Shown here: piece by piece, positions 1 through 55,840 of the stretch
How the letters are laid out: every line of letters starts with the position of its first letter
Position numbering within the stretch: the first letter of the stretch is position 1
Assembly (NCBI GenBank): GCA_021769135.1
Contig: JAETTM010000022.1
Coordinates: 1-55,840 of the forward strand
DNA length: 55,840 nucleotides
From: Lachnospiraceae bacterium
Lineage (GTDB): Bacteria; Bacillota; Clostridia; Lachnospirales; Lachnospiraceae
Direction of reading: 5' to 3'
The notes under the pieces: generated by a model
The model's database searches: none
Told to the model about the DNA's origin: nothing
Seen by the model: the letters and a program-made list of their open reading frames with translations, nothing else
Translations under genes and position numbers: made by a program

Positions 1-462
1 GCCACAATTAAAAAGTACGAGTATGGCATCCGCAATCCAAAGCCCGACCAACTGATGAAAATTGCAAATGCTTTGGGTATCAGTATCAATGTTTTCATGG
101 ATTTTGATATAGAAACGGTATCAGATGTATTGTCCTTGCTGCTAAAAATGGACGAACAATTAGATATGGACTTTGAAGCAGAGAGATATGAGGACGGAAG
201 CTTCAATCCCTCTACAATCAAAATATCCTTTAAAAACTCCCTGCTCAATCATAAGTTAGGCGTATACATGAAAGCAAGGGAATTGCAGGAGAATCTTTTG
301 AATGATACAGAACGCTTCTCGTCGGAGGAAGAACACCAACGGGCGATTGAAGCACTCTCAAAGGATTTAGACGCTGTTAAGCAAAGTATTCTTGACGACA
401 GCAAGATTGTCAAAAAGGGTGTTAGAGGTATATCTGTTAAAATATATCCCGAAAATGAATGA
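1..462 (+). CDS. XRE-family transcriptional regulator, 5' end cut by the window
   Basis: The reading frame is open from base 1, so the start lies outside the window. The first residues (ATIKKYEYGIRNPKPDQL, then MKIANALGIS) are the recognition-helix end of a Cro/C1 helix-turn-helix, including the usual 'P-x-x-x-L-x-x-I-A-x-A-L-x-I' run. About 130 residues of mixed, partly coiled-coil-prone sequence follow, with no domain I recognise. DNA binding as a small dimeric repressor is expected from the family. It is followed by the MerR regulator on the same strand and lies in AT-rich sequence, as is common for accessory or integrative DNA. Target unknown. Confidence 0.75.
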   Translation, partial: ATIKKYEYGIRNPKPDQLMKIANALGISINVFMDFDIETVSDVLSLLLKMDEQLDMDFEAERYEDGSFNPSTIKISFKNSLLNHKLGVYMKARELQENLLNDTERFSSEEEHQRAIEALSKDLDAVKQSILDDSKIVKKGVRGISVKIYPENE

Positions 463-484
463 GAAAAATTTTGTGCAAAAAGTA

Positions 485-515
485 TTGACTTCCACGTAAC
501 GTGATACTGTATTCT
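485..515 (+). promoter_or_regulatory. MerR-type promoter with 19-bp spacer and central palindrome
   Basis: The -35 is TTGACT at 485-490 and the -10 is TATTCT at 510-515, giving a 19-bp spacer instead of 17. The spacer carries the perfect dyad CACGTAACGTG at 493-503, centred between the boxes. Over-long spacers with a central dyad are the hallmark of promoters that MerR-family proteins activate by DNA distortion. The first gene downstream is itself a MerR regulator, so autoregulation is likely. Confidence 0.8.
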
Positions 516-591
516 TTTCTCATAGGAGCAGAATAGATATAAGCCGGCAATCTCTGTCTTGCTTCTTCACAAATTTAAGGAGCTGATAAGA

Positions 592-1470
592 ATGCGAACC
601 ATAAGCCAAGTTGCAGAATTAACAGGCATAAGCACACGAACACTACAATACTATGACGAGATTGGATTGTTAAAACCAAGCGAATTGACCGAATCCGGCT
701 ATCGTCTATATGATGATGAAGCCTTGCAAAAGCTACAACAAATCCTGTTTTTTAAGGAATTGGGATTTAAGCTGAAAGAGATTAAAGAAATTCTGCAAAA
801 ACCCGACTTTGACAAAATCAATGCTTTCAAAAGACAAAAAGAATTGCTTTTGCTGAAGCGCAATCGGACAGACAGACTTATACAGCTTCTTAGCCGCTTA
901 GAGAAAGGAGAGCAATGTATGAGTTTTAAAGAGTTTGATTTGTCTGATTACATTACCGCATTAGAGGATTTTAAAAATAACAGCACTGATGATGTTATCA
1001 GGCACTGGGGAAGTATTGAAAATTTTGATATGTTTATTCAGAAAATCAAAGATGATGAAGCAGAGGTAGCTAAACTTGCCATTCAACAATTCGGCAGTAT
1101 TGAAAAATACACAGAAGCCATGAAGCATAATTTAGAGCATTTCTCTGAACTCATGAATACACAATTAACGGCGGAAGTGAAAGAAATCGGAAAACAATCT
1201 GATATACTGTATGGCAGATTAGCCGCCAATTTGTCAGAAGATGTTTCTTCCCCTAACATACAATCCATTGTAGATGAACTGTTGCAGCTTATACAGAAAA
1301 ACAGCGCTAACGTATCCCTTGATAAGCCCTATATCAATGTTCTTATCGACACATATTCAAGCGATTATATTAAAAGCATGACTGACAGTAAATATGGAAA
1401 AGGGGCTTCTGATTATATTGTAAAAGCGTTCCGTTATTACTCGGAGAATAACGCTTCCGAAAACAATTAG
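592..1470 (+). CDS. MerR-family regulator with C-terminal TipAS-like ligand domain
   Basis: The protein has 292 residues. The N-terminal winged helix is typical of MerR (MRTISQVAELTGIS, then TLQYYDEIGLL and GYRLYDDEAL). A coiled-coil dimerisation helix follows at about residues 75-105. The C-terminal 140 residues resemble the TipAS antibiotic-binding domain (GSIEKYTEAM; a late YIKSMTDSKYGKGASDYI segment). ATG 592 is chosen because AAGGAG lies at 577-582; a TTG 33 bases upstream has no such site. TipAS-type proteins sense thiopeptides or other drugs and activate their own promoter. No drug-efflux gene follows directly, so the target may be itself or lie elsewhere. Confidence 0.85.
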   Translation: MRTISQVAELTGISTRTLQYYDEIGLLKPSELTESGYRLYDDEALQKLQQILFFKELGFKLKEIKEILQKPDFDKINAFKRQKELLLLKRNRTDRLIQLLSRLEKGEQCMSFKEFDLSDYITALEDFKNNSTDDVIRHWGSIENFDMFIQKIKDDEAEVAKLAIQQFGSIEKYTEAMKHNLEHFSELMNTQLTAEVKEIGKQSDILYGRLAANLSEDVSSPNIQSIVDELLQLIQKNSANVSLDKPYINVLIDTYSSDYIKSMTDSKYGKGASDYIVKAFRYYSENNASENN

Positions 1471-1499
1471 AACCATTTTAGAGCCAACAGGCATAAAGC

Positions 1500-1540
1500 A
1501 ATCCCGGAAACGCCCATTTTATCAGCATTTCCGGGATTTT
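1500..1540 (+). terminator. Rho-independent terminator after the MerR gene
   Basis: AATCCCGGAAA at 1500-1510 pairs perfectly with TTTCCGGGATT at 1528-1538 (11-bp stem), followed by T residues. It sits 30 bases after the MerR stop and just before the 3' end of the opposing ATPase fragment, so it may serve both strands. Confidence 0.85.
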
Positions 1541-1545
1541 ATCCG

Positions 1546-1854
1546 TTACTCAAACTCATCAAAAATCAATACAGACTCCCCTGGATACAATGTAGTTCTG
1601 TATTCTGTTGACAGTATCATAAAAAAGGTGTCCAAATCCTGCAGATAATTCAGGAAAGCATCTTTCACAGCTTCACTGATATCATTAAAATCAATTATAA
1701 TATAACTCTTGTACTCTTCTCGGGCAAATACCTCCGCAATCGTAGATTTTCCGATACGTCTGGCTCCCTCAATAAGCAAAGCCTTAGCTCCTTTCGTATT
1801 TTCTTTCCATCCCTTTAATTTCTGATATATCTTTCTTCTGAAAATCATATTCAT
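1546..1854 (-). pseudogene. Truncated AAA ATPase (N-terminal part of a DUF4143-type ATP-binding protein)
   Basis: The 102 residues match the N-terminus of the large bacterial AAA ATPase family that normally runs about 400-480 residues and ends in a DUF4143 domain. Walker A is visible as EGARRIGKST at about residues 29-38, and a Walker B-like LIFDEF lies at the very end. The frame stops right after this segment, so sensor motifs and the whole C-terminal half are missing. No continuation is seen between the stop and the MerR terminator. It is most simply a remnant; an intentional short form cannot be excluded. The 33-bp repeat array lies just upstream of its start. Confidence 0.75.
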
Positions 1855-1939
1855 GCCCCCTGTATACTTCAGCTCACAACCCCGGTCACTTTGTCAGACC
1901 CGGTTCTCATCATGAGCACTTTTATAAACATAATATCAT

Positions 1940-2072
1940 TTCTTTCTGTAATACGCAAATATTCTCCCTTTTTATTTTCACATAATACGCATATATTATA
2001 TCGTCATTTTTTCTGCAATACGCATGTATATGATTCTTTATTTATTTGCAATGCGCACATTTCATTGTGCTG
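1940..2072. repeat. Four-copy degenerate 33-bp tandem repeat upstream of the ATPase remnant
   Basis: The core AATACGCA occurs at 1950, 1984 and 2017, with AATGCGCA at 2050, so the spacing is 34, 33 and 33 bases. Flanking bases also agree: T-rich before the core and an AT-rich stretch such as ATATATT after it. The rest of the gap (1855-2100) is AT-rich and holds no gene. Read on the minus strand, the period equals 11 codons, but stop codons interrupt it. It may be a set of regulatory binding sites or a decayed coding repeat. Confidence 0.65.
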
Positions 2073-2102
2073 CTCCCCATCGTCCTGTCTTCTCCGGCAT
2101 CC

Positions 2103-2139
2103 AAAAAGAGTGGCCAGCACATATCTGCACCGCCACTCC
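2103..2139 (-). terminator. Terminator downstream of spoVAC
   Basis: On the minus strand GAGTGGC (complement of 2132-2138) pairs with GCCACTC (complement of 2108-2114), with further pairing inside the loop, and ends in TTTTT. It shows that spoVAC is transcribed alone. Confidence 0.75.
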
Positions 2140-2164
2140 TGTCTATCCTTGTCTCTATATTCCC

Positions 2165-2623
2165 TTAAAACACCCCAAAACACTTCCCAATCCAATACCC
2201 CAGCCCCAGCACCCAGCTGGTAAAAATCCCATACAAAATCACCGGCCCGGCAATCGTAAATATTTTGCATCCCACGCCGAACACCTGGCCTTCCTTTTTA
2301 AATTCTATAGCCGGGGCCGCCACGGAATTGGCAAACCCGGTAATCGGCACAAGGGCGCCCGCCCCGCCGAACTTAACAATGGAAGGATAAAGATTGAACC
2401 CTGTCAGCAATATGCTGCACAAAATCAAAATGAGGGAACACCAGCTCCCTGCCGTTTCCTTATCAAGCCCCAGCGTATTCGTACAATAGTTCAGAATAAA
2501 CTGTCCAATCGTGCATATGATTCCGCCCACCAAAAATGCCTTCGCCATCTGCAGCCAAAGATTGTGGGTCGGCGTCATTTCCTTTACATATTCCTGATAC
2601 TCCTGTTTCATTTGCTCATCCAT
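2165..2623 (-). CDS. spoVAC: Stage V sporulation protein AC
   Basis: This 152-residue membrane protein has the SpoVAC signature: a charged N-terminus (MDEQMKQEYQEYVKEMTPTH), then hydrophobic segments and the conserved FGGAGALVPITGFANSV stretch. SpoVA proteins form the channel that moves dipicolinic acid in spore formation and germination; SpoVAC is the mechanosensitive-channel-like subunit in the inner spore membrane. GGGAGG lies 5-7 bases before the ATG. Usually spoVAC is followed by spoVAD and spoVAE, but here a terminator follows and neither gene is present. spoVAA and spoVAB are 48 kb away in this same window, so the operon is split. Confidence 0.93.
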   Translation of the reverse strand: MDEQMKQEYQEYVKEMTPTHNLWLQMAKAFLVGGIICTIGQFILNYCTNTLGLDKETAGSWCSLILILCSILLTGFNLYPSIVKFGGAGALVPITGFANSVAAPAIEFKKEGQVFGVGCKIFTIAGPVILYGIFTSWVLGLGYWIGKCFGVF

Positions 2624-2763
2624 ATCGTTTCCTCCCTTTATCCTTTACTGAATCTTTTCCTTAGTATCTGAAAAATGCGTAAAAATATTCCATAACAATA
2701 AAAAAGAACCATGAAAATCGACAAAAGCGGCCTCGCTGAATTGTAAAAAAATCGAATTAGGGC

Positions 2764-2792
2764 TTGACAAGAAATATCCTCTTATATAAATT
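2764..2792 (+). promoter_or_regulatory. Sigma-A-type promoter for the acyltransferase remnant
   Basis: TTGACA at 2764-2769 is followed by TATAAATT at 2785-2792 (15-17 bp spacing depending on the register chosen). The broken acyltransferase frame begins 78 bases further on. Confidence 0.6.
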
Positions 2793-2869
2793 AAACATAC
2801 TGAAGCAGAAAATATAGAAATTAATACCCACTGATTAAAATGCCATTTACATGGAGAAATGGGGTCAAA

Positions 2870-3176
2870 ATGGAAAAATCAAGAACAACATGGATTGATT
2901 CCCTCAAAGGGATTGCTATTTGCGGAATCGTAATGGTTCACAACAGCGCTTCCAGCCTTCCGGGGCTGTTTGGGAAAATAGAAAATACCGGCAAAAACGG
3001 TGTGCAGCTTTTCTTCCTGCTTTCCGCCTACCTGACTTTCGTATCTCTGGAACGTTTTTTTAATGACAAAAATACATGTTACGGCCCTTCTCTCTTCCCT
3101 GGCCGTTTCCATCATTCTGACGAAAGCGTATGACCGTCCTTCGGTGGCCCTTCTGAAAAGAATTATCAAAAAATAA
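2870..3176 (+). pseudogene. Acyltransferase-3 family gene with internal deletion
   Basis: Residues 1-65 from ATG 2870 (EKSRTTWIDSLKGIAICGIV, then VHNSAS and QLFFLLSAYLTF) are the N-terminus of a multi-membrane-pass acyltransferase-3 protein, including the first membrane helix and the conserved histidine. After about 3070 the frame is lost. In another frame, bases about 3078-3176 encode ALLSSLAVSIILTKAYDRP and then VALLKRIIKK, which looks like the last membrane helix and C-terminus of the same family. Full proteins have 340 or more residues, so most of the middle is gone. Enzymes of this family acetylate cell-wall or surface sugars; this copy cannot. Confidence 0.8.
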
Positions 3177-3191
3177 AAAAACAATAAATTC

Positions 3192-3225
3192 AACAGCATG
3201 CTATTGACAGCATGCTGTTATTTTA
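3192..3225 (+). terminator. Terminator-like hairpin after the acyltransferase remnant
   Basis: AACAGCATGCT (3192-3202) pairs perfectly with AGCATGCTGTT (3209-3219) across a 6-base loop, then ATTTTATT follows. The arms each contain the self-palindrome AGCATGCT. Confidence 0.65.
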
Positions 3226-3275
3226 TTATACTTCATATCAATCTCTATGATGTTGCCTTGCAGCATTCCAGCATC

Positions 3276-3410
3276 AAGTCAACAACCCCGCTGCAAGCAA
3301 CGGGGCATCAAATTTGCAACGCTGCAGAGCAGCGGGGTATTGACCCTCGCGGCATTCGCCAAATGCTCGTGCAAGCACGGCACTTGGCTCATTGCTCGCG
3401 GGAATAAAAA
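3276..3410 (+). repeat. Dispersed structured intergenic repeat, copy A
   Basis: This is the first of four related elements (others at 7748-7815 minus, 9012-9110 plus, 31912-32030 plus). It starts GTCAACAACCCCGCTGC, has a CCCCGCTGC/GCAGCGGGG stem, then TATTGACCCTCGCGGCATTC, then a long hairpin at 3358-3388 (outer GCCAAATGC/GCACTTGGC, inner CGTGC-AA-GCACG), and ends CTCATTGCTCGCGGGAATAA. It fills the gap before the MarR gene and overlaps no convincing gene. Confidence 0.8.
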
Positions 3411-3484
3411 ATGCCGTATATCAAGCATTTTCGGCGTAAAAAGCCAATTGCGCACTAAAGTTTCCAGGCTTTGAAAGGAGTATA

Positions 3485-3925
3485 GTGATAGACATGGAAA
3501 GCAAACAATTCCGCAATGGAGAACTCATCAAACGCATTAATGACAAAGTTGAAAAAACCGTTAATAACAAACTGCTGACCTACGGCCTTACATCCACCCA
3601 GTTCAAAATGCTGGTGACGCTGCATCTAAGCCCTGGCAACACGGCTGCATTGAAAGATTTGGAAAAGTACTTTGGAGTCGCCCAGTCCACGGCAGCCGGC
3701 ATTGCCTCCCGTCTGGAAAAGAAAAAATTAGTGTCTTCCTTCAGCGATGCAAACGATAAGCGTGTCAAACACGTACGGATTACCGATGAGGGCCTTCGCA
3801 TATGCCTGAATGTCAGGGAATCCATAATAGAAACGGAGCATAAGCTTTTTTCCGGGCTGATGCCGGAAGAAGAGGCCGAGCTCAACCGCCTGCTGCACAA
3901 AGTTTACCGTTCCATTAAATCATAA
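3485..3925 (+). CDS. MarR-family transcriptional regulator
   Basis: The protein has 146 residues (143 if ATG 3494 is used). It has a winged helix-turn-helix of MarR type: LTSTQFKMLVTLHLSPG, then VAQSTAAGIASRLEKKKLV with the wing DANDKRVKHVRITDEG. The site GAAAGGAG at 3473-3480 lies 4 bases before GTG 3485 and 13 before ATG 3494, so the start is uncertain. The stop is 22 bases before the ABC exporter gene, so the three genes probably form an operon in which this protein represses the pump until a toxic ligand binds. The ligand cannot be told from sequence. Confidence 0.9.
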   Translation: MIDMESKQFRNGELIKRINDKVEKTVNNKLLTYGLTSTQFKMLVTLHLSPGNTAALKDLEKYFGVAQSTAAGIASRLEKKKLVSSFSDANDKRVKHVRITDEGLRICLNVRESIIETEHKLFSGLMPEEEAELNRLLHKVYRSIKS

Positions 3926-3947
3926 ATAGAAAGGTATGGTGATTGCT

Positions 3948-5693
3948 ATGTTAAAAACACTTTATCAACAAATCGGGGAATATAAAAAGGATTCTTTCCT
4001 GACCCCCGTTTTTACGGCTCTGGAAGTCCTGATGGAAATACTGATACCCTTTGTTACCGCATCCATCATCGACAAAGGGATTGAGGCCGGAAATATACGG
4101 ATGGTCTGCCTGTATGGCGCCATTATGCTCATACTCGCTTTTTTCAGCCTTTTTTTCGGCATTCAGGCCGAACGCTATGCGGCTTCCGCCTCTTCCGGCT
4201 TCGCCTGCAACCTGCGCGAAAGCATGTATGCCAATATTCAGACTTTTTCCTTTTCCAATATTGACAAATACAGCACGGCCGGGCTCGTTACCCGTATGAC
4301 CACAGATGTGACCAATCTGCAGAATGCTTACCAGATGGTCTTGAGGATTGCCGTACGGGCGCCGCTGATGCTGTTGTGCAGCATGTTTATGTGTATCGTC
4401 ATCAACCGGAAGCTCAGTTTGATTTTCCTGTGCGTACTCTTTTTTCTTGCCATCGTCCTTTTTACGATTATGCGCAAAACAATGCCTGTTTTTGACCAGG
4501 TATTCGGGAAATATGATGATTTAAACGCCAGCGTGCAGGAAAATGTCTCCGGCATCCGCGTTGTAAAAGCATTTGTAAGGGAAGATTATGAAAAAACCAA
4601 ATTTTCCAGGGCCTCCGAAAATTTATACCGCCTTTTTGTCAGGGCGGAATCCATGCTGGCCTTTAACAGCCCTATCATGATGCTGTCCATTTATGGCTGT
4701 ATCATCGCCCTGTCCTGGCTGGGGGCGCATTACATTACAGACGGGCTTCTTACCACCGGCAGCCTGACTTCCCTTTTCAGCTATATCATGAGCATGATGA
4801 TGTCGCTCATGATGCTCTCCATGATTTTCGTCATGGTTACCTTAAGCGCCGCCAGCGCCAGGAGGATAGCGGAAGTCCTGGAAGAAAAGGCCGACCTGTC
4901 CAACCCTGACAGCCCGGTAAAAAATATCCCCGACGGGAGCATTGACTTTCATCAGGTCAGCTTTTCTTACCGCAGCGGCAGCGGGGAGGATACCCTCAGC
5001 CATATTGATTTGCATATCGATGCGGGCGAAACCATCGGCATCATCGGCGGTACCGGCTGTGGAAAGTCCAGCTTTGTCAGCCTAATCAGCCGCCTCTATG
5101 ACGTGACGGAAGGCACCGTCTGCGTAGGCGGCCAGGATGTCCGTTCCTATGATATGGACGCGCTCCGGGAACAGGTAGCTGTAGTCCTCCAAAAGAATGT
5201 GCTCTTTTCCGGCACCATTCTGGATAATCTGCGCTGGGGAAAAGAAGACGCTACGGAAGAAGAATGCATGGAAGCCTGCCGCTTGGCATGCGCCGATGAA
5301 TTTATCCAGCGTTTTCCCGACAAATACCATACCTGGATAGAGCAAGGAGGCAGCAATGTATCCGGCGGACAAAAGCAGCGCCTCTGCATCGCCCGCGCCC
5401 TGCTGAAGAACCCTAAAATATTGATTCTCGATGACTCCACCAGCGCCGTGGATACCGCCACCGATGCCAAAATCCGCCAGGCATTTTCCACGAAGATACC
5501 GGGCACTACGAAGCTGATTATCTCCCAGCGAATTTCCAGCGTACAGGATGCGGACCGCATCCTTGTCCTGGAGGATGGCAGGGTGAATGGCTTTGATACC
5601 CACGAAAATCTGCTTCGCTCCAATGCTATTTATCAGGAGATTTACGATGTGCAGATGAAGGGCGGAGGAGACTTCGACCATAAGGCTGGATGA
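3948..5693 (+). CDS. ABC exporter half-transporter, degenerate-site subunit
   Basis: The protein has 581 residues: six membrane helices (about 15-310) followed by a nucleotide-binding domain with Walker A GGTGCGKSS, signature VSGGQKQ and Walker B ILILDDSTSAVD. The residue after Walker B is Asp where active ATPases have Glu, while the signature is canonical. The partner at 5826 shows the opposite pattern, as in heterodimeric exporters such as TM287/288 and BmrCD. ATG 3948 is preceded by GGTGA at 3938-3942; an in-frame ATG lies 12 bases upstream. Drug or lipid export under MarR control is likely, substrate unknown. Confidence 0.9.
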   Translation: MLKTLYQQIGEYKKDSFLTPVFTALEVLMEILIPFVTASIIDKGIEAGNIRMVCLYGAIMLILAFFSLFFGIQAERYAASASSGFACNLRESMYANIQTFSFSNIDKYSTAGLVTRMTTDVTNLQNAYQMVLRIAVRAPLMLLCSMFMCIVINRKLSLIFLCVLFFLAIVLFTIMRKTMPVFDQVFGKYDDLNASVQENVSGIRVVKAFVREDYEKTKFSRASENLYRLFVRAESMLAFNSPIMMLSIYGCIIALSWLGAHYITDGLLTTGSLTSLFSYIMSMMMSLMMLSMIFVMVTLSAASARRIAEVLEEKADLSNPDSPVKNIPDGSIDFHQVSFSYRSGSGEDTLSHIDLHIDAGETIGIIGGTGCGKSSFVSLISRLYDVTEGTVCVGGQDVRSYDMDALREQVAVVLQKNVLFSGTILDNLRWGKEDATEEECMEACRLACADEFIQRFPDKYHTWIEQGGSNVSGGQKQRLCIARALLKNPKILILDDSTSAVDTATDAKIRQAFSTKIPGTTKLIISQRISSVQDADRILVLEDGRVNGFDTHENLLRSNAIYQEIYDVQMKGGGDFDHKAG

Positions 5694-5825
5694 TGTTTTG
5701 GGTTGAGAAAATATTCCAGCAATATTCAGCCAAGGTTATTATTATGGGAAATGAAGCAGGCATCAGTTTTAAGAGATGCGAAGCATATTTGAAGATTTTA
5801 GATAGATAAGAAAGGAGTCTGTTTT

Positions 5826-7736
5826 ATGATGCAACCAAAAAATAAACCGCCTATAGGGAATATGAGAAAGCCGGGCGAGGGGCAGGCCGCTTCCCTGAAA
5901 CGGATGATTGGATATATTCTGAAAAATTATAAGTTTTCCTGCCTTGCGGTAGTTGCCGGGATTTTTATTTCGGTGCTGACCACCCTTTGCGCTACGCTAT
6001 TTATGCAGCGGCTGATTGACGATTATATTTTACCTCTGACCAGGATGGCTATTCCGGATTATGAGCCTCTGGCACAGGCTTTGCTTTCCCTTTCCGCCGT
6101 CCTGTGCGTGGGCATCCTCTGCTCCTATGGGTACAACAGGATTATGGTCAACGTAAGCCAGGGAACGATGAAAAAAATACGTAACGAGTTGTTTTCCAAT
6201 ATGGAATCGCTGCCTATCAAATATTTCGACACCCATGCCCATGGCGACATTATGTCGGTTTATACCAATGATGTGGATACTCTGCGGCAGCTTATTGGCC
6301 AGAGTTTTCCCCAGCTTGTAAATTCCAGCATTACGCTGGTTTCCACATTTATCAGTATGGTGGTGCTGAATATCCCCCTTACTGCCATTTCCCTTTTCAT
6401 GGTTGCCGTTATGCTTTTTACCACATCCAAAATGGGCGGAAAGGCTGCCAGATACTTTATGCAGCAGCAAAGCGACCTGGGCAAGGTCAACGGATACATT
6501 GAAGAAATGATGGAAGGCCAGAAAGTAATAAAAGTATTCTGCCATGAGGAAAAAAGTTTGGAACAGTTCCGGCAGCTGAACCGACAGCTTAGGGAAAGCG
6601 CCAACAATGCAAATAAAATTGCCAATATCACTATGCCGGTGAATGCCAACCTGGGAAATATCAGCTATGTGCTTTGCGCCGTTGCGGGAGCCGCCCTTGC
6701 CTTAAGCGGTTTTTCCGGCCTTACCCTGGGCACCTTGGTGGCCTTCCTGAACCTGAGCAAAAGCTTTACCCAACCTGTGACCCAAATCAGCCAGCAAATT
6801 AACAGCATCGTTATGGCAGGGGCTGGGGCATCCCGCGTCTTCCATATGATGGATGAAGCGCCCGAGGCCGATGAGGGATATGTGGAATTGGTCAATGTAC
6901 GGGAAAATTCCGATGGCTCTTTGACGGAAACGGACGAAAAAACCTATCAATGGGCCTGGAAACATCCCCATAAAGCGGATGGAACTACCACTTATGTCAA
7001 ACTGGAAGGCGATGTTACCTTCGATGGTGTGGACTTCGGTTATGATGAGAAAAAGATGGTGCTGAAAGATATTAAAATGTTCGCTACCCCCGGCCAGAAA
7101 ATTGCCTTTGTAGGGAGCACGGGCGCAGGAAAAACAACTATCACCAACCTGATCAACCGTTTCTACGATATACAGGATGGGAAAATCCGTTATGACGGTA
7201 TCAATATCAACAAAATCAAAAAACCCGACTTGCGCCACAGCTTGGGCATCGTGCTCCAGGATACCCATCTGTTCACCGGTACGGTTATGGAAAATATCCG
7301 TTATGGCCGCCTGGATGCCACGGATAATGAATGCATCGCCGCCGCAAAGCTGGCAAACGCCCACAGCTTCATCAAGCGTCTGCCCAACGGCTACCAGACC
7401 ATGCTCACCGGAGACGGTGCCAACCTAAGCCAGGGGCAGCGCCAGCTGTTAGCCATCGCCCGGGCTGCAGTAGCCGACCCGCCGGTGCTGATTCTGGATG
7501 AAGCCACCTCTTCCATCGATACCCGTACCGAAGCCCTGGTACAAAAGGGCATGGACGCTTTGATGGCCGGCCGTACCTCCTTCGTCATTGCCCACCGCCT
7601 CTCCACCGTCCGCAATTCGGACTGCATCATGGTTATGGAACAAGGGCGCATTATCGAACGGGGCACCCATGACGAGCTGCTTGATGCCAAAGGAAAATAT
7701 TATGAACTTTATACGGGGAATACGATTGGAGCATAG
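5826..7736 (+). CDS. ABC exporter half-transporter, catalytic-Glu subunit
   Basis: The protein has 636 residues with six membrane helices (about 35-330), an insertion of about 50 residues between membrane and ATPase parts (near residues 355-400), then Walker A GSTGAGKTT, signature NLSQGQRQ (LSQGQ instead of LSGGQ), Walker B LILDEATSSID with the catalytic Glu, and the H-loop IAHRLS. It pairs with the subunit encoded upstream so that one ATP site is fully active and the other degenerate. AAAGGAG at 5811-5817 sets the start. The 132-base gap between the two genes has no clear terminator and at most a 21-codon reading frame of doubtful meaning. Confidence 0.92.
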   Translation: MMQPKNKPPIGNMRKPGEGQAASLKRMIGYILKNYKFSCLAVVAGIFISVLTTLCATLFMQRLIDDYILPLTRMAIPDYEPLAQALLSLSAVLCVGILCSYGYNRIMVNVSQGTMKKIRNELFSNMESLPIKYFDTHAHGDIMSVYTNDVDTLRQLIGQSFPQLVNSSITLVSTFISMVVLNIPLTAISLFMVAVMLFTTSKMGGKAARYFMQQQSDLGKVNGYIEEMMEGQKVIKVFCHEEKSLEQFRQLNRQLRESANNANKIANITMPVNANLGNISYVLCAVAGAALALSGFSGLTLGTLVAFLNLSKSFTQPVTQISQQINSIVMAGAGASRVFHMMDEAPEADEGYVELVNVRENSDGSLTETDEKTYQWAWKHPHKADGTTTYVKLEGDVTFDGVDFGYDEKKMVLKDIKMFATPGQKIAFVGSTGAGKTTITNLINRFYDIQDGKIRYDGININKIKKPDLRHSLGIVLQDTHLFTGTVMENIRYGRLDATDNECIAAAKLANAHSFIKRLPNGYQTMLTGDGANLSQGQRQLLAIARAAVADPPVLILDEATSSIDTRTEALVQKGMDALMAGRTSFVIAHRLSTVRNSDCIMVMEQGRIIERGTHDELLDAKGKYYELYTGNTIGA

Positions 7737-7747
7737 CCATATGTTCA

Positions 7748-7815
7748 TCCCTGCAGGCCACGAGCCAAGTGTGCAATGCTTAGCATCTCTGCACATTTGG
7801 CGGTTGCCGCATGGA
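7748..7815 (-). repeat. Dispersed structured intergenic repeat, copy D (partial, inverted)
   Basis: Read on the minus strand this contains GCGGCAACCGCCAAATG, matching GCGGCATTCGCCAAATG of copy A, and ends CACTTGGCTCGTGG. The hairpin is complete (7764-7801): GCCAAATGTGCA pairs with TGCACACTTGGC with the same single A-C mismatch as in the other copies, and the inner stem is ATGCT-A-AGCAT. The CCCCGCTGC part is missing. Confidence 0.7.
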
Positions 7816-7855
7816 TACTCCCATATCAGGGAATCGTTTTAAATCCGCCAATATC

Positions 7856-8119
7856 CTATGCATGCCGAAAACTTGTCGGCCCGTTCTTTCCTATAATTAT
7901 CTTTTCCACCTTTTCCAGCGTTCCCGATGCTTCCTCTGCCAATTCCCTGCTTAATGCTACCTGAAAAGAAACCGAAAGCATTGTTGCATACTTAGAACCG
8001 TCCACATTCTCATACACCGTCACCTTATAGTTCCCGTTCCCATTTTGCACAAAGCATAAAAAAATACGCTTCCCCTGGAGCTTCCTATCAGTTCCTGGAC
8101 CTCCATAGGAGAATCCCAT
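7856..8119 (-). pseudogene. Hypothetical frame, probably the 3' part of a frame-shifted gene
   Basis: The 87-residue frame (central part KRIFLCFVQNGNGNYKVTVY, then a helix SRELAEEASGTLEKVEKIII) looks like real protein but has no ribosome binding site and is preceded directly by an in-frame stop. A second frame just upstream (8229 down to about 8060 on the minus strand) reads YSGVHYCAKNRELVDWDISV and EWDSPMEVQELIG, which also looks like protein and could join this frame by a one-base shift near a run of seven T residues. That second frame overlaps the end of the MerR gene. I do not recognise the family. Confidence 0.4.
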
Positions 8120-8930
8120 TCCAAATTAACCAAGGCATCATCATCATGCACACTAATATCCCAATCCACCAATTCCCGATTCTTGGCACAATAATGAACG
8201 CCGCTATAAAAACAAAAATCGCATATCTGTTAACCATCCGGTAAATTTTCCTTTTCCTCGGCGATATTCCGGCTTCTTCCACCCGTTCAGGATGGGTCAT
8301 CCTACAGCGGACGACTGCCCCCATGCGGCTAAATGCCCGGTCCGCCGTATACTCTATCCCATCCATTTCAAAAACTGGATACATCCCCGGCTTTGTTATC
8401 ACCAGCCTTACGCCCTTCTCCTTTGCGTATTCCAAAAGCGCTTCCGAAAATTCCTCCGGGCTCATAACCATAGAATTGGGCACGAAGTTAAATTCTTTCA
8501 TCGACTCTTCCCTGCTTACCGCCTTATAATCGTTCACAATCGACATAAATATACCTCCCTTCCTTTCCTCTTCCTCCATTTGTTCCAGTACCTTTTCCGT
8601 ATCCAGCGTCTCCAGGCTGGCATCGCACAGCTTGCGGCAGATGTGGATACATGTCTCCAGCTCATCCTGTTTTGCCCGCAGCACGTCCAAATGCTGCTTT
8701 ACCGCCGCATCCAATTCCACTTCCTTTTGGAGAATCTTATGGATATCTTCGATGGACATGTCCAGCTTTCTGAGTATTTTTACCACTTCCAGCGTTTTCA
8801 CATCCTCTTCCACATATTCGCGGTAATTATTTCCTTCATTCCTCCTCGGGCTTAAAAGGCCTTTCCTCTCATAGAAACGGATATTCTGTTTCGTAATGCC
8901 TGTGCGATGTTCCAATTCCTTGATATTCAT
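8088..8930 (-). CDS. MerR-family regulator with C-terminal membrane segments
   Basis: The N-terminus (MNIKELEHRTGI, then QNIRFYERKGLLSP and YREYVEEDVKTL) is a MerR winged helix, followed by a dimer helix with a CIHICRKLC stretch. The middle (ITKPGMYPVFEMDGIEYTAD) is shared with DUF-type MerR proteins, and the end has two predicted membrane helices (YAIFVFIAAFIIVP; WWIGILVCMMMMPWLI). A membrane-tied MerR suggests sensing of envelope state or drugs. Start 8930 gives the standard MerR N-terminus; an in-frame ATG at 8942 belongs to the recurrent double-start motif. The promoter at 8966-8996 has the 19-bp MerR spacer. The last 30 codons overlap another plausible frame, so the C-terminus is less certain. 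Confidence 0.82.
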   Translation of the reverse strand: MNIKELEHRTGITKQNIRFYERKGLLSPRRNEGNNYREYVEEDVKTLEVVKILRKLDMSIEDIHKILQKEVELDAAVKQHLDVLRAKQDELETCIHICRKLCDASLETLDTEKVLEQMEEEERKGGIFMSIVNDYKAVSREESMKEFNFVPNSMVMSPEEFSEALLEYAKEKGVRLVITKPGMYPVFEMDGIEYTADRAFSRMGAVVRCRMTHPERVEEAGISPRKRKIYRMVNRYAIFVFIAAFIIVPRIGNWWIGILVCMMMMPWLIWNGILLWRSRN

Positions 8931-8965
8931 TTCAATTACCATTCCCTTTCCGAAAGCTTACATTC

Positions 8966-8996
8966 AATATATAGGATATACCAGGTATAAGGTCAA
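8966..8996 (-). promoter_or_regulatory. MerR-type promoter with 19-bp spacer
   Basis: On the minus strand TTGACC (complement of 8991-8996) and TATATT (complement of 8966-8971) are separated by 19 bp. The dyad ATACC-T-GGTAT (8978-8988) lies inside the spacer. This mirrors the promoter at 485-515 and points to autoregulation by the MerR protein encoded downstream. Confidence 0.78.
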
Positions 8997-9011
8997 GAAG
9001 ATTTTTAAAAT

Positions 9012-9110
9012 AAACAACCCCGCTGCCAAGCAGCGGGGTATTGACCCTCGCGGCATTCGCCAAATATACGCGCAAGCGCGTCTACTTGGCTCATTGCCCA
9101 CGGAAATAAA
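9012..9110 (+). repeat. Dispersed structured intergenic repeat, copy B
   Basis: The most compact copy. Stem 1 is CCCCGCTG (9018-9025) with CAGCGGGG (9031-9038). Then TATTGACCCTCGCGGCATTC, and the hairpin 9059-9090 with outer GCCAAAT/ACTTGGC and inner CGCGC-AA-GCGCG. Compared with copy A the inner stem has changed on both sides (CGTGC/GCACG to CGCGC/GCGCG), keeping pairing. Confidence 0.8.
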
Positions 9111-9158
9111 TGCCTTAAGTCAAAGAATGCAAAAAAAGAAACACAAAGGCCCTCAGCC

Positions 9159-9845
9159 TTAACCCACCTTATATCCGGTTCCCCATACGACTTTCAGGTA
9201 ATGGGGTTCCTTTGGATTGCGCTCGATTTTTTCCCTAATATGCCTGATATGTACCGCAATCGTATTGTCTGCCCCAATGGCCTGCATGTTCCAAATGGAT
9301 TCATAAATCTGATTAATGGAAAACACCCTTCCCCTTTCCTGTACCAGCAGGCGAAGAATCTTATATTCAATAGGCGTAAGGTTGACCTCCTTCCCCGACA
9401 CCGTCACCTTTCTGAGCACATCGTTCATTACCAAATCATCCACCCTGTAAATCCTGTCTATATTATCGCGCACATTCACCAGCTGGATATAACGCCTGAA
9501 CTGGCAGTTAATCCTTGCCATAAATTCCAGGGGGTGAAACGGATAAATCACATAATCGTCCGCCCCCGCATTCAACGCCGCTATTTTCATCTGTTCCCGG
9601 TCATTGGCTGAAAGTACGATAATCGGCATCCTGTCGGTATTCCTAATCGCTTTAAGGCGTTCCACCCCGTCATTTTTCGGGAAGTCGATGTCCATCACCA
9701 CTAGGTGGATATCCTTCTGCCCTACCCTGCGGATTACATCGTCCAACTTGCTGACCACATATACCTGATAGCCTTCCTGGGCAAGAAAAATCTTTAGCAC
9801 TTCCATGTTGGTTTCGTTTTGGTTATAGATTAATACATTTTTCAT
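9159..9845 (-). CDS. OmpR/PhoB-type response regulator with degenerate receiver pocket
   Basis: The protein has 228 residues: a receiver domain (1-120) and a winged-helix output domain (about 130-228, VNLTPIEYKILRLLVQERGR and WGTGYKVG). The phosphate acceptor Asp52 (VVMDIDFP) and Ser79 are kept, but the acidic pair near residues 8-9 is Asn-Gln (IYNQNE) and the invariant Lys is Tyr101 (DDYVIYPF). Receivers lacking these residues usually cannot bind Mg2+ or switch normally. No histidine kinase gene is adjacent. The DNA-binding half looks intact, so it may act without phosphorylation. GAGGAGG precedes the ATG. Confidence 0.9.
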   Translation of the reverse strand: MKNVLIYNQNETNMEVLKIFLAQEGYQVYVVSKLDDVIRRVGQKDIHLVVMDIDFPKNDGVERLKAIRNTDRMPIIVLSANDREQMKIAALNAGADDYVIYPFHPLEFMARINCQFRRYIQLVNVRDNIDRIYRVDDLVMNDVLRKVTVSGKEVNLTPIEYKILRLLVQERGRVFSINQIYESIWNMQAIGADNTIAVHIRHIREKIERNPKEPHYLKVVWGTGYKVG

Positions 9846-9940
9846 CCGTTTTCCTCCTCTCGTAACGCTTAAACCCTCAATCTATTATCCCCGTTCCTCT
9901 TGACCATAACGGTTAACCCGGCCCATCCCGGACCGCCGCT

Positions 9941-10828
9941 TTATTCGTATTCGCTTAAATCAATACTCTCTATCATTTTTTTTGCTTCCTCTTCCGTATA
10001 TCCCATAAAATCAATATAGGTCTCATAGGTTCCTACGGTAACTGCCCCGTGAATCTGGAGCGCTTCCTCATCATTTTCTCTCACCGAATCCACCAATGTG
10101 TACGTATAACCCTGGGCCGTGGTATATGCCCTTTCATTGCATACGCCTCCGGGAAATACCTTTGAGGATGCATGTCCCTGGGTATCGGCATAATCCGTGC
10201 GTTCTACCCAAACCACTTTTCCTTCCATATCATACCGGGCCATGGCCCAGTTCCCGCAAATTGTAATGTCTACCGTTTCCGCGCCCCCGCTCAATATTAT
10301 AGACGGCTGCGGGAAAATAATATCTTCATTTTCTTCGAATTCTTCCAAAGAATTATAGTTCTTTACCGGTATATCTTCTATCTCCAATTCCTCTATCGCC
10401 CCCTTTTCCGATACCCGTTCCCCTTCTTCCGCCAGCTGCGCCATCTTGCTTTCCATATCTTCTTCCACGCTGTCCAATGTTCCGGCCTCTGCCGTTTCCG
10501 GATCGATCCCCAATTCTTCCGAAATAATATGGGTCTGGGTATCCTCCGCCTCATTTCTCGCCATAGTAACCGCATCCGCAGATTCAAATCCCCATTGGTT
10601 TACCCTTATTACATTTTCAATATATTCCGCAGCCTTTACCGTTCCAAAACCACACAGAAAAATAACACAGGCCGCTGAAAATGCCGAGGCCGCCGTCCTT
10701 TTCAGCCTTCTGGCCCTAAAACGGTTATGGCCCCTTACATCCATACACTGAGAAGCATCTATATGGAATTCTTTTTCGCCCAGCATATCGTTGACCGCCG
10801 ATTGATAGCATTCTTTGAAATCATTCAT
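9941..10828 (-). CDS. Anti-sigma-factor-like membrane protein (DUF4367 type)
   Basis: The protein has 295 residues with a cytoplasmic N-terminus (1-45), one membrane helix (TAASAFSAACVIFLCGFGTV, about 46-65) and an outside domain rich in acidic residues. The C-terminus, with YTTAQGYTYTLVDS and a final helix EEEAKKMIESIDLSEY, fits DUF4367, often found beside ECF sigma genes. Its start overlaps the end of the sigma gene by 8 bases, so the two are translationally coupled. It most likely holds the sigma factor inactive at the membrane until an envelope signal arrives; a classic zinc anti-sigma motif is not visible. Confidence 0.8.
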   Translation of the reverse strand: MNDFKECYQSAVNDMLGEKEFHIDASQCMDVRGHNRFRARRLKRTAASAFSAACVIFLCGFGTVKAAEYIENVIRVNQWGFESADAVTMARNEAEDTQTHIISEELGIDPETAEAGTLDSVEEDMESKMAQLAEEGERVSEKGAIEELEIEDIPVKNYNSLEEFEENEDIIFPQPSIILSGGAETVDITICGNWAMARYDMEGKVVWVERTDYADTQGHASSKVFPGGVCNERAYTTAQGYTYTLVDSVRENDEEALQIHGAVTVGTYETYIDFMGYTEEEAKKMIESIDLSEYE

Positions 10829-11438
10829 ACCGATACTCCTCCTTCAGATTTTTTCTAAGCAGTTCCCTGCCCCTTGTGAGCTGTGACGTTATCGTAGATT
10901 CTTTTCGTTTTGTCACAGCGCTTATTTCCTTTACGCTCATCTGCTGGAAATAAAACAAATGTATCACTTCCAGGTATCTTCTGGGCAGTTTCATCACCAC
11001 CTCCATAATTTCCCGGTTTCTTTCCCGTCTCAGGATATCTTCCAGGACATTTCCCTTACTATTATCATAAATAGTATCCAGGAGGCCATCCGTCATCATG
11101 CCGTCCGCCTGCTTCCCGGCATCCTCCCCTATCCTGCTTCCCGGCGTCATATTCGTATGCCTGTACCATGCGGAGCGCCATAGCTTCCGGCACCCGTTCA
11201 GCGTCACTTTAATCAACCATGCTTTCTCGTGCTCCGGCGTTTCAAACCCTTTTCTCAATTTTATAAACTGATAAAAAGTTTCCTGCACCACATCCTCTGC
11301 GTCCTGGTTATTCCTAAGCTGTAGATAGGCGATTTTATACAACAAATCACTGTATGAATCAATTTTCTTTTGCAGTTCTTCCATATCTATCGTCTTCGAA
11401 ACAGATACTTCTGTCTTTCCGCTCTTCTTCTCCACCAT
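10821..11438 (-). CDS. ECF-type RNA polymerase sigma factor
   Basis: The protein has 205 residues. Region 2 is seen as YSDLLYKIAYLQLRNNQDAE followed by DVVQETFYQFIKLRKGF; region 4 is seen as LPRRYLEVIHLFYFQQMSV followed by KEISAVTKRKESTITSQLTR. A leader of about 20 residues precedes region 2, so ATG 11378 is a possible shorter start. The anti-sigma-like gene follows with an 8-base overlap. The linker between regions 2 and 4 is long, which is usual for sigma factors paired with DUF4367 or DUF4179 proteins in Clostridia. The upstream 250 bases contain AT-rich sequence in which I could not identify a clear ECF promoter. Confidence 0.9.
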   Translation of the reverse strand: MVEKKSGKTEVSVSKTIDMEELQKKIDSYSDLLYKIAYLQLRNNQDAEDVVQETFYQFIKLRKGFETPEHEKAWLIKVTLNGCRKLWRSAWYRHTNMTPGSRIGEDAGKQADGMMTDGLLDTIYDNSKGNVLEDILRRERNREIMEVVMKLPRRYLEVIHLFYFQQMSVKEISAVTKRKESTITSQLTRGRELLRKNLKEEYRYE

Positions 11439-11594
11439 ATGTACTGTCTCTCATTTTCGTAATTTTTATCTGTCAACCTTTATTTCATGTCCTCTATATA
11501 GTAATATCCCATATAAAGTATAAATACTGCAAAAAATTATATTATTTTTTTCTTATTTTTATATATAAAATCTTTGGAAAAAAGGAATGGGAAA

Positions 11595-11624
11595 GCCGCA
11601 TACAGGTTTTGACTCTGCTGCGGC
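11595..11624 (-). terminator. Possible terminator after the vanZ-like gene
   Basis: GCCGCA (11595-11600) and TGCGGC (11619-11624) form a stem around an 18-base loop; on the minus strand a T-rich stretch follows. Weak because the stem is short and the loop long. Confidence 0.4.
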
Positions 11625-11688
11625 CTGTCCTCTCTATTATTAGACGCATTAAGAAGGGAAAAAGTTTCATAAAATCGAATTTAAATCT

Positions 11689-12156
11689 TCATATCGGCCG
11701 CCTCTTCCTTATCCTTTCCCACAGCCGGAAAATGACCCAGCCCATCACCGCGCCCAGGCAGTTTAACAGGATGTCATCCACATCGAATGCCCCGAAAGCG
11801 CTAAACAGCTGGAACACTTCGATTCCCAGGACGAAAAGGAAAGCATTGACGAACAGCACCGGAAATTTCGCTGATTTTTTATGGATATACGGAAGCAGAA
11901 AACCAAAGGGAACGAACACCACCACGTTCCCCACTAGATTTTCAAAGCTGTTCAGCATATAAGAATAGTCAATATACATTTTTATAGTTTTAAACAACGT
12001 AAAATTTGCCGTATCCAAACCTTCCAGGATAACGCCCTTTTCCCATGTGTCCATAATCGCTTTCAAATCTTCCCATGGGTATTTGAATATAATCACTTTG
12101 ATTACTACTGCAATATATATGAAAAACACAATTTTTATGCGTTTTGATTTATTCAC
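11689..12156 (-). CDS. VanZ-like membrane protein
   Basis: The protein has 155 residues and about four membrane helices. The conserved VanZ pattern is present: NLVGNVVVFVPFGFLLPYI, then ALFVLGIEVFQLF-like sequence and FDVDDILLNCLGAVMGW. VanZ proteins lower sensitivity to teicoplanin or lipoglycopeptides in some hosts, but most chromosomal homologues have no known substrate. The GTG start overlaps the truA stop (GTGA), so it is translated with truA. It is the last gene of the long minus-strand block. Confidence 0.88.
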   Translation of the reverse strand: MNKSKRIKIVFFIYIAVVIKVIIFKYPWEDLKAIMDTWEKGVILEGLDTANFTLFKTIKMYIDYSYMLNSFENLVGNVVVFVPFGFLLPYIHKKSAKFPVLFVNAFLFVLGIEVFQLFSAFGAFDVDDILLNCLGAVMGWVIFRLWERIRKRRPI

Positions 12157-12893
12157 GAATAACGAACCTCCACCAAAGCTAATCCCTTGGCAGGCACCAA
12201 ATAACCGGCTTCCTGTCTCGTTCCCGACTCCAGGAGCTTCCTTATCTGCGCCTCATCTGTTTTATGCATCCCCGCCTCCAGCAGGGTTCCCATCATAATC
12301 CGTACCATATGGAACAGGAAACCGTTCCCCTTAAATGTAAAGCGAATTTCATCGCCTTCTTTTTCTATTTCAATGGAATCCACCGTCCGTACCGTGGATT
12401 TCCGGCTTTTTTTGCTGGAAGTAAACGCTTTGTAATCATGGGTGCCGCACAGCGCCCCAGCCGCACGCCTCATAGCCTCCACGTCCAGTCGTTCTTCCAC
12501 TGTATAAGCGTATCTTCTATCAAATATATGTGGCACGCTGCTGTTTATCACCCTGTACCGGTAAGTTTTTCCTTTTGCGTTCAGCCTGCTGTGGAAACGT
12601 TCGGGCATTTCCTCAATATCGATGACCGCAATATCTTCCGGCAAATAACGGTTCATATAATCCATGATTTCCTGAAGTTCCATTTCTGTATCTATATGAA
12701 AATTTGCCACCTGCCCATATGCATGAACGCCCGCATCCGTTCTTCCGGAACCGTCCACTTCCACTTTCCTGCCGCACATTTTCGTAAGCAATGCCTCCAG
12801 TCTGCCCTGAATGGTATTGCTGGTGCTCTCCTGTCTTTGCCAGCCCTGATATTTCGTTCCTTCATATTGGAGTATTACTTTTATATTACGCAA
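12153..12893 (-). CDS. truA: tRNA pseudouridine(38-40) synthase
   Basis: TruA changes uridines 38-40 in the anticodon arm of many tRNAs to pseudouridine. The 246-residue length is typical. The catalytic Asp lies in GSGRTDAGVHAYGQ (about residue 52), and the N-terminal LQYEGTKYQGWQRQ and late FTFKGNGFLFHMVRIMMGTL motifs are family hallmarks. The start is TTG, placed directly after the TAA of the dehydrogenase gene, with GGGAGG 8 bases before it. Coupling to the upstream and downstream genes is tight. Confidence 0.95.
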   Translation of the reverse strand: MRNIKVILQYEGTKYQGWQRQESTSNTIQGRLEALLTKMCGRKVEVDGSGRTDAGVHAYGQVANFHIDTEMELQEIMDYMNRYLPEDIAVIDIEEMPERFHSRLNAKGKTYRYRVINSSVPHIFDRRYAYTVEERLDVEAMRRAAGALCGTHDYKAFTSSKKSRKSTVRTVDSIEIEKEGDEIRFTFKGNGFLFHMVRIMMGTLLEAGMHKTDEAQIRKLLESGTRQEAGYLVPAKGLALVEVRYS

Positions 12894-13877
12894 TTATGCA
12901 ACCTCCCATGGATTTTCCCGCCCTTCGGCAAAAAGCCTGCAGCCCGTCAGGGAATCCCTCACTACCGTTTTTACGCACTCGTCGGTATAAAATGCCATAT
13001 GGTGCGTCACCGTCACATTGGGGAAACCTCTCAGCACAGCCAGCTCCCTGTTGCTTAACACATCCGATTTCCGATCATAGTAATAAAGTTCAAACTCATT
13101 TTCCACCACATCCAGCCCGGCAGCGCCCACTTTCCCCGCTTCAATCCCTTCTATCAAGGCCTGGGAATCGATCAAGCCTCCCCTGGCCGTATTCACAATG
13201 ACCACCCCGTTCTTCATCCTGTCAATTGTGTCCTTGCCAATCATATGGTAACTGCTTTCCGTCAAGGGCGCATGCAAAGTGATAATGTCCGCCTGCTTCC
13301 ATATTTCTTCCAGTGTAACATATTCCGCGTTGTTTTTCACCTCTTCATTTTCAAATAAATCATAAGCCAGCAGCCTGCAGCCAAAGCCGGACAAATTGCG
13401 TATTACCGTCCTTCCTATTCTCCCCGTGCCGATGACTCCTACGGTCATATCCTTCAGTTCACGCCCCTGAATCCCTTTCAGCGTATAGTCCTGAATATTG
13501 GTGCGTTCCATAATCCTCTTCATCTTACGTATGGACATCAGAATCAGCATCACCGCATAATCCGCTACCCCATGGGGGCCGTAAGGGGCATTCGCCACTG
13601 TAATCCCCAGCCTTTTTGCCGCCTCCCTGTCGATATGGTCATAGCCAATCGTACGGGTCACCAAGTAGCGGACTCCCCGCTCCTTAAACGCGCCCAGCAA
13701 TTCCTCCGTCATCTTGGAAGTCAGGATATCAATGCACCCGCTTCCCCTGGCCAGCTCCACGTTCTCCATACACGGGGCATCCGGGCATAAAACCAGTTCT
13801 ATGCCCAATTCCTTCCCATACCGTATAAACAGTTCCTTCTCGTCAAATTCCCTGCAGCTATACACCGTTACTTTCAT
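12894..13877 (-). CDS. D-lactate dehydrogenase family 2-hydroxyacid dehydrogenase
   Basis: The protein has 327 residues and makes or uses a D-2-hydroxyacid with NAD(H), most likely reducing pyruvate to D-lactate. The nucleotide fold is seen as GVIGTGRIGRTVIRNL; catalytic residues fit the family: Arg in VNTARGGLID, Glu in DVVENEFELY and His in VTHHMAFYT. ATG 13877 (MKVTVYSCREF) is used because a G-rich site precedes it; a longer frame upstream overlaps the ytvI-like gene. Aromatic keto-acid reductases of the same family cannot be told apart by eye. Confidence 0.88.
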   Translation of the reverse strand: MKVTVYSCREFDEKELFIRYGKELGIELVLCPDAPCMENVELARGSGCIDILTSKMTEELLGAFKERGVRYLVTRTIGYDHIDREAAKRLGITVANAPYGPHGVADYAVMLILMSIRKMKRIMERTNIQDYTLKGIQGRELKDMTVGVIGTGRIGRTVIRNLSGFGCRLLAYDLFENEEVKNNAEYVTLEEIWKQADIITLHAPLTESSYHMIGKDTIDRMKNGVVIVNTARGGLIDSQALIEGIEAGKVGAAGLDVVENEFELYYYDRKSDVLSNRELAVLRGFPNVTVTHHMAFYTDECVKTVVRDSLTGCRLFAEGRENPWEVA

Positions 13878-13878
13878 T

Positions 13879-15069
13879 TCAAAGCCCCCCTTTTTTTTCC
13901 TTCTGATAACTCTCATACTCCTTGATGACCGACAAATCCTTCTCATCCAGGCGCCGAAAGCTGTTAATCCCTGCCAACAGGATTTTTATGCTGTTTTTCG
14001 TCGTATCGAATACCCCTTCTTCATACATGTTTATAAGAATAATGCCGATTGGCACCGCAATAATCATGCCGAAGACACCGGCCATCTTATAGCCGATAAA
14101 AAGCAGGAATAAAGTGGGAATCGATGGAACGCCGATGGAATCCCCTACGATTTTCGGCTGGATAATCTGCCGTGCCAATTGTCCGCCGCACCAAATGATT
14201 AAAAGCCCTACTGCCATCTTATAATCCGCGCTCAATATTTTGATGATTGCCCAGGGCATAAGCACTGTTCCCGTTCCGAAAACGGGCAGGAAATCCAAAA
14301 AGGCAATGCCGATGGCAATCAAAAAAGCATAGTCAACCTTCAAAACCCAAAGCCCCAGCACCAACAGCAAATACATCCAAATCTCAATCTTGAACTGGGC
14401 TTTAAAATATCCCCCCACCGCACGGCGGAAACTGCGCGCCATCATATTCCAGCGATAAGTAATCGCTTCCGGCATACGGCCTTTTACATGGACGCTCAAA
14501 TACTCCCTTTCCGCCACGAAAAAATAGGCGGACAAAAGGCACATAATAATTCCAATTACGATAGTAGGGAGGTTCTTGGCGAAGTTTCCGACCGCCTCGA
14601 TGGTGGGCGAGCCCACCCGGCTTACCACATCCCCCACAAAGCCTTCCATTTCCGCCCCGATGCCAGCAATGCTGTCGCGCACCTCTGCCGGGAAACGGCT
14701 GTACAAAATGTCCATGTTTTTGCCGATAGTGCGGAAATCCTCCTCCAGGGAATTCCACATATCGGGCAATTCGTTGATTAGCCCTACCGTTTCCCTCACT
14801 ATTTTACTGCCCAAGAGATATCCCGCCAGCACTACCAGGGCGATTACAGCCACCACCACAAATGCAGTTCCGGCCTTTCTCCTGATTTTCAGCTTGTTCT
14901 CGAAAAAGTGCACCAAGGGATTCGCTATTAAAGCGATAATCCAGCCGATAACGAACGGCATGAAGAACAGAATCACTTTCGGGAGCAGGAATACCATGAG
15001 CAGGAAAATCAGTACTGCAATCCCCAGATTCATCAAAGCTTTTATATAGGTTCTGGATAACGGTTTCAT
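13879..15069 (-). CDS. AI-2E/YtvI-family membrane protein
   Basis: The protein has 396 residues and about eight membrane helices, with the large soluble insertion (INELPDMWNSLEEDFRTIGK) and the C-terminal GIAFLDFLPVFGTG and IGDSIGVP-like motifs of the AI-2E family. In sporulating Firmicutes the closest named member is YtvI, reported as a sporulation membrane protein; others export quorum signals or act as Na+/H+ antiporters. The gene lies between ysxC and the dehydrogenase gene, separated from the latter by one base, in the housekeeping operon. Function here is inferred only to family level. Confidence 0.85.
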   Translation of the reverse strand: MKPLSRTYIKALMNLGIAVLIFLLMVFLLPKVILFFMPFVIGWIIALIANPLVHFFENKLKIRRKAGTAFVVVAVIALVVLAGYLLGSKIVRETVGLINELPDMWNSLEEDFRTIGKNMDILYSRFPAEVRDSIAGIGAEMEGFVGDVVSRVGSPTIEAVGNFAKNLPTIVIGIIMCLLSAYFFVAEREYLSVHVKGRMPEAITYRWNMMARSFRRAVGGYFKAQFKIEIWMYLLLVLGLWVLKVDYAFLIAIGIAFLDFLPVFGTGTVLMPWAIIKILSADYKMAVGLLIIWCGGQLARQIIQPKIVGDSIGVPSIPTLFLLFIGYKMAGVFGMIIAVPIGIILINMYEEGVFDTTKNSIKILLAGINSFRRLDEKDLSVIKEYESYQKEKKGGL

Positions 15070-15088
15070 GGGGTAATCACGGCTCCCT

Positions 15089-15679
15089 TCATTCTTCTTC
15101 CATAAGTTTGTCCAACAAAGCGTAGATTTCTTCCCTGCCCTGCTTGGTGAGGGAAGAGTATGGTATCAGGATGCTTTCCTCATCCATCTTAAGCCCTGTC
15201 CTTATCATCTTAATATTTTTCTGTACCTGGCTTTTTTTCAACTTATCCAGCTTTGTGGCGATAATGATGGGATGGAAGCCGTAGTGCAGCATCCATTCAT
15301 ACATGGTTTTGTCATTGCCGGAAGGCTCATGGCGAATATCAATCAGGAGGAAAATCGCTCTTAACATCTTCGTCTTATGAAGATAGCGCTCCACCATCTT
15401 TCCCCATTGCTCCTTCACCTTTACATTGGCCGTGGTATAGCCGTATCCCGGCAGATCCACAAAGTAGCATTGGCCGTTGATATTGTAAAAATTGATTGTC
15501 TGCGTCTTTCCCGGCTGGGCGCTGGTCCTGGCCAGGGCTTTTCGGTTCATCAACCCGTTAATCAGCGAAGATTTCCCCACATTGCTCTTTCCGGCAAATG
15601 CAAATTCTATCCGTTCATTTTCCGGTATCTTGCTGGTTATGCCGCAGACCGTTTCCAGATTCACATTCTTAATTACCAT
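15089..15679 (-). CDS. ysxC: Ribosome biogenesis GTP-binding protein YsxC/EngB
   Basis: The protein has 196 residues and is a small GTPase needed for assembly of the 50S ribosomal subunit. G1 is AGKSNVGKSSLIN (about residues 29-41), G2 lies near TSAQPGKTQ, G3 is VDLPGYGY, and G4 is ATKLDK. AAAGGAA precedes ATG 15679. It lies directly downstream of lon, the same order as in Bacillus (clpX-lon-ysxC). Confidence 0.95.
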   Translation of the reverse strand: MVIKNVNLETVCGITSKIPENERIEFAFAGKSNVGKSSLINGLMNRKALARTSAQPGKTQTINFYNINGQCYFVDLPGYGYTTANVKVKEQWGKMVERYLHKTKMLRAIFLLIDIRHEPSGNDKTMYEWMLHYGFHPIIIATKLDKLKKSQVQKNIKMIRTGLKMDEESILIPYSSLTKQGREEIYALLDKLMEEE

Positions 15680-15703
15680 TTGAAATTCCTTTCCTTTTTG
15701 CTT

Positions 15704-18112
15704 CTATTCCTTCTCCGCCTTTTTCTTCGCCCCTTTTTCTTTTCCCGGCTTTTTTGCTCCGGCGGCGAATTCTTTCCTAATCTCCCCGGCAAGGGCATAG
15801 GGGAGCACATCCTCCATGCTTTCCACGAAATGGATCGACAGCCCGGCCTTGATTTCCCCTTCTATCTCTTCGATATCCTTCTTATTCTTTTCCGGCACAA
15901 GCACTGTCTTTATTCCCGCTGTCTTGGCCGCCAGGATTTTTTCCTTCAATCCTCCGATAGGCAGTACCCTGCCCCGCAAGGTAATTTCCCCTGTCATTGC
16001 CACATCCGCCTTTACCGGCGTATGGGTAATGGCCGACAAAAGGGCGGTGGCCATAGTAATCCCTGCGCTGGGCCCGTCCTTTGGTACAGCCCCTTCCGGA
16101 ATATGTATATGAAAATCATTCTCTTTAAATGCTTTGGGAGGAATCCCATATTTGCCGCTGATGGAGCGGACATAGCTTAACCCGGTAATGGCCGACTCTT
16201 TCATCACATCTCCCATTTGACCAGTTAAGTCAATCTCTCCTTTCCCCGGCATCACATTCACTTCTATCTGCAAGGTCTCGCCGCCCACGCTCGTCCAGGC
16301 CAGTCCTCTTACAATCCCCACTTCGTCCTTTTCATTGACCCGGTTAGTACTATATTTTTCCTTGCCCAGATATTTTTCCAAATTGGAAGCAGTCACTTTA
16401 ATCCCCTGCTTTTTCTTCTGCAGAATCTCTTTGGCCGCTTTCCGGCAAATGCTGCCGATTTGCCGCTCCAAATCCCTGACCCCTGCTTCTCTCGTATAGC
16501 ATTCTATCATTTTCCTAAGCGCGCTGTCGCTGATGGAAAGCTGCTTTCCTTCCAGCCCGTTTTTGCGCAGCTGCTTCGCCACAAGATGCTCTTTGGCTAT
16601 ATGATACTTTTCATTGGCCGTATAGCTGTTCACCTCTATGAGTTCCATGCGGTCCAACAACGGTCTGGGAATCGTTGCCGTTGTATTCGCCGTGGCGATA
16701 AACAATACCTCCGACAAATCCACCGGAATTTCTACATAATGATCCCTGAATTTACTGTTCTGCTCCCCGTCCAATACTTCCAGCAAGGCGGAGGAAGTAT
16801 CCCCTTTATAATCGCTGCTCACCTTGTCGATTTCATCCAGAAGCATCAGCGGGTTTTTCACCCCCGCCTGCTTTAACCCGGCAATAATCCGCCCGGGCAT
16901 GGCCCCTACGTAAGTCTTCCTGTGCCCTCTGATTTCCGCCTCATCCCGCACTCCTCCCAGGCTGATGCGCACATATTTCTTATTCATGGCTTCCGCCACG
17001 CTCTTGGCTATGGAGGTTTTCCCGGTTCCGGGAGGGCCGATCAGGCAGATAATCGGAGCCTGCCCCTGCTTCGTCAGGCATCGTACCGCCAAAGCTTCCA
17101 GCACCCTTTCCTTCACCTGCTTTAAACCATAATGATCCCTCTCCAATATGGTTTCCGCCTGGGTAATATCCGTATTATCCTTCGTGCATTTATCCCAGGG
17201 CAGTTCCAGCAGCGTTTCGATATAGCCCCGCTCCACCGCGCTTTCCGAGCTGTTCTGGGATAATCTGCGGTAACGGGCAATCTCCTTGCCGATTTTCTCC
17301 TTTACTTCCTTGCCGGCCTTCAGCTTCTTCAAATCAGCCTCGAATTGCTCCGCATCGGAATAGGAATTCTCTTCCCCCAGTTCCTCCCTAATGAACTGCA
17401 GCTGCTCCCTTAAAAGATATTCCTTCTGATTCTTTTCCACCTTTCCCCTTATCTTTTCGGAAAGCTCCGTACGGATTTTCGCCACCTCTATTTCATTGGA
17501 CAATATCCCGGCCAACACTTCATAACGCTCTTCCAAATCCACTGCGGAAAGCACGTTCTGCTTGCTTTCGTAGTGCAGCGGCATATTGATTGTTATCTGA
17601 TCCAGCACCCAGCCCAGCTCATAGATATCCTGAATATGACGTTCCACTGCCGCCCCAGTTTTCGGATAAAATGCCGCGTAGCCTGCAAATAATTCCTTAA
17701 TCTGCCGCACCATCGCCTCTTCCTGAACGGTTCCGTGCAGATTGGCCGGCTCCTCGATTTCCTTGATTTCCCCTTCCAGATACACTTCATTTTCCATAAA
17801 GCGCAGCAATTCCCCCCTGGAAACCCCTTCCACCATAACCCGCACTATATTGTTCGGCATTTTAATAATCTGCTTTACCAAAGCTACTGTTCCTATATGA
17901 TAAACCCCTTCGAAATCCGGGTCTTTGTCTTCCGTATCCTTCTGCGTCACCAAAAAAATCCTCTGGCTCTCCACCATGGACTGCTCCACCGCCGCAATCG
18001 ACTTTTTACGGCTCAAGTCAAAATGAATAATCGTACGGGGCAATATCACCATCCCCCGCATCGCCACCGTAGGAATATATTTCTTTTCCTCCGCTTTTAT
18101 CACAACTTCCAT
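15704..18112 (-). CDS. lon: ATP-dependent protease La (Lon)
   Basis: The protein has 802 residues in the LonA order: N-terminal substrate domain (1-200), coiled coil, AAA module with Walker A GPPGTGKTS (about residue 358) and Walker B PLMLLDEIDKV, then the peptidase domain. The catalytic Ser is in KDGPSAGITMATAL (about 681) and the Lys in GGLKEKILAAKTAGI (about 724). Lon degrades damaged and regulatory proteins. The C-terminus ends in a Lys/Gly/Ala-rich tail (AGAKKPGKEKGAKKKAEKE), longer than in many homologues. It follows clpX after an apparent terminator. Confidence 0.97.
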   Translation of the reverse strand: MEVVIKAEEKKYIPTVAMRGMVILPRTIIHFDLSRKKSIAAVEQSMVESQRIFLVTQKDTEDKDPDFEGVYHIGTVALVKQIIKMPNNIVRVMVEGVSRGELLRFMENEVYLEGEIKEIEEPANLHGTVQEEAMVRQIKELFAGYAAFYPKTGAAVERHIQDIYELGWVLDQITINMPLHYESKQNVLSAVDLEERYEVLAGILSNEIEVAKIRTELSEKIRGKVEKNQKEYLLREQLQFIREELGEENSYSDAEQFEADLKKLKAGKEVKEKIGKEIARYRRLSQNSSESAVERGYIETLLELPWDKCTKDNTDITQAETILERDHYGLKQVKERVLEALAVRCLTKQGQAPIICLIGPPGTGKTSIAKSVAEAMNKKYVRISLGGVRDEAEIRGHRKTYVGAMPGRIIAGLKQAGVKNPLMLLDEIDKVSSDYKGDTSSALLEVLDGEQNSKFRDHYVEIPVDLSEVLFIATANTTATIPRPLLDRMELIEVNSYTANEKYHIAKEHLVAKQLRKNGLEGKQLSISDSALRKMIECYTREAGVRDLERQIGSICRKAAKEILQKKKQGIKVTASNLEKYLGKEKYSTNRVNEKDEVGIVRGLAWTSVGGETLQIEVNVMPGKGEIDLTGQMGDVMKESAITGLSYVRSISGKYGIPPKAFKENDFHIHIPEGAVPKDGPSAGITMATALLSAITHTPVKADVAMTGEITLRGRVLPIGGLKEKILAAKTAGIKTVLVPEKNKKDIEEIEGEIKAGLSIHFVESMEDVLPYALAGEIRKEFAAGAKKPGKEKGAKKKAEKE

Positions 18113-18147
18113 ACTGTTTATTCCCTCTTCCCTATTTTCCTATGGAA

Positions 18148-18180
18148 CAAAAGAAACGCCGCCTTTCCCTGGCGACGCCT
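18148..18180 (-). terminator. Hairpin between clpX and lon
   Basis: On the minus strand GGCGTCGCC pairs with GGCGGCGTT, using some G-U pairs, followed by a short T-rich run. It may partly end clpX transcription before lon. Confidence 0.55.
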
Positions 18181-18192
18181 CATTTTTCACTA

Positions 18193-19446
18193 CTATTTAG
18201 CCGGGCGCATCGCTTCCCGATGGATGAGCAAAGGTTCGCTCGTTCCCTCTACTGCCCCTTTGGTTACTACACATTTGGTGATGGATTCATCGGAAGGTAT
18301 CCGATACATCACATCCATCATCGCGTTCTCCATAACGGAACGAAGGCCCCTTGCGCCGGTCTTGCGCTCCAATGCCTTATCCGCAATCATATCCACCGCA
18401 TCTTCTTCAAAGTCCAATTTTACCCCGTCAAATTCAAATAATTTCTTATACTGCTTCACCAAGGCATTCTTTGGCTCTTTCAGGATTCTCACCAAAGCCT
18501 CCTTATCCAGCCCCTCCAGAGTAACGTTGATTGGAACACGTCCTACAAACTCCGGAATCAGGCCAAACTTCACCAAATCCTGGGGCGTCACTTCTTTCAA
18601 CAAATCGTCAATCTTCTTCGTATGCTTCGATGTCACTTCCGCGTTAAAGCCAATCGCGCTTCTGTCCAAACGGGATTCCACGATTTTCTCCAACCCGTCA
18701 AAAGCCCCTCCGCAGATGAATAAAATATTAGTCGTATCAATCTGAATAAGCTCCTGATGGGGATGCTTTCTCCCTCCCTGAGGGGGCACGCTGGCCACCG
18801 TACCTTCTACAATCTTCAAAAGGGCCTGCTGCACTCCTTCTCCGGAAACATCACGGGTAATGGATACATTTTCACTCTTCTTCGTAATCTTATCGATTTC
18901 ATCAATATAAACGATGCCATACTGGGCGCGCTCTACATCATAATCCGCCGCCTGTATTAATTTTAATAAAATATTTTCCACATCTTCGCCCACATAGCCA
19001 GCCTCCGTCAAAGTGGTAGCATCTGCAATTGCGAATGGAACATTTATAATTTTTGCCAGGGTCTGTGCCAGAAAAGTTTTCCCGGAGCCCGTAGGCCCTA
19101 CCATAATAATATTGCTTTTCTGAAGCTCTACCTCGTCGTCCTCCCTCGGTGCCAAAACCCTTTTATAGTGATTATAGACCGCAACAGCCAGCACCTTTTT
19201 CGCCTCTTCCTGCCCAATCACATAATCATCCAAAAACTCTTTGATTTCCACCGGCTTTAATAGATTGATGTCAAACTCATCCTCTACCGGCTCTTCCTCG
19301 TATTCTTCCTCAATAATGTCCGCACATATTTCCACGCATTCATCGCAGATGTAGACTCCCGCAGGACCGGCAATCAATTTTTTCACCTGTTCCTGCCTTT
19401 TATTGCAGAACGAACATCTGATATCATCAGAATTCTTCCCCGCCAT
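18193..19446 (-). CDS. clpX: ATP-dependent Clp protease ATP-binding subunit ClpX
   Basis: The protein has 417 residues. The N-terminal zinc-binding domain shows CSFCNKRQ and CDECVEIC; the AAA+ module has Walker A GPTGSGKT, Walker [10 protein letters not shown], the GYVGEDVE pore-1 loop, and the IGF-type loop that docks ClpP (SAIGFN). ClpX unfolds tagged proteins and feeds them to ClpP, whose gene lies just upstream. Start 19446 gives MAGKNSDD; a second in-frame ATG 12 bases upstream follows AAAGGG with almost no spacing and is part of the recurrent start motif. Confidence 0.96.
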
Positions 19447-19486
19447 GTTAATAACCATGCCCTTTCCATAACCTGCAAATTTTTAT

Positions 19487-20083
19487 TTATTTCCCAAAGC
19501 TGGCATGATTTTCAATAATCCTGTCAATCAGCCCATACTTCAGCGCTTCTTCAGCGGTCTTCCAGTTATCCCTTTCCGTATCCGCCATAATCACTTCAAA
19601 ATCCTGCCCTGTATTCTGTGCCATGATTCTCGCCATCTTTTCTTTCGTAGCCAATATATGCTTCGCCGTTATCTCGATTTCCGTTGCCTGGCCCTGGGCG
19701 CCTCCCGCAGGCTGATGAATCATAATCTCCGCATTGGGAAGCGCAAACCGCTTACCCTTTGCACCCCCCGCAAGAAGAAACGCACCCATACTTGCGGCCA
19801 TGCCAATACAAACGGTGGATACGTCGCATTTGACAAAATTCATCGTATCATAAATGGCCATCCCTGCTGTAATCACGCCCCCTGGGCTATTGATATACAG
19901 ATGAATATCCTTCTCCGGATCTTCCGATTCCAGAAAAAGGAGCTGCGCCACCACAATGCTGGCAGACGTATCATTTACTTCCTCGCCCAAAAAAATAATC
20001 CTGTCTTTCAAAAGCCTTGAATAAATGTCATAGGACCTTTCGCCCCTGCTCGTCTGTTCAATGACATAAGGCACTAAACTCAT
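19487..20083 (-). CDS. clpP: ATP-dependent Clp protease proteolytic subunit
   Basis: The protein has 198 residues and forms the barrel protease used by ClpX. The catalytic triad is visible: Ser in [15 protein letters not shown], His in [10 protein letters not shown] and Asp in DTERDNW. ATG 20083 ([10 protein letters not shown]) is chosen because AAGGAGGAA precedes it at normal distance; the longer frame upstream has no site. The propeptide is short, as in other Clostridia. It lies between tig and clpX in the standard order. Confidence 0.97.
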
Positions 20084-20200
20084 GCTTATTCCTCCTTGCA
20101 TTCCATCCGTTCCCAGCTACCCAACCATCATAGCCCTTTGCTTTCGTTTTTGCAACAAAACGGACTCTAAATTAAGAGAATTTTTATTTTTTGTTATAAT

Positions 20201-21487
20201 TTATTTCTCTTTTGCATTTTCTACAACGAATTCTACCGCCTTCTGGATAGCCAAATCCTTCATAACCTGTCCTTTTTCCTTGTCGCCCAGCATTTCCCTG
20301 ACTTTTTCCGCTTCCATCTGGTAGATTTCCGCCATCCTCTCCGTTTCCTTTACATACTCTTCTTCGGAAACCTCAATTCCTTCTTTCGCCACTACTGCTT
20401 CCAGCACAAGCCTGGACTTAATCCTCTTCTCGGCCTGGGGCTTAATCTGCTCCAACAGCGTATCGTAGTTGCTTCCGGTAATCTGGAAATACTGTTCCAG
20501 CTTAATCCCCTGCATCTGTATCCTCTGGGCAAAATCGTCAGCCATCTGCTTTTGCTGCGTTTCCAGCATCGGTTCCGGGATTTCTATATCGGAATCGTTG
20601 ATAATCGCATCGATAACCGCGTCTTCCTTTGCGTTCTTCGCTTCTCTTTCTTTTCTTTCCGTCAGGTTTTTCTTTATATCCTCTTTATATTCCGCCAAAG
20701 TATCGAACTCGGAAACCTCGCTGGCGAATTCGTCATCCAGTTCGGGAAGCTCTTTTTCTTTGATTTCTTTTACCGTACATTTGAACAGGGCCGCTTTCCC
20801 CTTCAATTCCTCCGCCTGGTAATTCTCCGGGAAAGTAACGTTGACTTCCGCTTCCTTGCCGATTTCCGCACCTACAAGCTGCTCTTCGAACCCGGGGATA
20901 AATGCGCCGGAACCAATCGTCAGCGGATAGTCCTCCCCTTTGCCCCCTTCAAAAGGCACACCGTCCACGAAACCTTCGAAATCGATTATTGTCATATCGC
21001 CGTCCTTAACCGGCCTGTCTTCCACGGCGATGTTTCTCGCGTTGTTCTCGCGCTCTCTGTCCAGTTCCGCATTTACTTCTTCTTCGGTAACTTCCGTATC
21101 TATTTTATCGATTTTCACCCCTTTATATTTGCCCAGGCCGATTTCCGGCTTCGTAGCAACTTCTGCGGTGAAAATAAGGGGTTTGCCCGCCTCCACCTGA
21201 ACCACTTCGATTTTCGGGGAAGAAACGATTTCCTCCTCGCACTCATCCAGGGCGGCCTCATAGGCATCGGGAAGCAAATCGTTTACCGCATCTTCGTAAA
21301 ATACTTCTTTGCCATACATTCTCTCTACCATCTTACGCGGCACTTTACCCTTTCGGAAGCCGGGAATGCTTATATTTTTCTTGGTTCTTTGGTATACATT
21401 TTCAATCGCTTTTTCCAATTCCTCGGCAGGCACTTCAATCGTCAGCTTCGCCATGTTTTTTTCTAATTTTTCCACCTGTAAGCTCAT
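20201..21487 (-). CDS. tig: Trigger factor
   Basis: The protein has 428 residues: ribosome-binding domain with the signature GFRKGKVPRKMVE (about residues 43-55), a prolyl isomerase domain (about 150-245, IIDFEGFVDGVPFEGGKG) and a C-terminal helical chaperone domain. Trigger factor meets nascent chains at the ribosome exit. AAGGAGG lies before the ATG. The leader carries two hairpins (21546-21574). It heads the tig-clpP-clpX-lon block, so folding and proteolysis genes are adjacent. Confidence 0.96.
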   Translation of the reverse strand: MSLQVEKLEKNMAKLTIEVPAEELEKAIENVYQRTKKNISIPGFRKGKVPRKMVERMYGKEVFYEDAVNDLLPDAYEAALDECEEEIVSSPKIEVVQVEAGKPLIFTAEVATKPEIGLGKYKGVKIDKIDTEVTEEEVNAELDRERENNARNIAVEDRPVKDGDMTIIDFEGFVDGVPFEGGKGEDYPLTIGSGAFIPGFEEQLVGAEIGKEAEVNVTFPENYQAEELKGKAALFKCTVKEIKEKELPELDDEFASEVSEFDTLAEYKEDIKKNLTERKEREAKNAKEDAVIDAIINDSDIEIPEPMLETQQKQMADDFAQRIQMQGIKLEQYFQITGSNYDTLLEQIKPQAEKRIKSRLVLEAVVAKEGIEVSEEEYVKETERMAEIYQMEAEKVREMLGDKEKGQVMKDLAIQKAVEFVVENAKEK

Positions 21488-21545
21488 TTTATTAATTTCC
21501 TCCTTAAATATTAGGTGTTATCGCTTGTTTTATCGCAAATACCTT

Positions 21546-21574
21546 CGCAGCAGATAGCTGCGGGGCATCTCCCC
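21546..21574 (-). promoter_or_regulatory. Two hairpins in the tig leader
   Basis: CGCAGC/GCTGCG (21546-21551 and 21557-21562) and GGGG/CCCC (21562-21565 and 21571-21574) form two adjacent short stem-loops 60-90 bases upstream of tig. No T-run follows, so this is a leader structure or promoter-proximal dyad, not an obvious terminator. Confidence 0.4.
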
Positions 21575-21713
21575 TCTCGGGTAACGTACATAATTACAGT
21601 CATTGTAGGATTATAGCACATCATAGAAGGAAATTCCAGTATTTCTTTAAAAGATTTGCAAATTGCAGGGCGCTCCCCACAGACAAAACTTTTGCCGACT
21701 TATTGCAAAAAGA

Positions 21714-21755
21714 AAAGGGCATCCCTTTTTCGGTGCCCTCTTCCGCTTTATATCC
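21714..21755 (-). terminator. Terminator of the GH31/ABC operon
   Basis: On the minus strand GAGGGCA pairs with TGCCCTTTTC across a purine-rich loop, followed by TTTTTG. It lies right after the GH31 stop codon and before the tig leader. Confidence 0.7.
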
Positions 21756-21764
21756 CGCGGCATT

Positions 21765-24191
21765 CTATGCCGGCGTTCCCTCCGCCCCTGCCGCCGTCAG
21801 GATTTCCGCCAGCGCTTCATAAAGCCCTTTTTCCAGCCCCATGGCGTGAAGCCCGGCCAGCAGCACGGAAACCCTCGTCTCCTTTTTTACCGCCTGGAAA
21901 ATCTCATCTTTTTGCATAAATTCGATTTCCGCCTGATTCAAGAACTCAAATACCCGCTCTTGCACCGCGTTTCCTTTCGCCCGATGCTCCATCGGCAGGA
22001 AAATCTGTATTCTCCGCCCTATTCCCATGGCCGGAACTTTCACCGTGACCGCCTGCATTTCTTTTTCATAAGAAATTCCCAGCTCAGCCTCCGGCAAAGC
22101 CTGGCCATCTACCGTTACTATTACCCGGTCAGCCGCTTCCTGTGCAAATCCGACCGCCGACACTGTAAATTCCCTCTCCCCGGGAATCAGTTCCAAATTC
22201 CCCTCAGCCGGTTCCACGGTAAATACGGCCTGCTCTCCTTCCTCATAAGTAAACAAGGTTTTTGCGCAATCGTCCGATTCATAGGCAACGCTCTCATTAT
22301 CATCCTCGTAAAGGGCGAATGTTCCGTCCGCCCCCGCATATACGTAAATCTGGAACGATACAGGATTGCTGATGGCCTTCGGCGCCGAAATCTCTTCCGT
22401 AAACGGCAGGATTCCGCCTGCTTTTGCCAAAACGGGAATGCTGTTCAAATCGCGGTACATATTCAGGCTCCGCCCGCCTTCATAAATCATTCCCGTATAA
22501 ATGTCATACCAGATTCCTTCCGGCAGCCAGACCGTCACGCCGGCCACATTAAGGCTTAAAATGCGGGGCGTTGTAATCGGGGCTACCAAGAGCTCGCTCC
22601 CGAAATAATACTGGTTCTTTACTTTGTAGGCTTCCTTTTCTTCCGGATGCTCGTAATACATAGGCTCCACAAGGGGCAGCCCCTCCCGATAACCGCGGTA
22701 ATTCATCGTATATAAATAAGGAATCATCCGATGGCGATGGCGCAGCGCTTCCCCCATTGCATATTCCGTTTCCTTCTTGAACCGCCAGGGCTCCTTTCCG
22801 TTAAATTCGCTAAAAGAGCTATGGAGGCGCATCACCGGGGAATAAACGCCAAACTGTGCCCACCTGGCTTCCATTTCATCATTTTTGCAGCCCATCATAT
22901 GGCCGCCGATATCATGGCTCCACCACCCATATCCGATGTTGGCGGCATTCGCCGTAAAATATGGCTGGAAATCCAAAGATTCCCATGTGGTAACGGTATC
23001 CCCCGAGAAGCCGATGGGATACCTGTGGCTTCCCGCATTGGCATACCGGGAAAAAGTCATTGGACGTTTCCCGTCTTTGGCGCTGTCGAGAAAATGAAAA
23101 TGGTTCAAAATCCAAAGAGGGTCCAGCCCCTCCACTTTACAGTTCGTTCCCTGCTGCCAGTCAATCCACCAGAAATCCACCCCTTCTTTTTCCCTGGGAT
23201 GATGCAAATAAGTAAAATAGTTCTCTATAAATTCAGGGTTTGCCACATCGCAGTTTACCGGGTCTTCCTTCGTGTAGTCCACGCCCATGGCTTTCGCCAT
23301 CTCCACATACATCTCCTCATGGGCTTTCACCCCTTCCGCAGGGTGCACATTCAAGGTCGCCCTCATCCCCCGCTTATGAAGCCTGTTCAGGAAACGGGCC
23401 GGGTCCGGGAAATATTCCCGGTTCCAGCTATAACCGGTCCAGCCGCTTCCATATTTTTTGTCGATATCCACCAGATGCCAATCCATGTCAATCACTGCCA
23501 CCGTAAAGGGAATATTTTCCCTGTCAAACCTCTCCATTAATTCCATATAGGATTCTTCGGTATAAGGGTAAAAGCGGCTCCACCAGTTCCCTAAGGCATA
23601 CCTCGGAAGCATCGGCATCTTTCCGCTTAAGCGGTAAAAATCCTGAAGCGCTTCTTTATAATCATGGCCATAGCCAAAGAAGTATAAATCCTGGACTCCC
23701 TTTTTCCGCGGCTCGAGCCATCCGTTTTCCAGCAATACCTGCGATTTGCTGTCATCCAGCACCGAATAGCCGAACCACGATACCACCCCGTGGTCCAATT
23801 CCACCGCCCCGTCCGCTTCGTCCAGCGTCCTTGCCGTTCCGCCCAAATCGTGAATCTCTTCCCCATAGCGCCAGATGCTGTGATATGCGCTGAAATCCCC
23901 TTTTACCTGGATGCTCAATCCGTTTTTTGAAAATTTTTCTTCATTATATATTAGCTGTATGCGCGAAGTATGTATTTCAATCCCGTCCGAATTACGAATC
24001 AGCCGATAATCCGTTTCCGGAAAGTCCCGATACCAGGCCATCTGGGTTGCCCTGTCCTCAAAGATTCCGTCTTCGCTGTATTCCAGCCGAATAAGCCCTT
24101 CCGTAAGCATGGTAACCCTGTATTTATCGCCTGATATCCGGTTCCCCGGCAGTGCCGCCGGGCGTGTATGCACTCTGTAAATCTCCTTCAT
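21765..24191 (-). CDS. Glycoside hydrolase family 31 (alpha-glucosidase type)
   Basis: The 808-residue protein has the GH31 order: N-terminal beta-sandwich (1-190), (beta/alpha)8 barrel (about 195-560) and C-terminal beta domains. The presumed nucleophile Asp lies in FWWIDWQQG (about residue 340) and the acid/base Asp in GFSGDTVTTW (about 396); SHDIGGHMMG is also typical. GH31 enzymes remove alpha-linked sugars, mostly glucose or xylose, from chain ends. No signal peptide is seen, so it acts in the cytoplasm on sugars brought in by the three transporter genes upstream. The context after the nucleophile is not the common WxDxxE form, so substrate should not be assumed. Confidence 0.88.
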   Translation of the reverse strand: MKEIYRVHTRPAALPGNRISGDKYRVTMLTEGLIRLEYSEDGIFEDRATQMAWYRDFPETDYRLIRNSDGIEIHTSRIQLIYNEEKFSKNGLSIQVKGDFSAYHSIWRYGEEIHDLGGTARTLDEADGAVELDHGVVSWFGYSVLDDSKSQVLLENGWLEPRKKGVQDLYFFGYGHDYKEALQDFYRLSGKMPMLPRYALGNWWSRFYPYTEESYMELMERFDRENIPFTVAVIDMDWHLVDIDKKYGSGWTGYSWNREYFPDPARFLNRLHKRGMRATLNVHPAEGVKAHEEMYVEMAKAMGVDYTKEDPVNCDVANPEFIENYFTYLHHPREKEGVDFWWIDWQQGTNCKVEGLDPLWILNHFHFLDSAKDGKRPMTFSRYANAGSHRYPIGFSGDTVTTWESLDFQPYFTANAANIGYGWWSHDIGGHMMGCKNDEMEARWAQFGVYSPVMRLHSSFSEFNGKEPWRFKKETEYAMGEALRHRHRMIPYLYTMNYRGYREGLPLVEPMYYEHPEEKEAYKVKNQYYFGSELLVAPITTPRILSLNVAGVTVWLPEGIWYDIYTGMIYEGGRSLNMYRDLNSIPVLAKAGGILPFTEEISAPKAISNPVSFQIYVYAGADGTFALYEDDNESVAYESDDCAKTLFTYEEGEQAVFTVEPAEGNLELIPGEREFTVSAVGFAQEAADRVIVTVDGQALPEAELGISYEKEMQAVTVKVPAMGIGRRIQIFLPMEHRAKGNAVQERVFEFLNQAEIEFMQKDEIFQAVKKETRVSVLLAGLHAMGLEKGLYEALAEILTAAGAEGTPA

Positions 24192-24225
24192 AGCAATGCC
24201 AAAACCCTTTCGTTATATTTTACGC

Positions 24226-25047
24226 TTACCCTTTAACCGCCGCCGAAGCAACGCCGGCGATAAACTGCTTCTGGAATATGATGTAAATCAGCAGTACAGG
24301 GATGATGGAAATCGCAGTTGCCGCAAACAGTGCGCCGTAATCCGTAGAGTACTGCCCGCTGAACATTTTCAATCCCACGGCCAAAAGCTGCTTTTCTTTT
24401 GTATTAATCACCAGATAGGGCCACAAATAGTCCTCCCATGTCCACAGGAACTGGAAAATGGCGATGCTGGAAATACCGTTCTTTGCCATCGGGAAAATAA
24501 TCCGGTGGAAAATAAAGAACTCATTGGCGCCGTCGATACGGGCCGCTTCCAGGATTTCATCCGGCAAAGTAGCGATATGCTGCTTCATATTAAAGATACC
24601 GAACCCGCTGAACATCGCCGGGATAATCAGGGCCTTGTAGCTGTCCAGCCACCCGAAGGACTGGATCATGGAATATTTCGGGATTATCGTTACGCACCAT
24701 GGAATCATCATCGTGCTGAGCACAAACCCGAACAGAATATTTCTTCCCTTAAATTTATATTTGCTAAGTACAAACCCGCATAACGTGCTCGTATATACTA
24801 CCGCCAATGTTACAACGATAGTCACCAACAAGCTGTTGGCAAAAAAACGCATGAAGTTGAAACGGGCGTTCATATTGATATAGTTGTCTACTGTAAATGC
24901 GCTGGGCAAAAGATGCTGTTCCAGTGCCATAATTTCCTTGTTCTCTTTGAAGGAAGAAAACAGCATCCAGATAAAAGGATACACAGTAACCAGCCCAAGC
25001 ACAACAAGAATCACATTTAATACAATTCCGAATATTTTTCTTCTCAT
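24226..25047 (-). CDS. Sugar ABC transporter permease, MalG type
   Basis: The protein has about 273 residues and six membrane helices. The EAA loop that contacts the ATPase is ILEAARIDGANEFFIFHRIIFPMAKNG-like (about residues 170-196), and the end FIAGVASAAVKG is typical of MalG-type subunits. Start 25047 (MRRKIFGIV) is used; an in-frame ATG at 25059 sits directly behind AAAGGG, as in clpX. It is the second permease of the operon and is separated from the first by 155 bases containing several hairpins. Confidence 0.92.
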   Translation of the reverse strand: MRRKIFGIVLNVILVVLGLVTVYPFIWMLFSSFKENKEIMALEQHLLPSAFTVDNYINMNARFNFMRFFANSLLVTIVVTLAVVYTSTLCGFVLSKYKFKGRNILFGFVLSTMMIPWCVTIIPKYSMIQSFGWLDSYKALIIPAMFSGFGIFNMKQHIATLPDEILEAARIDGANEFFIFHRIIFPMAKNGISSIAIFQFLWTWEDYLWPYLVINTKEKQLLAVGLKMFSGQYSTDYGALFAATAISIIPVLLIYIIFQKQFIAGVASAAVKG

Positions 25048-25081
25048 ATTAATAACCATGCCCTTTCTGCAGCCTGCCGAC

Positions 25082-25186
25082 ATGCATGCTCGCCCGCATG
25101 CATTGTACAGGCACAATATTTACAAGGCGAATCCGCCCTTCTCCCAATCCGCACGCAACGGTTCGGCCTTCGGCTTCCCTGTTGCG
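25082..25186 (-). promoter_or_regulatory. Structured intercistronic region between the two permease genes
   Basis: Three hairpins can be read: ATGCATGC-TCGCCC-GCATGCAT (25082-25103), GGCG-AATC-CGCC (25126-25137), and CGCAAC...GTTGCG (25154-25159 with 25181-25186) enclosing GCC-TTC-GGC. No run of T follows, so they are more likely RNA stabilisers or processing sites that separate expression of the two cistrons than terminators. Confidence 0.5.
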
Positions 25187-25202
25187 GAATCTGACCATCC
25201 TT

Positions 25203-26081
25203 TTATTCCTCATTCCCAGACACCCGGAATGACAGCCAGGTGAATATTGCGGTAATGATAAACAGGACAAAGGACAATGCGGATGCGTAGCCAAAATTAT
25301 ATTTTACAAAGGCTTCATCATAAATAATATAGGAAGAAAGGTAAGTTGCCGTTCCCGGGCCGCCCTCCGTCATGATTAATATCTGCACATAAGCCTGGAT
25401 ATAGGAAATGATGGAAGTGATGACCACAAACAACGTCATGGATTTTAGCAAGGGCAAAGTGATGTACCTGAAGTTCTGCCAGGCATTGGCGCCGTCTACC
25501 TTTGCGGCTTCCAAAGCATCCGCCGGAAGGGAATACAGGCCTGCCATATACATAACTACCGCATAACCGAAATCCTTCCAGATAGTCATGACAATTACCG
25601 CCGCCAGCGCGGTCTTCGGGTTCATCAGCCAGTTCACATCCAGCCCGAACATCTGGTTTATCGTGCCAATCTGCGGATTGTACATGAATTTCCAGACGAA
25701 AGCCACCGCCACCATAGGCGTTACTACCGGCATGTAAAAAACGGAACGGAAAAAGCTTTTATATTTAATCAGCGCCGAATAGATGGCATAAGCGATGGCC
25801 AGGCCCAAACCTACTCGGAAAATAATAACTACCACCGAAAAAATAATGGTATTCCACAGGGATTTCCAAAACAACGGGTTGACAATCACTTCCTTATAGT
25901 TCTCCAACCCCAGGAAGCGGTAAGTACCGCTCAAAGGGTTCCACTCATGAAAGCTTCCCGCGAAGGCAATCCCTATGGGAATAATGAGAAACACACTGAA
26001 AAACAACACCATCGCAACTACTACGATATCCCTTAAAATAATCTCACTTTTGCTCTGCAAAGGGTGTGATTTCTTAAACAT
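25203..26081 (-). CDS. Sugar ABC transporter permease, MalF type
   Basis: The protein has 292 residues with six membrane helices. The EAA loop is DALEAAKVDGANAWQNFRYI (about residues 190-210). The N-terminus is cytoplasmic and basic (MFKKSHPLQSKSE). With the MalG-type partner it forms the membrane pore of a carbohydrate uptake system (CUT1 type). GGGAGG precedes the ATG, and the gene begins 36 bases after the binding-protein gene. No ATPase gene is in the operon. Confidence 0.93.
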   Translation of the reverse strand: MFKKSHPLQSKSEIILRDIVVVAMVLFFSVFLIIPIGIAFAGSFHEWNPLSGTYRFLGLENYKEVIVNPLFWKSLWNTIIFSVVVIIFRVGLGLAIAYAIYSALIKYKSFFRSVFYMPVVTPMVAVAFVWKFMYNPQIGTINQMFGLDVNWLMNPKTALAAVIVMTIWKDFGYAVVMYMAGLYSLPADALEAAKVDGANAWQNFRYITLPLLKSMTLFVVITSIISYIQAYVQILIMTEGGPGTATYLSSYIIYDEAFVKYNFGYASALSFVLFIITAIFTWLSFRVSGNEE

Positions 26082-26116
26082 AGGTTTATCCCTCCCTTGT
26101 TTTTAAGTTTCAGCTG

Positions 26117-27490
26117 TTATTTTGCATATTTGTACAGGCTCTCCACTGATTCAAAGGTACTGCTCTTCATATCGCGGATAATGGATTCCTGCGCTTCGTT
26201 CAGCGCGGTATCGATATCCACCCCATTAAAGAAAACGTCCTGTCCTGCCTTCTTTAAGGATGTTTCCATCGTGGAAGGCATCGGGCCCGGCCAGATATAG
26301 TGGTCGATATGGTCTGCCAGAATGCTCAGGGAAGGATTCTGCATTACCTGCTCGTTGTCCGCCAGAGATTTCTTTGCCGGGAATGTGCTCATCGCCATGT
26401 TAAAGGCAATCTGGGCTTCATCGTTTGCCAGGAAATATTTTACGAAATCCTGCGCCACCGCCTGCTGCTCCGCCGGGGCATTCTTATTGATACCAAAGGT
26501 GGATTCGCCGTTATAACGGTTATATGCATAAGGTTCCCCGTCAAAGGTAGGAATTTCGAAAACGCCGAAATTAATGTCCGTCCATGTCGTATTCAAAGTA
26601 TTGTAATAGTGGCCCCACTGGATAACCATGGCCGACTGGCCCTGTCCAAAGCTGTCAGCGCCCTTTTCCCCGAAATCTTTGGAGCCTACGCCGTCCACTT
26701 CATACATATCTACCAGCATCTGCATAATCTTTTTCATGTTGTCCGTATTCACGTTGGGAGTTCTCCCGTCTTCCTGGAACAGATTGTCGCCCAGCTGATA
26801 ATTCAAACCAAGCAGATAATTCTGATGGAAGTCATCATTGAAGTTCAGGCCTGCCTGCACCAATCTGTCGCCATCTTTGATGGTAAGCTTCTTCGCCACT
26901 TCCCTCATTTCATCCCATGTCTTAGGGATATCGTTCTCGGTAAGGCCTGCCGCTTCCCACATATCCTTATTGTAATATACGGAACCGGTCATCATTCCAT
27001 AGTCGATATAGTAAACTTTTCCGTCAATCACATGAGCCTCCACGCCTGTGAAATCTGCTTCCAGGTCTTCCAGCGGGATATCCAGGGGCGCCAGATAATT
27101 AATCAAATTCTCATGGTAGCTGTTATGTACATTGAAAATTGCCGGCCCGTTCTCGCCGTCCAAAGCCAGGGGAAGCTTCGTCCAGTAATCCTCCCACGGG
27201 TTATTCACCAGCTTAATCGTTACATTGGGATGAATCGCCTGATAACCATCGATTACCTGCTGGAACAATTCGTCGCTGCCCCACTCCCAAAGTTCCACGG
27301 TAATATCCTTGCCATCGTTAATCGCTACGCTGGGGTCATATTTCACCGTATCCCCGAAAGGCTCCGTAGGCACGTTTGCGCTAGCCGCTCCGTCATCGCC
27401 GCCCCCTGTCTGTGCGCCGGAACCGCATCCGGCCAATGCTGTCGCTGCAATTACTGCCGCCATAATTGTGGTTAAGACTTTTTTCTTCAT
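26117..27490 (-). CDS. Sugar ABC transporter substrate-binding lipoprotein
   Basis: The protein has 457 residues. A lipoprotein signal is clear (MKKKVLTTIMAAVIAATALA followed by GCGSG; lipidated Cys at about 22). The mature part is a family 1 extracellular solute-binding protein (ITVELWEWGSDELFQQVIDGY, ADSFGQGQSAMVIQWGHY). It captures an oligosaccharide outside the cell for the two permeases; with GH31 in the operon the ligand is probably an alpha-glucoside. The promoter upstream carries a LacI-type operator in its spacer. Confidence 0.93.
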   Translation of the reverse strand: MKKKVLTTIMAAVIAATALAGCGSGAQTGGGDDGAASANVPTEPFGDTVKYDPSVAINDGKDITVELWEWGSDELFQQVIDGYQAIHPNVTIKLVNNPWEDYWTKLPLALDGENGPAIFNVHNSYHENLINYLAPLDIPLEDLEADFTGVEAHVIDGKVYYIDYGMMTGSVYYNKDMWEAAGLTENDIPKTWDEMREVAKKLTIKDGDRLVQAGLNFNDDFHQNYLLGLNYQLGDNLFQEDGRTPNVNTDNMKKIMQMLVDMYEVDGVGSKDFGEKGADSFGQGQSAMVIQWGHYYNTLNTTWTDINFGVFEIPTFDGEPYAYNRYNGESTFGINKNAPAEQQAVAQDFVKYFLANDEAQIAFNMAMSTFPAKKSLADNEQVMQNPSLSILADHIDHYIWPGPMPSTMETSLKKAGQDVFFNGVDIDTALNEAQESIIRDMKSSTFESVESLYKYAK

Positions 27491-27564
27491 AACTCTTACC
27501 TCCGATTTTTAGTTGATATGTATTTGCGCTTCACCTTATTGCTTTCTACCGCTCCGTTTCGCTC

Positions 27565-27594
27565 CGTATAGTTTAGCGCTAAACTTATTATCAA
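27565..27594 (-). promoter_or_regulatory. Promoter with LacI-type operator for the GH31/ABC operon
   Basis: On the minus strand TTGATA (complement of 27589-27594) and TATACG (complement of 27565-27570) are 18 bp apart, and nearly the whole spacer is the perfect palindrome AGTTTAGCGCTAAACT (27570-27585). A repressor bound there would block polymerase. The divergent LacI gene at 27808 is the natural candidate. The rest of the 317-base gap is AT-rich, with TATAAT-like boxes for the LacI gene near 27725-27740. Confidence 0.8.
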
Positions 27595-27807
27595 CTTATC
27601 ACATATACATAAATTCGTCAATATGAAATTTGATTTTTTCCATTATTAACAATTTCTTCTTCCGTTTTTTGTATATTATATCTAAATTTTGAGCATTAAT
27701 TCTCATTGCTTTTTCTTTTTCCCTAATATATAATATTTATAAAGGAATGTTCGATAAGTTTATAAATCTTAACGGCATCATTTTTTTATAGAAAGGGCAA
27801 CAATCAT

Positions 27808-28830
27808 ATGGAAAAAATGACTTTGAAAGATATCGCTGATAAAGCCGGAGTCAGCATGATGACGGTTTCCAATGTAATCAATGGAAAAAGCAGCCGTGTT
27901 TCCCCCCAGACGGCGGATAAGATAAATGCAATTATAAAAGACTGCGGCTATGTGCCCAACTTAAGCGCACGCAGCCTCACCCGCAAAAGCTCCAATATTA
28001 TCGGGGTAATCATTTCCGTGGATACTTATGAAGAAAATTCTCTGGAAAACCCATACATCAGCACAATGCTGGGCATTATTGAACGGGAACTTTGCAAAAA
28101 CGGCTATTATATGATGCTCCGTTCCGTGGCCCGGGAAAGCGACGTTTCCCAGTTTTTGAAAAACTGGAATGTGGATGGGATTATTTTTCTCTTCCCTAAT
28201 TTTTTGGAATACGCCAAAGAGTTTATCGTTAAACCTTCTTGTCCTTTTGTGGTTTTCGATACTTCTCTTCAGATACCCAAAATCATCAATGTCTGTTCCG
28301 ATGACCGGAAAGGGCTGTACCTTTCCACCAAATATATGGTGAACCGGGGGCACAGCCATATCGCCTTTGTGGCCAACTATCGGGATAACTATCTCCTGAC
28401 CCAGCGTTTCCTTGGGTATAAGATGGCCCTGGAGGAATGCGGCATCCCCTTCCGGGAAGAATATGTGCTCACCGATATCCCTTCCTACGAAGGCGGGCTG
28501 GCCGCCGGGAAAAAAATCGCCGCCATGAACGAGGGAATCACCGCCGTGGCCACCACTGCAGATATCTGTGCCATAGGGATTATGGAAGGGGCGCGCCTGG
28601 GCGGGCTGCGCGTTCCCATTGATTTGTCCGTTATCGGCTACGATGATTTGAGCCTGTGCCAGTTCACCATGCCCAAGCTCACCTCCGTTTCACAGAATGT
28701 GGAGTTAAAAGCCCAGACAGCCACCAGGCTTCTCCTGGAAAAAATTCTGGCCGGCAATGATGACGAACCCCGCCAGGTTACTTTGGATGTGGAAATTGTG
28801 GAAAGGCAGTCGGTGATTTCGTTGTTTTGA
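27808..28830 (+). CDS. LacI-family regulator of the GH31/ABC operon
   Basis: The protein has 340 residues. The N-terminal helix-turn-helix is MTLKDIADKAGVSMMTVSNV followed by the hinge (SARSLTRKSSNIIGVI); the rest is a periplasmic-binding-like sensor fold ending in DVEIVERQSVISLF. LacI proteins bind palindromes with a central CG and let go on binding sugar. The gene is divergent from the transporter operon, whose promoter contains GTTTAGCGCTAAAC. Its 3' end meets the alarmone synthetase gene tail to tail with one base between and no terminator that I can see. Confidence 0.92.
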   Translation: MEKMTLKDIADKAGVSMMTVSNVINGKSSRVSPQTADKINAIIKDCGYVPNLSARSLTRKSSNIIGVIISVDTYEENSLENPYISTMLGIIERELCKNGYYMMLRSVARESDVSQFLKNWNVDGIIFLFPNFLEYAKEFIVKPSCPFVVFDTSLQIPKIINVCSDDRKGLYLSTKYMVNRGHSHIAFVANYRDNYLLTQRFLGYKMALEECGIPFREEYVLTDIPSYEGGLAAGKKIAAMNEGITAVATTADICAIGIMEGARLGGLRVPIDLSVIGYDDLSLCQFTMPKLTSVSQNVELKAQTATRLLLEKILAGNDDEPRQVTLDVEIVERQSVISLF

Positions 28831-28831
28831 C

Positions 28832-29527
28832 TCATTCCTCCTCAATCTTCTCCCTAATCTGCTGCATCCTCCCATCCAGCTGCGCAATCAGTTCCGCGCA
28901 GTAAAAAAGCTCGTTGGAGATGCTTTCCGCCTTCTTAATGTGCTTCTTGTATTTCAGCTTATGCTCCAGGCTGGCCCAGAAATCCATAGCTATGGTGCGG
29001 AACTGCACTTCCACCCTCATGGGCTTTTTCTCGTCCGTCAAAAATATGGGCACTTCCAGAATCAGATGCAGGCTCCGGTAACCGTTCGGCTTAGGATTTT
29101 TTATGTAATCCTTTTTGGCAATCAGCTTAATATCGTCCTGGGCCAGCAGACAGTCCGCGAGCATATATATATCGTCGGGAAAAGAACAAATCACACGGAC
29201 TCCCGCGATATCGTTCAAATTGTTTTCCGCATTTTCCACCGTAAGCGGCAAATGATTCCTTTCCAACTTCTCCAATATACTCCTCGGCGATTTAATCCGG
29301 CATTTAATCGTCTCAAAGGGATTCCTGGAAGTCTGCAGGGAAAGCTCCGCATTCAGCACATCCAGCTTCGTTTTCACTTCCAGCATGGCGCACTGATACC
29401 GCATAATCATCCGCCGGAATTTGGCAATCTCCCCTCCCCCCTGAAAAGCCTCTTCTATAATCTTCCAATCTCTTACGTCCTTAATATCTTCCGCTTGATT
29501 CATATCGTTTTCCATTCTAACCCTCAT
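28832..29527 (-). CDS. Small alarmone synthetase (RelA/SpoT domain GTP pyrophosphokinase)
   Basis: The protein has about 231 residues, the size of stand-alone synthetases such as RelQ/YjbM, with no hydrolase domain. Motifs: CRIKSPRSILEKLER, NLNDIAGVRVICSFPDD, KPNGYRSLHLILEVP and VEVQFRTIAMDFW, which hold the ATP and GTP sites. It makes (p)ppGpp and slows growth under stress. ATG 29527 has AAGGAAAG upstream; a GTG nine bases earlier is possible. A perfect 12-bp hairpin lies 46 bases upstream. Confidence 0.92.
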   Translation of the reverse strand: MRVRMENDMNQAEDIKDVRDWKIIEEAFQGGGEIAKFRRMIMRYQCAMLEVKTKLDVLNAELSLQTSRNPFETIKCRIKSPRSILEKLERNHLPLTVENAENNLNDIAGVRVICSFPDDIYMLADCLLAQDDIKLIAKKDYIKNPKPNGYRSLHLILEVPIFLTDEKKPMRVEVQFRTIAMDFWASLEHKLKYKKHIKKAESISNELFYCAELIAQLDGRMQQIREKIEEE

Positions 29528-29572
29528 TTCTGCCACTTTCCTTATCTTTGGCTTTTTGGTATGTTTTCAGAT

Positions 29573-29605
29573 ATCAAAAGCCCTTCCATGGGCAGGGCTT
29601 TTGAT
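29573..29605 (-). promoter_or_regulatory. Perfect 12-bp hairpin upstream of the alarmone synthetase gene
   Basis: ATCAAAAGCCCT (29573-29584) pairs perfectly with AGGGCTTTTGAT (29594-29605). On the minus strand no long T-run follows, so it may be a leader structure; on the plus strand it is followed by ACCGG. The neighbouring SASP gene has its own terminator just before it. Confidence 0.6.
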
Positions 29606-29632
29606 ACCGGCCTCCCTAAAAACAACCCGCCT

Positions 29633-29659
29633 GTTTCCAGACGGGTTGCCTTTTTTACT
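29633..29659 (-). terminator. Terminator of the SASP gene
   Basis: On the minus strand CAACCCGTCTG pairs with CAGGCGGGTTG (one mismatch) and is followed by TTTTTA. It begins within ten bases of the SASP stop codon. Confidence 0.85.
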
Positions 29660-29662
29660 TTG

Positions 29663-29863
29663 TTATTTCATCTGCTCTTCCTGCTTCTTAATCATCCTAC
29701 GAACCATTTCGCCGCCGATAGATCCTGCTTCCTTAGAAGTCAAGTCACCATTGTAACCTTCCTTCAGGTTTACGCCTAATTCAGAAGCAACCTCTGTCTT
29801 GAAACGATCCATAGCTGCCTTAGCTTCAGGAACTTCTACTCTATTAGATTTGCTGCTTGCCAT
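29663..29863 (-). CDS. Alpha/beta-type small acid-soluble spore protein
   Basis: The protein has 66 residues. It shows the GPR protease recognition site (RFKTEVASELG, about residues 21-31) and the conserved DNA-binding second helix (YNGDLTSKEAGSIGGEMVRR). These proteins coat spore DNA, shift it towards the A form and protect it from UV and heat; they are then degraded at germination. A GGAGG site precedes the ATG. It is monocistronic. Transcription in the forespore by sigma G is expected for the family, but I did not find a clean sigma G promoter; a long hairpin lies upstream. Confidence 0.96.
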   Translation of the reverse strand: MASSKSNRVEVPEAKAAMDRFKTEVASELGVNLKEGYNGDLTSKEAGSIGGEMVRRMIKKQEEQMK

Positions 29864-29906
29864 CCTAATTCACCTCCAATTTCGTCTTTCTAGCTTTCGC
29901 TATCTA

Positions 29907-29949
29907 TATTCGAGATAAGCAACCTCAATTCTTATGCTTATCCCGAATA
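29907..29949 (-). promoter_or_regulatory. 14-bp stem-loop upstream of the SASP gene
   Basis: TATTCGAGATAAGC (29907-29920) pairs with GCTTATCCCGAATA (29936-29949) with a single G-U pair and a 15-base loop. It lies 44-86 bases before the SASP start, either in the leader or across the promoter. The rest of the gap up to 30066 holds nothing I can name. Confidence 0.55.
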
Positions 29950-30066
29950 CTTGATGTCTCATGCATCCGTTCTAAGCCAGAACCGAATCACTTATCTTGA
30001 TGTTAGTATTTACGAAGCTGAACGAAATATTAAGGTAAGTTTTACCAAGCAAAAAATAAATTCAGA

Positions 30067-30492
30067 TCAAACAAATACCGCCTCTTTTATCCCGCATTTT
30101 CTGGATAAATATTGAATTACATCTTTTCTTGTAATAATACCTATAAAGCAATCGCTGTCATCAATAACAGGAACGAAATTCTGGTTCATAATCTTGCTTA
30201 TCAAATCTTCGATATTTGCATCCGCCTCCACAGGCTCATTGTCCCGTTTCCTCTTTACATCCATGATAGGCATATCCTCAGCCTCGTTCAAACTCAAGTC
30301 ATACTGCTCCTTCACTTCCCACAGCAAATCCCCTTCTGTTATCGTTCCCAGATATGTTCCATCCAAATGGTCTATAATAGGAACCTCCGTATATTTATTA
30401 TATTCCATTTTTTCCAGCGTCTGCCCCAACGAGTCATTGTCATAAATATAAGTAACTTCGCTTTTCGGTGTTAAAAAAAATAATATGTTCAT
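30067..30492 (-). CDS. CBS-domain protein
   Basis: The protein has 141 residues consisting of a pair of CBS domains (EVTYIYDNDSLGQTLEKMEY and NQNFVPVIDDSDCFIGIITR). CBS pairs bind adenine nucleotides and act as energy sensors. AAGGAG 6-7 bases upstream favours ATG 30492 over the frame's earlier ATG. The N-terminus (MNILFFLTPKSEV) is typical of stand-alone acetoin-utilisation-like CBS proteins. It follows the DJ-1-like gene so closely (stop at 30504) that they are probably cotranscribed. Partner unknown. Confidence 0.88.
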   Translation of the reverse strand: MNILFFLTPKSEVTYIYDNDSLGQTLEKMEYNKYTEVPIIDHLDGTYLGTITEGDLLWEVKEQYDLSLNEAEDMPIMDVKRKRDNEPVEADANIEDLISKIMNQNFVPVIDDSDCFIGIITRKDVIQYLSRKCGIKEAVFV

Positions 30493-30503
30493 GGACTGCT
30501 CCT

Positions 30504-31064
30504 TCATTTTTTAAAATGGCCGTAAACAACTTTATCCGCCAATGCCGCCGCTGCTTCTTCCCCCTTGAATTTCTCCACAATGGCAAGTCCGAAATCCACA
30601 GCGCATCCCATTCCCCTGCCCGTGATGATAAAGTCAGAAGTTTCCGCCGGATTTTTGGTCACTTCCGCCCCTTCCAGATGGCTTTCAAACTCCGGGAAGC
30701 AGCACGCCTTCCTTCCTCTCAGCATGCCTCTGTGGCCGAAAATACTTGGGGCTGCGCAGATGGCACCCAGCAGCTTCTTTTCCCCGTAAAAGGCATCCAC
30801 CTTCTCCATCAGCGGCCCGAACGCCTCCAGATTCTTCGTTCCCGGCATTCCTCCCGGCAAGACAATCATATCCACCTGACCAAAATCCACTTCGTCAAAC
30901 AGCTTGTCCATCTGCACGGTTACCCCATGGGAGCTGGTCGCCTGACGCTCCTTTGTAATGGATACCATATCCGTTTCAATCCCTGCCCTCCTGAGCAGGT
31001 CTACCACAGTCAGCGCCTCAATCTCCTCGTACCCCGGCGCGAAAAACACACATACTTTATTCAT
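30504..31064 (-). CDS. DJ-1/PfpI family protein
   Basis: The protein has 186 residues with the DJ-1 flavodoxin-like fold: N-terminal VCVFFAPGYEEIEALTVVDL with the conserved Glu, and the nucleophile elbow GAICAAPSIFG with the reactive Cys (about 103). Bacterial members include YajL/ThiJ-like chaperones, glyoxalases and deglycases; some roles are disputed. The family form ending HFKK is common in Clostridia. It is paired with the CBS-domain gene downstream. Confidence 0.9.
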   Translation of the reverse strand: MNKVCVFFAPGYEEIEALTVVDLLRRAGIETDMVSITKERQATSSHGVTVQMDKLFDEVDFGQVDMIVLPGGMPGTKNLEAFGPLMEKVDAFYGEKKLLGAICAAPSIFGHRGMLRGRKACCFPEFESHLEGAEVTKNPAETSDFIITGRGMGCAVDFGLAIVEKFKGEEAAAALADKVVYGHFKK

Positions 31065-31231
31065 TTTATTCCTCTCATTCTGCCGTATTATGCGGCTGTT
31101 TTTTCTTCATTTTTTCCATTTCCAACCGGAAATTTTTTTCCGCTTTTTTATACTCTTATTTTACCACTTTATAGGGGATTTTAAAAGGAAATAAATCTTA
31201 TAACAGTATTAAAAAAGAATAAATCGGGGTG

Positions 31232-31300
31232 TTGCATTCTTTTATGTTTTTGGTAGAATATAAAACAGAAAACACTCGGGCAGAGGCCCTCCTGTTTTCT
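31232..31300 (+). promoter_or_regulatory. Promoter and leader hairpin before the CYTH gene
   Basis: TTGCAT (31232-31237) and TAGAAT (31254-31259) are 16 bp apart. Just after them AGAAAACA (31267-31274) pairs with TGTTTTCT (31293-31300), enclosing a GGGC-AGAG-GCCC stem. The hairpin therefore lies in the leader, 115 bases before the gene. The rest of the 31065-31414 gap shows nothing else I can name. Confidence 0.55.
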
Positions 31301-31414
31301 ATTGTCTTGATTCCATGGCACAAAAGGGCTTTTCACAGACTATATGGCCAGAATATTCAGCCAGGGCCATTGATGCCGCAATTATCCTAAAGAGGAATGA
31401 AAAGGGAGGCAGAT

Positions 31415-31912
31415 ATGGAAATTGAAAGAAAATATACGATAAAAGAATTGCCCGCCAATCTTGGCAGCTATGAATGCCATCATATTGAGCAGGCTTATCT
31501 GAATACGGAGCCGGTCATCCGCATCCGGAAGCAGGACGAGGAATATTATCTGACTTATAAAGGGAAAGGGCTGCTAGCAAGGGAAGAGTACAATCTCCCC
31601 CTTAATGCGGCAGCCTATTATCATCTTCGGGAAAAAGCGGATGGCAATATCATTTCCAAAACCAGGTATCTGATTCCCCTGGGAAAGCCGGAATTTTCCT
31701 CCGCCGCTTCCCTCTCGCCGGAAGAGCTGGGTGCATCTTTGAAAATCGAACTGGATATATTCCATGAGCCCTTCCGCCCCCTTATTATTGCAGAAGTGGA
31801 GTTTCCTACTGAGGCCGCCGCCAACGCCTTCCTCCCCCCTTCATGGCTGGATGAAGACGTTACCTTCGATTACCATTATCATAATTCCTATTTAAGCCAG
31901 CAGAAGCCATAA
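31415..31912 (+). CDS. CYTH-domain protein (triphosphate tunnel enzyme family)
   Basis: The protein has 165 residues and opens with the EIERKYTIKELP signature (ExExK) of CYTH proteins, followed by the alternating charged beta strands of a tunnel fold (VIRIRKQDEEYYLTYKGKG; ISKTRYLIPL; LKIELDIFHEP; IAEVEFPTE). Family members hydrolyse inorganic triphosphate or thiamine triphosphate, or make cAMP in rare cases. AAAGGGAGG precedes ATG 31415. Repeat copy C begins at its stop codon. Substrate not determined. Confidence 0.92.
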   Translation: MEIERKYTIKELPANLGSYECHHIEQAYLNTEPVIRIRKQDEEYYLTYKGKGLLAREEYNLPLNAAAYYHLREKADGNIISKTRYLIPLGKPEFSSAASLSPEELGASLKIELDIFHEPFRPLIIAEVEFPTEAAANAFLPPSWLDEDVTFDYHYHNSYLSQQKP

Positions 31913-32030
31913 AGTCAACAACCCCGCTGCAAGCAACGGGGTATTGACCCCTCGCCGGGGCGGCATCTCCTCTTCTGCGAAGAGCAGATAAGCCTCGCGG
32001 CACTTGGCTCATTGCTCGCGGGAATAAAAG
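31912..32030 (+). repeat. Dispersed structured intergenic repeat, copy C (variant hairpin)
   Basis: It starts AAGTCAACAACCCCGCTGC and ends CACTTGGCTCATTGCTCGCG then GGAATAAAA, as in copy A, but the middle differs: CCCC-TCGC-CGGGG and CTCTTC-TGC-GAAGAG stems replace the usual GCCAAATGC arm. It starts at the stop codon of the CYTH gene and reaches to within 70 bases of the malQ stop. Confidence 0.78.
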
Positions 32031-32099
32031 GTGCACTCCGCACAACCCTGCGTCCCGAGGCTTCTGGCTGCGTTGCTTTTGTTCTACAGCTTCTCTTCT

Positions 32100-33578
32100 T
32101 CACCCCAGCCGTCCATACAGCTTGGTCATTTCCCTTATCCTTTTGGCCAGGCCAGCGTCCAGTTGCCCCTTTCTCAAGCGCCATTTCCAGTTGTTCCCCA
32201 AAGTGGATGGCGTATTTATCCTTGCTTCCGCCCCCAGCCCCAGGTAATCCTGCATAGGGATGACCGCCGTATCCGCCACGCTGGATACGGCCGCCCGAAT
32301 CAATTCCCAGTGGATTTCTTTCGTTGACTTTATGTTCAGATAACGCTTTGCAAAAGCCTTATCCCTTTTGTTTAATGTACTGTACCAGCCGACGGTTGTG
32401 TCATTGTCATGGGTTCCCGTGTACACCACCGCATTGCTGTTATATTTATGTGTCAGGTAATCGCTGTCCTCGCTGTCATCAAAAGCGAAGTGAAGCACTT
32501 TCATCCCCGGATAGCCCGTCTTTTTTACCAGCTTCAGGACGCTGGGGGTCAGATATCCCAAATCCTCCGCAATCACCGGCTTCTTACCCACTTTTTCCTT
32601 CATTGTTTTAAAAATATCATAGCCCGGCCCTTTTTCCCAGTGGCCGAACTGTGCGGTAACATCCCCGTAAGGGATAAAATAATACTCGTCAAATCCCCGG
32701 AAATGGTCAATCCTCACCACATCATACAGCCTGTAGCAATAGGAAATCCGGCGCATCCACCATTCATAACCCGTTTTCTTATGATATTCCCACTTATATA
32801 GCGGATTCCCCCACAGCTGCCCTGTTGCCGAAAACGCATCCGGCGGGCATCCCGCAACGCCAATGGGCCGGCATTCCTCATCCAGCTGGAACAGCTCCGG
32901 CGCCGCCCACGTATCCGCGCTGTCCAGCGCCACATAAATAGGGATATCCCCTATGATTTGTATTCCTTTCTTATTGGCGTATTCCTTTAACGCCAGCCAT
33001 TGCTTTGCAAAAAGATACTGCTGGAACTGATAAAATTCTATTTCCTCTTTATATTTTTCCCGATAAGCCTTTACCGCCGACTGCTTCCGTACCCGAATGT
33101 CCTCTTCCCATTCCGTCCAGCTCCTTCCACCAAAAGAATTCTTCACCGCCATATACAGGGCATAATCCTCCAGCCAGAAACTGTTTTCCTTCTGAAACAG
33201 CCGGAAATCTTCCTCTTCCCCGATGCCGCTCCTCTCATAGGCTTTCCGCAAAATCCGGAAACGTGACAAATAAATCTTCTCATAATCCACATATCCGTCA
33301 TCGCCGCCAAAGTCGCACTCATCGCACTCTTCCTTCTTAAGCCAGCCTTTTTCTACCAAATCCTCCAAGGCAATATAATAAGGATTCCCCGCAAAAGTGG
33401 AAAATGACTGGTACGGGGAATCCCCATACCCGGTGGGACCCAGCGGAAGGATCTGCCAAAACCCCTGCCCCGCGCTTTCCAGAAAATCCACAAAATCATA
33501 TGCCTCTTTTGAAAATGTACCGATTCCATACTTCGAAGGTAAACTGGAAACCGGTAATAATATGCCGCTCTTCCTCAT
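32100..33578 (-). CDS. malQ: 4-alpha-glucanotransferase (amylomaltase, GH77)
   Basis: The protein has 492 residues and moves alpha-1,4-glucan chains between acceptors, releasing glucose from maltose and maltotriose. GH77 motifs: LPLGPTGYGDSPYQ near the N-terminus, nucleophile Asp in VRIDHFRGFDEYY, acid/base Glu in VIAEDLGYLT, and YTGTHDNDT. Longer chains it forms suit GlgP. Start 33578 gives MRKSGILLP; an in-frame ATG at 33590 belongs to the double-start motif. It lies alone between the CYTH gene and the toxin-antitoxin pair. Confidence 0.95.
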   Translation of the reverse strand: MRKSGILLPVSSLPSKYGIGTFSKEAYDFVDFLESAGQGFWQILPLGPTGYGDSPYQSFSTFAGNPYYIALEDLVEKGWLKKEECDECDFGGDDGYVDYEKIYLSRFRILRKAYERSGIGEEEDFRLFQKENSFWLEDYALYMAVKNSFGGRSWTEWEEDIRVRKQSAVKAYREKYKEEIEFYQFQQYLFAKQWLALKEYANKKGIQIIGDIPIYVALDSADTWAAPELFQLDEECRPIGVAGCPPDAFSATGQLWGNPLYKWEYHKKTGYEWWMRRISYCYRLYDVVRIDHFRGFDEYYFIPYGDVTAQFGHWEKGPGYDIFKTMKEKVGKKPVIAEDLGYLTPSVLKLVKKTGYPGMKVLHFAFDDSEDSDYLTHKYNSNAVVYTGTHDNDTTVGWYSTLNKRDKAFAKRYLNIKSTKEIHWELIRAAVSSVADTAVIPMQDYLGLGAEARINTPSTLGNNWKWRLRKGQLDAGLAKRIREMTKLYGRLG

Positions 33579-33668
33579 ACGAACAACCATGCCCTTTCCA
33601 CAACCAGCTAACTTTCATTTACCCATAGTATACACATACCTTTGGGATTAAGCAAATAATTTTTTCCA

Positions 33669-33712
33669 TTGTAAAAGTGCCTTTTCTGTGATATTCTTAT
33701 TATACTAATATA
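33669..33712 (+). promoter_or_regulatory. Promoter and possible operator of the toxin-antitoxin pair
   Basis: TTGTAA (33669-33674) and TATTCT (33692-33697) are 17 bp apart. The dyad TATTA-TAC-TAATA (33700-33712) follows immediately, where an antitoxin-toxin complex could bind and repress. Confidence 0.6.
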
Positions 33713-33726
33713 AAAGGAGGTTTATC

Positions 33727-33885
33727 ATGAAAGCTGCTATTGACTATTCACAGAAAAGTGTCGCCGAAAAGGAATTTATCAGTTTTATTAACGAAGGCTT
33801 AAAGGATGCATATAATAATAGCCTTTTAGATTTTGACACTGTCTTCGATGAATTGGAAGAAAGGTATAAGGTTACCAATGGATAG
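33727..33885 (+). CDS. Small antitoxin
   Basis: A 52-residue frame beginning MKAAIDYSQKSVAEKEFISF and ending in an acidic stretch LDFDTVFDELEERYKVTNG. A strong AAAAGGAGG site lies 8-10 bases upstream. Its end overlaps the start of the toxin gene by 8 bases (ATGGATAG), a usual layout for type II systems in which the antitoxin comes first. The acidic C-terminus would wrap the basic toxin. It resembles short Clostridial antitoxins paired with ParE/RelE proteins, but a DNA-binding fold is not evident by eye. Confidence 0.8.
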   Translation: MKAAIDYSQKSVAEKEFISFINEGLKDAYNNSLLDFDTVFDELEERYKVTNG

Positions 33886-34195
33886 TTATCATATCATCCT
33901 CACTCAACGGGCTGCGGATGACATCACAGACATCGGCGATTATATCGCTTTTCAATTATCAGAACCTGACACCTCAAAAAATTTCATTAAAGGTATAAGA
34001 AAATCTATTTCACAGTTAAAACTTTTTCCTTACAAATTCCCGCTTGTTCAAGATAATTTTTTACAAAGCCAAGGTATACGCTGCATGCCATACAAAAACT
34101 TTTATATCTTCTATAAAATTATCGATAATTCACAAAGAGTTATCGTCCTTAGAATCGGTTACAACAGAAGAAACTGGAAAGATATTCTTACATAA
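33878..34195 (+). CDS. ParE/RelE-family toxin
   Basis: The protein has 105 residues: YHIILTQRAADDITDIGDYI (helical hairpin), SISQLKLFPYKFPLV, then beta strands IRCMPYKNFYIFYKI and VIVLRIGYNRRNWKDIL. This is the ParE/RelE barnase-like fold. Toxins of this group cleave mRNA at the ribosome or poison gyrase. ATG 33878 overlaps the antitoxin stop, so they are translated together. Which activity it has cannot be told. Confidence 0.88.
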   Translation: MDSYHIILTQRAADDITDIGDYIAFQLSEPDTSKNFIKGIRKSISQLKLFPYKFPLVQDNFLQSQGIRCMPYKNFYIFYKIIDNSQRVIVLRIGYNRRNWKDILT

Positions 34196-34283
34196 ATATT
34201 TATAATCTTAAGCATCCCTTTGTGCATTTCCTCCAAAATCCTCCCCTCAATCTTATGAAAAATATAGAAAATATAATTTTCCC

Positions 34284-34359
34284 TTGCATTTTCCCCCATA
34301 TGGAAATATAATGAAACCGTAGCTTGAAAACGTTACCGGTAACATTACCGGTAACGTTT
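34284..34359 (+). promoter_or_regulatory. Promoter with tandem LacI-type operators for the second sugar ABC operon
   Basis: TTGCAT (34284-34289) and a perfect TATAAT (34307-34312) are 17 bp apart. Starting about 20 bases downstream are two abutting palindromes, GTTACCGGTAAC (34332-34343) and ATTACCGGTAAC (34344-34355), with flanks that make the whole 34328-34359 region a 32-bp near-perfect dyad. Sites just downstream of the start point suit repression. The LacI gene at 37725 closes this operon. Confidence 0.85.
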
Positions 34360-34390
34360 CTGAAAACAATCATTTTAAGGAGGATATTTT

Positions 34391-35866
34391 ATGAAAAGAA
34401 AATTATTATCCGTAATTCTGTCGTCTGCTATGGCTGTGACTTTACTAACAGGCTGCGGCGGCGGAAGCAGCACACCGGATGCCGCTGCTGATACAAGCAG
34501 CGAAGCAGCTGAAAGCACAGTTGAAGAAAGCGCTGAAAGCACAGAAGATACTGGCGCTGCAGCTGCAGAAGAAGAAGCGGCAGCAGCACCTGCCGGAGAC
34601 GGTTCCGTTTATCTGTTAAACTTCAAACCGGAATCCGATCAGCAGTGGAAAGATTTGGCAGCCATCTATACGGAACAGACTGGAGTGGAAGTTAATGTTC
34701 TGACCGCAGCGGAAGGTACATACAGCACCACTTTACAGGCAGAGCTGGCAAAGGATGAGGCTCCTACTATTTTCAATATCGGCAATGTAACCGCAGCACA
34801 GACCTGGAACGATTATACTTATGACCTTTCCGGCACAGCATTATATGACCATCTGTCAGATAAATCCCTGGTGATTAACTATGACGGAAAAGTGGCGGCT
34901 GTTGCTAACTGCTACGAGTGCTACGGTATCATTTATAACAAGACAATCCTTAACGATTACTGCTCCGTAGAAGGCGCCGTAATTTCTTCCGTAGATGACA
35001 TCAAGGATTTCGCTACCTTAAAGGCTGTTGCCGAAGACATCAACAACCGCGTGGATGAAATCAATGATGCATTGGGAACCAACCTGACAGGCGCTTTTGC
35101 TTCGGCAGGTCTTGACAGCGGTTCTTCCTGGAGGTTCTCAGGACACCTTGCAGGCGTTGCCCTCTACTATGAATTCCTGGATGCTGGCTGTGATTTAGTA
35201 GCCGGACAGGGCGAAATCGAAGGCAAATACCTGGATAATTTCAAAAACGTATGGGATATGTATGTAAGCACCTCTTCCGCAGATCCCAAGACTCTGGAAG
35301 GCGGCACATACAATGCAGAAATGGAATTCGGTATGGGAGAAGCAGTATTCTTCCAGAACGGCAACTGGGAATATGCAGCACTGACCAACCCGGACAACGG
35401 CTATGAAGTTACTGACGAAGACCTGGGCATGATGCCTATTTACTTCGGCGTAGACGATGCTAACGAAGGGCTCTGCGTAGGTACAGAAAACTACTGGGCT
35501 GTTAACTCGAAAGCTTCTGAAGAAGATATCGCCGCTACTCTTGCTTTCTTAGAGTGGGTTATCACCTCCGATGAAGGACGTAACTCAATTACAAACGAAA
35601 TGGGCCTTTCCGCTCCGTTCGATACCTTTACGGGCGATTATGAATCCGAAAACGCATTTGTAAGAGACAACAATAAATATATGGCAGACGGCAAGACAGC
35701 AGTTGCCTGGAGCTTCAACGCTACTCCTAACGTAGATGACTGGAGGGCTGATGTAGTTGCCGCTCTTACAGCTTACACAAACGGATCCGGCGATTGGGAT
35801 GCCGTAAAGACAGCCTTTGTTGACGGCTGGGCTACCCAGTGGCAGCTGGCTGAAGAAGCTAAATAA
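34391..35866 (+). CDS. Carbohydrate ABC transporter substrate-binding lipoprotein
   Basis: The protein has 491 residues. The lipobox is LLTGCGGGSS (Cys about 22). A low-complexity Ala/Glu/Ser/Thr linker follows (about residues 28-70), then a family 1 solute-binding fold (VYLLNFKPESDQQWKDLAAI; GEAVFFQNGNWEYAAL; VIFNIGN-type domain walls). The codons in this gene are richer in GCA and TAC than those of the downstream genes, as is common for a highly expressed first cistron. AAGGAGG precedes the ATG. Ligand unknown; no glycosidase is in the operon. Confidence 0.92.
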   Translation: MKRKLLSVILSSAMAVTLLTGCGGGSSTPDAAADTSSEAAESTVEESAESTEDTGAAAAEEEAAAAPAGDGSVYLLNFKPESDQQWKDLAAIYTEQTGVEVNVLTAAEGTYSTTLQAELAKDEAPTIFNIGNVTAAQTWNDYTYDLSGTALYDHLSDKSLVINYDGKVAAVANCYECYGIIYNKTILNDYCSVEGAVISSVDDIKDFATLKAVAEDINNRVDEINDALGTNLTGAFASAGLDSGSSWRFSGHLAGVALYYEFLDAGCDLVAGQGEIEGKYLDNFKNVWDMYVSTSSADPKTLEGGTYNAEMEFGMGEAVFFQNGNWEYAALTNPDNGYEVTDEDLGMMPIYFGVDDANEGLCVGTENYWAVNSKASEEDIAATLAFLEWVITSDEGRNSITNEMGLSAPFDTFTGDYESENAFVRDNNKYMADGKTAVAWSFNATPNVDDWRADVVAALTAYTNGSGDWDAVKTAFVDGWATQWQLAEEAK

Positions 35867-35948
35867 TAATTTAGAAGTTTAAAAGATAATCTATAGGGGG
35901 GCGGGTAATCATTTGCTCGCTCCCTTTTTAGAAGAAAGTGAGGGATTT

Positions 35949-36806
35949 ATGGAAAAAGCAATTAAAAGATATTTTCCAATATTCGTACTTCCGACTATGA
36001 TTGCATTTTTTATCGGTTTCATTGCCCCTTTTGTATACGGCATCTTCCTATCCTTCTGTAAATTTACGACGGTAGTTGACTGGGAATGGGTCGGGTTCAG
36101 CAATTATACGAGAATCTTTTATGTAAACGGAAAACTGGATACCACGTTTCTTCATTCCCTGTGGTATACTACATTGTTTACGGCAGTATCCGTACTGATT
36201 ATCAATATAGTATCTTTTTCCATTGCCATGGCGCTGACAAAAGGCATCAAAGGCACAAATATATTCCGTACTGTTTTTTTCATGCCTAACTTAATCGGCG
36301 GCATTGTACTGAGTTATATCTGGTTGATGTTATTCAACAGCGTACTTGCCCATTTTTCCAAGACTATCGTTTCCACCCAGTGGTACGCTTTCTGGGGATT
36401 GATTATTGTAGTATGCTGGCAGCAAATCGGGTACATGATGATTATCTATGTGGCCGGCATCCAGAATATCCCGGGGGATTTAATCGAGGCGGCCAAAATC
36501 GATGGGGCCAATAACCTGCAGCTGTTAAGGAATGTAACGCTCCCCATGCTGATGCCTACCATCACTGTTTGTACCTTTTTGACCTTGACCAACGGCTTTA
36601 AACTGTTCGACCAGAACTTAGCCTTAACCGGCGGCAATCCGGGCAAAATGTCACAGCTGTTAGCCTTAAACATTTATGATACGATGTACGGCACTACCGG
36701 ATGGCAGGGGGTAGGCCAGGCGAAAGCCGTTATCTTCTTTATCTTAGTGGCACTTATTGCCCTGGCACAGAATAAATTATCCACAAGCAAGGAGGTGCAG
36801 AGCTAA
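35949..36806 (+). CDS. Sugar ABC transporter permease, MalF type
   Basis: The protein has 285 residues with six membrane helices and the EAA loop GDLIEAAKIDGANNLQLLRN (about 180-200). ATG 35949 (MEKAIKRYFPIF) is used, with GTGAGGG upstream; the longer frame has no site. It begins about 80 bases after the binding protein and ends in a one-base overlap with the next permease (TAATG). Confidence 0.92.
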   Translation: MEKAIKRYFPIFVLPTMIAFFIGFIAPFVYGIFLSFCKFTTVVDWEWVGFSNYTRIFYVNGKLDTTFLHSLWYTTLFTAVSVLIINIVSFSIAMALTKGIKGTNIFRTVFFMPNLIGGIVLSYIWLMLFNSVLAHFSKTIVSTQWYAFWGLIIVVCWQQIGYMMIIYVAGIQNIPGDLIEAAKIDGANNLQLLRNVTLPMLMPTITVCTFLTLTNGFKLFDQNLALTGGNPGKMSQLLALNIYDTMYGTTGWQGVGQAKAVIFFILVALIALAQNKLSTSKEVQS

Positions 36807-37711
36807 TGGCAAAAAATAACGAATCCGTAAGTACTGTAAGACGGGCAAAACATGGCGGCCTGCTCACTTTCTTCTTTGCAATCGTGAGCATCATCTGGAT
36901 AGCCCCCCTCTTCTTAGTGCTGATGAACTCTTTTAAAAAGAAGGCATTTATTTTCCGGAATCCCTTTTCCATCAGCGCCAACTCGTTGTCCGACGGGTGG
37001 GATTCCTATGTAAAAGGCATCGAACGGGCAATGCACGGATGGAAGAATTATGCCACTGCCATTAAGCTGACAGATTTCTTCCACGCTTTCGGGTATTCCC
37101 TTTTTATCACTGTAGCTTCCGTAGTCGTAATTATTATCTGCACATCCATGTGCGCATGGTACATTACCAGAGTACACAACGTGGTCACAAAGACTATTTA
37201 TGTGCTTTGCCTCTTTTCCATGATTGTGCCTTTCCAGATGGTAATGTTTACGCTGTCTAAATTTGCGAATATGCTGAAGCTGAGCAACCCTTGGGGCATT
37301 GTCATCGTATATCTCGGATTCGGCGCCGGGCTGGCAGTATTTATGTTCACCGGCTTTGTCAAAGGGATTTCCATTGAAATTGAGGAAGCGGCCATGATAG
37401 ACGGCTGTACCCCGATTCAAACCTTTTTCCGGGTGGTATTCCCTATTTTAAAGCCTACTACCGTTACCGTCTCCATCCTGCAGGCCATGTGGATATGGAA
37501 CGACTATCTGCTGCCCAGCCTCGTGCTGAATATCAATAAGTATAAGACACTCCCCATTGCCATCCAATATTTAAAGCAAAGCCATGGGCAGCTGGACTGG
37601 GGGGCCATGATGGCGGTGCTGGTGCTTGCGATTATCCCCATTGTCATTTTCTATATGGCATGCCAGAAATATATTATCGAAGGTGTGCTCGCCGGTGCCG
37701 TAAAGGGTTAA
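36806..37711 (+). CDS. Sugar ABC transporter permease, MalG type
   Basis: The protein has 301 residues and six membrane helices. The EAA loop is IEIEEAAMIDGCTPIQTFFR (about 190-210) and the end YIIEGVLAGAVKG is typical. The start overlaps the previous stop by one base with AAGGAGG inside that gene, so translation is coupled. Like the operon at 21.7-27.5 kb it lacks an ATPase gene. Confidence 0.93.
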   Translation: MAKNNESVSTVRRAKHGGLLTFFFAIVSIIWIAPLFLVLMNSFKKKAFIFRNPFSISANSLSDGWDSYVKGIERAMHGWKNYATAIKLTDFFHAFGYSLFITVASVVVIIICTSMCAWYITRVHNVVTKTIYVLCLFSMIVPFQMVMFTLSKFANMLKLSNPWGIVIVYLGFGAGLAVFMFTGFVKGISIEIEEAAMIDGCTPIQTFFRVVFPILKPTTVTVSILQAMWIWNDYLLPSLVLNINKYKTLPIAIQYLKQSHGQLDWGAMMAVLVLAIIPIVIFYMACQKYIIEGVLAGAVKG

Positions 37712-37724
37712 AAGGAAACATTAT

Positions 37725-38738
37725 ATGGTTACAATAAAGGATATTGCAAGAGAATCCGGCTACTCCGTCAGCACGGTTTCCCGTGTGCTCAACCACAGGA
37801 ATGATGTCAGCCCGGATGCAAAAAGAAAGATAGAAGAAATAGTTGAAAAACACCATTTCGTGCCGAACAATAATGCGAAACATCTGAAGCAAAACAACTC
37901 GGAGTCCATCGGCGTGCTGGTCAAAGGTATTTCCAATATGCTTTTTGCAAGCATTGTGGAAGAAATCCAGCAAATGGTGGAGAAAACCCGATACACGGTT
38001 ATTGTCTCCTACCTGGACGAAGACGATAATGAGGTGGAGCAGGCTCTCCTGCTATGCCGGGAGCGGAAGCCCCTGGGCCTGCTGTTCCTTGGCGGCAACC
38101 CGGAATATTTCGAACATGGCTTCTCCAGCGTGGATGTTCCCTGCGTCATGGTAACCACCCAGTCGGAACAGATGCATTTGGATAATTTATCCAGCGTTTC
38201 CACGGATGACATAAAGGCTGCCCGCCGCGCGGTGGACGCCTTGTTTGAGGCCAACCACAGGCAAATAGGCATCCTGGGGGGGAATATCGAAACCTCTTTT
38301 ACAAGCCATCAGCGTTTCGTAGGGTGCGTAGAAAGTTTCCAGAGCCGCAACATGGTTTTTGATACCGAGCGCTGTTATGAGAGCGTGCGTTTTTCTTATG
38401 ACAGCGCATACCGGGGAATGAAGCGCCTGCTGGCCAAATTCCCTGAGGTGACCGCTGTATTTGCCATGTCGGATGTTATGGCCATCGGCGCTATACGGGC
38501 CCTGATTGATATGGGCTACAAGGTTCCGGAGGACATCTCCGTAATCGGGTTCGATGGCACAATGCTGGCGGAATATTCCCATCCCAGGCTCACCACCATC
38601 AAGCAGCAGTATAAAACGCTTGCAACCAGAAGCATTGAGATTTTATTTGGCCAGATAGAATTGAACAAAGAGCCGGTCCATGAGCTGGTGCCCTTTGAAC
38701 TGATACAGGGGGAGAGCGTAAAGGTGATTGGGGAATAA
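37725..38738 (+). CDS. LacI-family regulator of the second sugar ABC operon
   Basis: The protein has 337 residues: helix-turn-helix (MVTIKDIARESGYSVSTVSR) with hinge NNAKHLKQNNSESIGVLV, and a sensor domain ending FELIQGESVKVIGE. It starts 13 bases after the permease stop with AAAGGAAA before it, so it is the last gene of the operon it presumably controls through the tandem GTTACCGGTAAC operators. This makes a self-limiting loop: repressing the operon also represses the repressor gene. Confidence 0.92.
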   Translation: MVTIKDIARESGYSVSTVSRVLNHRNDVSPDAKRKIEEIVEKHHFVPNNNAKHLKQNNSESIGVLVKGISNMLFASIVEEIQQMVEKTRYTVIVSYLDEDDNEVEQALLLCRERKPLGLLFLGGNPEYFEHGFSSVDVPCVMVTTQSEQMHLDNLSSVSTDDIKAARRAVDALFEANHRQIGILGGNIETSFTSHQRFVGCVESFQSRNMVFDTERCYESVRFSYDSAYRGMKRLLAKFPEVTAVFAMSDVMAIGAIRALIDMGYKVPEDISVIGFDGTMLAEYSHPRLTTIKQQYKTLATRSIEILFGQIELNKEPVHELVPFELIQGESVKVIGE

Positions 38739-38791
38739 GCTAAGGGATGAATATCGAAAGACTATGCATGCTTCTAAATATTATATTTGTG

Positions 38792-38905
38792 CCACTATCG
38801 ATAATCAGGCTATTTATTAAATTATTGAAAGGAAGGAACGGCTATCGGCTTAGAGTGGGGGATTATAGGGTTATTTTTGACGGAAACGGGAACATAATAT
38901 TATAG
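38792..38905 (+). pseudogene. Remnant of a RelE-family toxin (C-terminal part)
   Basis: One frame reads LLKGRNGYRLRVGDYRVIFD followed by GNGNIIL and a stop, which is the conserved C-terminal block of RelE-type toxins. The N-terminal half and start are missing, and no antitoxin is next to it. After it, 38906-39051 holds a further open stretch (IGVTSAEPMRKSAVDIFEKA and on) that I cannot place; both look like leftovers. Confidence 0.7.
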
Positions 38906-39051
38906 AAGGATTTGTTCTATTGATATAGCTTAAAGGCCATCGGTGTTACCAGCGCCGAACCCATGCGGAAATCTGCTGTGGACATTTTTGAAAAAGCAGT
39001 AAACAACGAACGCCGCCACGCTCTGCGAGCCGGCTTATCGTAATTAAATGG

Positions 39052-39089
39052 AAAAGGGCTGAACACCTTTAAAAAAGTTCAGCCCTTTT
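39052..39089. terminator. Strong bidirectional terminator
   Basis: AAAAGGGCTGAAC pairs perfectly with GTTCAGCCCTTTT (13 bp) around a 12-base A-rich loop. The A and T ends let it work for the plus-strand sugar operon and for glgP on the minus strand. Confidence 0.88.
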
Positions 39090-39189
39090 CCTATTTATTC
39101 GCGCCTTTTCCACTGAACGGGTGGCAAATGGGTGGCAAATGATTTATCCTAATTTGCCGTCCCTTTAAAAGTACCCATTTCCGCCATCC

Positions 39190-41499
39190 CTATTTCAATT
39201 TCCAGATATCCCTGTTGTACTCCGCAATTGTCCTGTCGGATGAGAAAAAGCCAGCTTTCGCAATGTTTACAAGCATCATCTTCTTCCACTTCTGCCTGTC
39301 TTCATAATCCTTGAAAATCCTGTCCTTAGCTGCAATATAATCCTCTAAATCAAGCAGCGTCATGAACCAGTCCTTATTCAGCAGCTCCTTATACAGCCTC
39401 TCCAGATTCTCCTTATGGCCCGCTTTAAGAGCTTCCTTACCCACGATGAAATCCACCGCCTCTTTAATCACCGGGCTCTTGTCATAATATTCCTTTGATT
39501 TATAGTCCCCATCCTTATAATGGGCGATAACCGTCTCCGATTTCTCGCCAAAGATATAAATATTGTCATCCCCTACCAGTTCATGGATTTCCACGTTTGC
39601 CCCATCGGAAGTTCCCAGCGTTACGGCCCCGTTTAACATAAACTTCATATTCCCCGTGCCGGAAGCCTCCTTGGAAGCCAGAGAAATCTGCTCGGAAACA
39701 TCACAGGCCGGAATCAGCTTTTCCGCATAGCTTACATTATAATTTTCTACCATAAGGATGGTCATATAGGGGCTGACCTCCGGGTCATTGTTGACAATTT
39801 CCTGCAGCACCAGAATCAAATGGATGATGTCTTGTGCAATTATATAAGCCGGGGCCGCCTTTGCGCCGAAAATAAAAGTCAACGGCGTGGAAGGCTTTTT
39901 CCCTCTTTTAATTTCCAGATATTTATGAATAATATAAAGGGCATTCATCTGCTGGCGCTTGTATTCATGGAGCCTCTTAATCTGAATGTCAAAAATGGAA
40001 TCCGGGTTCAGGATGACGCCTTCCGCCTCTTTTACATAGGCCGCCAGCTCTTTCTTCTTTATTTCCTTGATTTCCGCCAGGCTATCCAGCACGTTCTGGT
40101 CATCGGCAAACTCCAAGAGTTTTTCCAGCTTATCCGCATCCTTCTTATATCCGTCTCCTATCGTCCGGGATAAAAGCCCCGCCAGTTCCCTGTTGCAGGA
40201 CAACAGCCATCTGCGGAAAGTAATGCCGTTGGTCTTATTATTAAATTTTTCAGGGTAAATCTTATAAAATGCGTTCAGCTCCGTATTTTTCAGGATTTCG
40301 GTATGGATAGCCGCCACGCCGTTTACCGAGAATCCATAATGGATATCAATATGGGCCATGTGCACCCTGTTATCCTCATCGATAATCTGTACCTTCGGGT
40401 CATCGTATTTTTCCCGGACTTTCTTATCCAGTTCCTTAATAATCGGCACCAACTGAGGAACCACTTTCTCCAGGTATTCCAGCGGCCATTTTTCCAGCGC
40501 CTCCGCCAAAATCGTATGGTTAGTATAAGCGCAAGTCTTGCTCACCACTTCTATCGCTTCGTCCATAGTAAACGCTTTATCCTCTACGAGAATACGAATC
40601 AATTCCGGAATTACCATGGTTGGATGCGTATCGTTAATCTGGATGACCGCATGGTCGTACATCCTTCGCAAATCATATTTCTTCTCCTTCATTTCCCGTA
40701 AAATAAGCTGGGCCGCATTGCTTACCATAAAATACTGCTGATAAATGCGCAGAAGATTTCCCGCTTCATCGGAATCGTCCGGATAAAGGAATAACGTCAG
40801 GTTCTTTTCGATTTCTTCTTTATCAAAGTCGATGCCCTTCTTCACGATGCTCTCATCCAACGATTCGATATCGAACAGGCGCAGCTTGTTCACTCCGCTG
40901 CCATACCCTACCACATCAACATTGTACAGCCGGGAAACCACTTTTTTCTTTCCAAAGCATACGTCGAAGGTAATGTCCGTCCTTTTCAGCCAGGATGAGT
41001 TTTCTATCCATTCATTTTTTTCCGCTGTTTGAAGCCCGTCTTTAAATACCTGCTTGAACAGCCCGTAATGATAGTTTAGTCCAATCCCTTCCCCAGGAAG
41101 CCCCAAGGTTGCAATGGAGTCCAGGAAACAGGCCGCCAGCCTGCCCAGCCCGCCGTTTCCAAGCGACGGTTCCGGCTCCGCCTCTTCGATTTTTGTAATA
41201 TCTTTTCCCTTCTTTGCAAGAATAGAGGCCGCTTTATCATAAATCCCCAGATTAATTAAATTATTGGAAAGCAGCTTCCCGATTAAGAATTCAGCGGAAA
41301 TATAATATACCTTCTTTTCCCCCTCAATTCTTTCGGAAACATCCATCAGCCTTTTTGTAAACTCCAGAAGGCAATAATATACTTCCTTATCTTCCAGTTC
41401 TTCCAGGTTTTTCCCAAACATATCAGCCGCCAATTCTTCAAGCTGGTGCTCCATGTTTAAAATCAATACATCTGTCTGCATATTTTTTTGGTCTGACAT
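39190..41499 (-). CDS. glgP: Glycogen/maltodextrin phosphorylase (GT35)
   Basis: The protein has 769 residues, shorter than the 800-840 of many phosphorylases but usual for Clostridia. It splits alpha-1,4-glucans with phosphate to glucose 1-phosphate. The pyridoxal phosphate Lys lies in [20 protein letters not shown] (about residue 615). [20 protein letters not shown] and [19 protein letters not shown] are further signatures. GGAGG precedes the ATG. A GAAAACGTTTTC palindrome lies in the promoter region, and a LacI gene lies upstream. Confidence 0.95.
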
Positions 41500-41569
41500 T
41501 GTTTTACCTCCACTTTTGATATTTTATTATCTCCTTGTCTGCAGCTATTACAGTCTCGCCGCTCCTCTA

Positions 41570-41610
41570 CTTATATAAGTTATCATGGGAAAACGTTTTC
41601 ATCAACTGTC
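41570..41610 (-). promoter_or_regulatory. glgP promoter region with GAAAACGTTTTC operator
   Basis: The perfect palindrome GAAAACGTTTTC is at 41589-41600. On the minus strand TTGATG overlaps its left side and TAACTT follows 17 bp later, a plausible weak promoter with the operator inside. The site also fits the catabolite (CcpA) cre pattern except for the last base, so either the adjacent LacI protein or CcpA could bind. Confidence 0.6.
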
Positions 41611-41688
41611 AAATTCAACATTTTTTTATAAAAATTTTGTAAAATTCCCCTAATTATTCCTAACGCTTTCGACGCCATGGCATTCGCC

Positions 41689-42678
41689 TTAGCATATGAT
41701 ATCCAGATACTGCATCCTGACAATGCTGTAATCCAAAGTCAGCTTCCTCCCCTCCCCGCCATTTAGCAGATAATGGAGTTCTTCCACCGCAGCTTCCGAT
41801 ATCTCCGCGAAGCCCTGTCTAACCGTATTCATCTGCTTCCCGGCATATCCCATCAGCGTAATTCCGTCAAATCCGCATACCGGGCGGAAAATATCCATTT
41901 CCATCAATGCTCTCATTGCGCCGATTGCCATTAAGTCGGAAGCGCACACGATGACATCTTTCTTCCTCGCGCAATCAAAAGCAATTTTTCTCGCCATCCG
42001 CTCGGAAAAATCCCCTTCACGGATAAGCAGATCCAGTTCCATTTCCTCCGCCAGCCTGCGTATCCCTTTTATCCTTTCCTCTGTAACATAACCATTTTTT
42101 TTCCCGGCTATGTATAGAATGCTCTTACATTTATTATCCAGCACCGTTTTCCTGGCAACATCGTATTGAGCCTGCTCCTGGTCGATGGATACGCAGGAAG
42201 TATTTTCATTCACAATGGGGGCGTCCACCACCACCGACTTGAATATCTGCGATTGCAATACCGACTGGAGCACCTCGTCATTCTTGGACAGGCCGTAAAT
42301 AATAATCCCCCCGATGCTTTGGGAATATAGATAACGCACGATTTCCTCTTCCGTTTTACCCTCAAACATGGAAAAGAAAAGGGTATTCACATCCAAGCCC
42401 AGCTCCGCGGCCTTATTGATAGCCCCCGACAAATACCGCATGTCGATTTCATCGATGGCCTGCGTCCTGGTATTCAGGTTTATCAGCAAGGCAATCCTCC
42501 CCGCTTGTTTGGAGGACAACGCCGCCGCCACGGAATTCGGGAGGAAATTCAGCTCCTTCACCGACTCGTTTACCTTTATTCTTGTCTCTTCGCTCACATT
42601 CGGATAATTGTTCAGAACCTTGGACACCGTAGATATCGCCACGCCTGCGTGTTTCGCCACATCTCTAATTGATACCAT
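41689..42678 (-). CDS. LacI-family regulator upstream of glgP
   Basis: The protein has 329 residues: MVSIRDVAKHAGVAISTVSK with hinge PNSVAAALSSKQAGRIALLI, then a sensor domain (VCGFDGITLMGYAGKQMNTV). ATG 42678 is chosen since LacI proteins start at this point and GGAAG lies before it. Its promoter (42742-42770) has an operator-like GGAAATCGTTTTCC just downstream, close to the palindrome before glgP, so it probably controls both itself and glgP. Confidence 0.9.
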   Translation of the reverse strand: MVSIRDVAKHAGVAISTVSKVLNNYPNVSEETRIKVNESVKELNFLPNSVAAALSSKQAGRIALLINLNTRTQAIDEIDMRYLSGAINKAAELGLDVNTLFFSMFEGKTEEEIVRYLYSQSIGGIIIYGLSKNDEVLQSVLQSQIFKSVVVDAPIVNENTSCVSIDQEQAQYDVARKTVLDNKCKSILYIAGKKNGYVTEERIKGIRRLAEEMELDLLIREGDFSERMARKIAFDCARKKDVIVCASDLMAIGAMRALMEMDIFRPVCGFDGITLMGYAGKQMNTVRQGFAEISEAAVEELHYLLNGGEGRKLTLDYSIVRMQYLDIIC

Positions 42679-42722
42679 GAAAGCACTTCCTTTTCTTCTA
42701 ATCCGAAAACGAATTTTTGTCT

Positions 42723-42770
42723 GGAAATCGTTTTCCAAAATATCCTATACCATTCTTTGGAAATTGTCAA
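42723..42770 (-). promoter_or_regulatory. Promoter and autoregulatory operator of the glgP-linked LacI gene
   Basis: On the minus strand TTGACA (complement of 42765-42770) and TAGGAT (complement of 42742-42747) are 17 bp apart. The imperfect palindrome GGAAATCGTTTTCC (42723-42736) lies right after. Confidence 0.7.
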
Positions 42771-42833
42771 GCTTTATTTCGAGAATAAGTCCTTTTTCGT
42801 AACAGTTCAGCCTTTTTCTTGTCGGATAATAGG

Positions 42834-44201
42834 TTAGGATGAGCTTTCGCCAATATGCTTGATTATCTTATGATAAATACGAACCAAGAAAAATGTGGAC
42901 AATGTCAGGGACATCAACTCCGCGATAGGGAATGCCCACCACACGTAATTTACGTTTCCCAGCCGTGAAAGCAGGAAAGCTACCGGGAGAAGTACCACAA
43001 GCTGCCTTGCGATGGAAACGACCATACTGTAAACCCCGTTTCCTAATGCCTGGAATACGGAGCCGCAGATGATGCAAAAGCCAGCCAGCAAAAAACTGAT
43101 GCTGATGATGCGCAGTGCCGGAACGCCGATTTCCAGCATCCTCTCCGAGGCGTTGAACCACTGCAGCAACACTTGCGGCAGAGTCTGGAATATAAGAAAC
43201 CCTATTATCATCACTGTCATCGCATAAGCTATGCTCAGCTTCATAGTCTTTACCAGGCGGTCTTTTTTTCCTGCGCCGTAGTTGTAGGCGATGATCGGTA
43301 TCATGCCGTTATTCAGCCCAAAAATCGGCATGAAAATAAAGCTTTGCAGCTTGAAATATACGCCAAACACTGCAGTTGCCGTAGATGTAAAGGAAATCAG
43401 AATCAAATTCATCCCATAAGTCATCAATGAGCCGATGGCCTGCATGATAATGGAGGGGACGCCCACCTTATAGATTCCTCCAATCATCTGCAGATTGGGT
43501 CTAAAGCCTTTCCATTCCAGCTTTATTTCATGGTTCACCTTTTCATTAATCGCAATCCCCATGATACCCCCTACGATTTGCCCTGCTACAGTTGCCGCGG
43601 CTGCCCCCGCCACGCCCATGGCCGGAAAGCCGAACAAACCGAAAATCAAAATGGGATCCAGTATAATGTTGATAATAGCGCCTGTTCCCTGGGTAATCAT
43701 CGTATAAATGGTTCTTCCCGTGGATTGCAGGAGACGCTCAAATATTATTTGGGTAAAAAGCCCTATGGACGCCACGCAGACAATGGTCAAATATTGTTTC
43801 CCATATGCGAGGATTTCTGCATCCGCCGTCTGGCTGTGGTAAAAAGGCATTGTCGCCGCCAATCCCACGACGACAAACAGCAGGTATGATATCAGGGCAA
43901 GGAATACCCCGTTCACTGCCGCCCGGTTTGCTTTTTCAAAATTTTTTTCCCCTAAGGATTTGGACAAAATCGCGTTTACCCCTACGCCCGTTCCCGTGGC
44001 GGTGGCAATCATAAGGCTCTGGATAGGGAAGGCCAGCGATACGGCGGTCAATGCATTCTCACTGATTTTCGCCACAAAAATACTGTCCACAATATTATAT
44101 AAGGCCTGCACAAGCATCGAAAGCATGATTGGCAGCGACATTGACAGCAAAAGCTTGTTTACCGGCATAATGCCCATTTTGTTTTCCTGTTGTATTTCCA
44201 T
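42834..44201 (-). CDS. MATE-family efflux transporter
   Basis: The protein has 455 residues and 12 membrane helices in two repeats: MPVNKLLLSMSLPIMLSMLV (helix 1) with LYNIVDSIFV, and the second-half equivalent LNNGMIPIIAYNYGAG. MATE pumps expel cationic drugs or metabolites using Na+ or H+. ATG 44201 has GGAGG 5-6 bases before it; earlier ATGs in the frame lack a site. It lies directly downstream of the tRNA operon and its terminator. Confidence 0.92.
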   Translation of the reverse strand: MEIQQENKMGIMPVNKLLLSMSLPIMLSMLVQALYNIVDSIFVAKISENALTAVSLAFPIQSLMIATATGTGVGVNAILSKSLGEKNFEKANRAAVNGVFLALISYLLFVVVGLAATMPFYHSQTADAEILAYGKQYLTIVCVASIGLFTQIIFERLLQSTGRTIYTMITQGTGAIINIILDPILIFGLFGFPAMGVAGAAAATVAGQIVGGIMGIAINEKVNHEIKLEWKGFRPNLQMIGGIYKVGVPSIIMQAIGSLMTYGMNLILISFTSTATAVFGVYFKLQSFIFMPIFGLNNGMIPIIAYNYGAGKKDRLVKTMKLSIAYAMTVMIIGFLIFQTLPQVLLQWFNASERMLEIGVPALRIISISFLLAGFCIICGSVFQALGNGVYSMVVSIARQLVVLLPVAFLLSRLGNVNYVWWAFPIAELMSLTLSTFFLVRIYHKIIKHIGESSS

Positions 44202-44260
44202 CTTATCCTCCATTTCTGAACTGTTTTTATGCAAACAGCACTTCTTTCATTTATTGTATA

Positions 44261-44300
44261 AAAAAAAGAACATCTTCCATCCATTGGATAAAGATGTTGC
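44261..44300 (-). terminator. Terminator of the tRNA operon
   Basis: On the minus strand AACATCTT pairs with AAGATGTT (44269-44276 and 44291-44298), with an inner ATCC/GGAT stem, and is followed by a run of eight T residues broken by one C. Confidence 0.85.
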
Positions 44301-44307
44301 TTTATCA

Positions 44308-44380
44308 TGAGGCATCGGGGATTCGAACCCCGGACAACTTGATTAAAAGTCAAGTGCTCTACCGACTGAGCTAATACCCC
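44308..44380 (-). tRNA. tRNA-Lys(TTT)
   Basis: Minus-strand cloverleaf of 73 bases: acceptor GGGGTAT with ATGCCTC, D arm TAGCTCAGTCGGTAGAGC, anticodon loop CTTTTAA giving TTT, T arm with GGTTCGAATCC. CCA is not encoded. Last gene of the operon. Confidence 0.96.
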
Positions 44381-44388
44381 ATATTCAA

Positions 44389-44460
44389 CTGGGCTAGCTG
44401 GATTCGAACCAGCGAATGCAGGAGTCAAAGTCCTGTGCCTTACCGCTTGGCGATAGCCCA
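44389..44460 (-). tRNA. tRNA-Gln(TTG)
   Basis: 72 bases: acceptor TGGGCTA with TAGCCCA, anticodon loop CTTTGAC giving TTG, T loop GGTTCGAATCC, discriminator G. CCA not encoded. Confidence 0.95.
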
Positions 44461-44516
44461 TCATTTCATAACACCAAGCCTGCCCCGGTGAAAACCGGGC
44501 TTTCCAATAAGGAAAA

Positions 44517-44592
44517 GGGTGGGTAAAGGGACTCGAACCCTCGACCTTCAGAGCCACAATCTGACGCGCTAGCCAACTGTGCTATACCCACC
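44517..44592 (-). tRNA. tRNA-His(GTG)
   Basis: Acceptor GGTGGGTATAG at the 5' end pairs with TACCCACC, allowing the extra G at position -1 needed by histidyl-tRNA synthetase. Anticodon loop TTGTGGC gives GTG. A spacer of 56 bases with a small CCGG hairpin separates it from tRNA-Gln. Confidence 0.95.
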
Positions 44593-44619
44593 ATAGTGAG
44601 ATAAAACTTATATCCCAAA

Positions 44620-44693
<74 letters not shown>

Positions 44694-44706
44694 ATATTGA
44701 CATAAC

Positions 44707-44777
44707 AGCGGGTGATGGGAATCGAACCCACGTGTCCAGCTTGGAAGGCTGGTGTTCTACCATTGAACTACACCCGC
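44707..44777 (-). tRNA. tRNA-Gly(TCC)
   Basis: 71 bases, the short form usual for glycine: acceptor GCGGGTG with CACCCGC, anticodon loop CTTCCAA giving TCC, T arm GTGGGTTCGATTCCC. CCA not encoded. Confidence 0.96.
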
Positions 44778-44813
44778 ACAATGCAGAATACATCATCCGC
44801 TGTTCTTGAGAAG

Positions 44814-44888
44814 TCGGGGTGACAGGATTCGAACCTGCGACCTCCTGGTCCCAAACCAGGCGCTCTAGCCAAGCTGAGCCACACCCCG
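44814..44888 (-). tRNA. tRNA-Pro(TGG)
   Basis: 75 bases: acceptor CGGGGTG with CACCCCG, anticodon loop TTTGGGA giving TGG, T arm GCAGGTTCGAATCCTG. First gene of the operon; it follows the promoter at 44922-44950 closely. Confidence 0.96.
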
Positions 44889-44921
44889 GCATACATCTTG
44901 CTTCGTCACAGCGCAAAACAT

Positions 44922-44950
44922 ATTATATTATAGTATTTTACTTATGTCAA
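44922..44950 (-). promoter_or_regulatory. Consensus promoter of the tRNA operon
   Basis: On the minus strand TTGACA (complement of 44945-44950) and TATAAT (complement of 44922-44927) are both perfect and 17 bp apart, as expected for a strong stable-RNA promoter. It reads into Pro-Gly-Arg-His-Gln-Lys. Confidence 0.92.
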
Positions 44951-44982
44951 CATTTTTTGTTCATTTTTTTCATAATATATTT

Positions 44983-45462
44983 TCATAAATACCGTATCTC
45001 GAAGTGAGCTTTTCCTTGTTCGTCCAACTCCATTATGATATACGAAGGCCTTCTGCCCACTTGCCTAGGGTATGTAAGGCTTCCCGGATTGACGGCAATC
45101 AGGTTCTCCCCAATATCCACCACCGGCTTATGGGTATGTCCATACATGACTATGTCCGCTCCCCTGGATTCCGCCTCTTCCTTCAATATTTCATTTCCCA
45201 TAGAAACATAATAATTATGCCCATGGGTCAGCCATACTTGGTAATCCCCAATCATGAATTCCTCTTCCTTTGGCAAATCGCAAAAGAAATCGTTGTTCCC
45301 GGCAATAATTTTTACTGTGCAGTCCGTACTTTTGCAAATACCCACTTCTGTTCCTTCCGTATCCCCACAATGAACCACCATATCCACTGTTCCAGCCTGC
45401 TCCAATGCCCTGAAATAGTTTTTATTCTGACGATGTGTATCGCTTACTATCAGTACTCGCAT
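44983..45462 (-). CDS. YfcE/MJ0936-type metallophosphoesterase
   Basis: The protein has 159 residues with all metal-binding motifs: VSDTHRQNKN, VVHCGDTEG, IIAGNNDFF, WLTHGHNYY and VMYGHTHKP. Such small phosphodiesterases hydrolyse model phosphodiesters with Mn2+; natural substrates are mostly unknown. AAAGGGG precedes the ATG. It follows the rdgB gene by 11 bases, and the pair is widely conserved in Firmicutes. Confidence 0.93.
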   Translation of the reverse strand: MRVLIVSDTHRQNKNYFRALEQAGTVDMVVHCGDTEGTEVGICKSTDCTVKIIAGNNDFFCDLPKEEEFMIGDYQVWLTHGHNYYVSMGNEILKEEAESRGADIVMYGHTHKPVVDIGENLIAVNPGSLTYPRQVGRRPSYIIMELDEQGKAHFEIRYL

Positions 45463-45473
45463 AATTCCCCTTT

Positions 45474-46073
45474 CTATATCCTTGCCCTGAGTTTTTCTTT
45501 CATCCTACGCAGCGCCTTTCCCCTATGGCTTATGCTGTTCTTTTCTTCATCGCTAAGTTCCGCCGTTGTCTTGCCAAATTCCGGCACGTAAAATATCGGG
45601 TCGTAGCCGAACCCGTTTTTCCCCTTTTCCTCATAATCTATCCTGCCTTCGATTTCCCCGGAAGTAACCATTTCCTGCCCGTCAGGAAAAACAGCAGCAA
45701 TAGCGCATACGAAACGGGCCGTCCTTTTCTCATCCGGTATTCCTTCCAGGCGGCCGATAATATTCGCATTTTTTATGGAATATGGAGTTTCTTCCCCCAT
45801 GTACCTGGCCGAGTAAATCCCCGGCTCCCCATTTAGATAATCCACTTCCAGCCCCGAATCATCCGCGAGGACGATTTCCCCGCACTGCCTGGACACAGCC
45901 CTGGCCTTTATCAGCGCGTTCTCTTCAAACGTGGTTCCGTCTTCTTCTATCGGTATATCGATACCGATTTCTTTCATGGATACCACTTCCAACTCTAAAT
46001 CCGATAAAATTTCCCTGATTTCCTTCATTTTCCCTGTATTTCCCGTTGCAAAGACTATCCTTTTGTCAGCCAT
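45474..46073 (-). CDS. rdgB: XTP/dITP diphosphatase (RdgB/HAM1)
   Basis: The protein has about 199 residues and removes non-canonical purine triphosphates before they enter DNA or RNA. Signature pieces: IVFATGNTGKMKEIREIL, TFEENALIKARAVSRQCG, LADDSGLEVDYLNGEPG and GFGYDPIFYVPEFGKT, then SHRGKALRRM. ATG 46073 gives the usual N-terminus but has AGAGG very close; a TTG 27 bases upstream is the alternative. It follows the methyltransferase gene with almost no gap. Confidence 0.94.
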   Translation of the reverse strand: MADKRIVFATGNTGKMKEIREILSDLELEVVSMKEIGIDIPIEEDGTTFEENALIKARAVSRQCGEIVLADDSGLEVDYLNGEPGIYSARYMGEETPYSIKNANIIGRLEGIPDEKRTARFVCAIAAVFPDGQEMVTSGEIEGRIDYEEKGKNGFGYDPIFYVPEFGKTTAELSDEEKNSISHRGKALRRMKEKLRARI

Positions 46074-46106
46074 ATCCTCTTTCTTGACTCCTCTTTCCAA
46101 ATGCTG

Positions 46107-47261
46107 CTATGTATCCGCCCTTTTCCTCATCGGCGGCTTCGGCCCAATAAACTGATAATAATAGGTCTTCAGCATACCGTTATATATCTTCCTGTTCTTA
46201 TCCGCCTTTCTCTTCATGTCCTTCTCCACATTTTCATAAGAAGAAATCAAATACATGGACCAAGAGTCCAACATGGAGAAGCGTTGCCCCAAAACCGAAT
46301 ATACTTTGGATAGATCCACTTCTTCCATCCGTTCCCCATAAGGAGGATTGGTAATAATAAAGCCATACTTTTTGCTGTGGTTTAACATATCCACCCCTCT
46401 TTTTTGGAAGTGGATCATCCCTTCCACCCCTGCAAGGCGGGCGTTATCCCTGGCTAAAGCCACCGCTTTTTCATCGATATCATATCCCTGGATATCCGTA
46501 TCAACCGTTAAATCCACCATTTCGTTGGCCTCGTCTAAAGTGTTATACCAAATCTTTTTCCCCACGATATGATGCCAGTCCATAGCCGAAAATGTCCGGT
46601 TCATCCCAGGCGCCATATTGGCCGCCATCATCGCAGCCTCAATCGGAAACGTTCCGCTGCCGCAGAAAGGGTCAACCAAAATACGGTCTCCCCGCCATGG
46701 CGTCAGCATAATCAACGCGGCCGCAAGATTTTCCGCAATGGGCGCTTCCACCGACATCTTGCGGTATCCCCTCTTATGCAGCGATTCCCCCGTGGTATCC
46801 AGGCCCACCGTCACCTCATCCTTCAGAAGGAAAACCCTCATTGGAAATGATTCCCCATCCTCCGCAAACCAATTCTGATGGTACACCTTCCTTAAACGCT
46901 CCACCATCGCTTTCTTCATAATAGACTGTATATCGGAAGGGCTAAACAGCTTGCTCTTCACGCTGCCCGCTTTCGCCACCCAAAATTTACCGTTCTGGGG
47001 TATATATTCTTCCCAGGGAAGATGGGCCGTTCCCTGAAAAAGTTCTTCGAAGGTTTCCGCCCGGAAACTCCCTATCTTAATCAATATCCTCTCCGCCGTC
47101 CTCAAAAATATATTCGCCCGGCAAACCGCTTCCTCATCCCCTAAAAAGGTGACCCTTCCATCCTCCACTTTACTGATATCATATCCCAAATCGATAATTT
47201 CCCTTTTCAAAACAGCTTCCAACCCAAAGTGGCAGGGCGCAATCAATTCAAATCTTTTCAT
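46107..47261 (-). CDS. THUMP-domain class I RNA methyltransferase (RlmL/YpsC type)
   Basis: The protein has 384 residues: N-terminal ferredoxin-like and THUMP domain (1-160), then a SAM-binding domain with LVDPFCGSGTFPIEAAMMAA (motif I, about 195-215) and the catalytic FIITNPPYGERM (motif IV, about 305). Relatives methylate guanine N2 in 23S rRNA. GGAG lies before the ATG. It starts the group with rdgB and the phosphoesterase gene. Confidence 0.93.
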   Translation of the reverse strand: MKRFELIAPCHFGLEAVLKREIIDLGYDISKVEDGRVTFLGDEEAVCRANIFLRTAERILIKIGSFRAETFEELFQGTAHLPWEEYIPQNGKFWVAKAGSVKSKLFSPSDIQSIMKKAMVERLRKVYHQNWFAEDGESFPMRVFLLKDEVTVGLDTTGESLHKRGYRKMSVEAPIAENLAAALIMLTPWRGDRILVDPFCGSGTFPIEAAMMAANMAPGMNRTFSAMDWHHIVGKKIWYNTLDEANEMVDLTVDTDIQGYDIDEKAVALARDNARLAGVEGMIHFQKRGVDMLNHSKKYGFIITNPPYGERMEEVDLSKVYSVLGQRFSMLDSWSMYLISSYENVEKDMKRKADKNRKIYNGMLKTYYYQFIGPKPPMRKRADT

Positions 47262-47520
47262 CCACTACTCCATATCCGTACAATTTGGCCAGCTGATACG
47301 CCGGCTGGCTGCTTCATCAATACTATATGTCATTTAATATAAAGCTAATCCCCGTACTTTGTCAATCGTGTAATTTATTTTTATCCGCAAAAGTGTGGTA
47401 ATCGAATCCTGCGACAACGGGATACTTGTAATCGAGCAGAGAAGATTTATCTTCCCTACCCGTGCGCCGGGTGCCCGTCAGCCCTGCTGACATATTCCCT
47501 TTGGACGCCCGTGTACACAA
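47262..47520. other. Gene-free stretch between the methyltransferase and the Asn-rich gene
   Basis: No reading frame with a ribosome binding site, no tRNA fold and no clear promoter was found. It contains short inverted repeats (AGAAGATTTATCTTCC near 47440) and a fragment that resembles a T arm (see rejected items). Confidence 0.5.
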
Positions 47521-47549
47521 AAAGGGCTGCGCTTTTGCCGGCGCAGCCC
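47521..47549 (-). terminator. Terminator of the Asn-rich gene
   Basis: On the minus strand GGGCTGCGC pairs perfectly with GCGCAGCCC (9 bp, complement of 47541-47549 and 47524-47532), followed by TTTTTG. Confidence 0.9.
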
Positions 47550-47562
47550 CTCCAGAACCCCT

Positions 47563-47703
47563 TTAGAAATTGTTGTTCTTCTGGTTGTTATTGGAGCAGT
47601 TATTGCTGTTGCTGTTCTTCTGGTTCTGTTTTTCGTTGTTGCTGTTATTTGCTTTGTTTTCCTGGTTCTGTTTTTCATTCTGGTTATAATCGTTTTTAGA
47701 CAT
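47563..47703 (-). CDS. 46-residue Asn/Gln/Lys-rich microprotein
   Basis: A short frame with strong expression signals: AGGAGG 7-8 bases before ATG 47703 and a perfect terminator 14 bases after the stop. Twenty of 46 residues are Asn and six are Gln; NEKQNQ occurs twice (residues 9-14 and 23-28), and there is one Cys at residue 36. The composition resembles gamma-type spore proteins and some coat proteins, but no known motif (such as a GPR site) is present. Upstream, CATACTAT with ATAA 17 bases before it resembles a sigma E promoter. No function is assigned; a spore role is an inference. Confidence 0.7.
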   Translation of the reverse strand: MSKNDYNQNEKQNQENKANNSNNEKQNQKNSNSNNCSNNNQKNNNF

Positions 47704-47783
47704 TTTGCATTCCTCCTAATGATTTTTAGTTACGGGAATAGTATGCCTTATCCGATCCAAAATTATACAAACTTTTTTTCTAA

Positions 47784-47841
47784 GACTTTAGTACCGCATT
47801 TTTATCAAATTTGCACAGAAAAAGCGTTAGGACTTTAGTAC
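47784..47841. repeat. Two direct copies of GACTTTAGTAC
   Basis: GACTTTAGTAC occurs at 47784-47794 and again at 47831-47841, 47 bases apart, between the Asn-rich gene and the candidate small RNA. Flanks agree partly (TAAGACTTT and TAGGACTTT). Confidence 0.6.
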
Positions 47842-47886
47842 TAATTACGATATTGCTTTTTTTTCCAGCCATGTTATAATTAACCC

Positions 47887-47992
47887 ATAAATAGAAATAA
47901 CCCTTCATCGTTTCTATTTATAGACCCTTATATTAATTATTTATACTCCCCTCATTAGAGAGCCAGACCCTTTCTGGCTCTCTATTCATGTT
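47887..47992 (+). ncRNA. Candidate small RNA with own promoter and terminator hairpin
   Basis: TTGCTT (47853-47858) and a perfect TATAAT (47875-47880) are 16 bp apart. The predicted transcript opens with a perfect 11-bp stem ATAAATAGAAA/TTTCTATTTAT and closes with TAGAGAGCCAGA-CCCTT-TCTGGCTCTCTA (12 bp, near 47956-47984) followed by a T-rich tail. No reading frame with a ribosome binding site is inside. About 105 bases long. A terminator-only reading of the last hairpin is possible. Confidence 0.45.
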
Positions 47993-48034
47993 ATATTTTA
48001 TATCCCCTATCAAATACCCCAATCCGAATCCTAT

Positions 48035-48062
48035 AAAAAAGAGTTGGCCCAGCGGCCAACTC
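48035..48062 (-). terminator. Terminator downstream of the HAAS-domain gene
   Basis: On the minus strand GAGTTGGCC pairs with GGCCAACTC around GCTG, followed by TTTTTTAT. It lies 160 bases after the stop; the region between holds no convincing gene. Confidence 0.85.
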
Positions 48063-48220
48063 CTTGCGACTTATAACACTATGGCATAATTTCCTATAAT
48101 AGACCAAAAGTGCGCATAGCACACCTTCGCGTCCAAAAACTTCCGACAGCGCTGTTTTTGTTCCGCGCGCACATCTGCGCATCTTTTGCCCGAAGTATCC
48201 CTTTTCTTCTATAAACCCTG

Positions 48221-48685
48221 TCAATACCGCCTTTGCAGCCATCTGACCAAAATAACAACGCACAAAACCGGTATGGCCACCGGAAGCAGCAAGGAGAGCA
48301 CCGAACCTACAATCCCTATTACCAGGCATAAAACCGCCACGCCCAAAACAATCAGCAGCCATCCAGGCATCCGGTATACATGGGGAGAAAAATTCCTGCT
48401 TTCCCTTGCCTGCCTGTCTCCCTGGCTTCCGTCCTCATACACTTCGTCATATTCCGGGGCATCTCCCCCGTAATTTCTCGCCTGGTATTTTGCTGCCTGA
48501 ATAATTGTCTTCGCCAGCAGCCTGGGGTCTCCCAGGCTGTTTACCACTTCTTCTTCGCTTTTCCCGGAACGAATCTGCGTATCAAAATACTCCTCATAAT
48601 AACGCATATTTTCATTAACCGTGCTGCTGGTCAGGCTTCCTACCAAAGCCCTTTGCAAACTATCCATAAATTCAGTTCTGGTCAT
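48221..48685 (-). CDS. HAAS-domain (DUF1700-type) membrane protein
   Basis: The protein has 154 residues. The N-terminus (MTRTEFMDSLQRALVGSLTS, then MRYYEEYFDTQIRSGKSEEE and VVNSLGDPRLLAKTII) is the HAAS/DUF1700 helical domain, and the C-terminus has two membrane helices (WLLIVLGVAVLCLVIGIVGS; LLPVAIPVLCVVILVRW). In relatives this domain pairs with PadR regulators and controls membrane stress genes, but no PadR gene is adjacent here. It follows cls by 24 bases. Confidence 0.85.
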   Translation of the reverse strand: MTRTEFMDSLQRALVGSLTSSTVNENMRYYEEYFDTQIRSGKSEEEVVNSLGDPRLLAKTIIQAAKYQARNYGGDAPEYDEVYEDGSQGDRQARESRNFSPHVYRMPGWLLIVLGVAVLCLVIGIVGSVLSLLLPVAIPVLCVVILVRWLQRRY

Positions 48686-48709
48686 CGTTCAGTCCTCATT
48701 TCCGCCCCT

Positions 48710-50251
48710 TTAAGTCAGCGGCCCTATCAACCGCAGCACACGCCCCATCAGGCGGTTTAAGACGAATATTTTCTTATAATAATTCATATCCACCTCAATG
48801 CACTGCATCAGCGTATCCTGAAAATCCTTTTCCACATCCGCCACCGCTTTGCTCCTGTAAAGGTAAGCGGCGCATTCAAAATGATGGTACAGGCTCCGGT
48901 AATCCATGTTAATCGTTCCCACCACCGCTTTTTTATCATCGGACACAAATACTTTGGCATGTATAAACCCAGGCTTATACTCATAAACTTTTATCCCTGC
49001 CGACAACAAATCGGGATAATATGTTCTGGACATAGCAAAAATAGGCTTCTTATCCGGTATGTGGGGAATAATAATCCGAACATCCACGCCCCGTCTCGCC
49101 GCATACTGCAGTGCGTCCAGCATGGCATTATCCACTATAAAATAAGGCGTCATAATGTGCACATACTTCACGGCATTATGGATAATGTCCAGATATATCG
49201 TCTCCGCCACATTCTCCGATGTGGTCGGCCCATCCCCATAAGGTATTACGAAACCTTCCGCTTCCTTCTTTTCCGGCTGCGGCTGCACATACTTTCCGTA
49301 CTCTTCTGTTCCCCATTCCGAACTGTTCCACATCTGCAGGAACATTATCGTAAAGCTTTTAACCGCATCCCCTTCCACCTTGATGGCAGTATCTTTCCAA
49401 TGTCCGTATTTTATCTTTTCATTAATATATTCATCCGCCAGGTTAACCCCTCCTGTATAGGCTACCCGGCCATCTATGACAACAATCTTCCTGTGATCCC
49501 TGTTATTCTGGGAAGTGGACATCAACGGCCTTATTGGCGAGAACATTTTTGCCTTAATCCCCAAGGCACGGAGTTTCTTCGGATAGGAATAGGGAAGCAG
49601 CAATATGGAGCACATTCCGTCATACATAAAGCGTACCTCCACGCCTTCCTTTACCTTTTGCTCTAATATTTCCAAAATGCTGTTCCACATCTTGCCCCGC
49701 TCTACAATAAAATATTCCAGAAATATAAATTTCTCCGCTTTTTCCAGTTCTTTCAGCAAATCTTCATATTTCGCTTCCCCTGTGGGAAAATAAGTCACCG
49801 GGCTGTTCCTGTAAGCCGGGAATCCGCCTATCTGTTCCACGTAATGACCAAGGCCGGACATGTGCAGGCTTGCGCTGTCCATTGCCTGCTTTGTTCCTTC
49901 ATCCGTGTGCATGAAAACTTCCGTTTCCTTCATCCTTCTATCCAGAGATTTTTTCAGCCCTATATTCCCCCAGTTTCCCATAATAAACAGATAAAGCAAT
50001 GCGCCGAAAACCGGGGCCACGCACATGGGGATTACCCATGTCAGCTTAAATTCCGGCGTTTCATCCTTATTGATAATATGAACCAGCAGCACCGCGCTAA
50101 GCGCAATCATCAATATCAGGGATAATTCCGAATATTCCCCCAACCATTTAAAACCCGCAAAAAGCCAGAATATCTGAACCAGCAGCAACGCCATGGTAAT
50201 CATCGTACGGCTGAATACAATTTTAAATAGCACACTCCAATATTTCTTCAC
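48710..50251 (-). CDS. cls: Cardiolipin synthase
   Basis: The protein has 513 residues: two N-terminal membrane helices (about 10-65), then two phospholipase D-type active sites, NNRDHRKIVVIDGRVAYTGG (about residue 245) and GFIHAKVFVSDDKKAVVGTI (about 430). It condenses two phosphatidylglycerols to cardiolipin. The start is GTG with only a weak site, which may limit expression; a TATAAT box lies about 60-70 bases upstream. The Clostridial form has several paralogues, so exact lipid specificity is inferred. Confidence 0.92.
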   Translation of the reverse strand: MKKYWSVLFKIVFSRTMITMALLLVQIFWLFAGFKWLGEYSELSLILMIALSAVLLVHIINKDETPEFKLTWVIPMCVAPVFGALLYLFIMGNWGNIGLKKSLDRRMKETEVFMHTDEGTKQAMDSASLHMSGLGHYVEQIGGFPAYRNSPVTYFPTGEAKYEDLLKELEKAEKFIFLEYFIVERGKMWNSILEILEQKVKEGVEVRFMYDGMCSILLLPYSYPKKLRALGIKAKMFSPIRPLMSTSQNNRDHRKIVVIDGRVAYTGGVNLADEYINEKIKYGHWKDTAIKVEGDAVKSFTIMFLQMWNSSEWGTEEYGKYVQPQPEKKEAEGFVIPYGDGPTTSENVAETIYLDIIHNAVKYVHIMTPYFIVDNAMLDALQYAARRGVDVRIIIPHIPDKKPIFAMSRTYYPDLLSAGIKVYEYKPGFIHAKVFVSDDKKAVVGTINMDYRSLYHHFECAAYLYRSKAVADVEKDFQDTLMQCIEVDMNYYKKIFVLNRLMGRVLRLIGPLT

Positions 50252-50534
50252 TTAAATGCCAGCTTTCTCAAAGAAGCAAAATACTTCGTTTTCTCCTTTG
50301 TATAATTAGTTTTCATTATAACATATTAGTAGAGGAATAAGAAATTAAATAAAAATAAACTATATGCTATTCATACTCCTACTATCCTTTCCCGCATATT
50401 TTTTTCACTATTTCTATCCCAAATGATACCGCTGCCCTATCTTCCTGTCAAGTTCCCCTGCACAGCGACCCATGGGCAGGGCGCATGCTGCGGCACGGAC
50501 AATTCCTTCGCGCTCCCATGCATTCTTCGTCCTG
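50252..50534. other. Intergenic stretch between cls and spoVAB
   Basis: It holds the likely cls promoter on the minus strand (TATAAT at the complement of about 50317-50322, weak -35) and GC-rich sequence after spoVAB without a clear terminator. No gene seen. Confidence 0.5.
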
Positions 50535-51035
50535 TCACATCCCTCCGTATAAATACACGGCTTTCGCAAAATAAAGCAGGCTTCCTGCCGCCTTCCCCAA
50601 AGCCATCGCCAGCACGGCGATGCCCAGCCCGTGGCGGAAGCCTATTCTTCTGGAAAAAATCGGAATTGTATTGAGCATTTCCGCAATTGCTAGCGCAAGG
50701 CAGCCCACGAAAATCCCGGCAAAAAGCCCAAAGGCAACAATAATGACCGTTCCAGTCACATGCCAGACCGCCTCCGTTCCCCCTTTCCCGAACAAGTCAT
50801 GATTCAGAATGAACTCCCCCAGTCTGCCGCTCCTTTCAAATACGCTGAAAAAATCCCCCAGCAAAGTACCGTACACCACCGCTTCTTCGAACAGGAAAAC
50901 CTTGCTGCTGACATGCATTTTCCCTGCAAAACGGGGAATCAGCCCTACCGATATCAATACGGTAAATACCCCGCCCGCCGCAAAAACGCCAAAGCTTAAG
51001 CCTATTACTCCCAAAAAAATATGTTTAAGAAACAT
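50535..51035 (-). CDS. spoVAB: Stage V sporulation protein AB
   Basis: The protein has 166 residues and about four membrane helices. The N-terminus MFLKHIFLGVIGLSFGVFAA and the core ALAIAEMLNTIPIFSRRIGF match SpoVAB. It belongs to the DPA channel complex in the inner membrane of the forespore. GGGAGGGG precedes ATG 51035, and it overlaps spoVAA by 11 bases. In Bacillus the operon continues with spoVAC-AD-AEb; here it stops at AB. Confidence 0.92.
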   Translation of the reverse strand: MFLKHIFLGVIGLSFGVFAAGGVFTVLISVGLIPRFAGKMHVSSKVFLFEEAVVYGTLLGDFFSVFERSGRLGEFILNHDLFGKGGTEAVWHVTGTVIIVAFGLFAGIFVGCLALAIAEMLNTIPIFSRRIGFRHGLGIAVLAMALGKAAGSLLYFAKAVYLYGGM

Positions 51036-51654
51036 CGATAGTCTTCCCCTCCCTGTCCGCCGTCTCCACCAATGCGTCATTTACATCCTTTTCGTAGATA
51101 CGCATTTCCACCTCAATGGGCGTGGGGTCCTTGGTAATCCTCCTCCCCCCGATATGGTTGAAAAAGACTATGATTCCCACAGCCAGCCCGATGGAATAAG
51201 CCGCCTCCAATATGGAATACCCCGGGGAAGGCTGCCCCATCACCAGTTCGTATACCTTGCCGAATACCTTGGTAATCCCTACGTCGTTATGGAATGCCAT
51301 AATTGTAAATGCCGTGCCAAAAAAGCTGATGCACGCCACAAACGCCACTTTCAGCCATTGAATCACGCCTTTATGCTTGTCCACGTTCACCCGCTCCACC
51401 AGCACATCCGTTTCCCCCACGTTTTCCACCGCCACATTAGGGCAGGCTTGCTGAATCATTTCAATTATCTTTAAAATGCCCAATACCTGCCTTTTAGGCT
51501 CCGCTTCCGAAAAACGGTGCACCTTTATCGCCTTCACCTTGGCCGCAATATTCCCGTTGGAACAGTATATTTTCGCAATATCCTTTAAAAATACATCGTC
51601 CTCAGAAACTTCCACGTTCCGCTCCGCCTTCAAATAAACAATTTCCCCTGCCAT
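51025..51654 (-). CDS. spoVAA: Stage V sporulation protein AA
   Basis: The protein has 209 residues, matching the family length: a soluble N-terminal domain (VYLKAERNVEVSEDDVFLKD, VKAIKVHRF) followed by two to three membrane helices (VAFVACISFFGTAFTIMAFH; SIGLAVGIIVFFNHIGG). ATG 51654 (MAGEIVYLK) fits the family start; AAAGGAG is 12 bases upstream. It is coupled to spoVAB. Expression in the forespore by sigma G is expected. SpoVAC lies 48 kb away. Confidence 0.92.
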   Translation of the reverse strand: MAGEIVYLKAERNVEVSEDDVFLKDIAKIYCSNGNIAAKVKAIKVHRFSEAEPKRQVLGILKIIEMIQQACPNVAVENVGETDVLVERVNVDKHKGVIQWLKVAFVACISFFGTAFTIMAFHNDVGITKVFGKVYELVMGQPSPGYSILEAAYSIGLAVGIIVFFNHIGGRRITKDPTPIEVEMRIYEKDVNDALVETADREGKTIDVS

Positions 51655-51722
51655 CCTATACGATTGCTCCTTTGCTCCTATTGCATGATGGAAAATAGTA
51701 TGGCATAAAACGGGTAATTTAT

Positions 51723-52733
51723 TCACAGCAGTTTTTTTACCGACCTGCCCGGAAAAACGGTTCCTTCCACAACGAAGCTTTCTTTTAAAGTTGTCTTCGG
51801 TTTTTCAATCAGTTCCACCAAATGTATGACCGCTTCTTTTCCCATGGCGTCAACATCCTGTTTCAGGGTAGCAATGGGGGGCTCATGGATAAATGCATAA
51901 CGAATGCCGTCATATCCTGCAATGGAAATGTCATCGGGTATGTTTAAGCCGCGGCCCTTTATCAGGTTGATGCCTCCAATAGCCGTATAATCGTCAGGAT
52001 AGAGGATACAGGTCGGTTTATCCTTCAAATCCAAAAGCTGCGCCGTGCATTCCCCGGCTTTTTCCGTGTCATGGTATTCGCATTCCAGAACGTATTCCGG
52101 CGGAATCCTTAACCCCAGCCGTTCCCCGCTTTGGTAGAAGCTGGTAAGGCGCGCCTGGGTAACGGCGGAATCCGCCCCATGTATGTATGCGATTTTCCTG
52201 TGGCCCATGGCATAAATATATTCCATCAAATCGCGGATTCCTTTCACATTATCCGATATCACCGACATGGTATTGTGGAAAATATGGTCTATGGTTACCA
52301 CCGGGATGCCGCTGTTTACCAAATCCAATACCTGGGGGGCATTGAAATCAATGCAGGCGATTATCACGCCGTCAAATTGGCGGTTCCTGCAATATTCCGT
52401 ATAGGTCACTTCCCTGTCTCCGATACGGTTGGTGAGGAAAGTGATGCAATAGCCCATGGATTCGGCCTGGGCTTTGATTCCCTGGAGGACTCCGGCGAAA
52501 AATTCGTGGGTCAGGCCATTATTTGCGGCATCCACGAAAAGGATGCCAATGTTATAGGTCCGGTTCGTTTTCAATGCCACTGCGGCCATATTGGGGAAAT
52601 AGCCCATTTCTTCCGCGGCAGCTTTAACCCTGGCCCGGGTCTTTTCGCTGATATCGCTGTAATCGTTAAGGGCTTTGCTGACTGTGGCTACGGATACGCG
52701 GCATTTGGCCGCGATGTCTTTTACTGATACCAT
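51723..52733 (-). CDS. LacI-family regulator divergent from the GH94 gene
   Basis: The protein has 336 residues: MVSVKDIAAKCRVSVATVSK with hinge FPNMAAVALKTNRTYNIGIL, and a sensor domain ending VVEGTVFPGRSVKKLL. The gene lies back to back with the GH94 phosphorylase gene across a 445-base gap holding an AAAACGTTTT palindrome, so it probably controls that gene. The stop is 69 bases before the spoVAA start and shows no terminator, so some read-through into spoVAA is possible. Confidence 0.92.
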   Translation of the reverse strand: MVSVKDIAAKCRVSVATVSKALNDYSDISEKTRARVKAAAEEMGYFPNMAAVALKTNRTYNIGILFVDAANNGLTHEFFAGVLQGIKAQAESMGYCITFLTNRIGDREVTYTEYCRNRQFDGVIIACIDFNAPQVLDLVNSGIPVVTIDHIFHNTMSVISDNVKGIRDLMEYIYAMGHRKIAYIHGADSAVTQARLTSFYQSGERLGLRIPPEYVLECEYHDTEKAGECTAQLLDLKDKPTCILYPDDYTAIGGINLIKGRGLNIPDDISIAGYDGIRYAFIHEPPIATLKQDVDAMGKEAVIHLVELIEKPKTTLKESFVVEGTVFPGRSVKKLL

Positions 52734-52967
52734 AGGAGTGAATGTTCCTTTCTTTTTCTATACATAGTATAGCACACGCCGACAATTTCTGTAATGGCCA
52801 ACGGCCTCCGCAGAACATCTGAAAATTAATTTCCGTAGATTTACCGCCTGTTCTATTAAATACATGTGAGAAAACTGTATCTTAATCGTTTTCGTATTTA
52901 CATAATATATCCTTCTCAACGACGGCATCAATCCAATTTGCAAAATTATTTTTTTCTTATAATTTTC

Positions 52968-53055
52968 TTGATTTTACTGATCAAATTCTATATAGTAGAA
53001 TTAGCAGCAAAATATATGCATACCTATAATTGCACTATTTTTCTAAAACGTTTTC
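52968..53055 (+). promoter_or_regulatory. Promoter and operator upstream of the GH94 gene
   Basis: TTGATT (52968-52973) and TATAGT (52991-52996) are 17 bp apart. The palindrome AAAACGTTTT (53045-53054, flanked by CT and CG) lies about 42 bases after the expected start point. A weaker match, AATCGTTTTCG, is at 52884-52894. The rest of the gap from 52734 is AT-rich with no gene. Confidence 0.65.
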
Positions 53056-53178
53056 GTTATTACTGTCACTATTTTTACTTAACCATCTTATTTTTTATAG
53101 GCCTGTAAAAAGCTTGGGTTTGCGCGGCCTCCCAGCCCGTTTCCCACGGAAATCAAACAGGCAGGAATGGAGGGATTT

Positions 53179-55605
53179 ATGAAATATGGGTATTTCGATG
53201 ATGTCCATAAGGAATACGTAATTACGGAGCCGAAAACGCCGCTTCCCTGGATTAATTATCTGGGCTGCGAAAATTTCTTCTCCCTGGTTTCCAACACCTG
53301 CGGCGGCTATAGCTTTTATAAAGATGCCAGGCTGCTGAGACTAACCAGATACCGTTATAACAATGTACCTTACGATACGGGCGGGCATTATTATTATATT
53401 AATGATAACGGCACTATCTGGAATCCGGGATGGCAGCCTTCCAAAACAGCACTGGATGACTATTCCTGCCGGCATGGCATGGGTTACAGCATATTTACCG
53501 GGGCGAAAAACGGGGTGAAAGCGGAAGTGACCGCTTTTGTTCCAATGGGGGATAACTGTGAGGTACATAAGGTTTCCATCAGCAACCGCACGGAGGGCAG
53601 GAAGCGGCTGTCTTTATTTTCCTTTGTGGAATTCTGCCTTTGGAACGCCATGGATGATATGACAAATTTCCAGAGAAATCTGAGCATCGGCGAAGTGGAA
53701 GTGGCCGGTTCCGTTATCTATCATAAGACGGAATATCGGGAACGGAGGAACCATTTTGCCTTTTTCGGGGTGAATTCGCCAATTGACGGCTTCGATACGG
53801 ACCGGGATACTTTTCTGGGGGCCTATAACGGCTTCGAATGCCCGGCAAGCGTTACATCCGGGGCTTCCAACTCCATGGCCGACGGATGGGCGCCTATCGC
53901 TTCCCATCAAATCAACCTGGAACTGGAAGCCGGGGAGGAAAAAACTTTCGTCTTCGTGCTGGGCTATGCCGAAAATCCCCAGGAGGAAAAATGGGAAGCA
54001 CCCGGCATCATAAACAAAGCGCCCGCGCTGGCTATGCTGGAACGGTATAATACAATGGAAAAAGCGAATCTGGCTTTAGCGGCGTTAAAGGAGCATTGGA
54101 ACAATCTGCTGGGCAAATTCCATGCGGAAACCGGGGATGATAAATTGGACCGGATGATAAATATATGGCATCCCTATCAATGTATGGTCACCTTCAATAT
54201 GTCCCGCTCCGCTTCCTATTACGAATCCGGCATCGGGCGGGGAATGGGATTCCGGGATTCCTGCCAGGATTTGCTCGGCTTTGTCCATTTAATCCCGGAC
54301 AGGGCCAGGGAACGGATTCTGGATATTGCATCCACCCAATTTGAGGACGGCAGCGCTTACCACCAGTACCAGCCTTTGACGAAAAAAGGGAATGCGGATA
54401 TCGGAAGCGGCTTTAACGATGACCCTCTCTGGCTGATTGCCGGAACTGCGGCTTATATCCGCGAAACCGGGGATATGGGGATTTTGGACGAGATAGTGCC
54501 TTTTGACGGGGATTATTCCAAAGCGGCCCCTCTCATGGAGCATCTGCGCCGTTCCTTCCGCTATACGCTTACCCATCTGGGGCCTCATAATCTGCCGCTC
54601 ATCGGACGGGCGGACTGGAATGACTGCCTGAACTTAAACTGCTTTTCCAAAGAGCCGGGAGAGCCTTTCCAAACCACAGGCCCTTCCGAAGGCCCCGTAG
54701 CGGAATCCGTATTTATCGCCGGCATGTTCGTCAAATACGGGGCGGAATATGCGCAGCTTTGCCGCCAGCAAGGCCTTACGGAAGAAGCCGAAGAAGCGGA
54801 AGACGAAGTGCGGAAAATGTATGATACCGTGCTGGACAAAGGATGGGATGGAGAATGGTTTTTGCGCGCCTATGATGCCAATGGGGAAAAAGTCGGTTCC
54901 AAAGAATGCGCCGACGGGCAAATCTATATCGAGCCCCAGGGCTTCTGCGTCCTGGCCGGTATCGGGGCAAAGGAAGGGCATGCCAAAAAGGCATTGGAAT
55001 CGGTAGAAAAGCTGCTGGATACAAAGTACGGCATCGTCCTCCTGCAGCCCGCCTATAAAGACTATCACCTGGAACTGGGGGAAGTAAGCTCTTACCCTTG
55101 CGGCTACAAGGAAAATGCCGGTATCTTCTGCCACAATAACCCCTGGATTACGATTGCGGAAACGGTTATGGGGAATGGGGAAAGGGCTTTTGACACATAC
55201 CGGAAAATCTGCCCTGCTTATATCGAGGACATCAGCGATATCCATAGGACAGAGCCCTATGTTTATTCCCAGATGATTGCGGGGAAAGATGCTTCCAGGC
55301 ATGGGGAAGCCAAAAACAGCTGGCTGACGGGCACTGCGGCATGGACTTATTTAAGCGCCTCCCAGTACATTCTGGGCATCCGCCCTTCTTTCGAAGGGTT
55401 GGTGATTGATCCCTGTCTTCCGGAGCATATTAAAAAATGTACGGTTTCGCGCACCTTCCGGGATACCGTCTACCATATCACCATCCTGAACCCGGATAAT
55501 GCGGGCAAAGGAGTGCGGAAAATGACTGTGGATGGGGTGGAAATGGAAGGGAATACCGTTCCTATGGGCAGCAAGCCGGACGTAGAAGTGGTTATACAGA
55601 TGTAA
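53179..55605 (+). CDS. Glycoside hydrolase family 94 phosphorylase, cellobiose phosphorylase type
   Basis: The protein has 808 residues, matching cellobiose phosphorylases (about 800-820). It begins with a beta-sandwich ([20 protein letters not shown] and [20 protein letters not shown]) and continues as an (alpha/alpha)6 barrel with [19 protein letters not shown] (about 355), [19 protein letters not shown] (about 410) and the catalytic Asp in [12 protein letters not shown] (about 477). It splits cellobiose or a related beta-glucoside with phosphate to glucose 1-phosphate and sugar. No signal peptide, so it is cytoplasmic. GGAGGG precedes ATG 53179. Laminaribiose or other GH94 specificities cannot be ruled out. 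Confidence 0.93.
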
Positions 55606-55639
55606 AGCTATAATTTGATTTAGTTGTTGGCGGCGGACG

Positions 55640-55825
55640 CTGCGAGAATGATAAAATCCTCCGTCGCCACGCTCCCGCTCTGGGAAAAACGCAGCGGACA
55701 CATAAGGCGCTAGAACACAGCGCTTAAGTGCCGGCGTTTTTTACCTTATAGGAAACTGCGTCGCAAGACGCATGAATTCACAAGTTCGCCCAGCGAACTT
55801 GCAGAGAATGCGAAGCATTCTTTTT
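55640..55825. repeat. Run of short hairpins after the GH94 gene
   Basis: After GGCGGCGGA/TCCGTCGCC and an AAGGCGCT-type stem followed by TTTTTT, three perfect hairpins follow in 65 bases: TGCGTC-GCAA-GACGCA (55757-55772), CAAGTTCGC-CCA-GCGAACTTG (55781-55801) and AGAATGC-GAA-GCATTCT (55805-55821) with TTTTC. The last resembles a terminator; the series looks like an intergenic repeat element and may continue beyond the window. Confidence 0.65.
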
Positions 55826-55840
55826 CAAAGGGCTCCTTGA

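Follow-up and report, generated by a model that had tools for sequence, protein, structure and literature searches.

An ORF-less, folded repeat family of Lachnospiraceae that may move as single-stranded DNA

Introduction

The IS200/IS605 insertion sequence ISDra2 has TTGAT as its target. Together with IS608 it belongs to the group whose target logic, guide geometry and lagging-strand bias, as set out in excerpts of PMC6006769, recur in the element that we describe here. End-only relatives of these insertion sequences are also close. PATEs have no ORF and no terminal inverted repeats, carry hairpins near both ends, insert 3′ of a short T-rich target and are presumably moved in trans (excerpts of PMC7290912), all of which holds for our element. 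REPs and REPINs are likewise short, mostly intergenic hairpins of high copy number, with a tetranucleotide 5′ of the hairpin foot and an expected trans-acting Y1 enzyme (excerpts of PMC6006769). The REP tag is GTAG or CGTC according to the title of PMC3733652; the corresponding tetranucleotide of our element, on its active strand, is ATGA instead. None of the titles and abstract openings in the literature searched describes this element, and a term search of PMC3733652 gave no Clostridia terms.

Results

Four sites in the window belong to one family

The window, which is the whole stretch of DNA analysed, comprises 55,840 nucleotides of a Lachnospiraceae bacterium (GCA_021769135.1, contig JAETTM010000022.1). 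An initial annotation had marked four related elements here, and all four proved real. The family model R1, run with filters off, scored them at 94.1, 89.2, 40.9 and 37.5 bits (E 2e-31, 1e-29, 5e-12 and 8e-11 within the window), and the next-best match that was neither a copy nor the reverse strand of one reached 14.0 bits. The R1 alignment contains copies A (L001) and C (L026), not copy D or the 7748 place, so the scores of A and C are high by construction. The sites and their parts are as follows.

3277–3402, plus strand: copy A, a full-length two-module element (AGTCAAC...GCTCGCGGG), R1 match
3403–3408, plus strand: AATAAA after copy A (minus strand TTTATT), presumed from the empty sites of other copies to be target DNA
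3277–3282, minus strand: putative right-end cleavage site TTGACT of copy A
3340–3344, minus strand: putative right guide GTCAA of copy A, pairing with the right-end TTGAC (fold, covariation)
3358–3388, minus strand: putative left-end hairpin of copy A, GCCAAG...TTGGC, with a conserved A-C mismatch (alignment, fold)
3389–3392, minus strand: putative left guide ATGA of copy A, unpaired, just 5′ of the hairpin foot
7744–7816, minus strand: diverged solitary right half, R1 match; the next word is GATGAA, not AATNAA
about 9009–9104, plus strand: copy C, with a single left hairpin and a degenerate left end (AATAAAC), R1 match
9105–9110, plus strand: AATAAA after copy C; AAATAA is also present in the relative G002, which lacks the element here and whose right flank aligns poorly
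31913–32022, plus strand: copy D, with the inner hairpin deleted and an alternative hairpin module, R1 match
32023–32028, plus strand: AATAAA after copy D

Copy D begins directly after a stop codon (31910–31912). It had been read as exchanging one arm for other hairpins; the other hairpin module is indeed there and recurs in L157 and L159, but the arm was lost rather than swapped, with ..GCGGCA joined straight to CTTGG... The bounds first drawn also needed adjusting: in copies A and D the element extends leftward as far as AGTCAA, and the AATAAA at the other end is most probably target DNA and not part of it.

Scanning the window's own genome and related Lachnospiraceae, as the annotation had proposed, gave 63 family matches in the former and placed the family in 130 of 299 sampled genera, with up to 112 matches in one genome. 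The element measures about 100–130 bp. Near-identical copies are found at unrelated loci; 5 left-only pieces occur among the copies, and several copies in the own genome are 5′-truncated. Of 40 copies from six genomes that were read by eye, 37 have an intact left-end motif. No larger copy with an ORF between its ends was evident by eye among ORFs listed to the left of right-half-only matches. An exact-pattern scan of viral contigs found no match, plasmids gave none, and two phage records matched, both partially. Four contigs of the window's own genome start inside a copy.

Fold and covariation

None of 200 shuffles folded as well as copy A (z −7.6) or copy C (z −5.0). For the 7748 place 2 of 200 did so (z −3.2), and for copy D, whose fold is less clear, 6 of 200 were as good (z −2.3). 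The A-C mismatch noted in the outer arms is kept family-wide, the A being at least 90% conserved and the C invariant in 87 sequences. Covariation, first reported for the inner stem of the window copies, is real at scale in both hairpin domains: the left-end domain has 93 double-change cells versus 24.9 in shuffles (87 rows) and the right-end hairpin 32 versus 9.9 (27 rows), the latter including the pairs that join the end TTGAC to the GTCAA guide. ATGA on the active strand, TCAT on the strand as printed, is nearly invariant in the alignment. The consensus leaves it unpaired just 5′ of the left-hairpin foot, as do the centroid folds of copies A and C computed as DNA.

At gathering score, only tRNA families of Rfam reached threshold in the window. 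HEARO (RF02033) gave a weak full-length match to copy A. Its 17.5 bits (E 0.11, 261 bases searched) are far below the gathering score of 83, and two other full-length copies, searched at equal size, gave no such match. Nor did a larger search, covering 18 sources at E 5, return one, although a score of 17.5 bits would hardly show there. We take the match of copy A to be chance.

Insertion sites and target

We aligned 18 own-genome sites to relatives and obtained two clean empty sites: L018 versus L161 (G001), and L157 versus both L167 (G012) and L179 (G015). In these three relatives the joined flanks align throughout, AATAA is present and the element is absent, which shows that the AATAA after the element's 3′ end is target DNA and not element; the same most likely holds for the terminal AATAAA of the window copies. 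The initial annotation had proposed a search for target-site duplications; the clean empty sites show none beyond one ambiguous A, and the target is one-sided. Other relatives have other sequence at the L018 place (L171) or a different copy of the element at the L157 place (L168).

Two further sites were partly informative. Copy C agrees with L214 in the left flank and AAATAA is kept there, with the right flank aligning poorly. L158, a 5′-truncated copy, is collinear with the empty relative L209; a two-ended mechanism does not predict such a truncated insertion. L209 has no AATAA at this place, so L158 gives the target rule no support. There was no clean empty site at the other 14 (L001, L002, L004, L005, L006, L014, L019, L028, L029, L030, L151, L153, L154 and copy D). 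Copies can also adjoin copies: L005/L160 reads as one inserted at the AATAAA adjoining another, and in L106 one copy immediately precedes the left end, AATCAA, of a second.

AATNA comes next after 31 of 34 copies in the own genome, after 86 of 103 in the named genomes and after all 40 copies picked among the top R1 matches of six genomes, a tally that is partly circular because the profile and the model include those positions.

A classical DDE-transposase MITE was rejected, as the ends (AGTCAAC.. / ..CGCGGG) form no terminal inverted repeats and the clean empty sites show no target duplication beyond the ambiguous A. IS607- or IS110-type insertion was set aside by reasoning alone, because no core dinucleotide is common to both sides of the empty sites.

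Replication strand

Of 141 copies examined in three genomes, 109 have their active strand on the G-rich strand, which is the lagging-strand template (56 of 75, 16 of 17 and 37 of 49 copies). Target availability runs the other way, with intergenic TT[T/G]ATT being rarer on the G-rich strand (244 vs 331, 60 stretches). Of 317 ORFs sampled in G135, however, 261 are also on the G-rich strand, so that gene orientation is confounded with replication strand, and a gene-orientation effect behind the bias is only partly excluded. For comparison, excerpts of PMC7290912 describe the IS605 copies of its organism as having no strand preference, with 10 of 22 on the leading strand.

Search for a transposase

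The annotation saw no transposase nearby; the two Y1 places that a search of the window's genome gave are on other contigs. Of 28 high-copy genomes 21 have a detected Y1 (PF01797), as have 9 of 14 genomes with zero copies, although drafts may miss genes; one of the 7 high-copy genomes in which it was not detected is a single contig. Beside 60 Y1 loci we found no convincing element-like ends (best R1 match 11.4 bits, E 0.81), and the ends of the Y1 IS copies compared in G008 and G011 look unlike the element's by eye. The family differs from IS200/IS605 elements in encoding no transposase, and from PATEs in having no autonomous IS with matching ends at the loci examined.

Y2_Tnp was not detected in the window's genome and is present in only 4 of the 28 high-copy genomes and 3 of the 14 with zero copies; these counts speak against an IS91/Y2 element, for which a Y2 transposase would be expected. 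Neither Y1 nor Y2 was detected in five of the 28 high-copy genomes (G016, G088, G098, G197 and G296). Of eight copies read in G098, five are near-identical and therefore recent.

A RAYT-like protein is present in 11 of 49 genomes, among them 7 of the 28 high-copy and 4 of the 14 zero-copy ones. The window's genome gave no match to the query, a difference from REPs with a resident RAYT. About 280 bp separate one copy in G135 from a RAYT-like gene; the search around the related gene in G069 found no copy, and the single adjacency is not far from chance.

Discussion

The evidence for a mobile element consists of a one-sided target at two clean empty sites, mostly intact ends, fold, covariation and strand bias. 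On balance we favor a single-strand DNA transposon that is non-autonomous and behaves as the end-only IS200/IS605 relatives do. Its features match the IS200/IS605 descriptions in the excerpted parts of PMC6006769 and PMC7290912: insertion 3′ of a fixed target with neither terminal inverted repeats nor target-site duplication (L158 speaks against this), hairpins near both ends with putative guides just 5′ of the foot, and a bias to the lagging-strand template. Since Y1 is undetected in a quarter of the high-copy genomes and the element's ends accompany none of the 60 Y1 loci, it would work as a PATE- or REP-type element does. One point against this explanation is the size of the structured left-end domain, which exceeds that of a plain IS200/IS605 hairpin and is also greater than in PATEs; the spread over so many sampled genera is a further difference from PATEs.

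The active strand would be the complement of the printed one, 5′-T[T/G]ATT^CCCGCGAGCA-ATGA-[left hairpin]...GTCAA-[right hairpin]-TTGA[C/T]T^-3′. A HUH tyrosine transposase acting in trans may bind the hairpins in the lagging-strand template. Recognition of the target T[T/G]ATT would fall to the ATGA just 5′ of the left hairpin, and that of TTGA[C/T]T, the similar word in which the element itself ends, to the GTCAA 5′ of the right one. Once excised, the single strand would close into a circle and be inserted 3′ of a further T[T/G]ATT. The five high-copy genomes that show neither Y1 nor Y2, including G098 with its recent copies, lead us to consider that the whole family moves as a single-strand element by an enzyme outside the known Y1/Y2 transposases, which we think unlikely.

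We also think it improbable that another HUH enzyme (Y2/IS91-type, a relaxase or a conjugative-element Rep) nicks T[T/G]ATT and transfers the element by rolling circle. One-sided target specificity, the hairpins and the high-copy genomes lacking a detected Y1 would suit such an enzyme, as would hairpin relatives on integrative elements, its would-be natural substrate: related hairpins precede a gene cluster in L081 that includes an ORF judged by eye to be ParA-like, and in L145 they stand directly before a ParA-like ORF. The sparse occurrence of Y2_Tnp and the intact left ends argue against it. The 5′ truncations, L158 opposite its empty relative among them, and the constant 3′ end led us to consider RNA-mediated insertion as well, in which an AAUAAA-ending transcript would be primed on nicked TTTATT and copied by a host reverse transcriptase, like a bacterial SINE. 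This we rank lower because left ends are intact in nearly all copies read across the six genomes, and the left-only pieces also speak against it. A non-mobile cis-acting RNA or terminator-like structure selected at gene ends would account for intergenic, strongly folded copies and for L253, L255, L272 and L275, which by eye lie inside terminator-like inverted repeats. We consider it very improbable, as orthologous sites are empty, near-identical copies sit at unrelated loci and copies are joined to copies; the clean empty sites largely refute it.

Altogether, the observation in the initial annotation is confirmed and its interpretation partly supported. The covariation and the dozens of copies favor a MITE- or REP-like element that adopts a folded form as single-stranded DNA, and the processed RNA offered as an alternative is not needed to explain the data.

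The single-strand transposon reading raises the question of which enzyme moves the elements in genomes with no Y1 gene seen. The family also bears on assembly, since contigs of the window's genome begin inside copies. As a mobile element without an ORF it is very widespread in a major family of gut bacteria, and candidate guide and cleavage sequences can be read at both of its ends, so that guide-target pairing and lagging-strand insertion are testable across many natural copies.

A hairpin repeat of the Lachnospiraceae

Four intergenic places in the window had been proposed to be related, and we find that they form one repeat family:

3277-3402, copy A
about 9009-9104, copy C
7744-7816, minus strand, a diverged solitary right half
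31913-32022, copy D

R1, a covariance model of the right domain of the element, scores these places at 94.1, 89.2, 40.9 and 37.5 bits and the next independent place at just 14.0 bits, with copies A and C themselves among the 87 copies from which it was built. The window also carries a cluster of six tRNA genes (44308-44888, minus strand).

The window's own genome comprises 152 contigs and 4.43 Mb. At E <= 0.001 it contains 63 R1 matches, including a few two-strand places, joined copies or contig-edge pieces, and BLAST with copy A gives 42 places. Four contigs (C14, C26, C91 and C93) start within a copy, so assembly is probably interrupted at the repeat. A 100-base composite matched 15 of 41 genomes of relatives, the window's own counted in, and R1 matched 130 of 299 genomes sampled from the family, with 112 matches in G135, 59 in G133 and 23 in G296. 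Among the matches listed for the exact core pattern, most named records are labelled Lachnospiraceae or genera usually placed in it; the few with other labels may be binning errors.

The compensatory changes reported in the initial annotation hold in both domains, with 93 double-change cells in the right domain (24.9 in shuffles; 96.4% of cells paired vs 91.4%) and 32 in the left hairpin of 27 single-hairpin copies (9.9 in shuffles; 90.0% paired vs 78.7%), an excess of a kind that related rows can also show without structure. However, sliding the columns by 1 to 3 reduces pairing to 28-40% in the right domain and 31-48% in the left hairpin. RNAalifold yields similar structures. In the DNA fold of the copy A complement, TTTATT is unpaired at the 5′ end, GTCAA pairs with TTGAC at the 3′ end, and in the centroid ATGA is unpaired directly ahead of the GCCAAG hairpin. 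Some own-genome R1 matches of 82-92 nt (L029, L030 and others) have an enlarged inner hairpin region, in L029 by one extra hairpin.

Insertion sites

Full copies at unrelated sites start with A[A/G]TCAA and end in GG[G/A]. To look for orthologous empty sites, joined flanks of 31 own-genome copies were compared with 16 genomes of the genus; 18 sites were then aligned to relatives, and re-examination with joined flanks supported two clean empty sites. At the site of L018, the relative (L161, G001) reads TACTATA followed directly by AATAATG; at that of L157, two relatives (L167, G012; L179, G015) read CCTCC followed directly by AATAAAATT. Since AATAA is present at both without the element, it belongs to the target DNA, not the element. 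Copy C is counted as partial, as its relative L214 (G002) aligns on the left as far as AAATAA and poorly past it. L158 is collinear with L209 (G001), but its copy is 5′-truncated and the relative has GCTG-TAAAGG vs GCCGTAATAAAAG, so that the target word is absent there. L005 and L216 retain AATAAAG on the right with the left side unaligned, and the remaining 13 aligned sites gave nothing clean. Joined copies are consistent with the target rule (L005/L160, and L106, where one copy lies directly ahead of another's AATCAA left end).

AATNA lies downstream of 31 of 34 own-genome copies, 86 of 103 named copies, and 40 of 40 copies chosen among the top R1 hits of six genomes, tallies in which the search profile and model themselves include these positions. 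Of the 17 named copies that lack AATNA there, five have AAAAAG or AAAAGG next and belong to a subfamily (L080, L081, L092, L098, L116, L138, L139; also L145, L090, L069) whose hairpin core is unchanged and whose 3′ end differs, e.g. CACGCAAAAAGG replacing CGCGGGAATAAA. By eye, the gene cluster downstream of the L081 copy includes a ParA-like ORF beside a lysS-like ORF, and the L145 hairpin immediately precedes a ParA-like ORF.

In G001 (L168), the target site of L157 is occupied by a different copy with an internal short-repeat array (TTATGCAT...), and a TwoAYGGAY RNA lies near the other empty site (L161:676-837). An Rfam Clostridiales-1 RNA (L283:102-255, 122 bits) adjoins a copy in G069. By eye, the copies at L272, L253, L255 and L275 seem to split terminator-like inverted repeats.

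Strand preference and candidate enzymes

If the complement of the strand first annotated is the active one, IS200/IS605-type insertion would place it in the lagging-strand template, the G-rich strand. For three genomes, GC skew was read from 20 stretches of 20 kb per genome and showed clear switch points. On the main contig of G135 the active strand coincides with the G-rich one for 56 of 75 matches; the counts are 16 of 17 in G296 and 37 of 49 on the main contig of G133. Together this is 109 of 141 among the matches listed (194 in all, with 44 unlisted and nine listed on other contigs set aside). The bias does not stem from the supply of targets, as intergenic TT[T/G]ATT is scarcer on the G-rich strand (244 vs 331). 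Gene orientation could cause it; in G135, 261 of the 317 ORFs sampled lie on the G-rich strand, yet 8 of 10 copies between one co-directed and one opposed gene are still on that strand, which is no more than suggestive.

The own genome has two places matching the Y1 transposase PF01797, the first interrupted by an in-frame TAG and the second partial; both lie off the window's contig, and an R1 scan beside them gave no match. Y1 occurs in 13 of the 16 genus genomes; G001, G005 and G012 have element copies and no Y1. Genomes with 12 or more R1 matches (28 high-copy genomes, own genome excluded) were compared with 14 zero-match genomes, and no association was evident for Y1 (21 vs 9), the IS91-type Y2 (4 vs 3) or a RAYT-like (REP-associated Y1) gene (7, two of them weak, vs 4). 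Nothing convincing emerged from an R1 scan of 60 Y1 loci, part of those found in the own, genus, high-copy and zero-match genomes. Several genomes of the family encode RAYT-like Y1 proteins of about 250-285 aa (L332:2893-3672, minus strand; L334). One of them, a 259-aa protein in G135 whose gene lies about 280 bp from a copy, scores 72.6 bits against NCBIfam REP_Tyr_transpos, close to the cut-off of 80.

From anatomy and strand bias we infer a single-strand mechanism, and we lean slightly towards an element that would work like the PATEs (end-only IS200/IS605 derivatives) and REP-type elements whose single-strand transposition is described in PMC6006769 and PMC7290912. Ends in common with an autonomous IS, expected of a PATE, were looked for at the 60 Y1 loci and not found, and the REP tag was looked for and is absent; we therefore do not file it with either. 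The interest of the element lies in its breadth, its readable ends and its missing enzyme.
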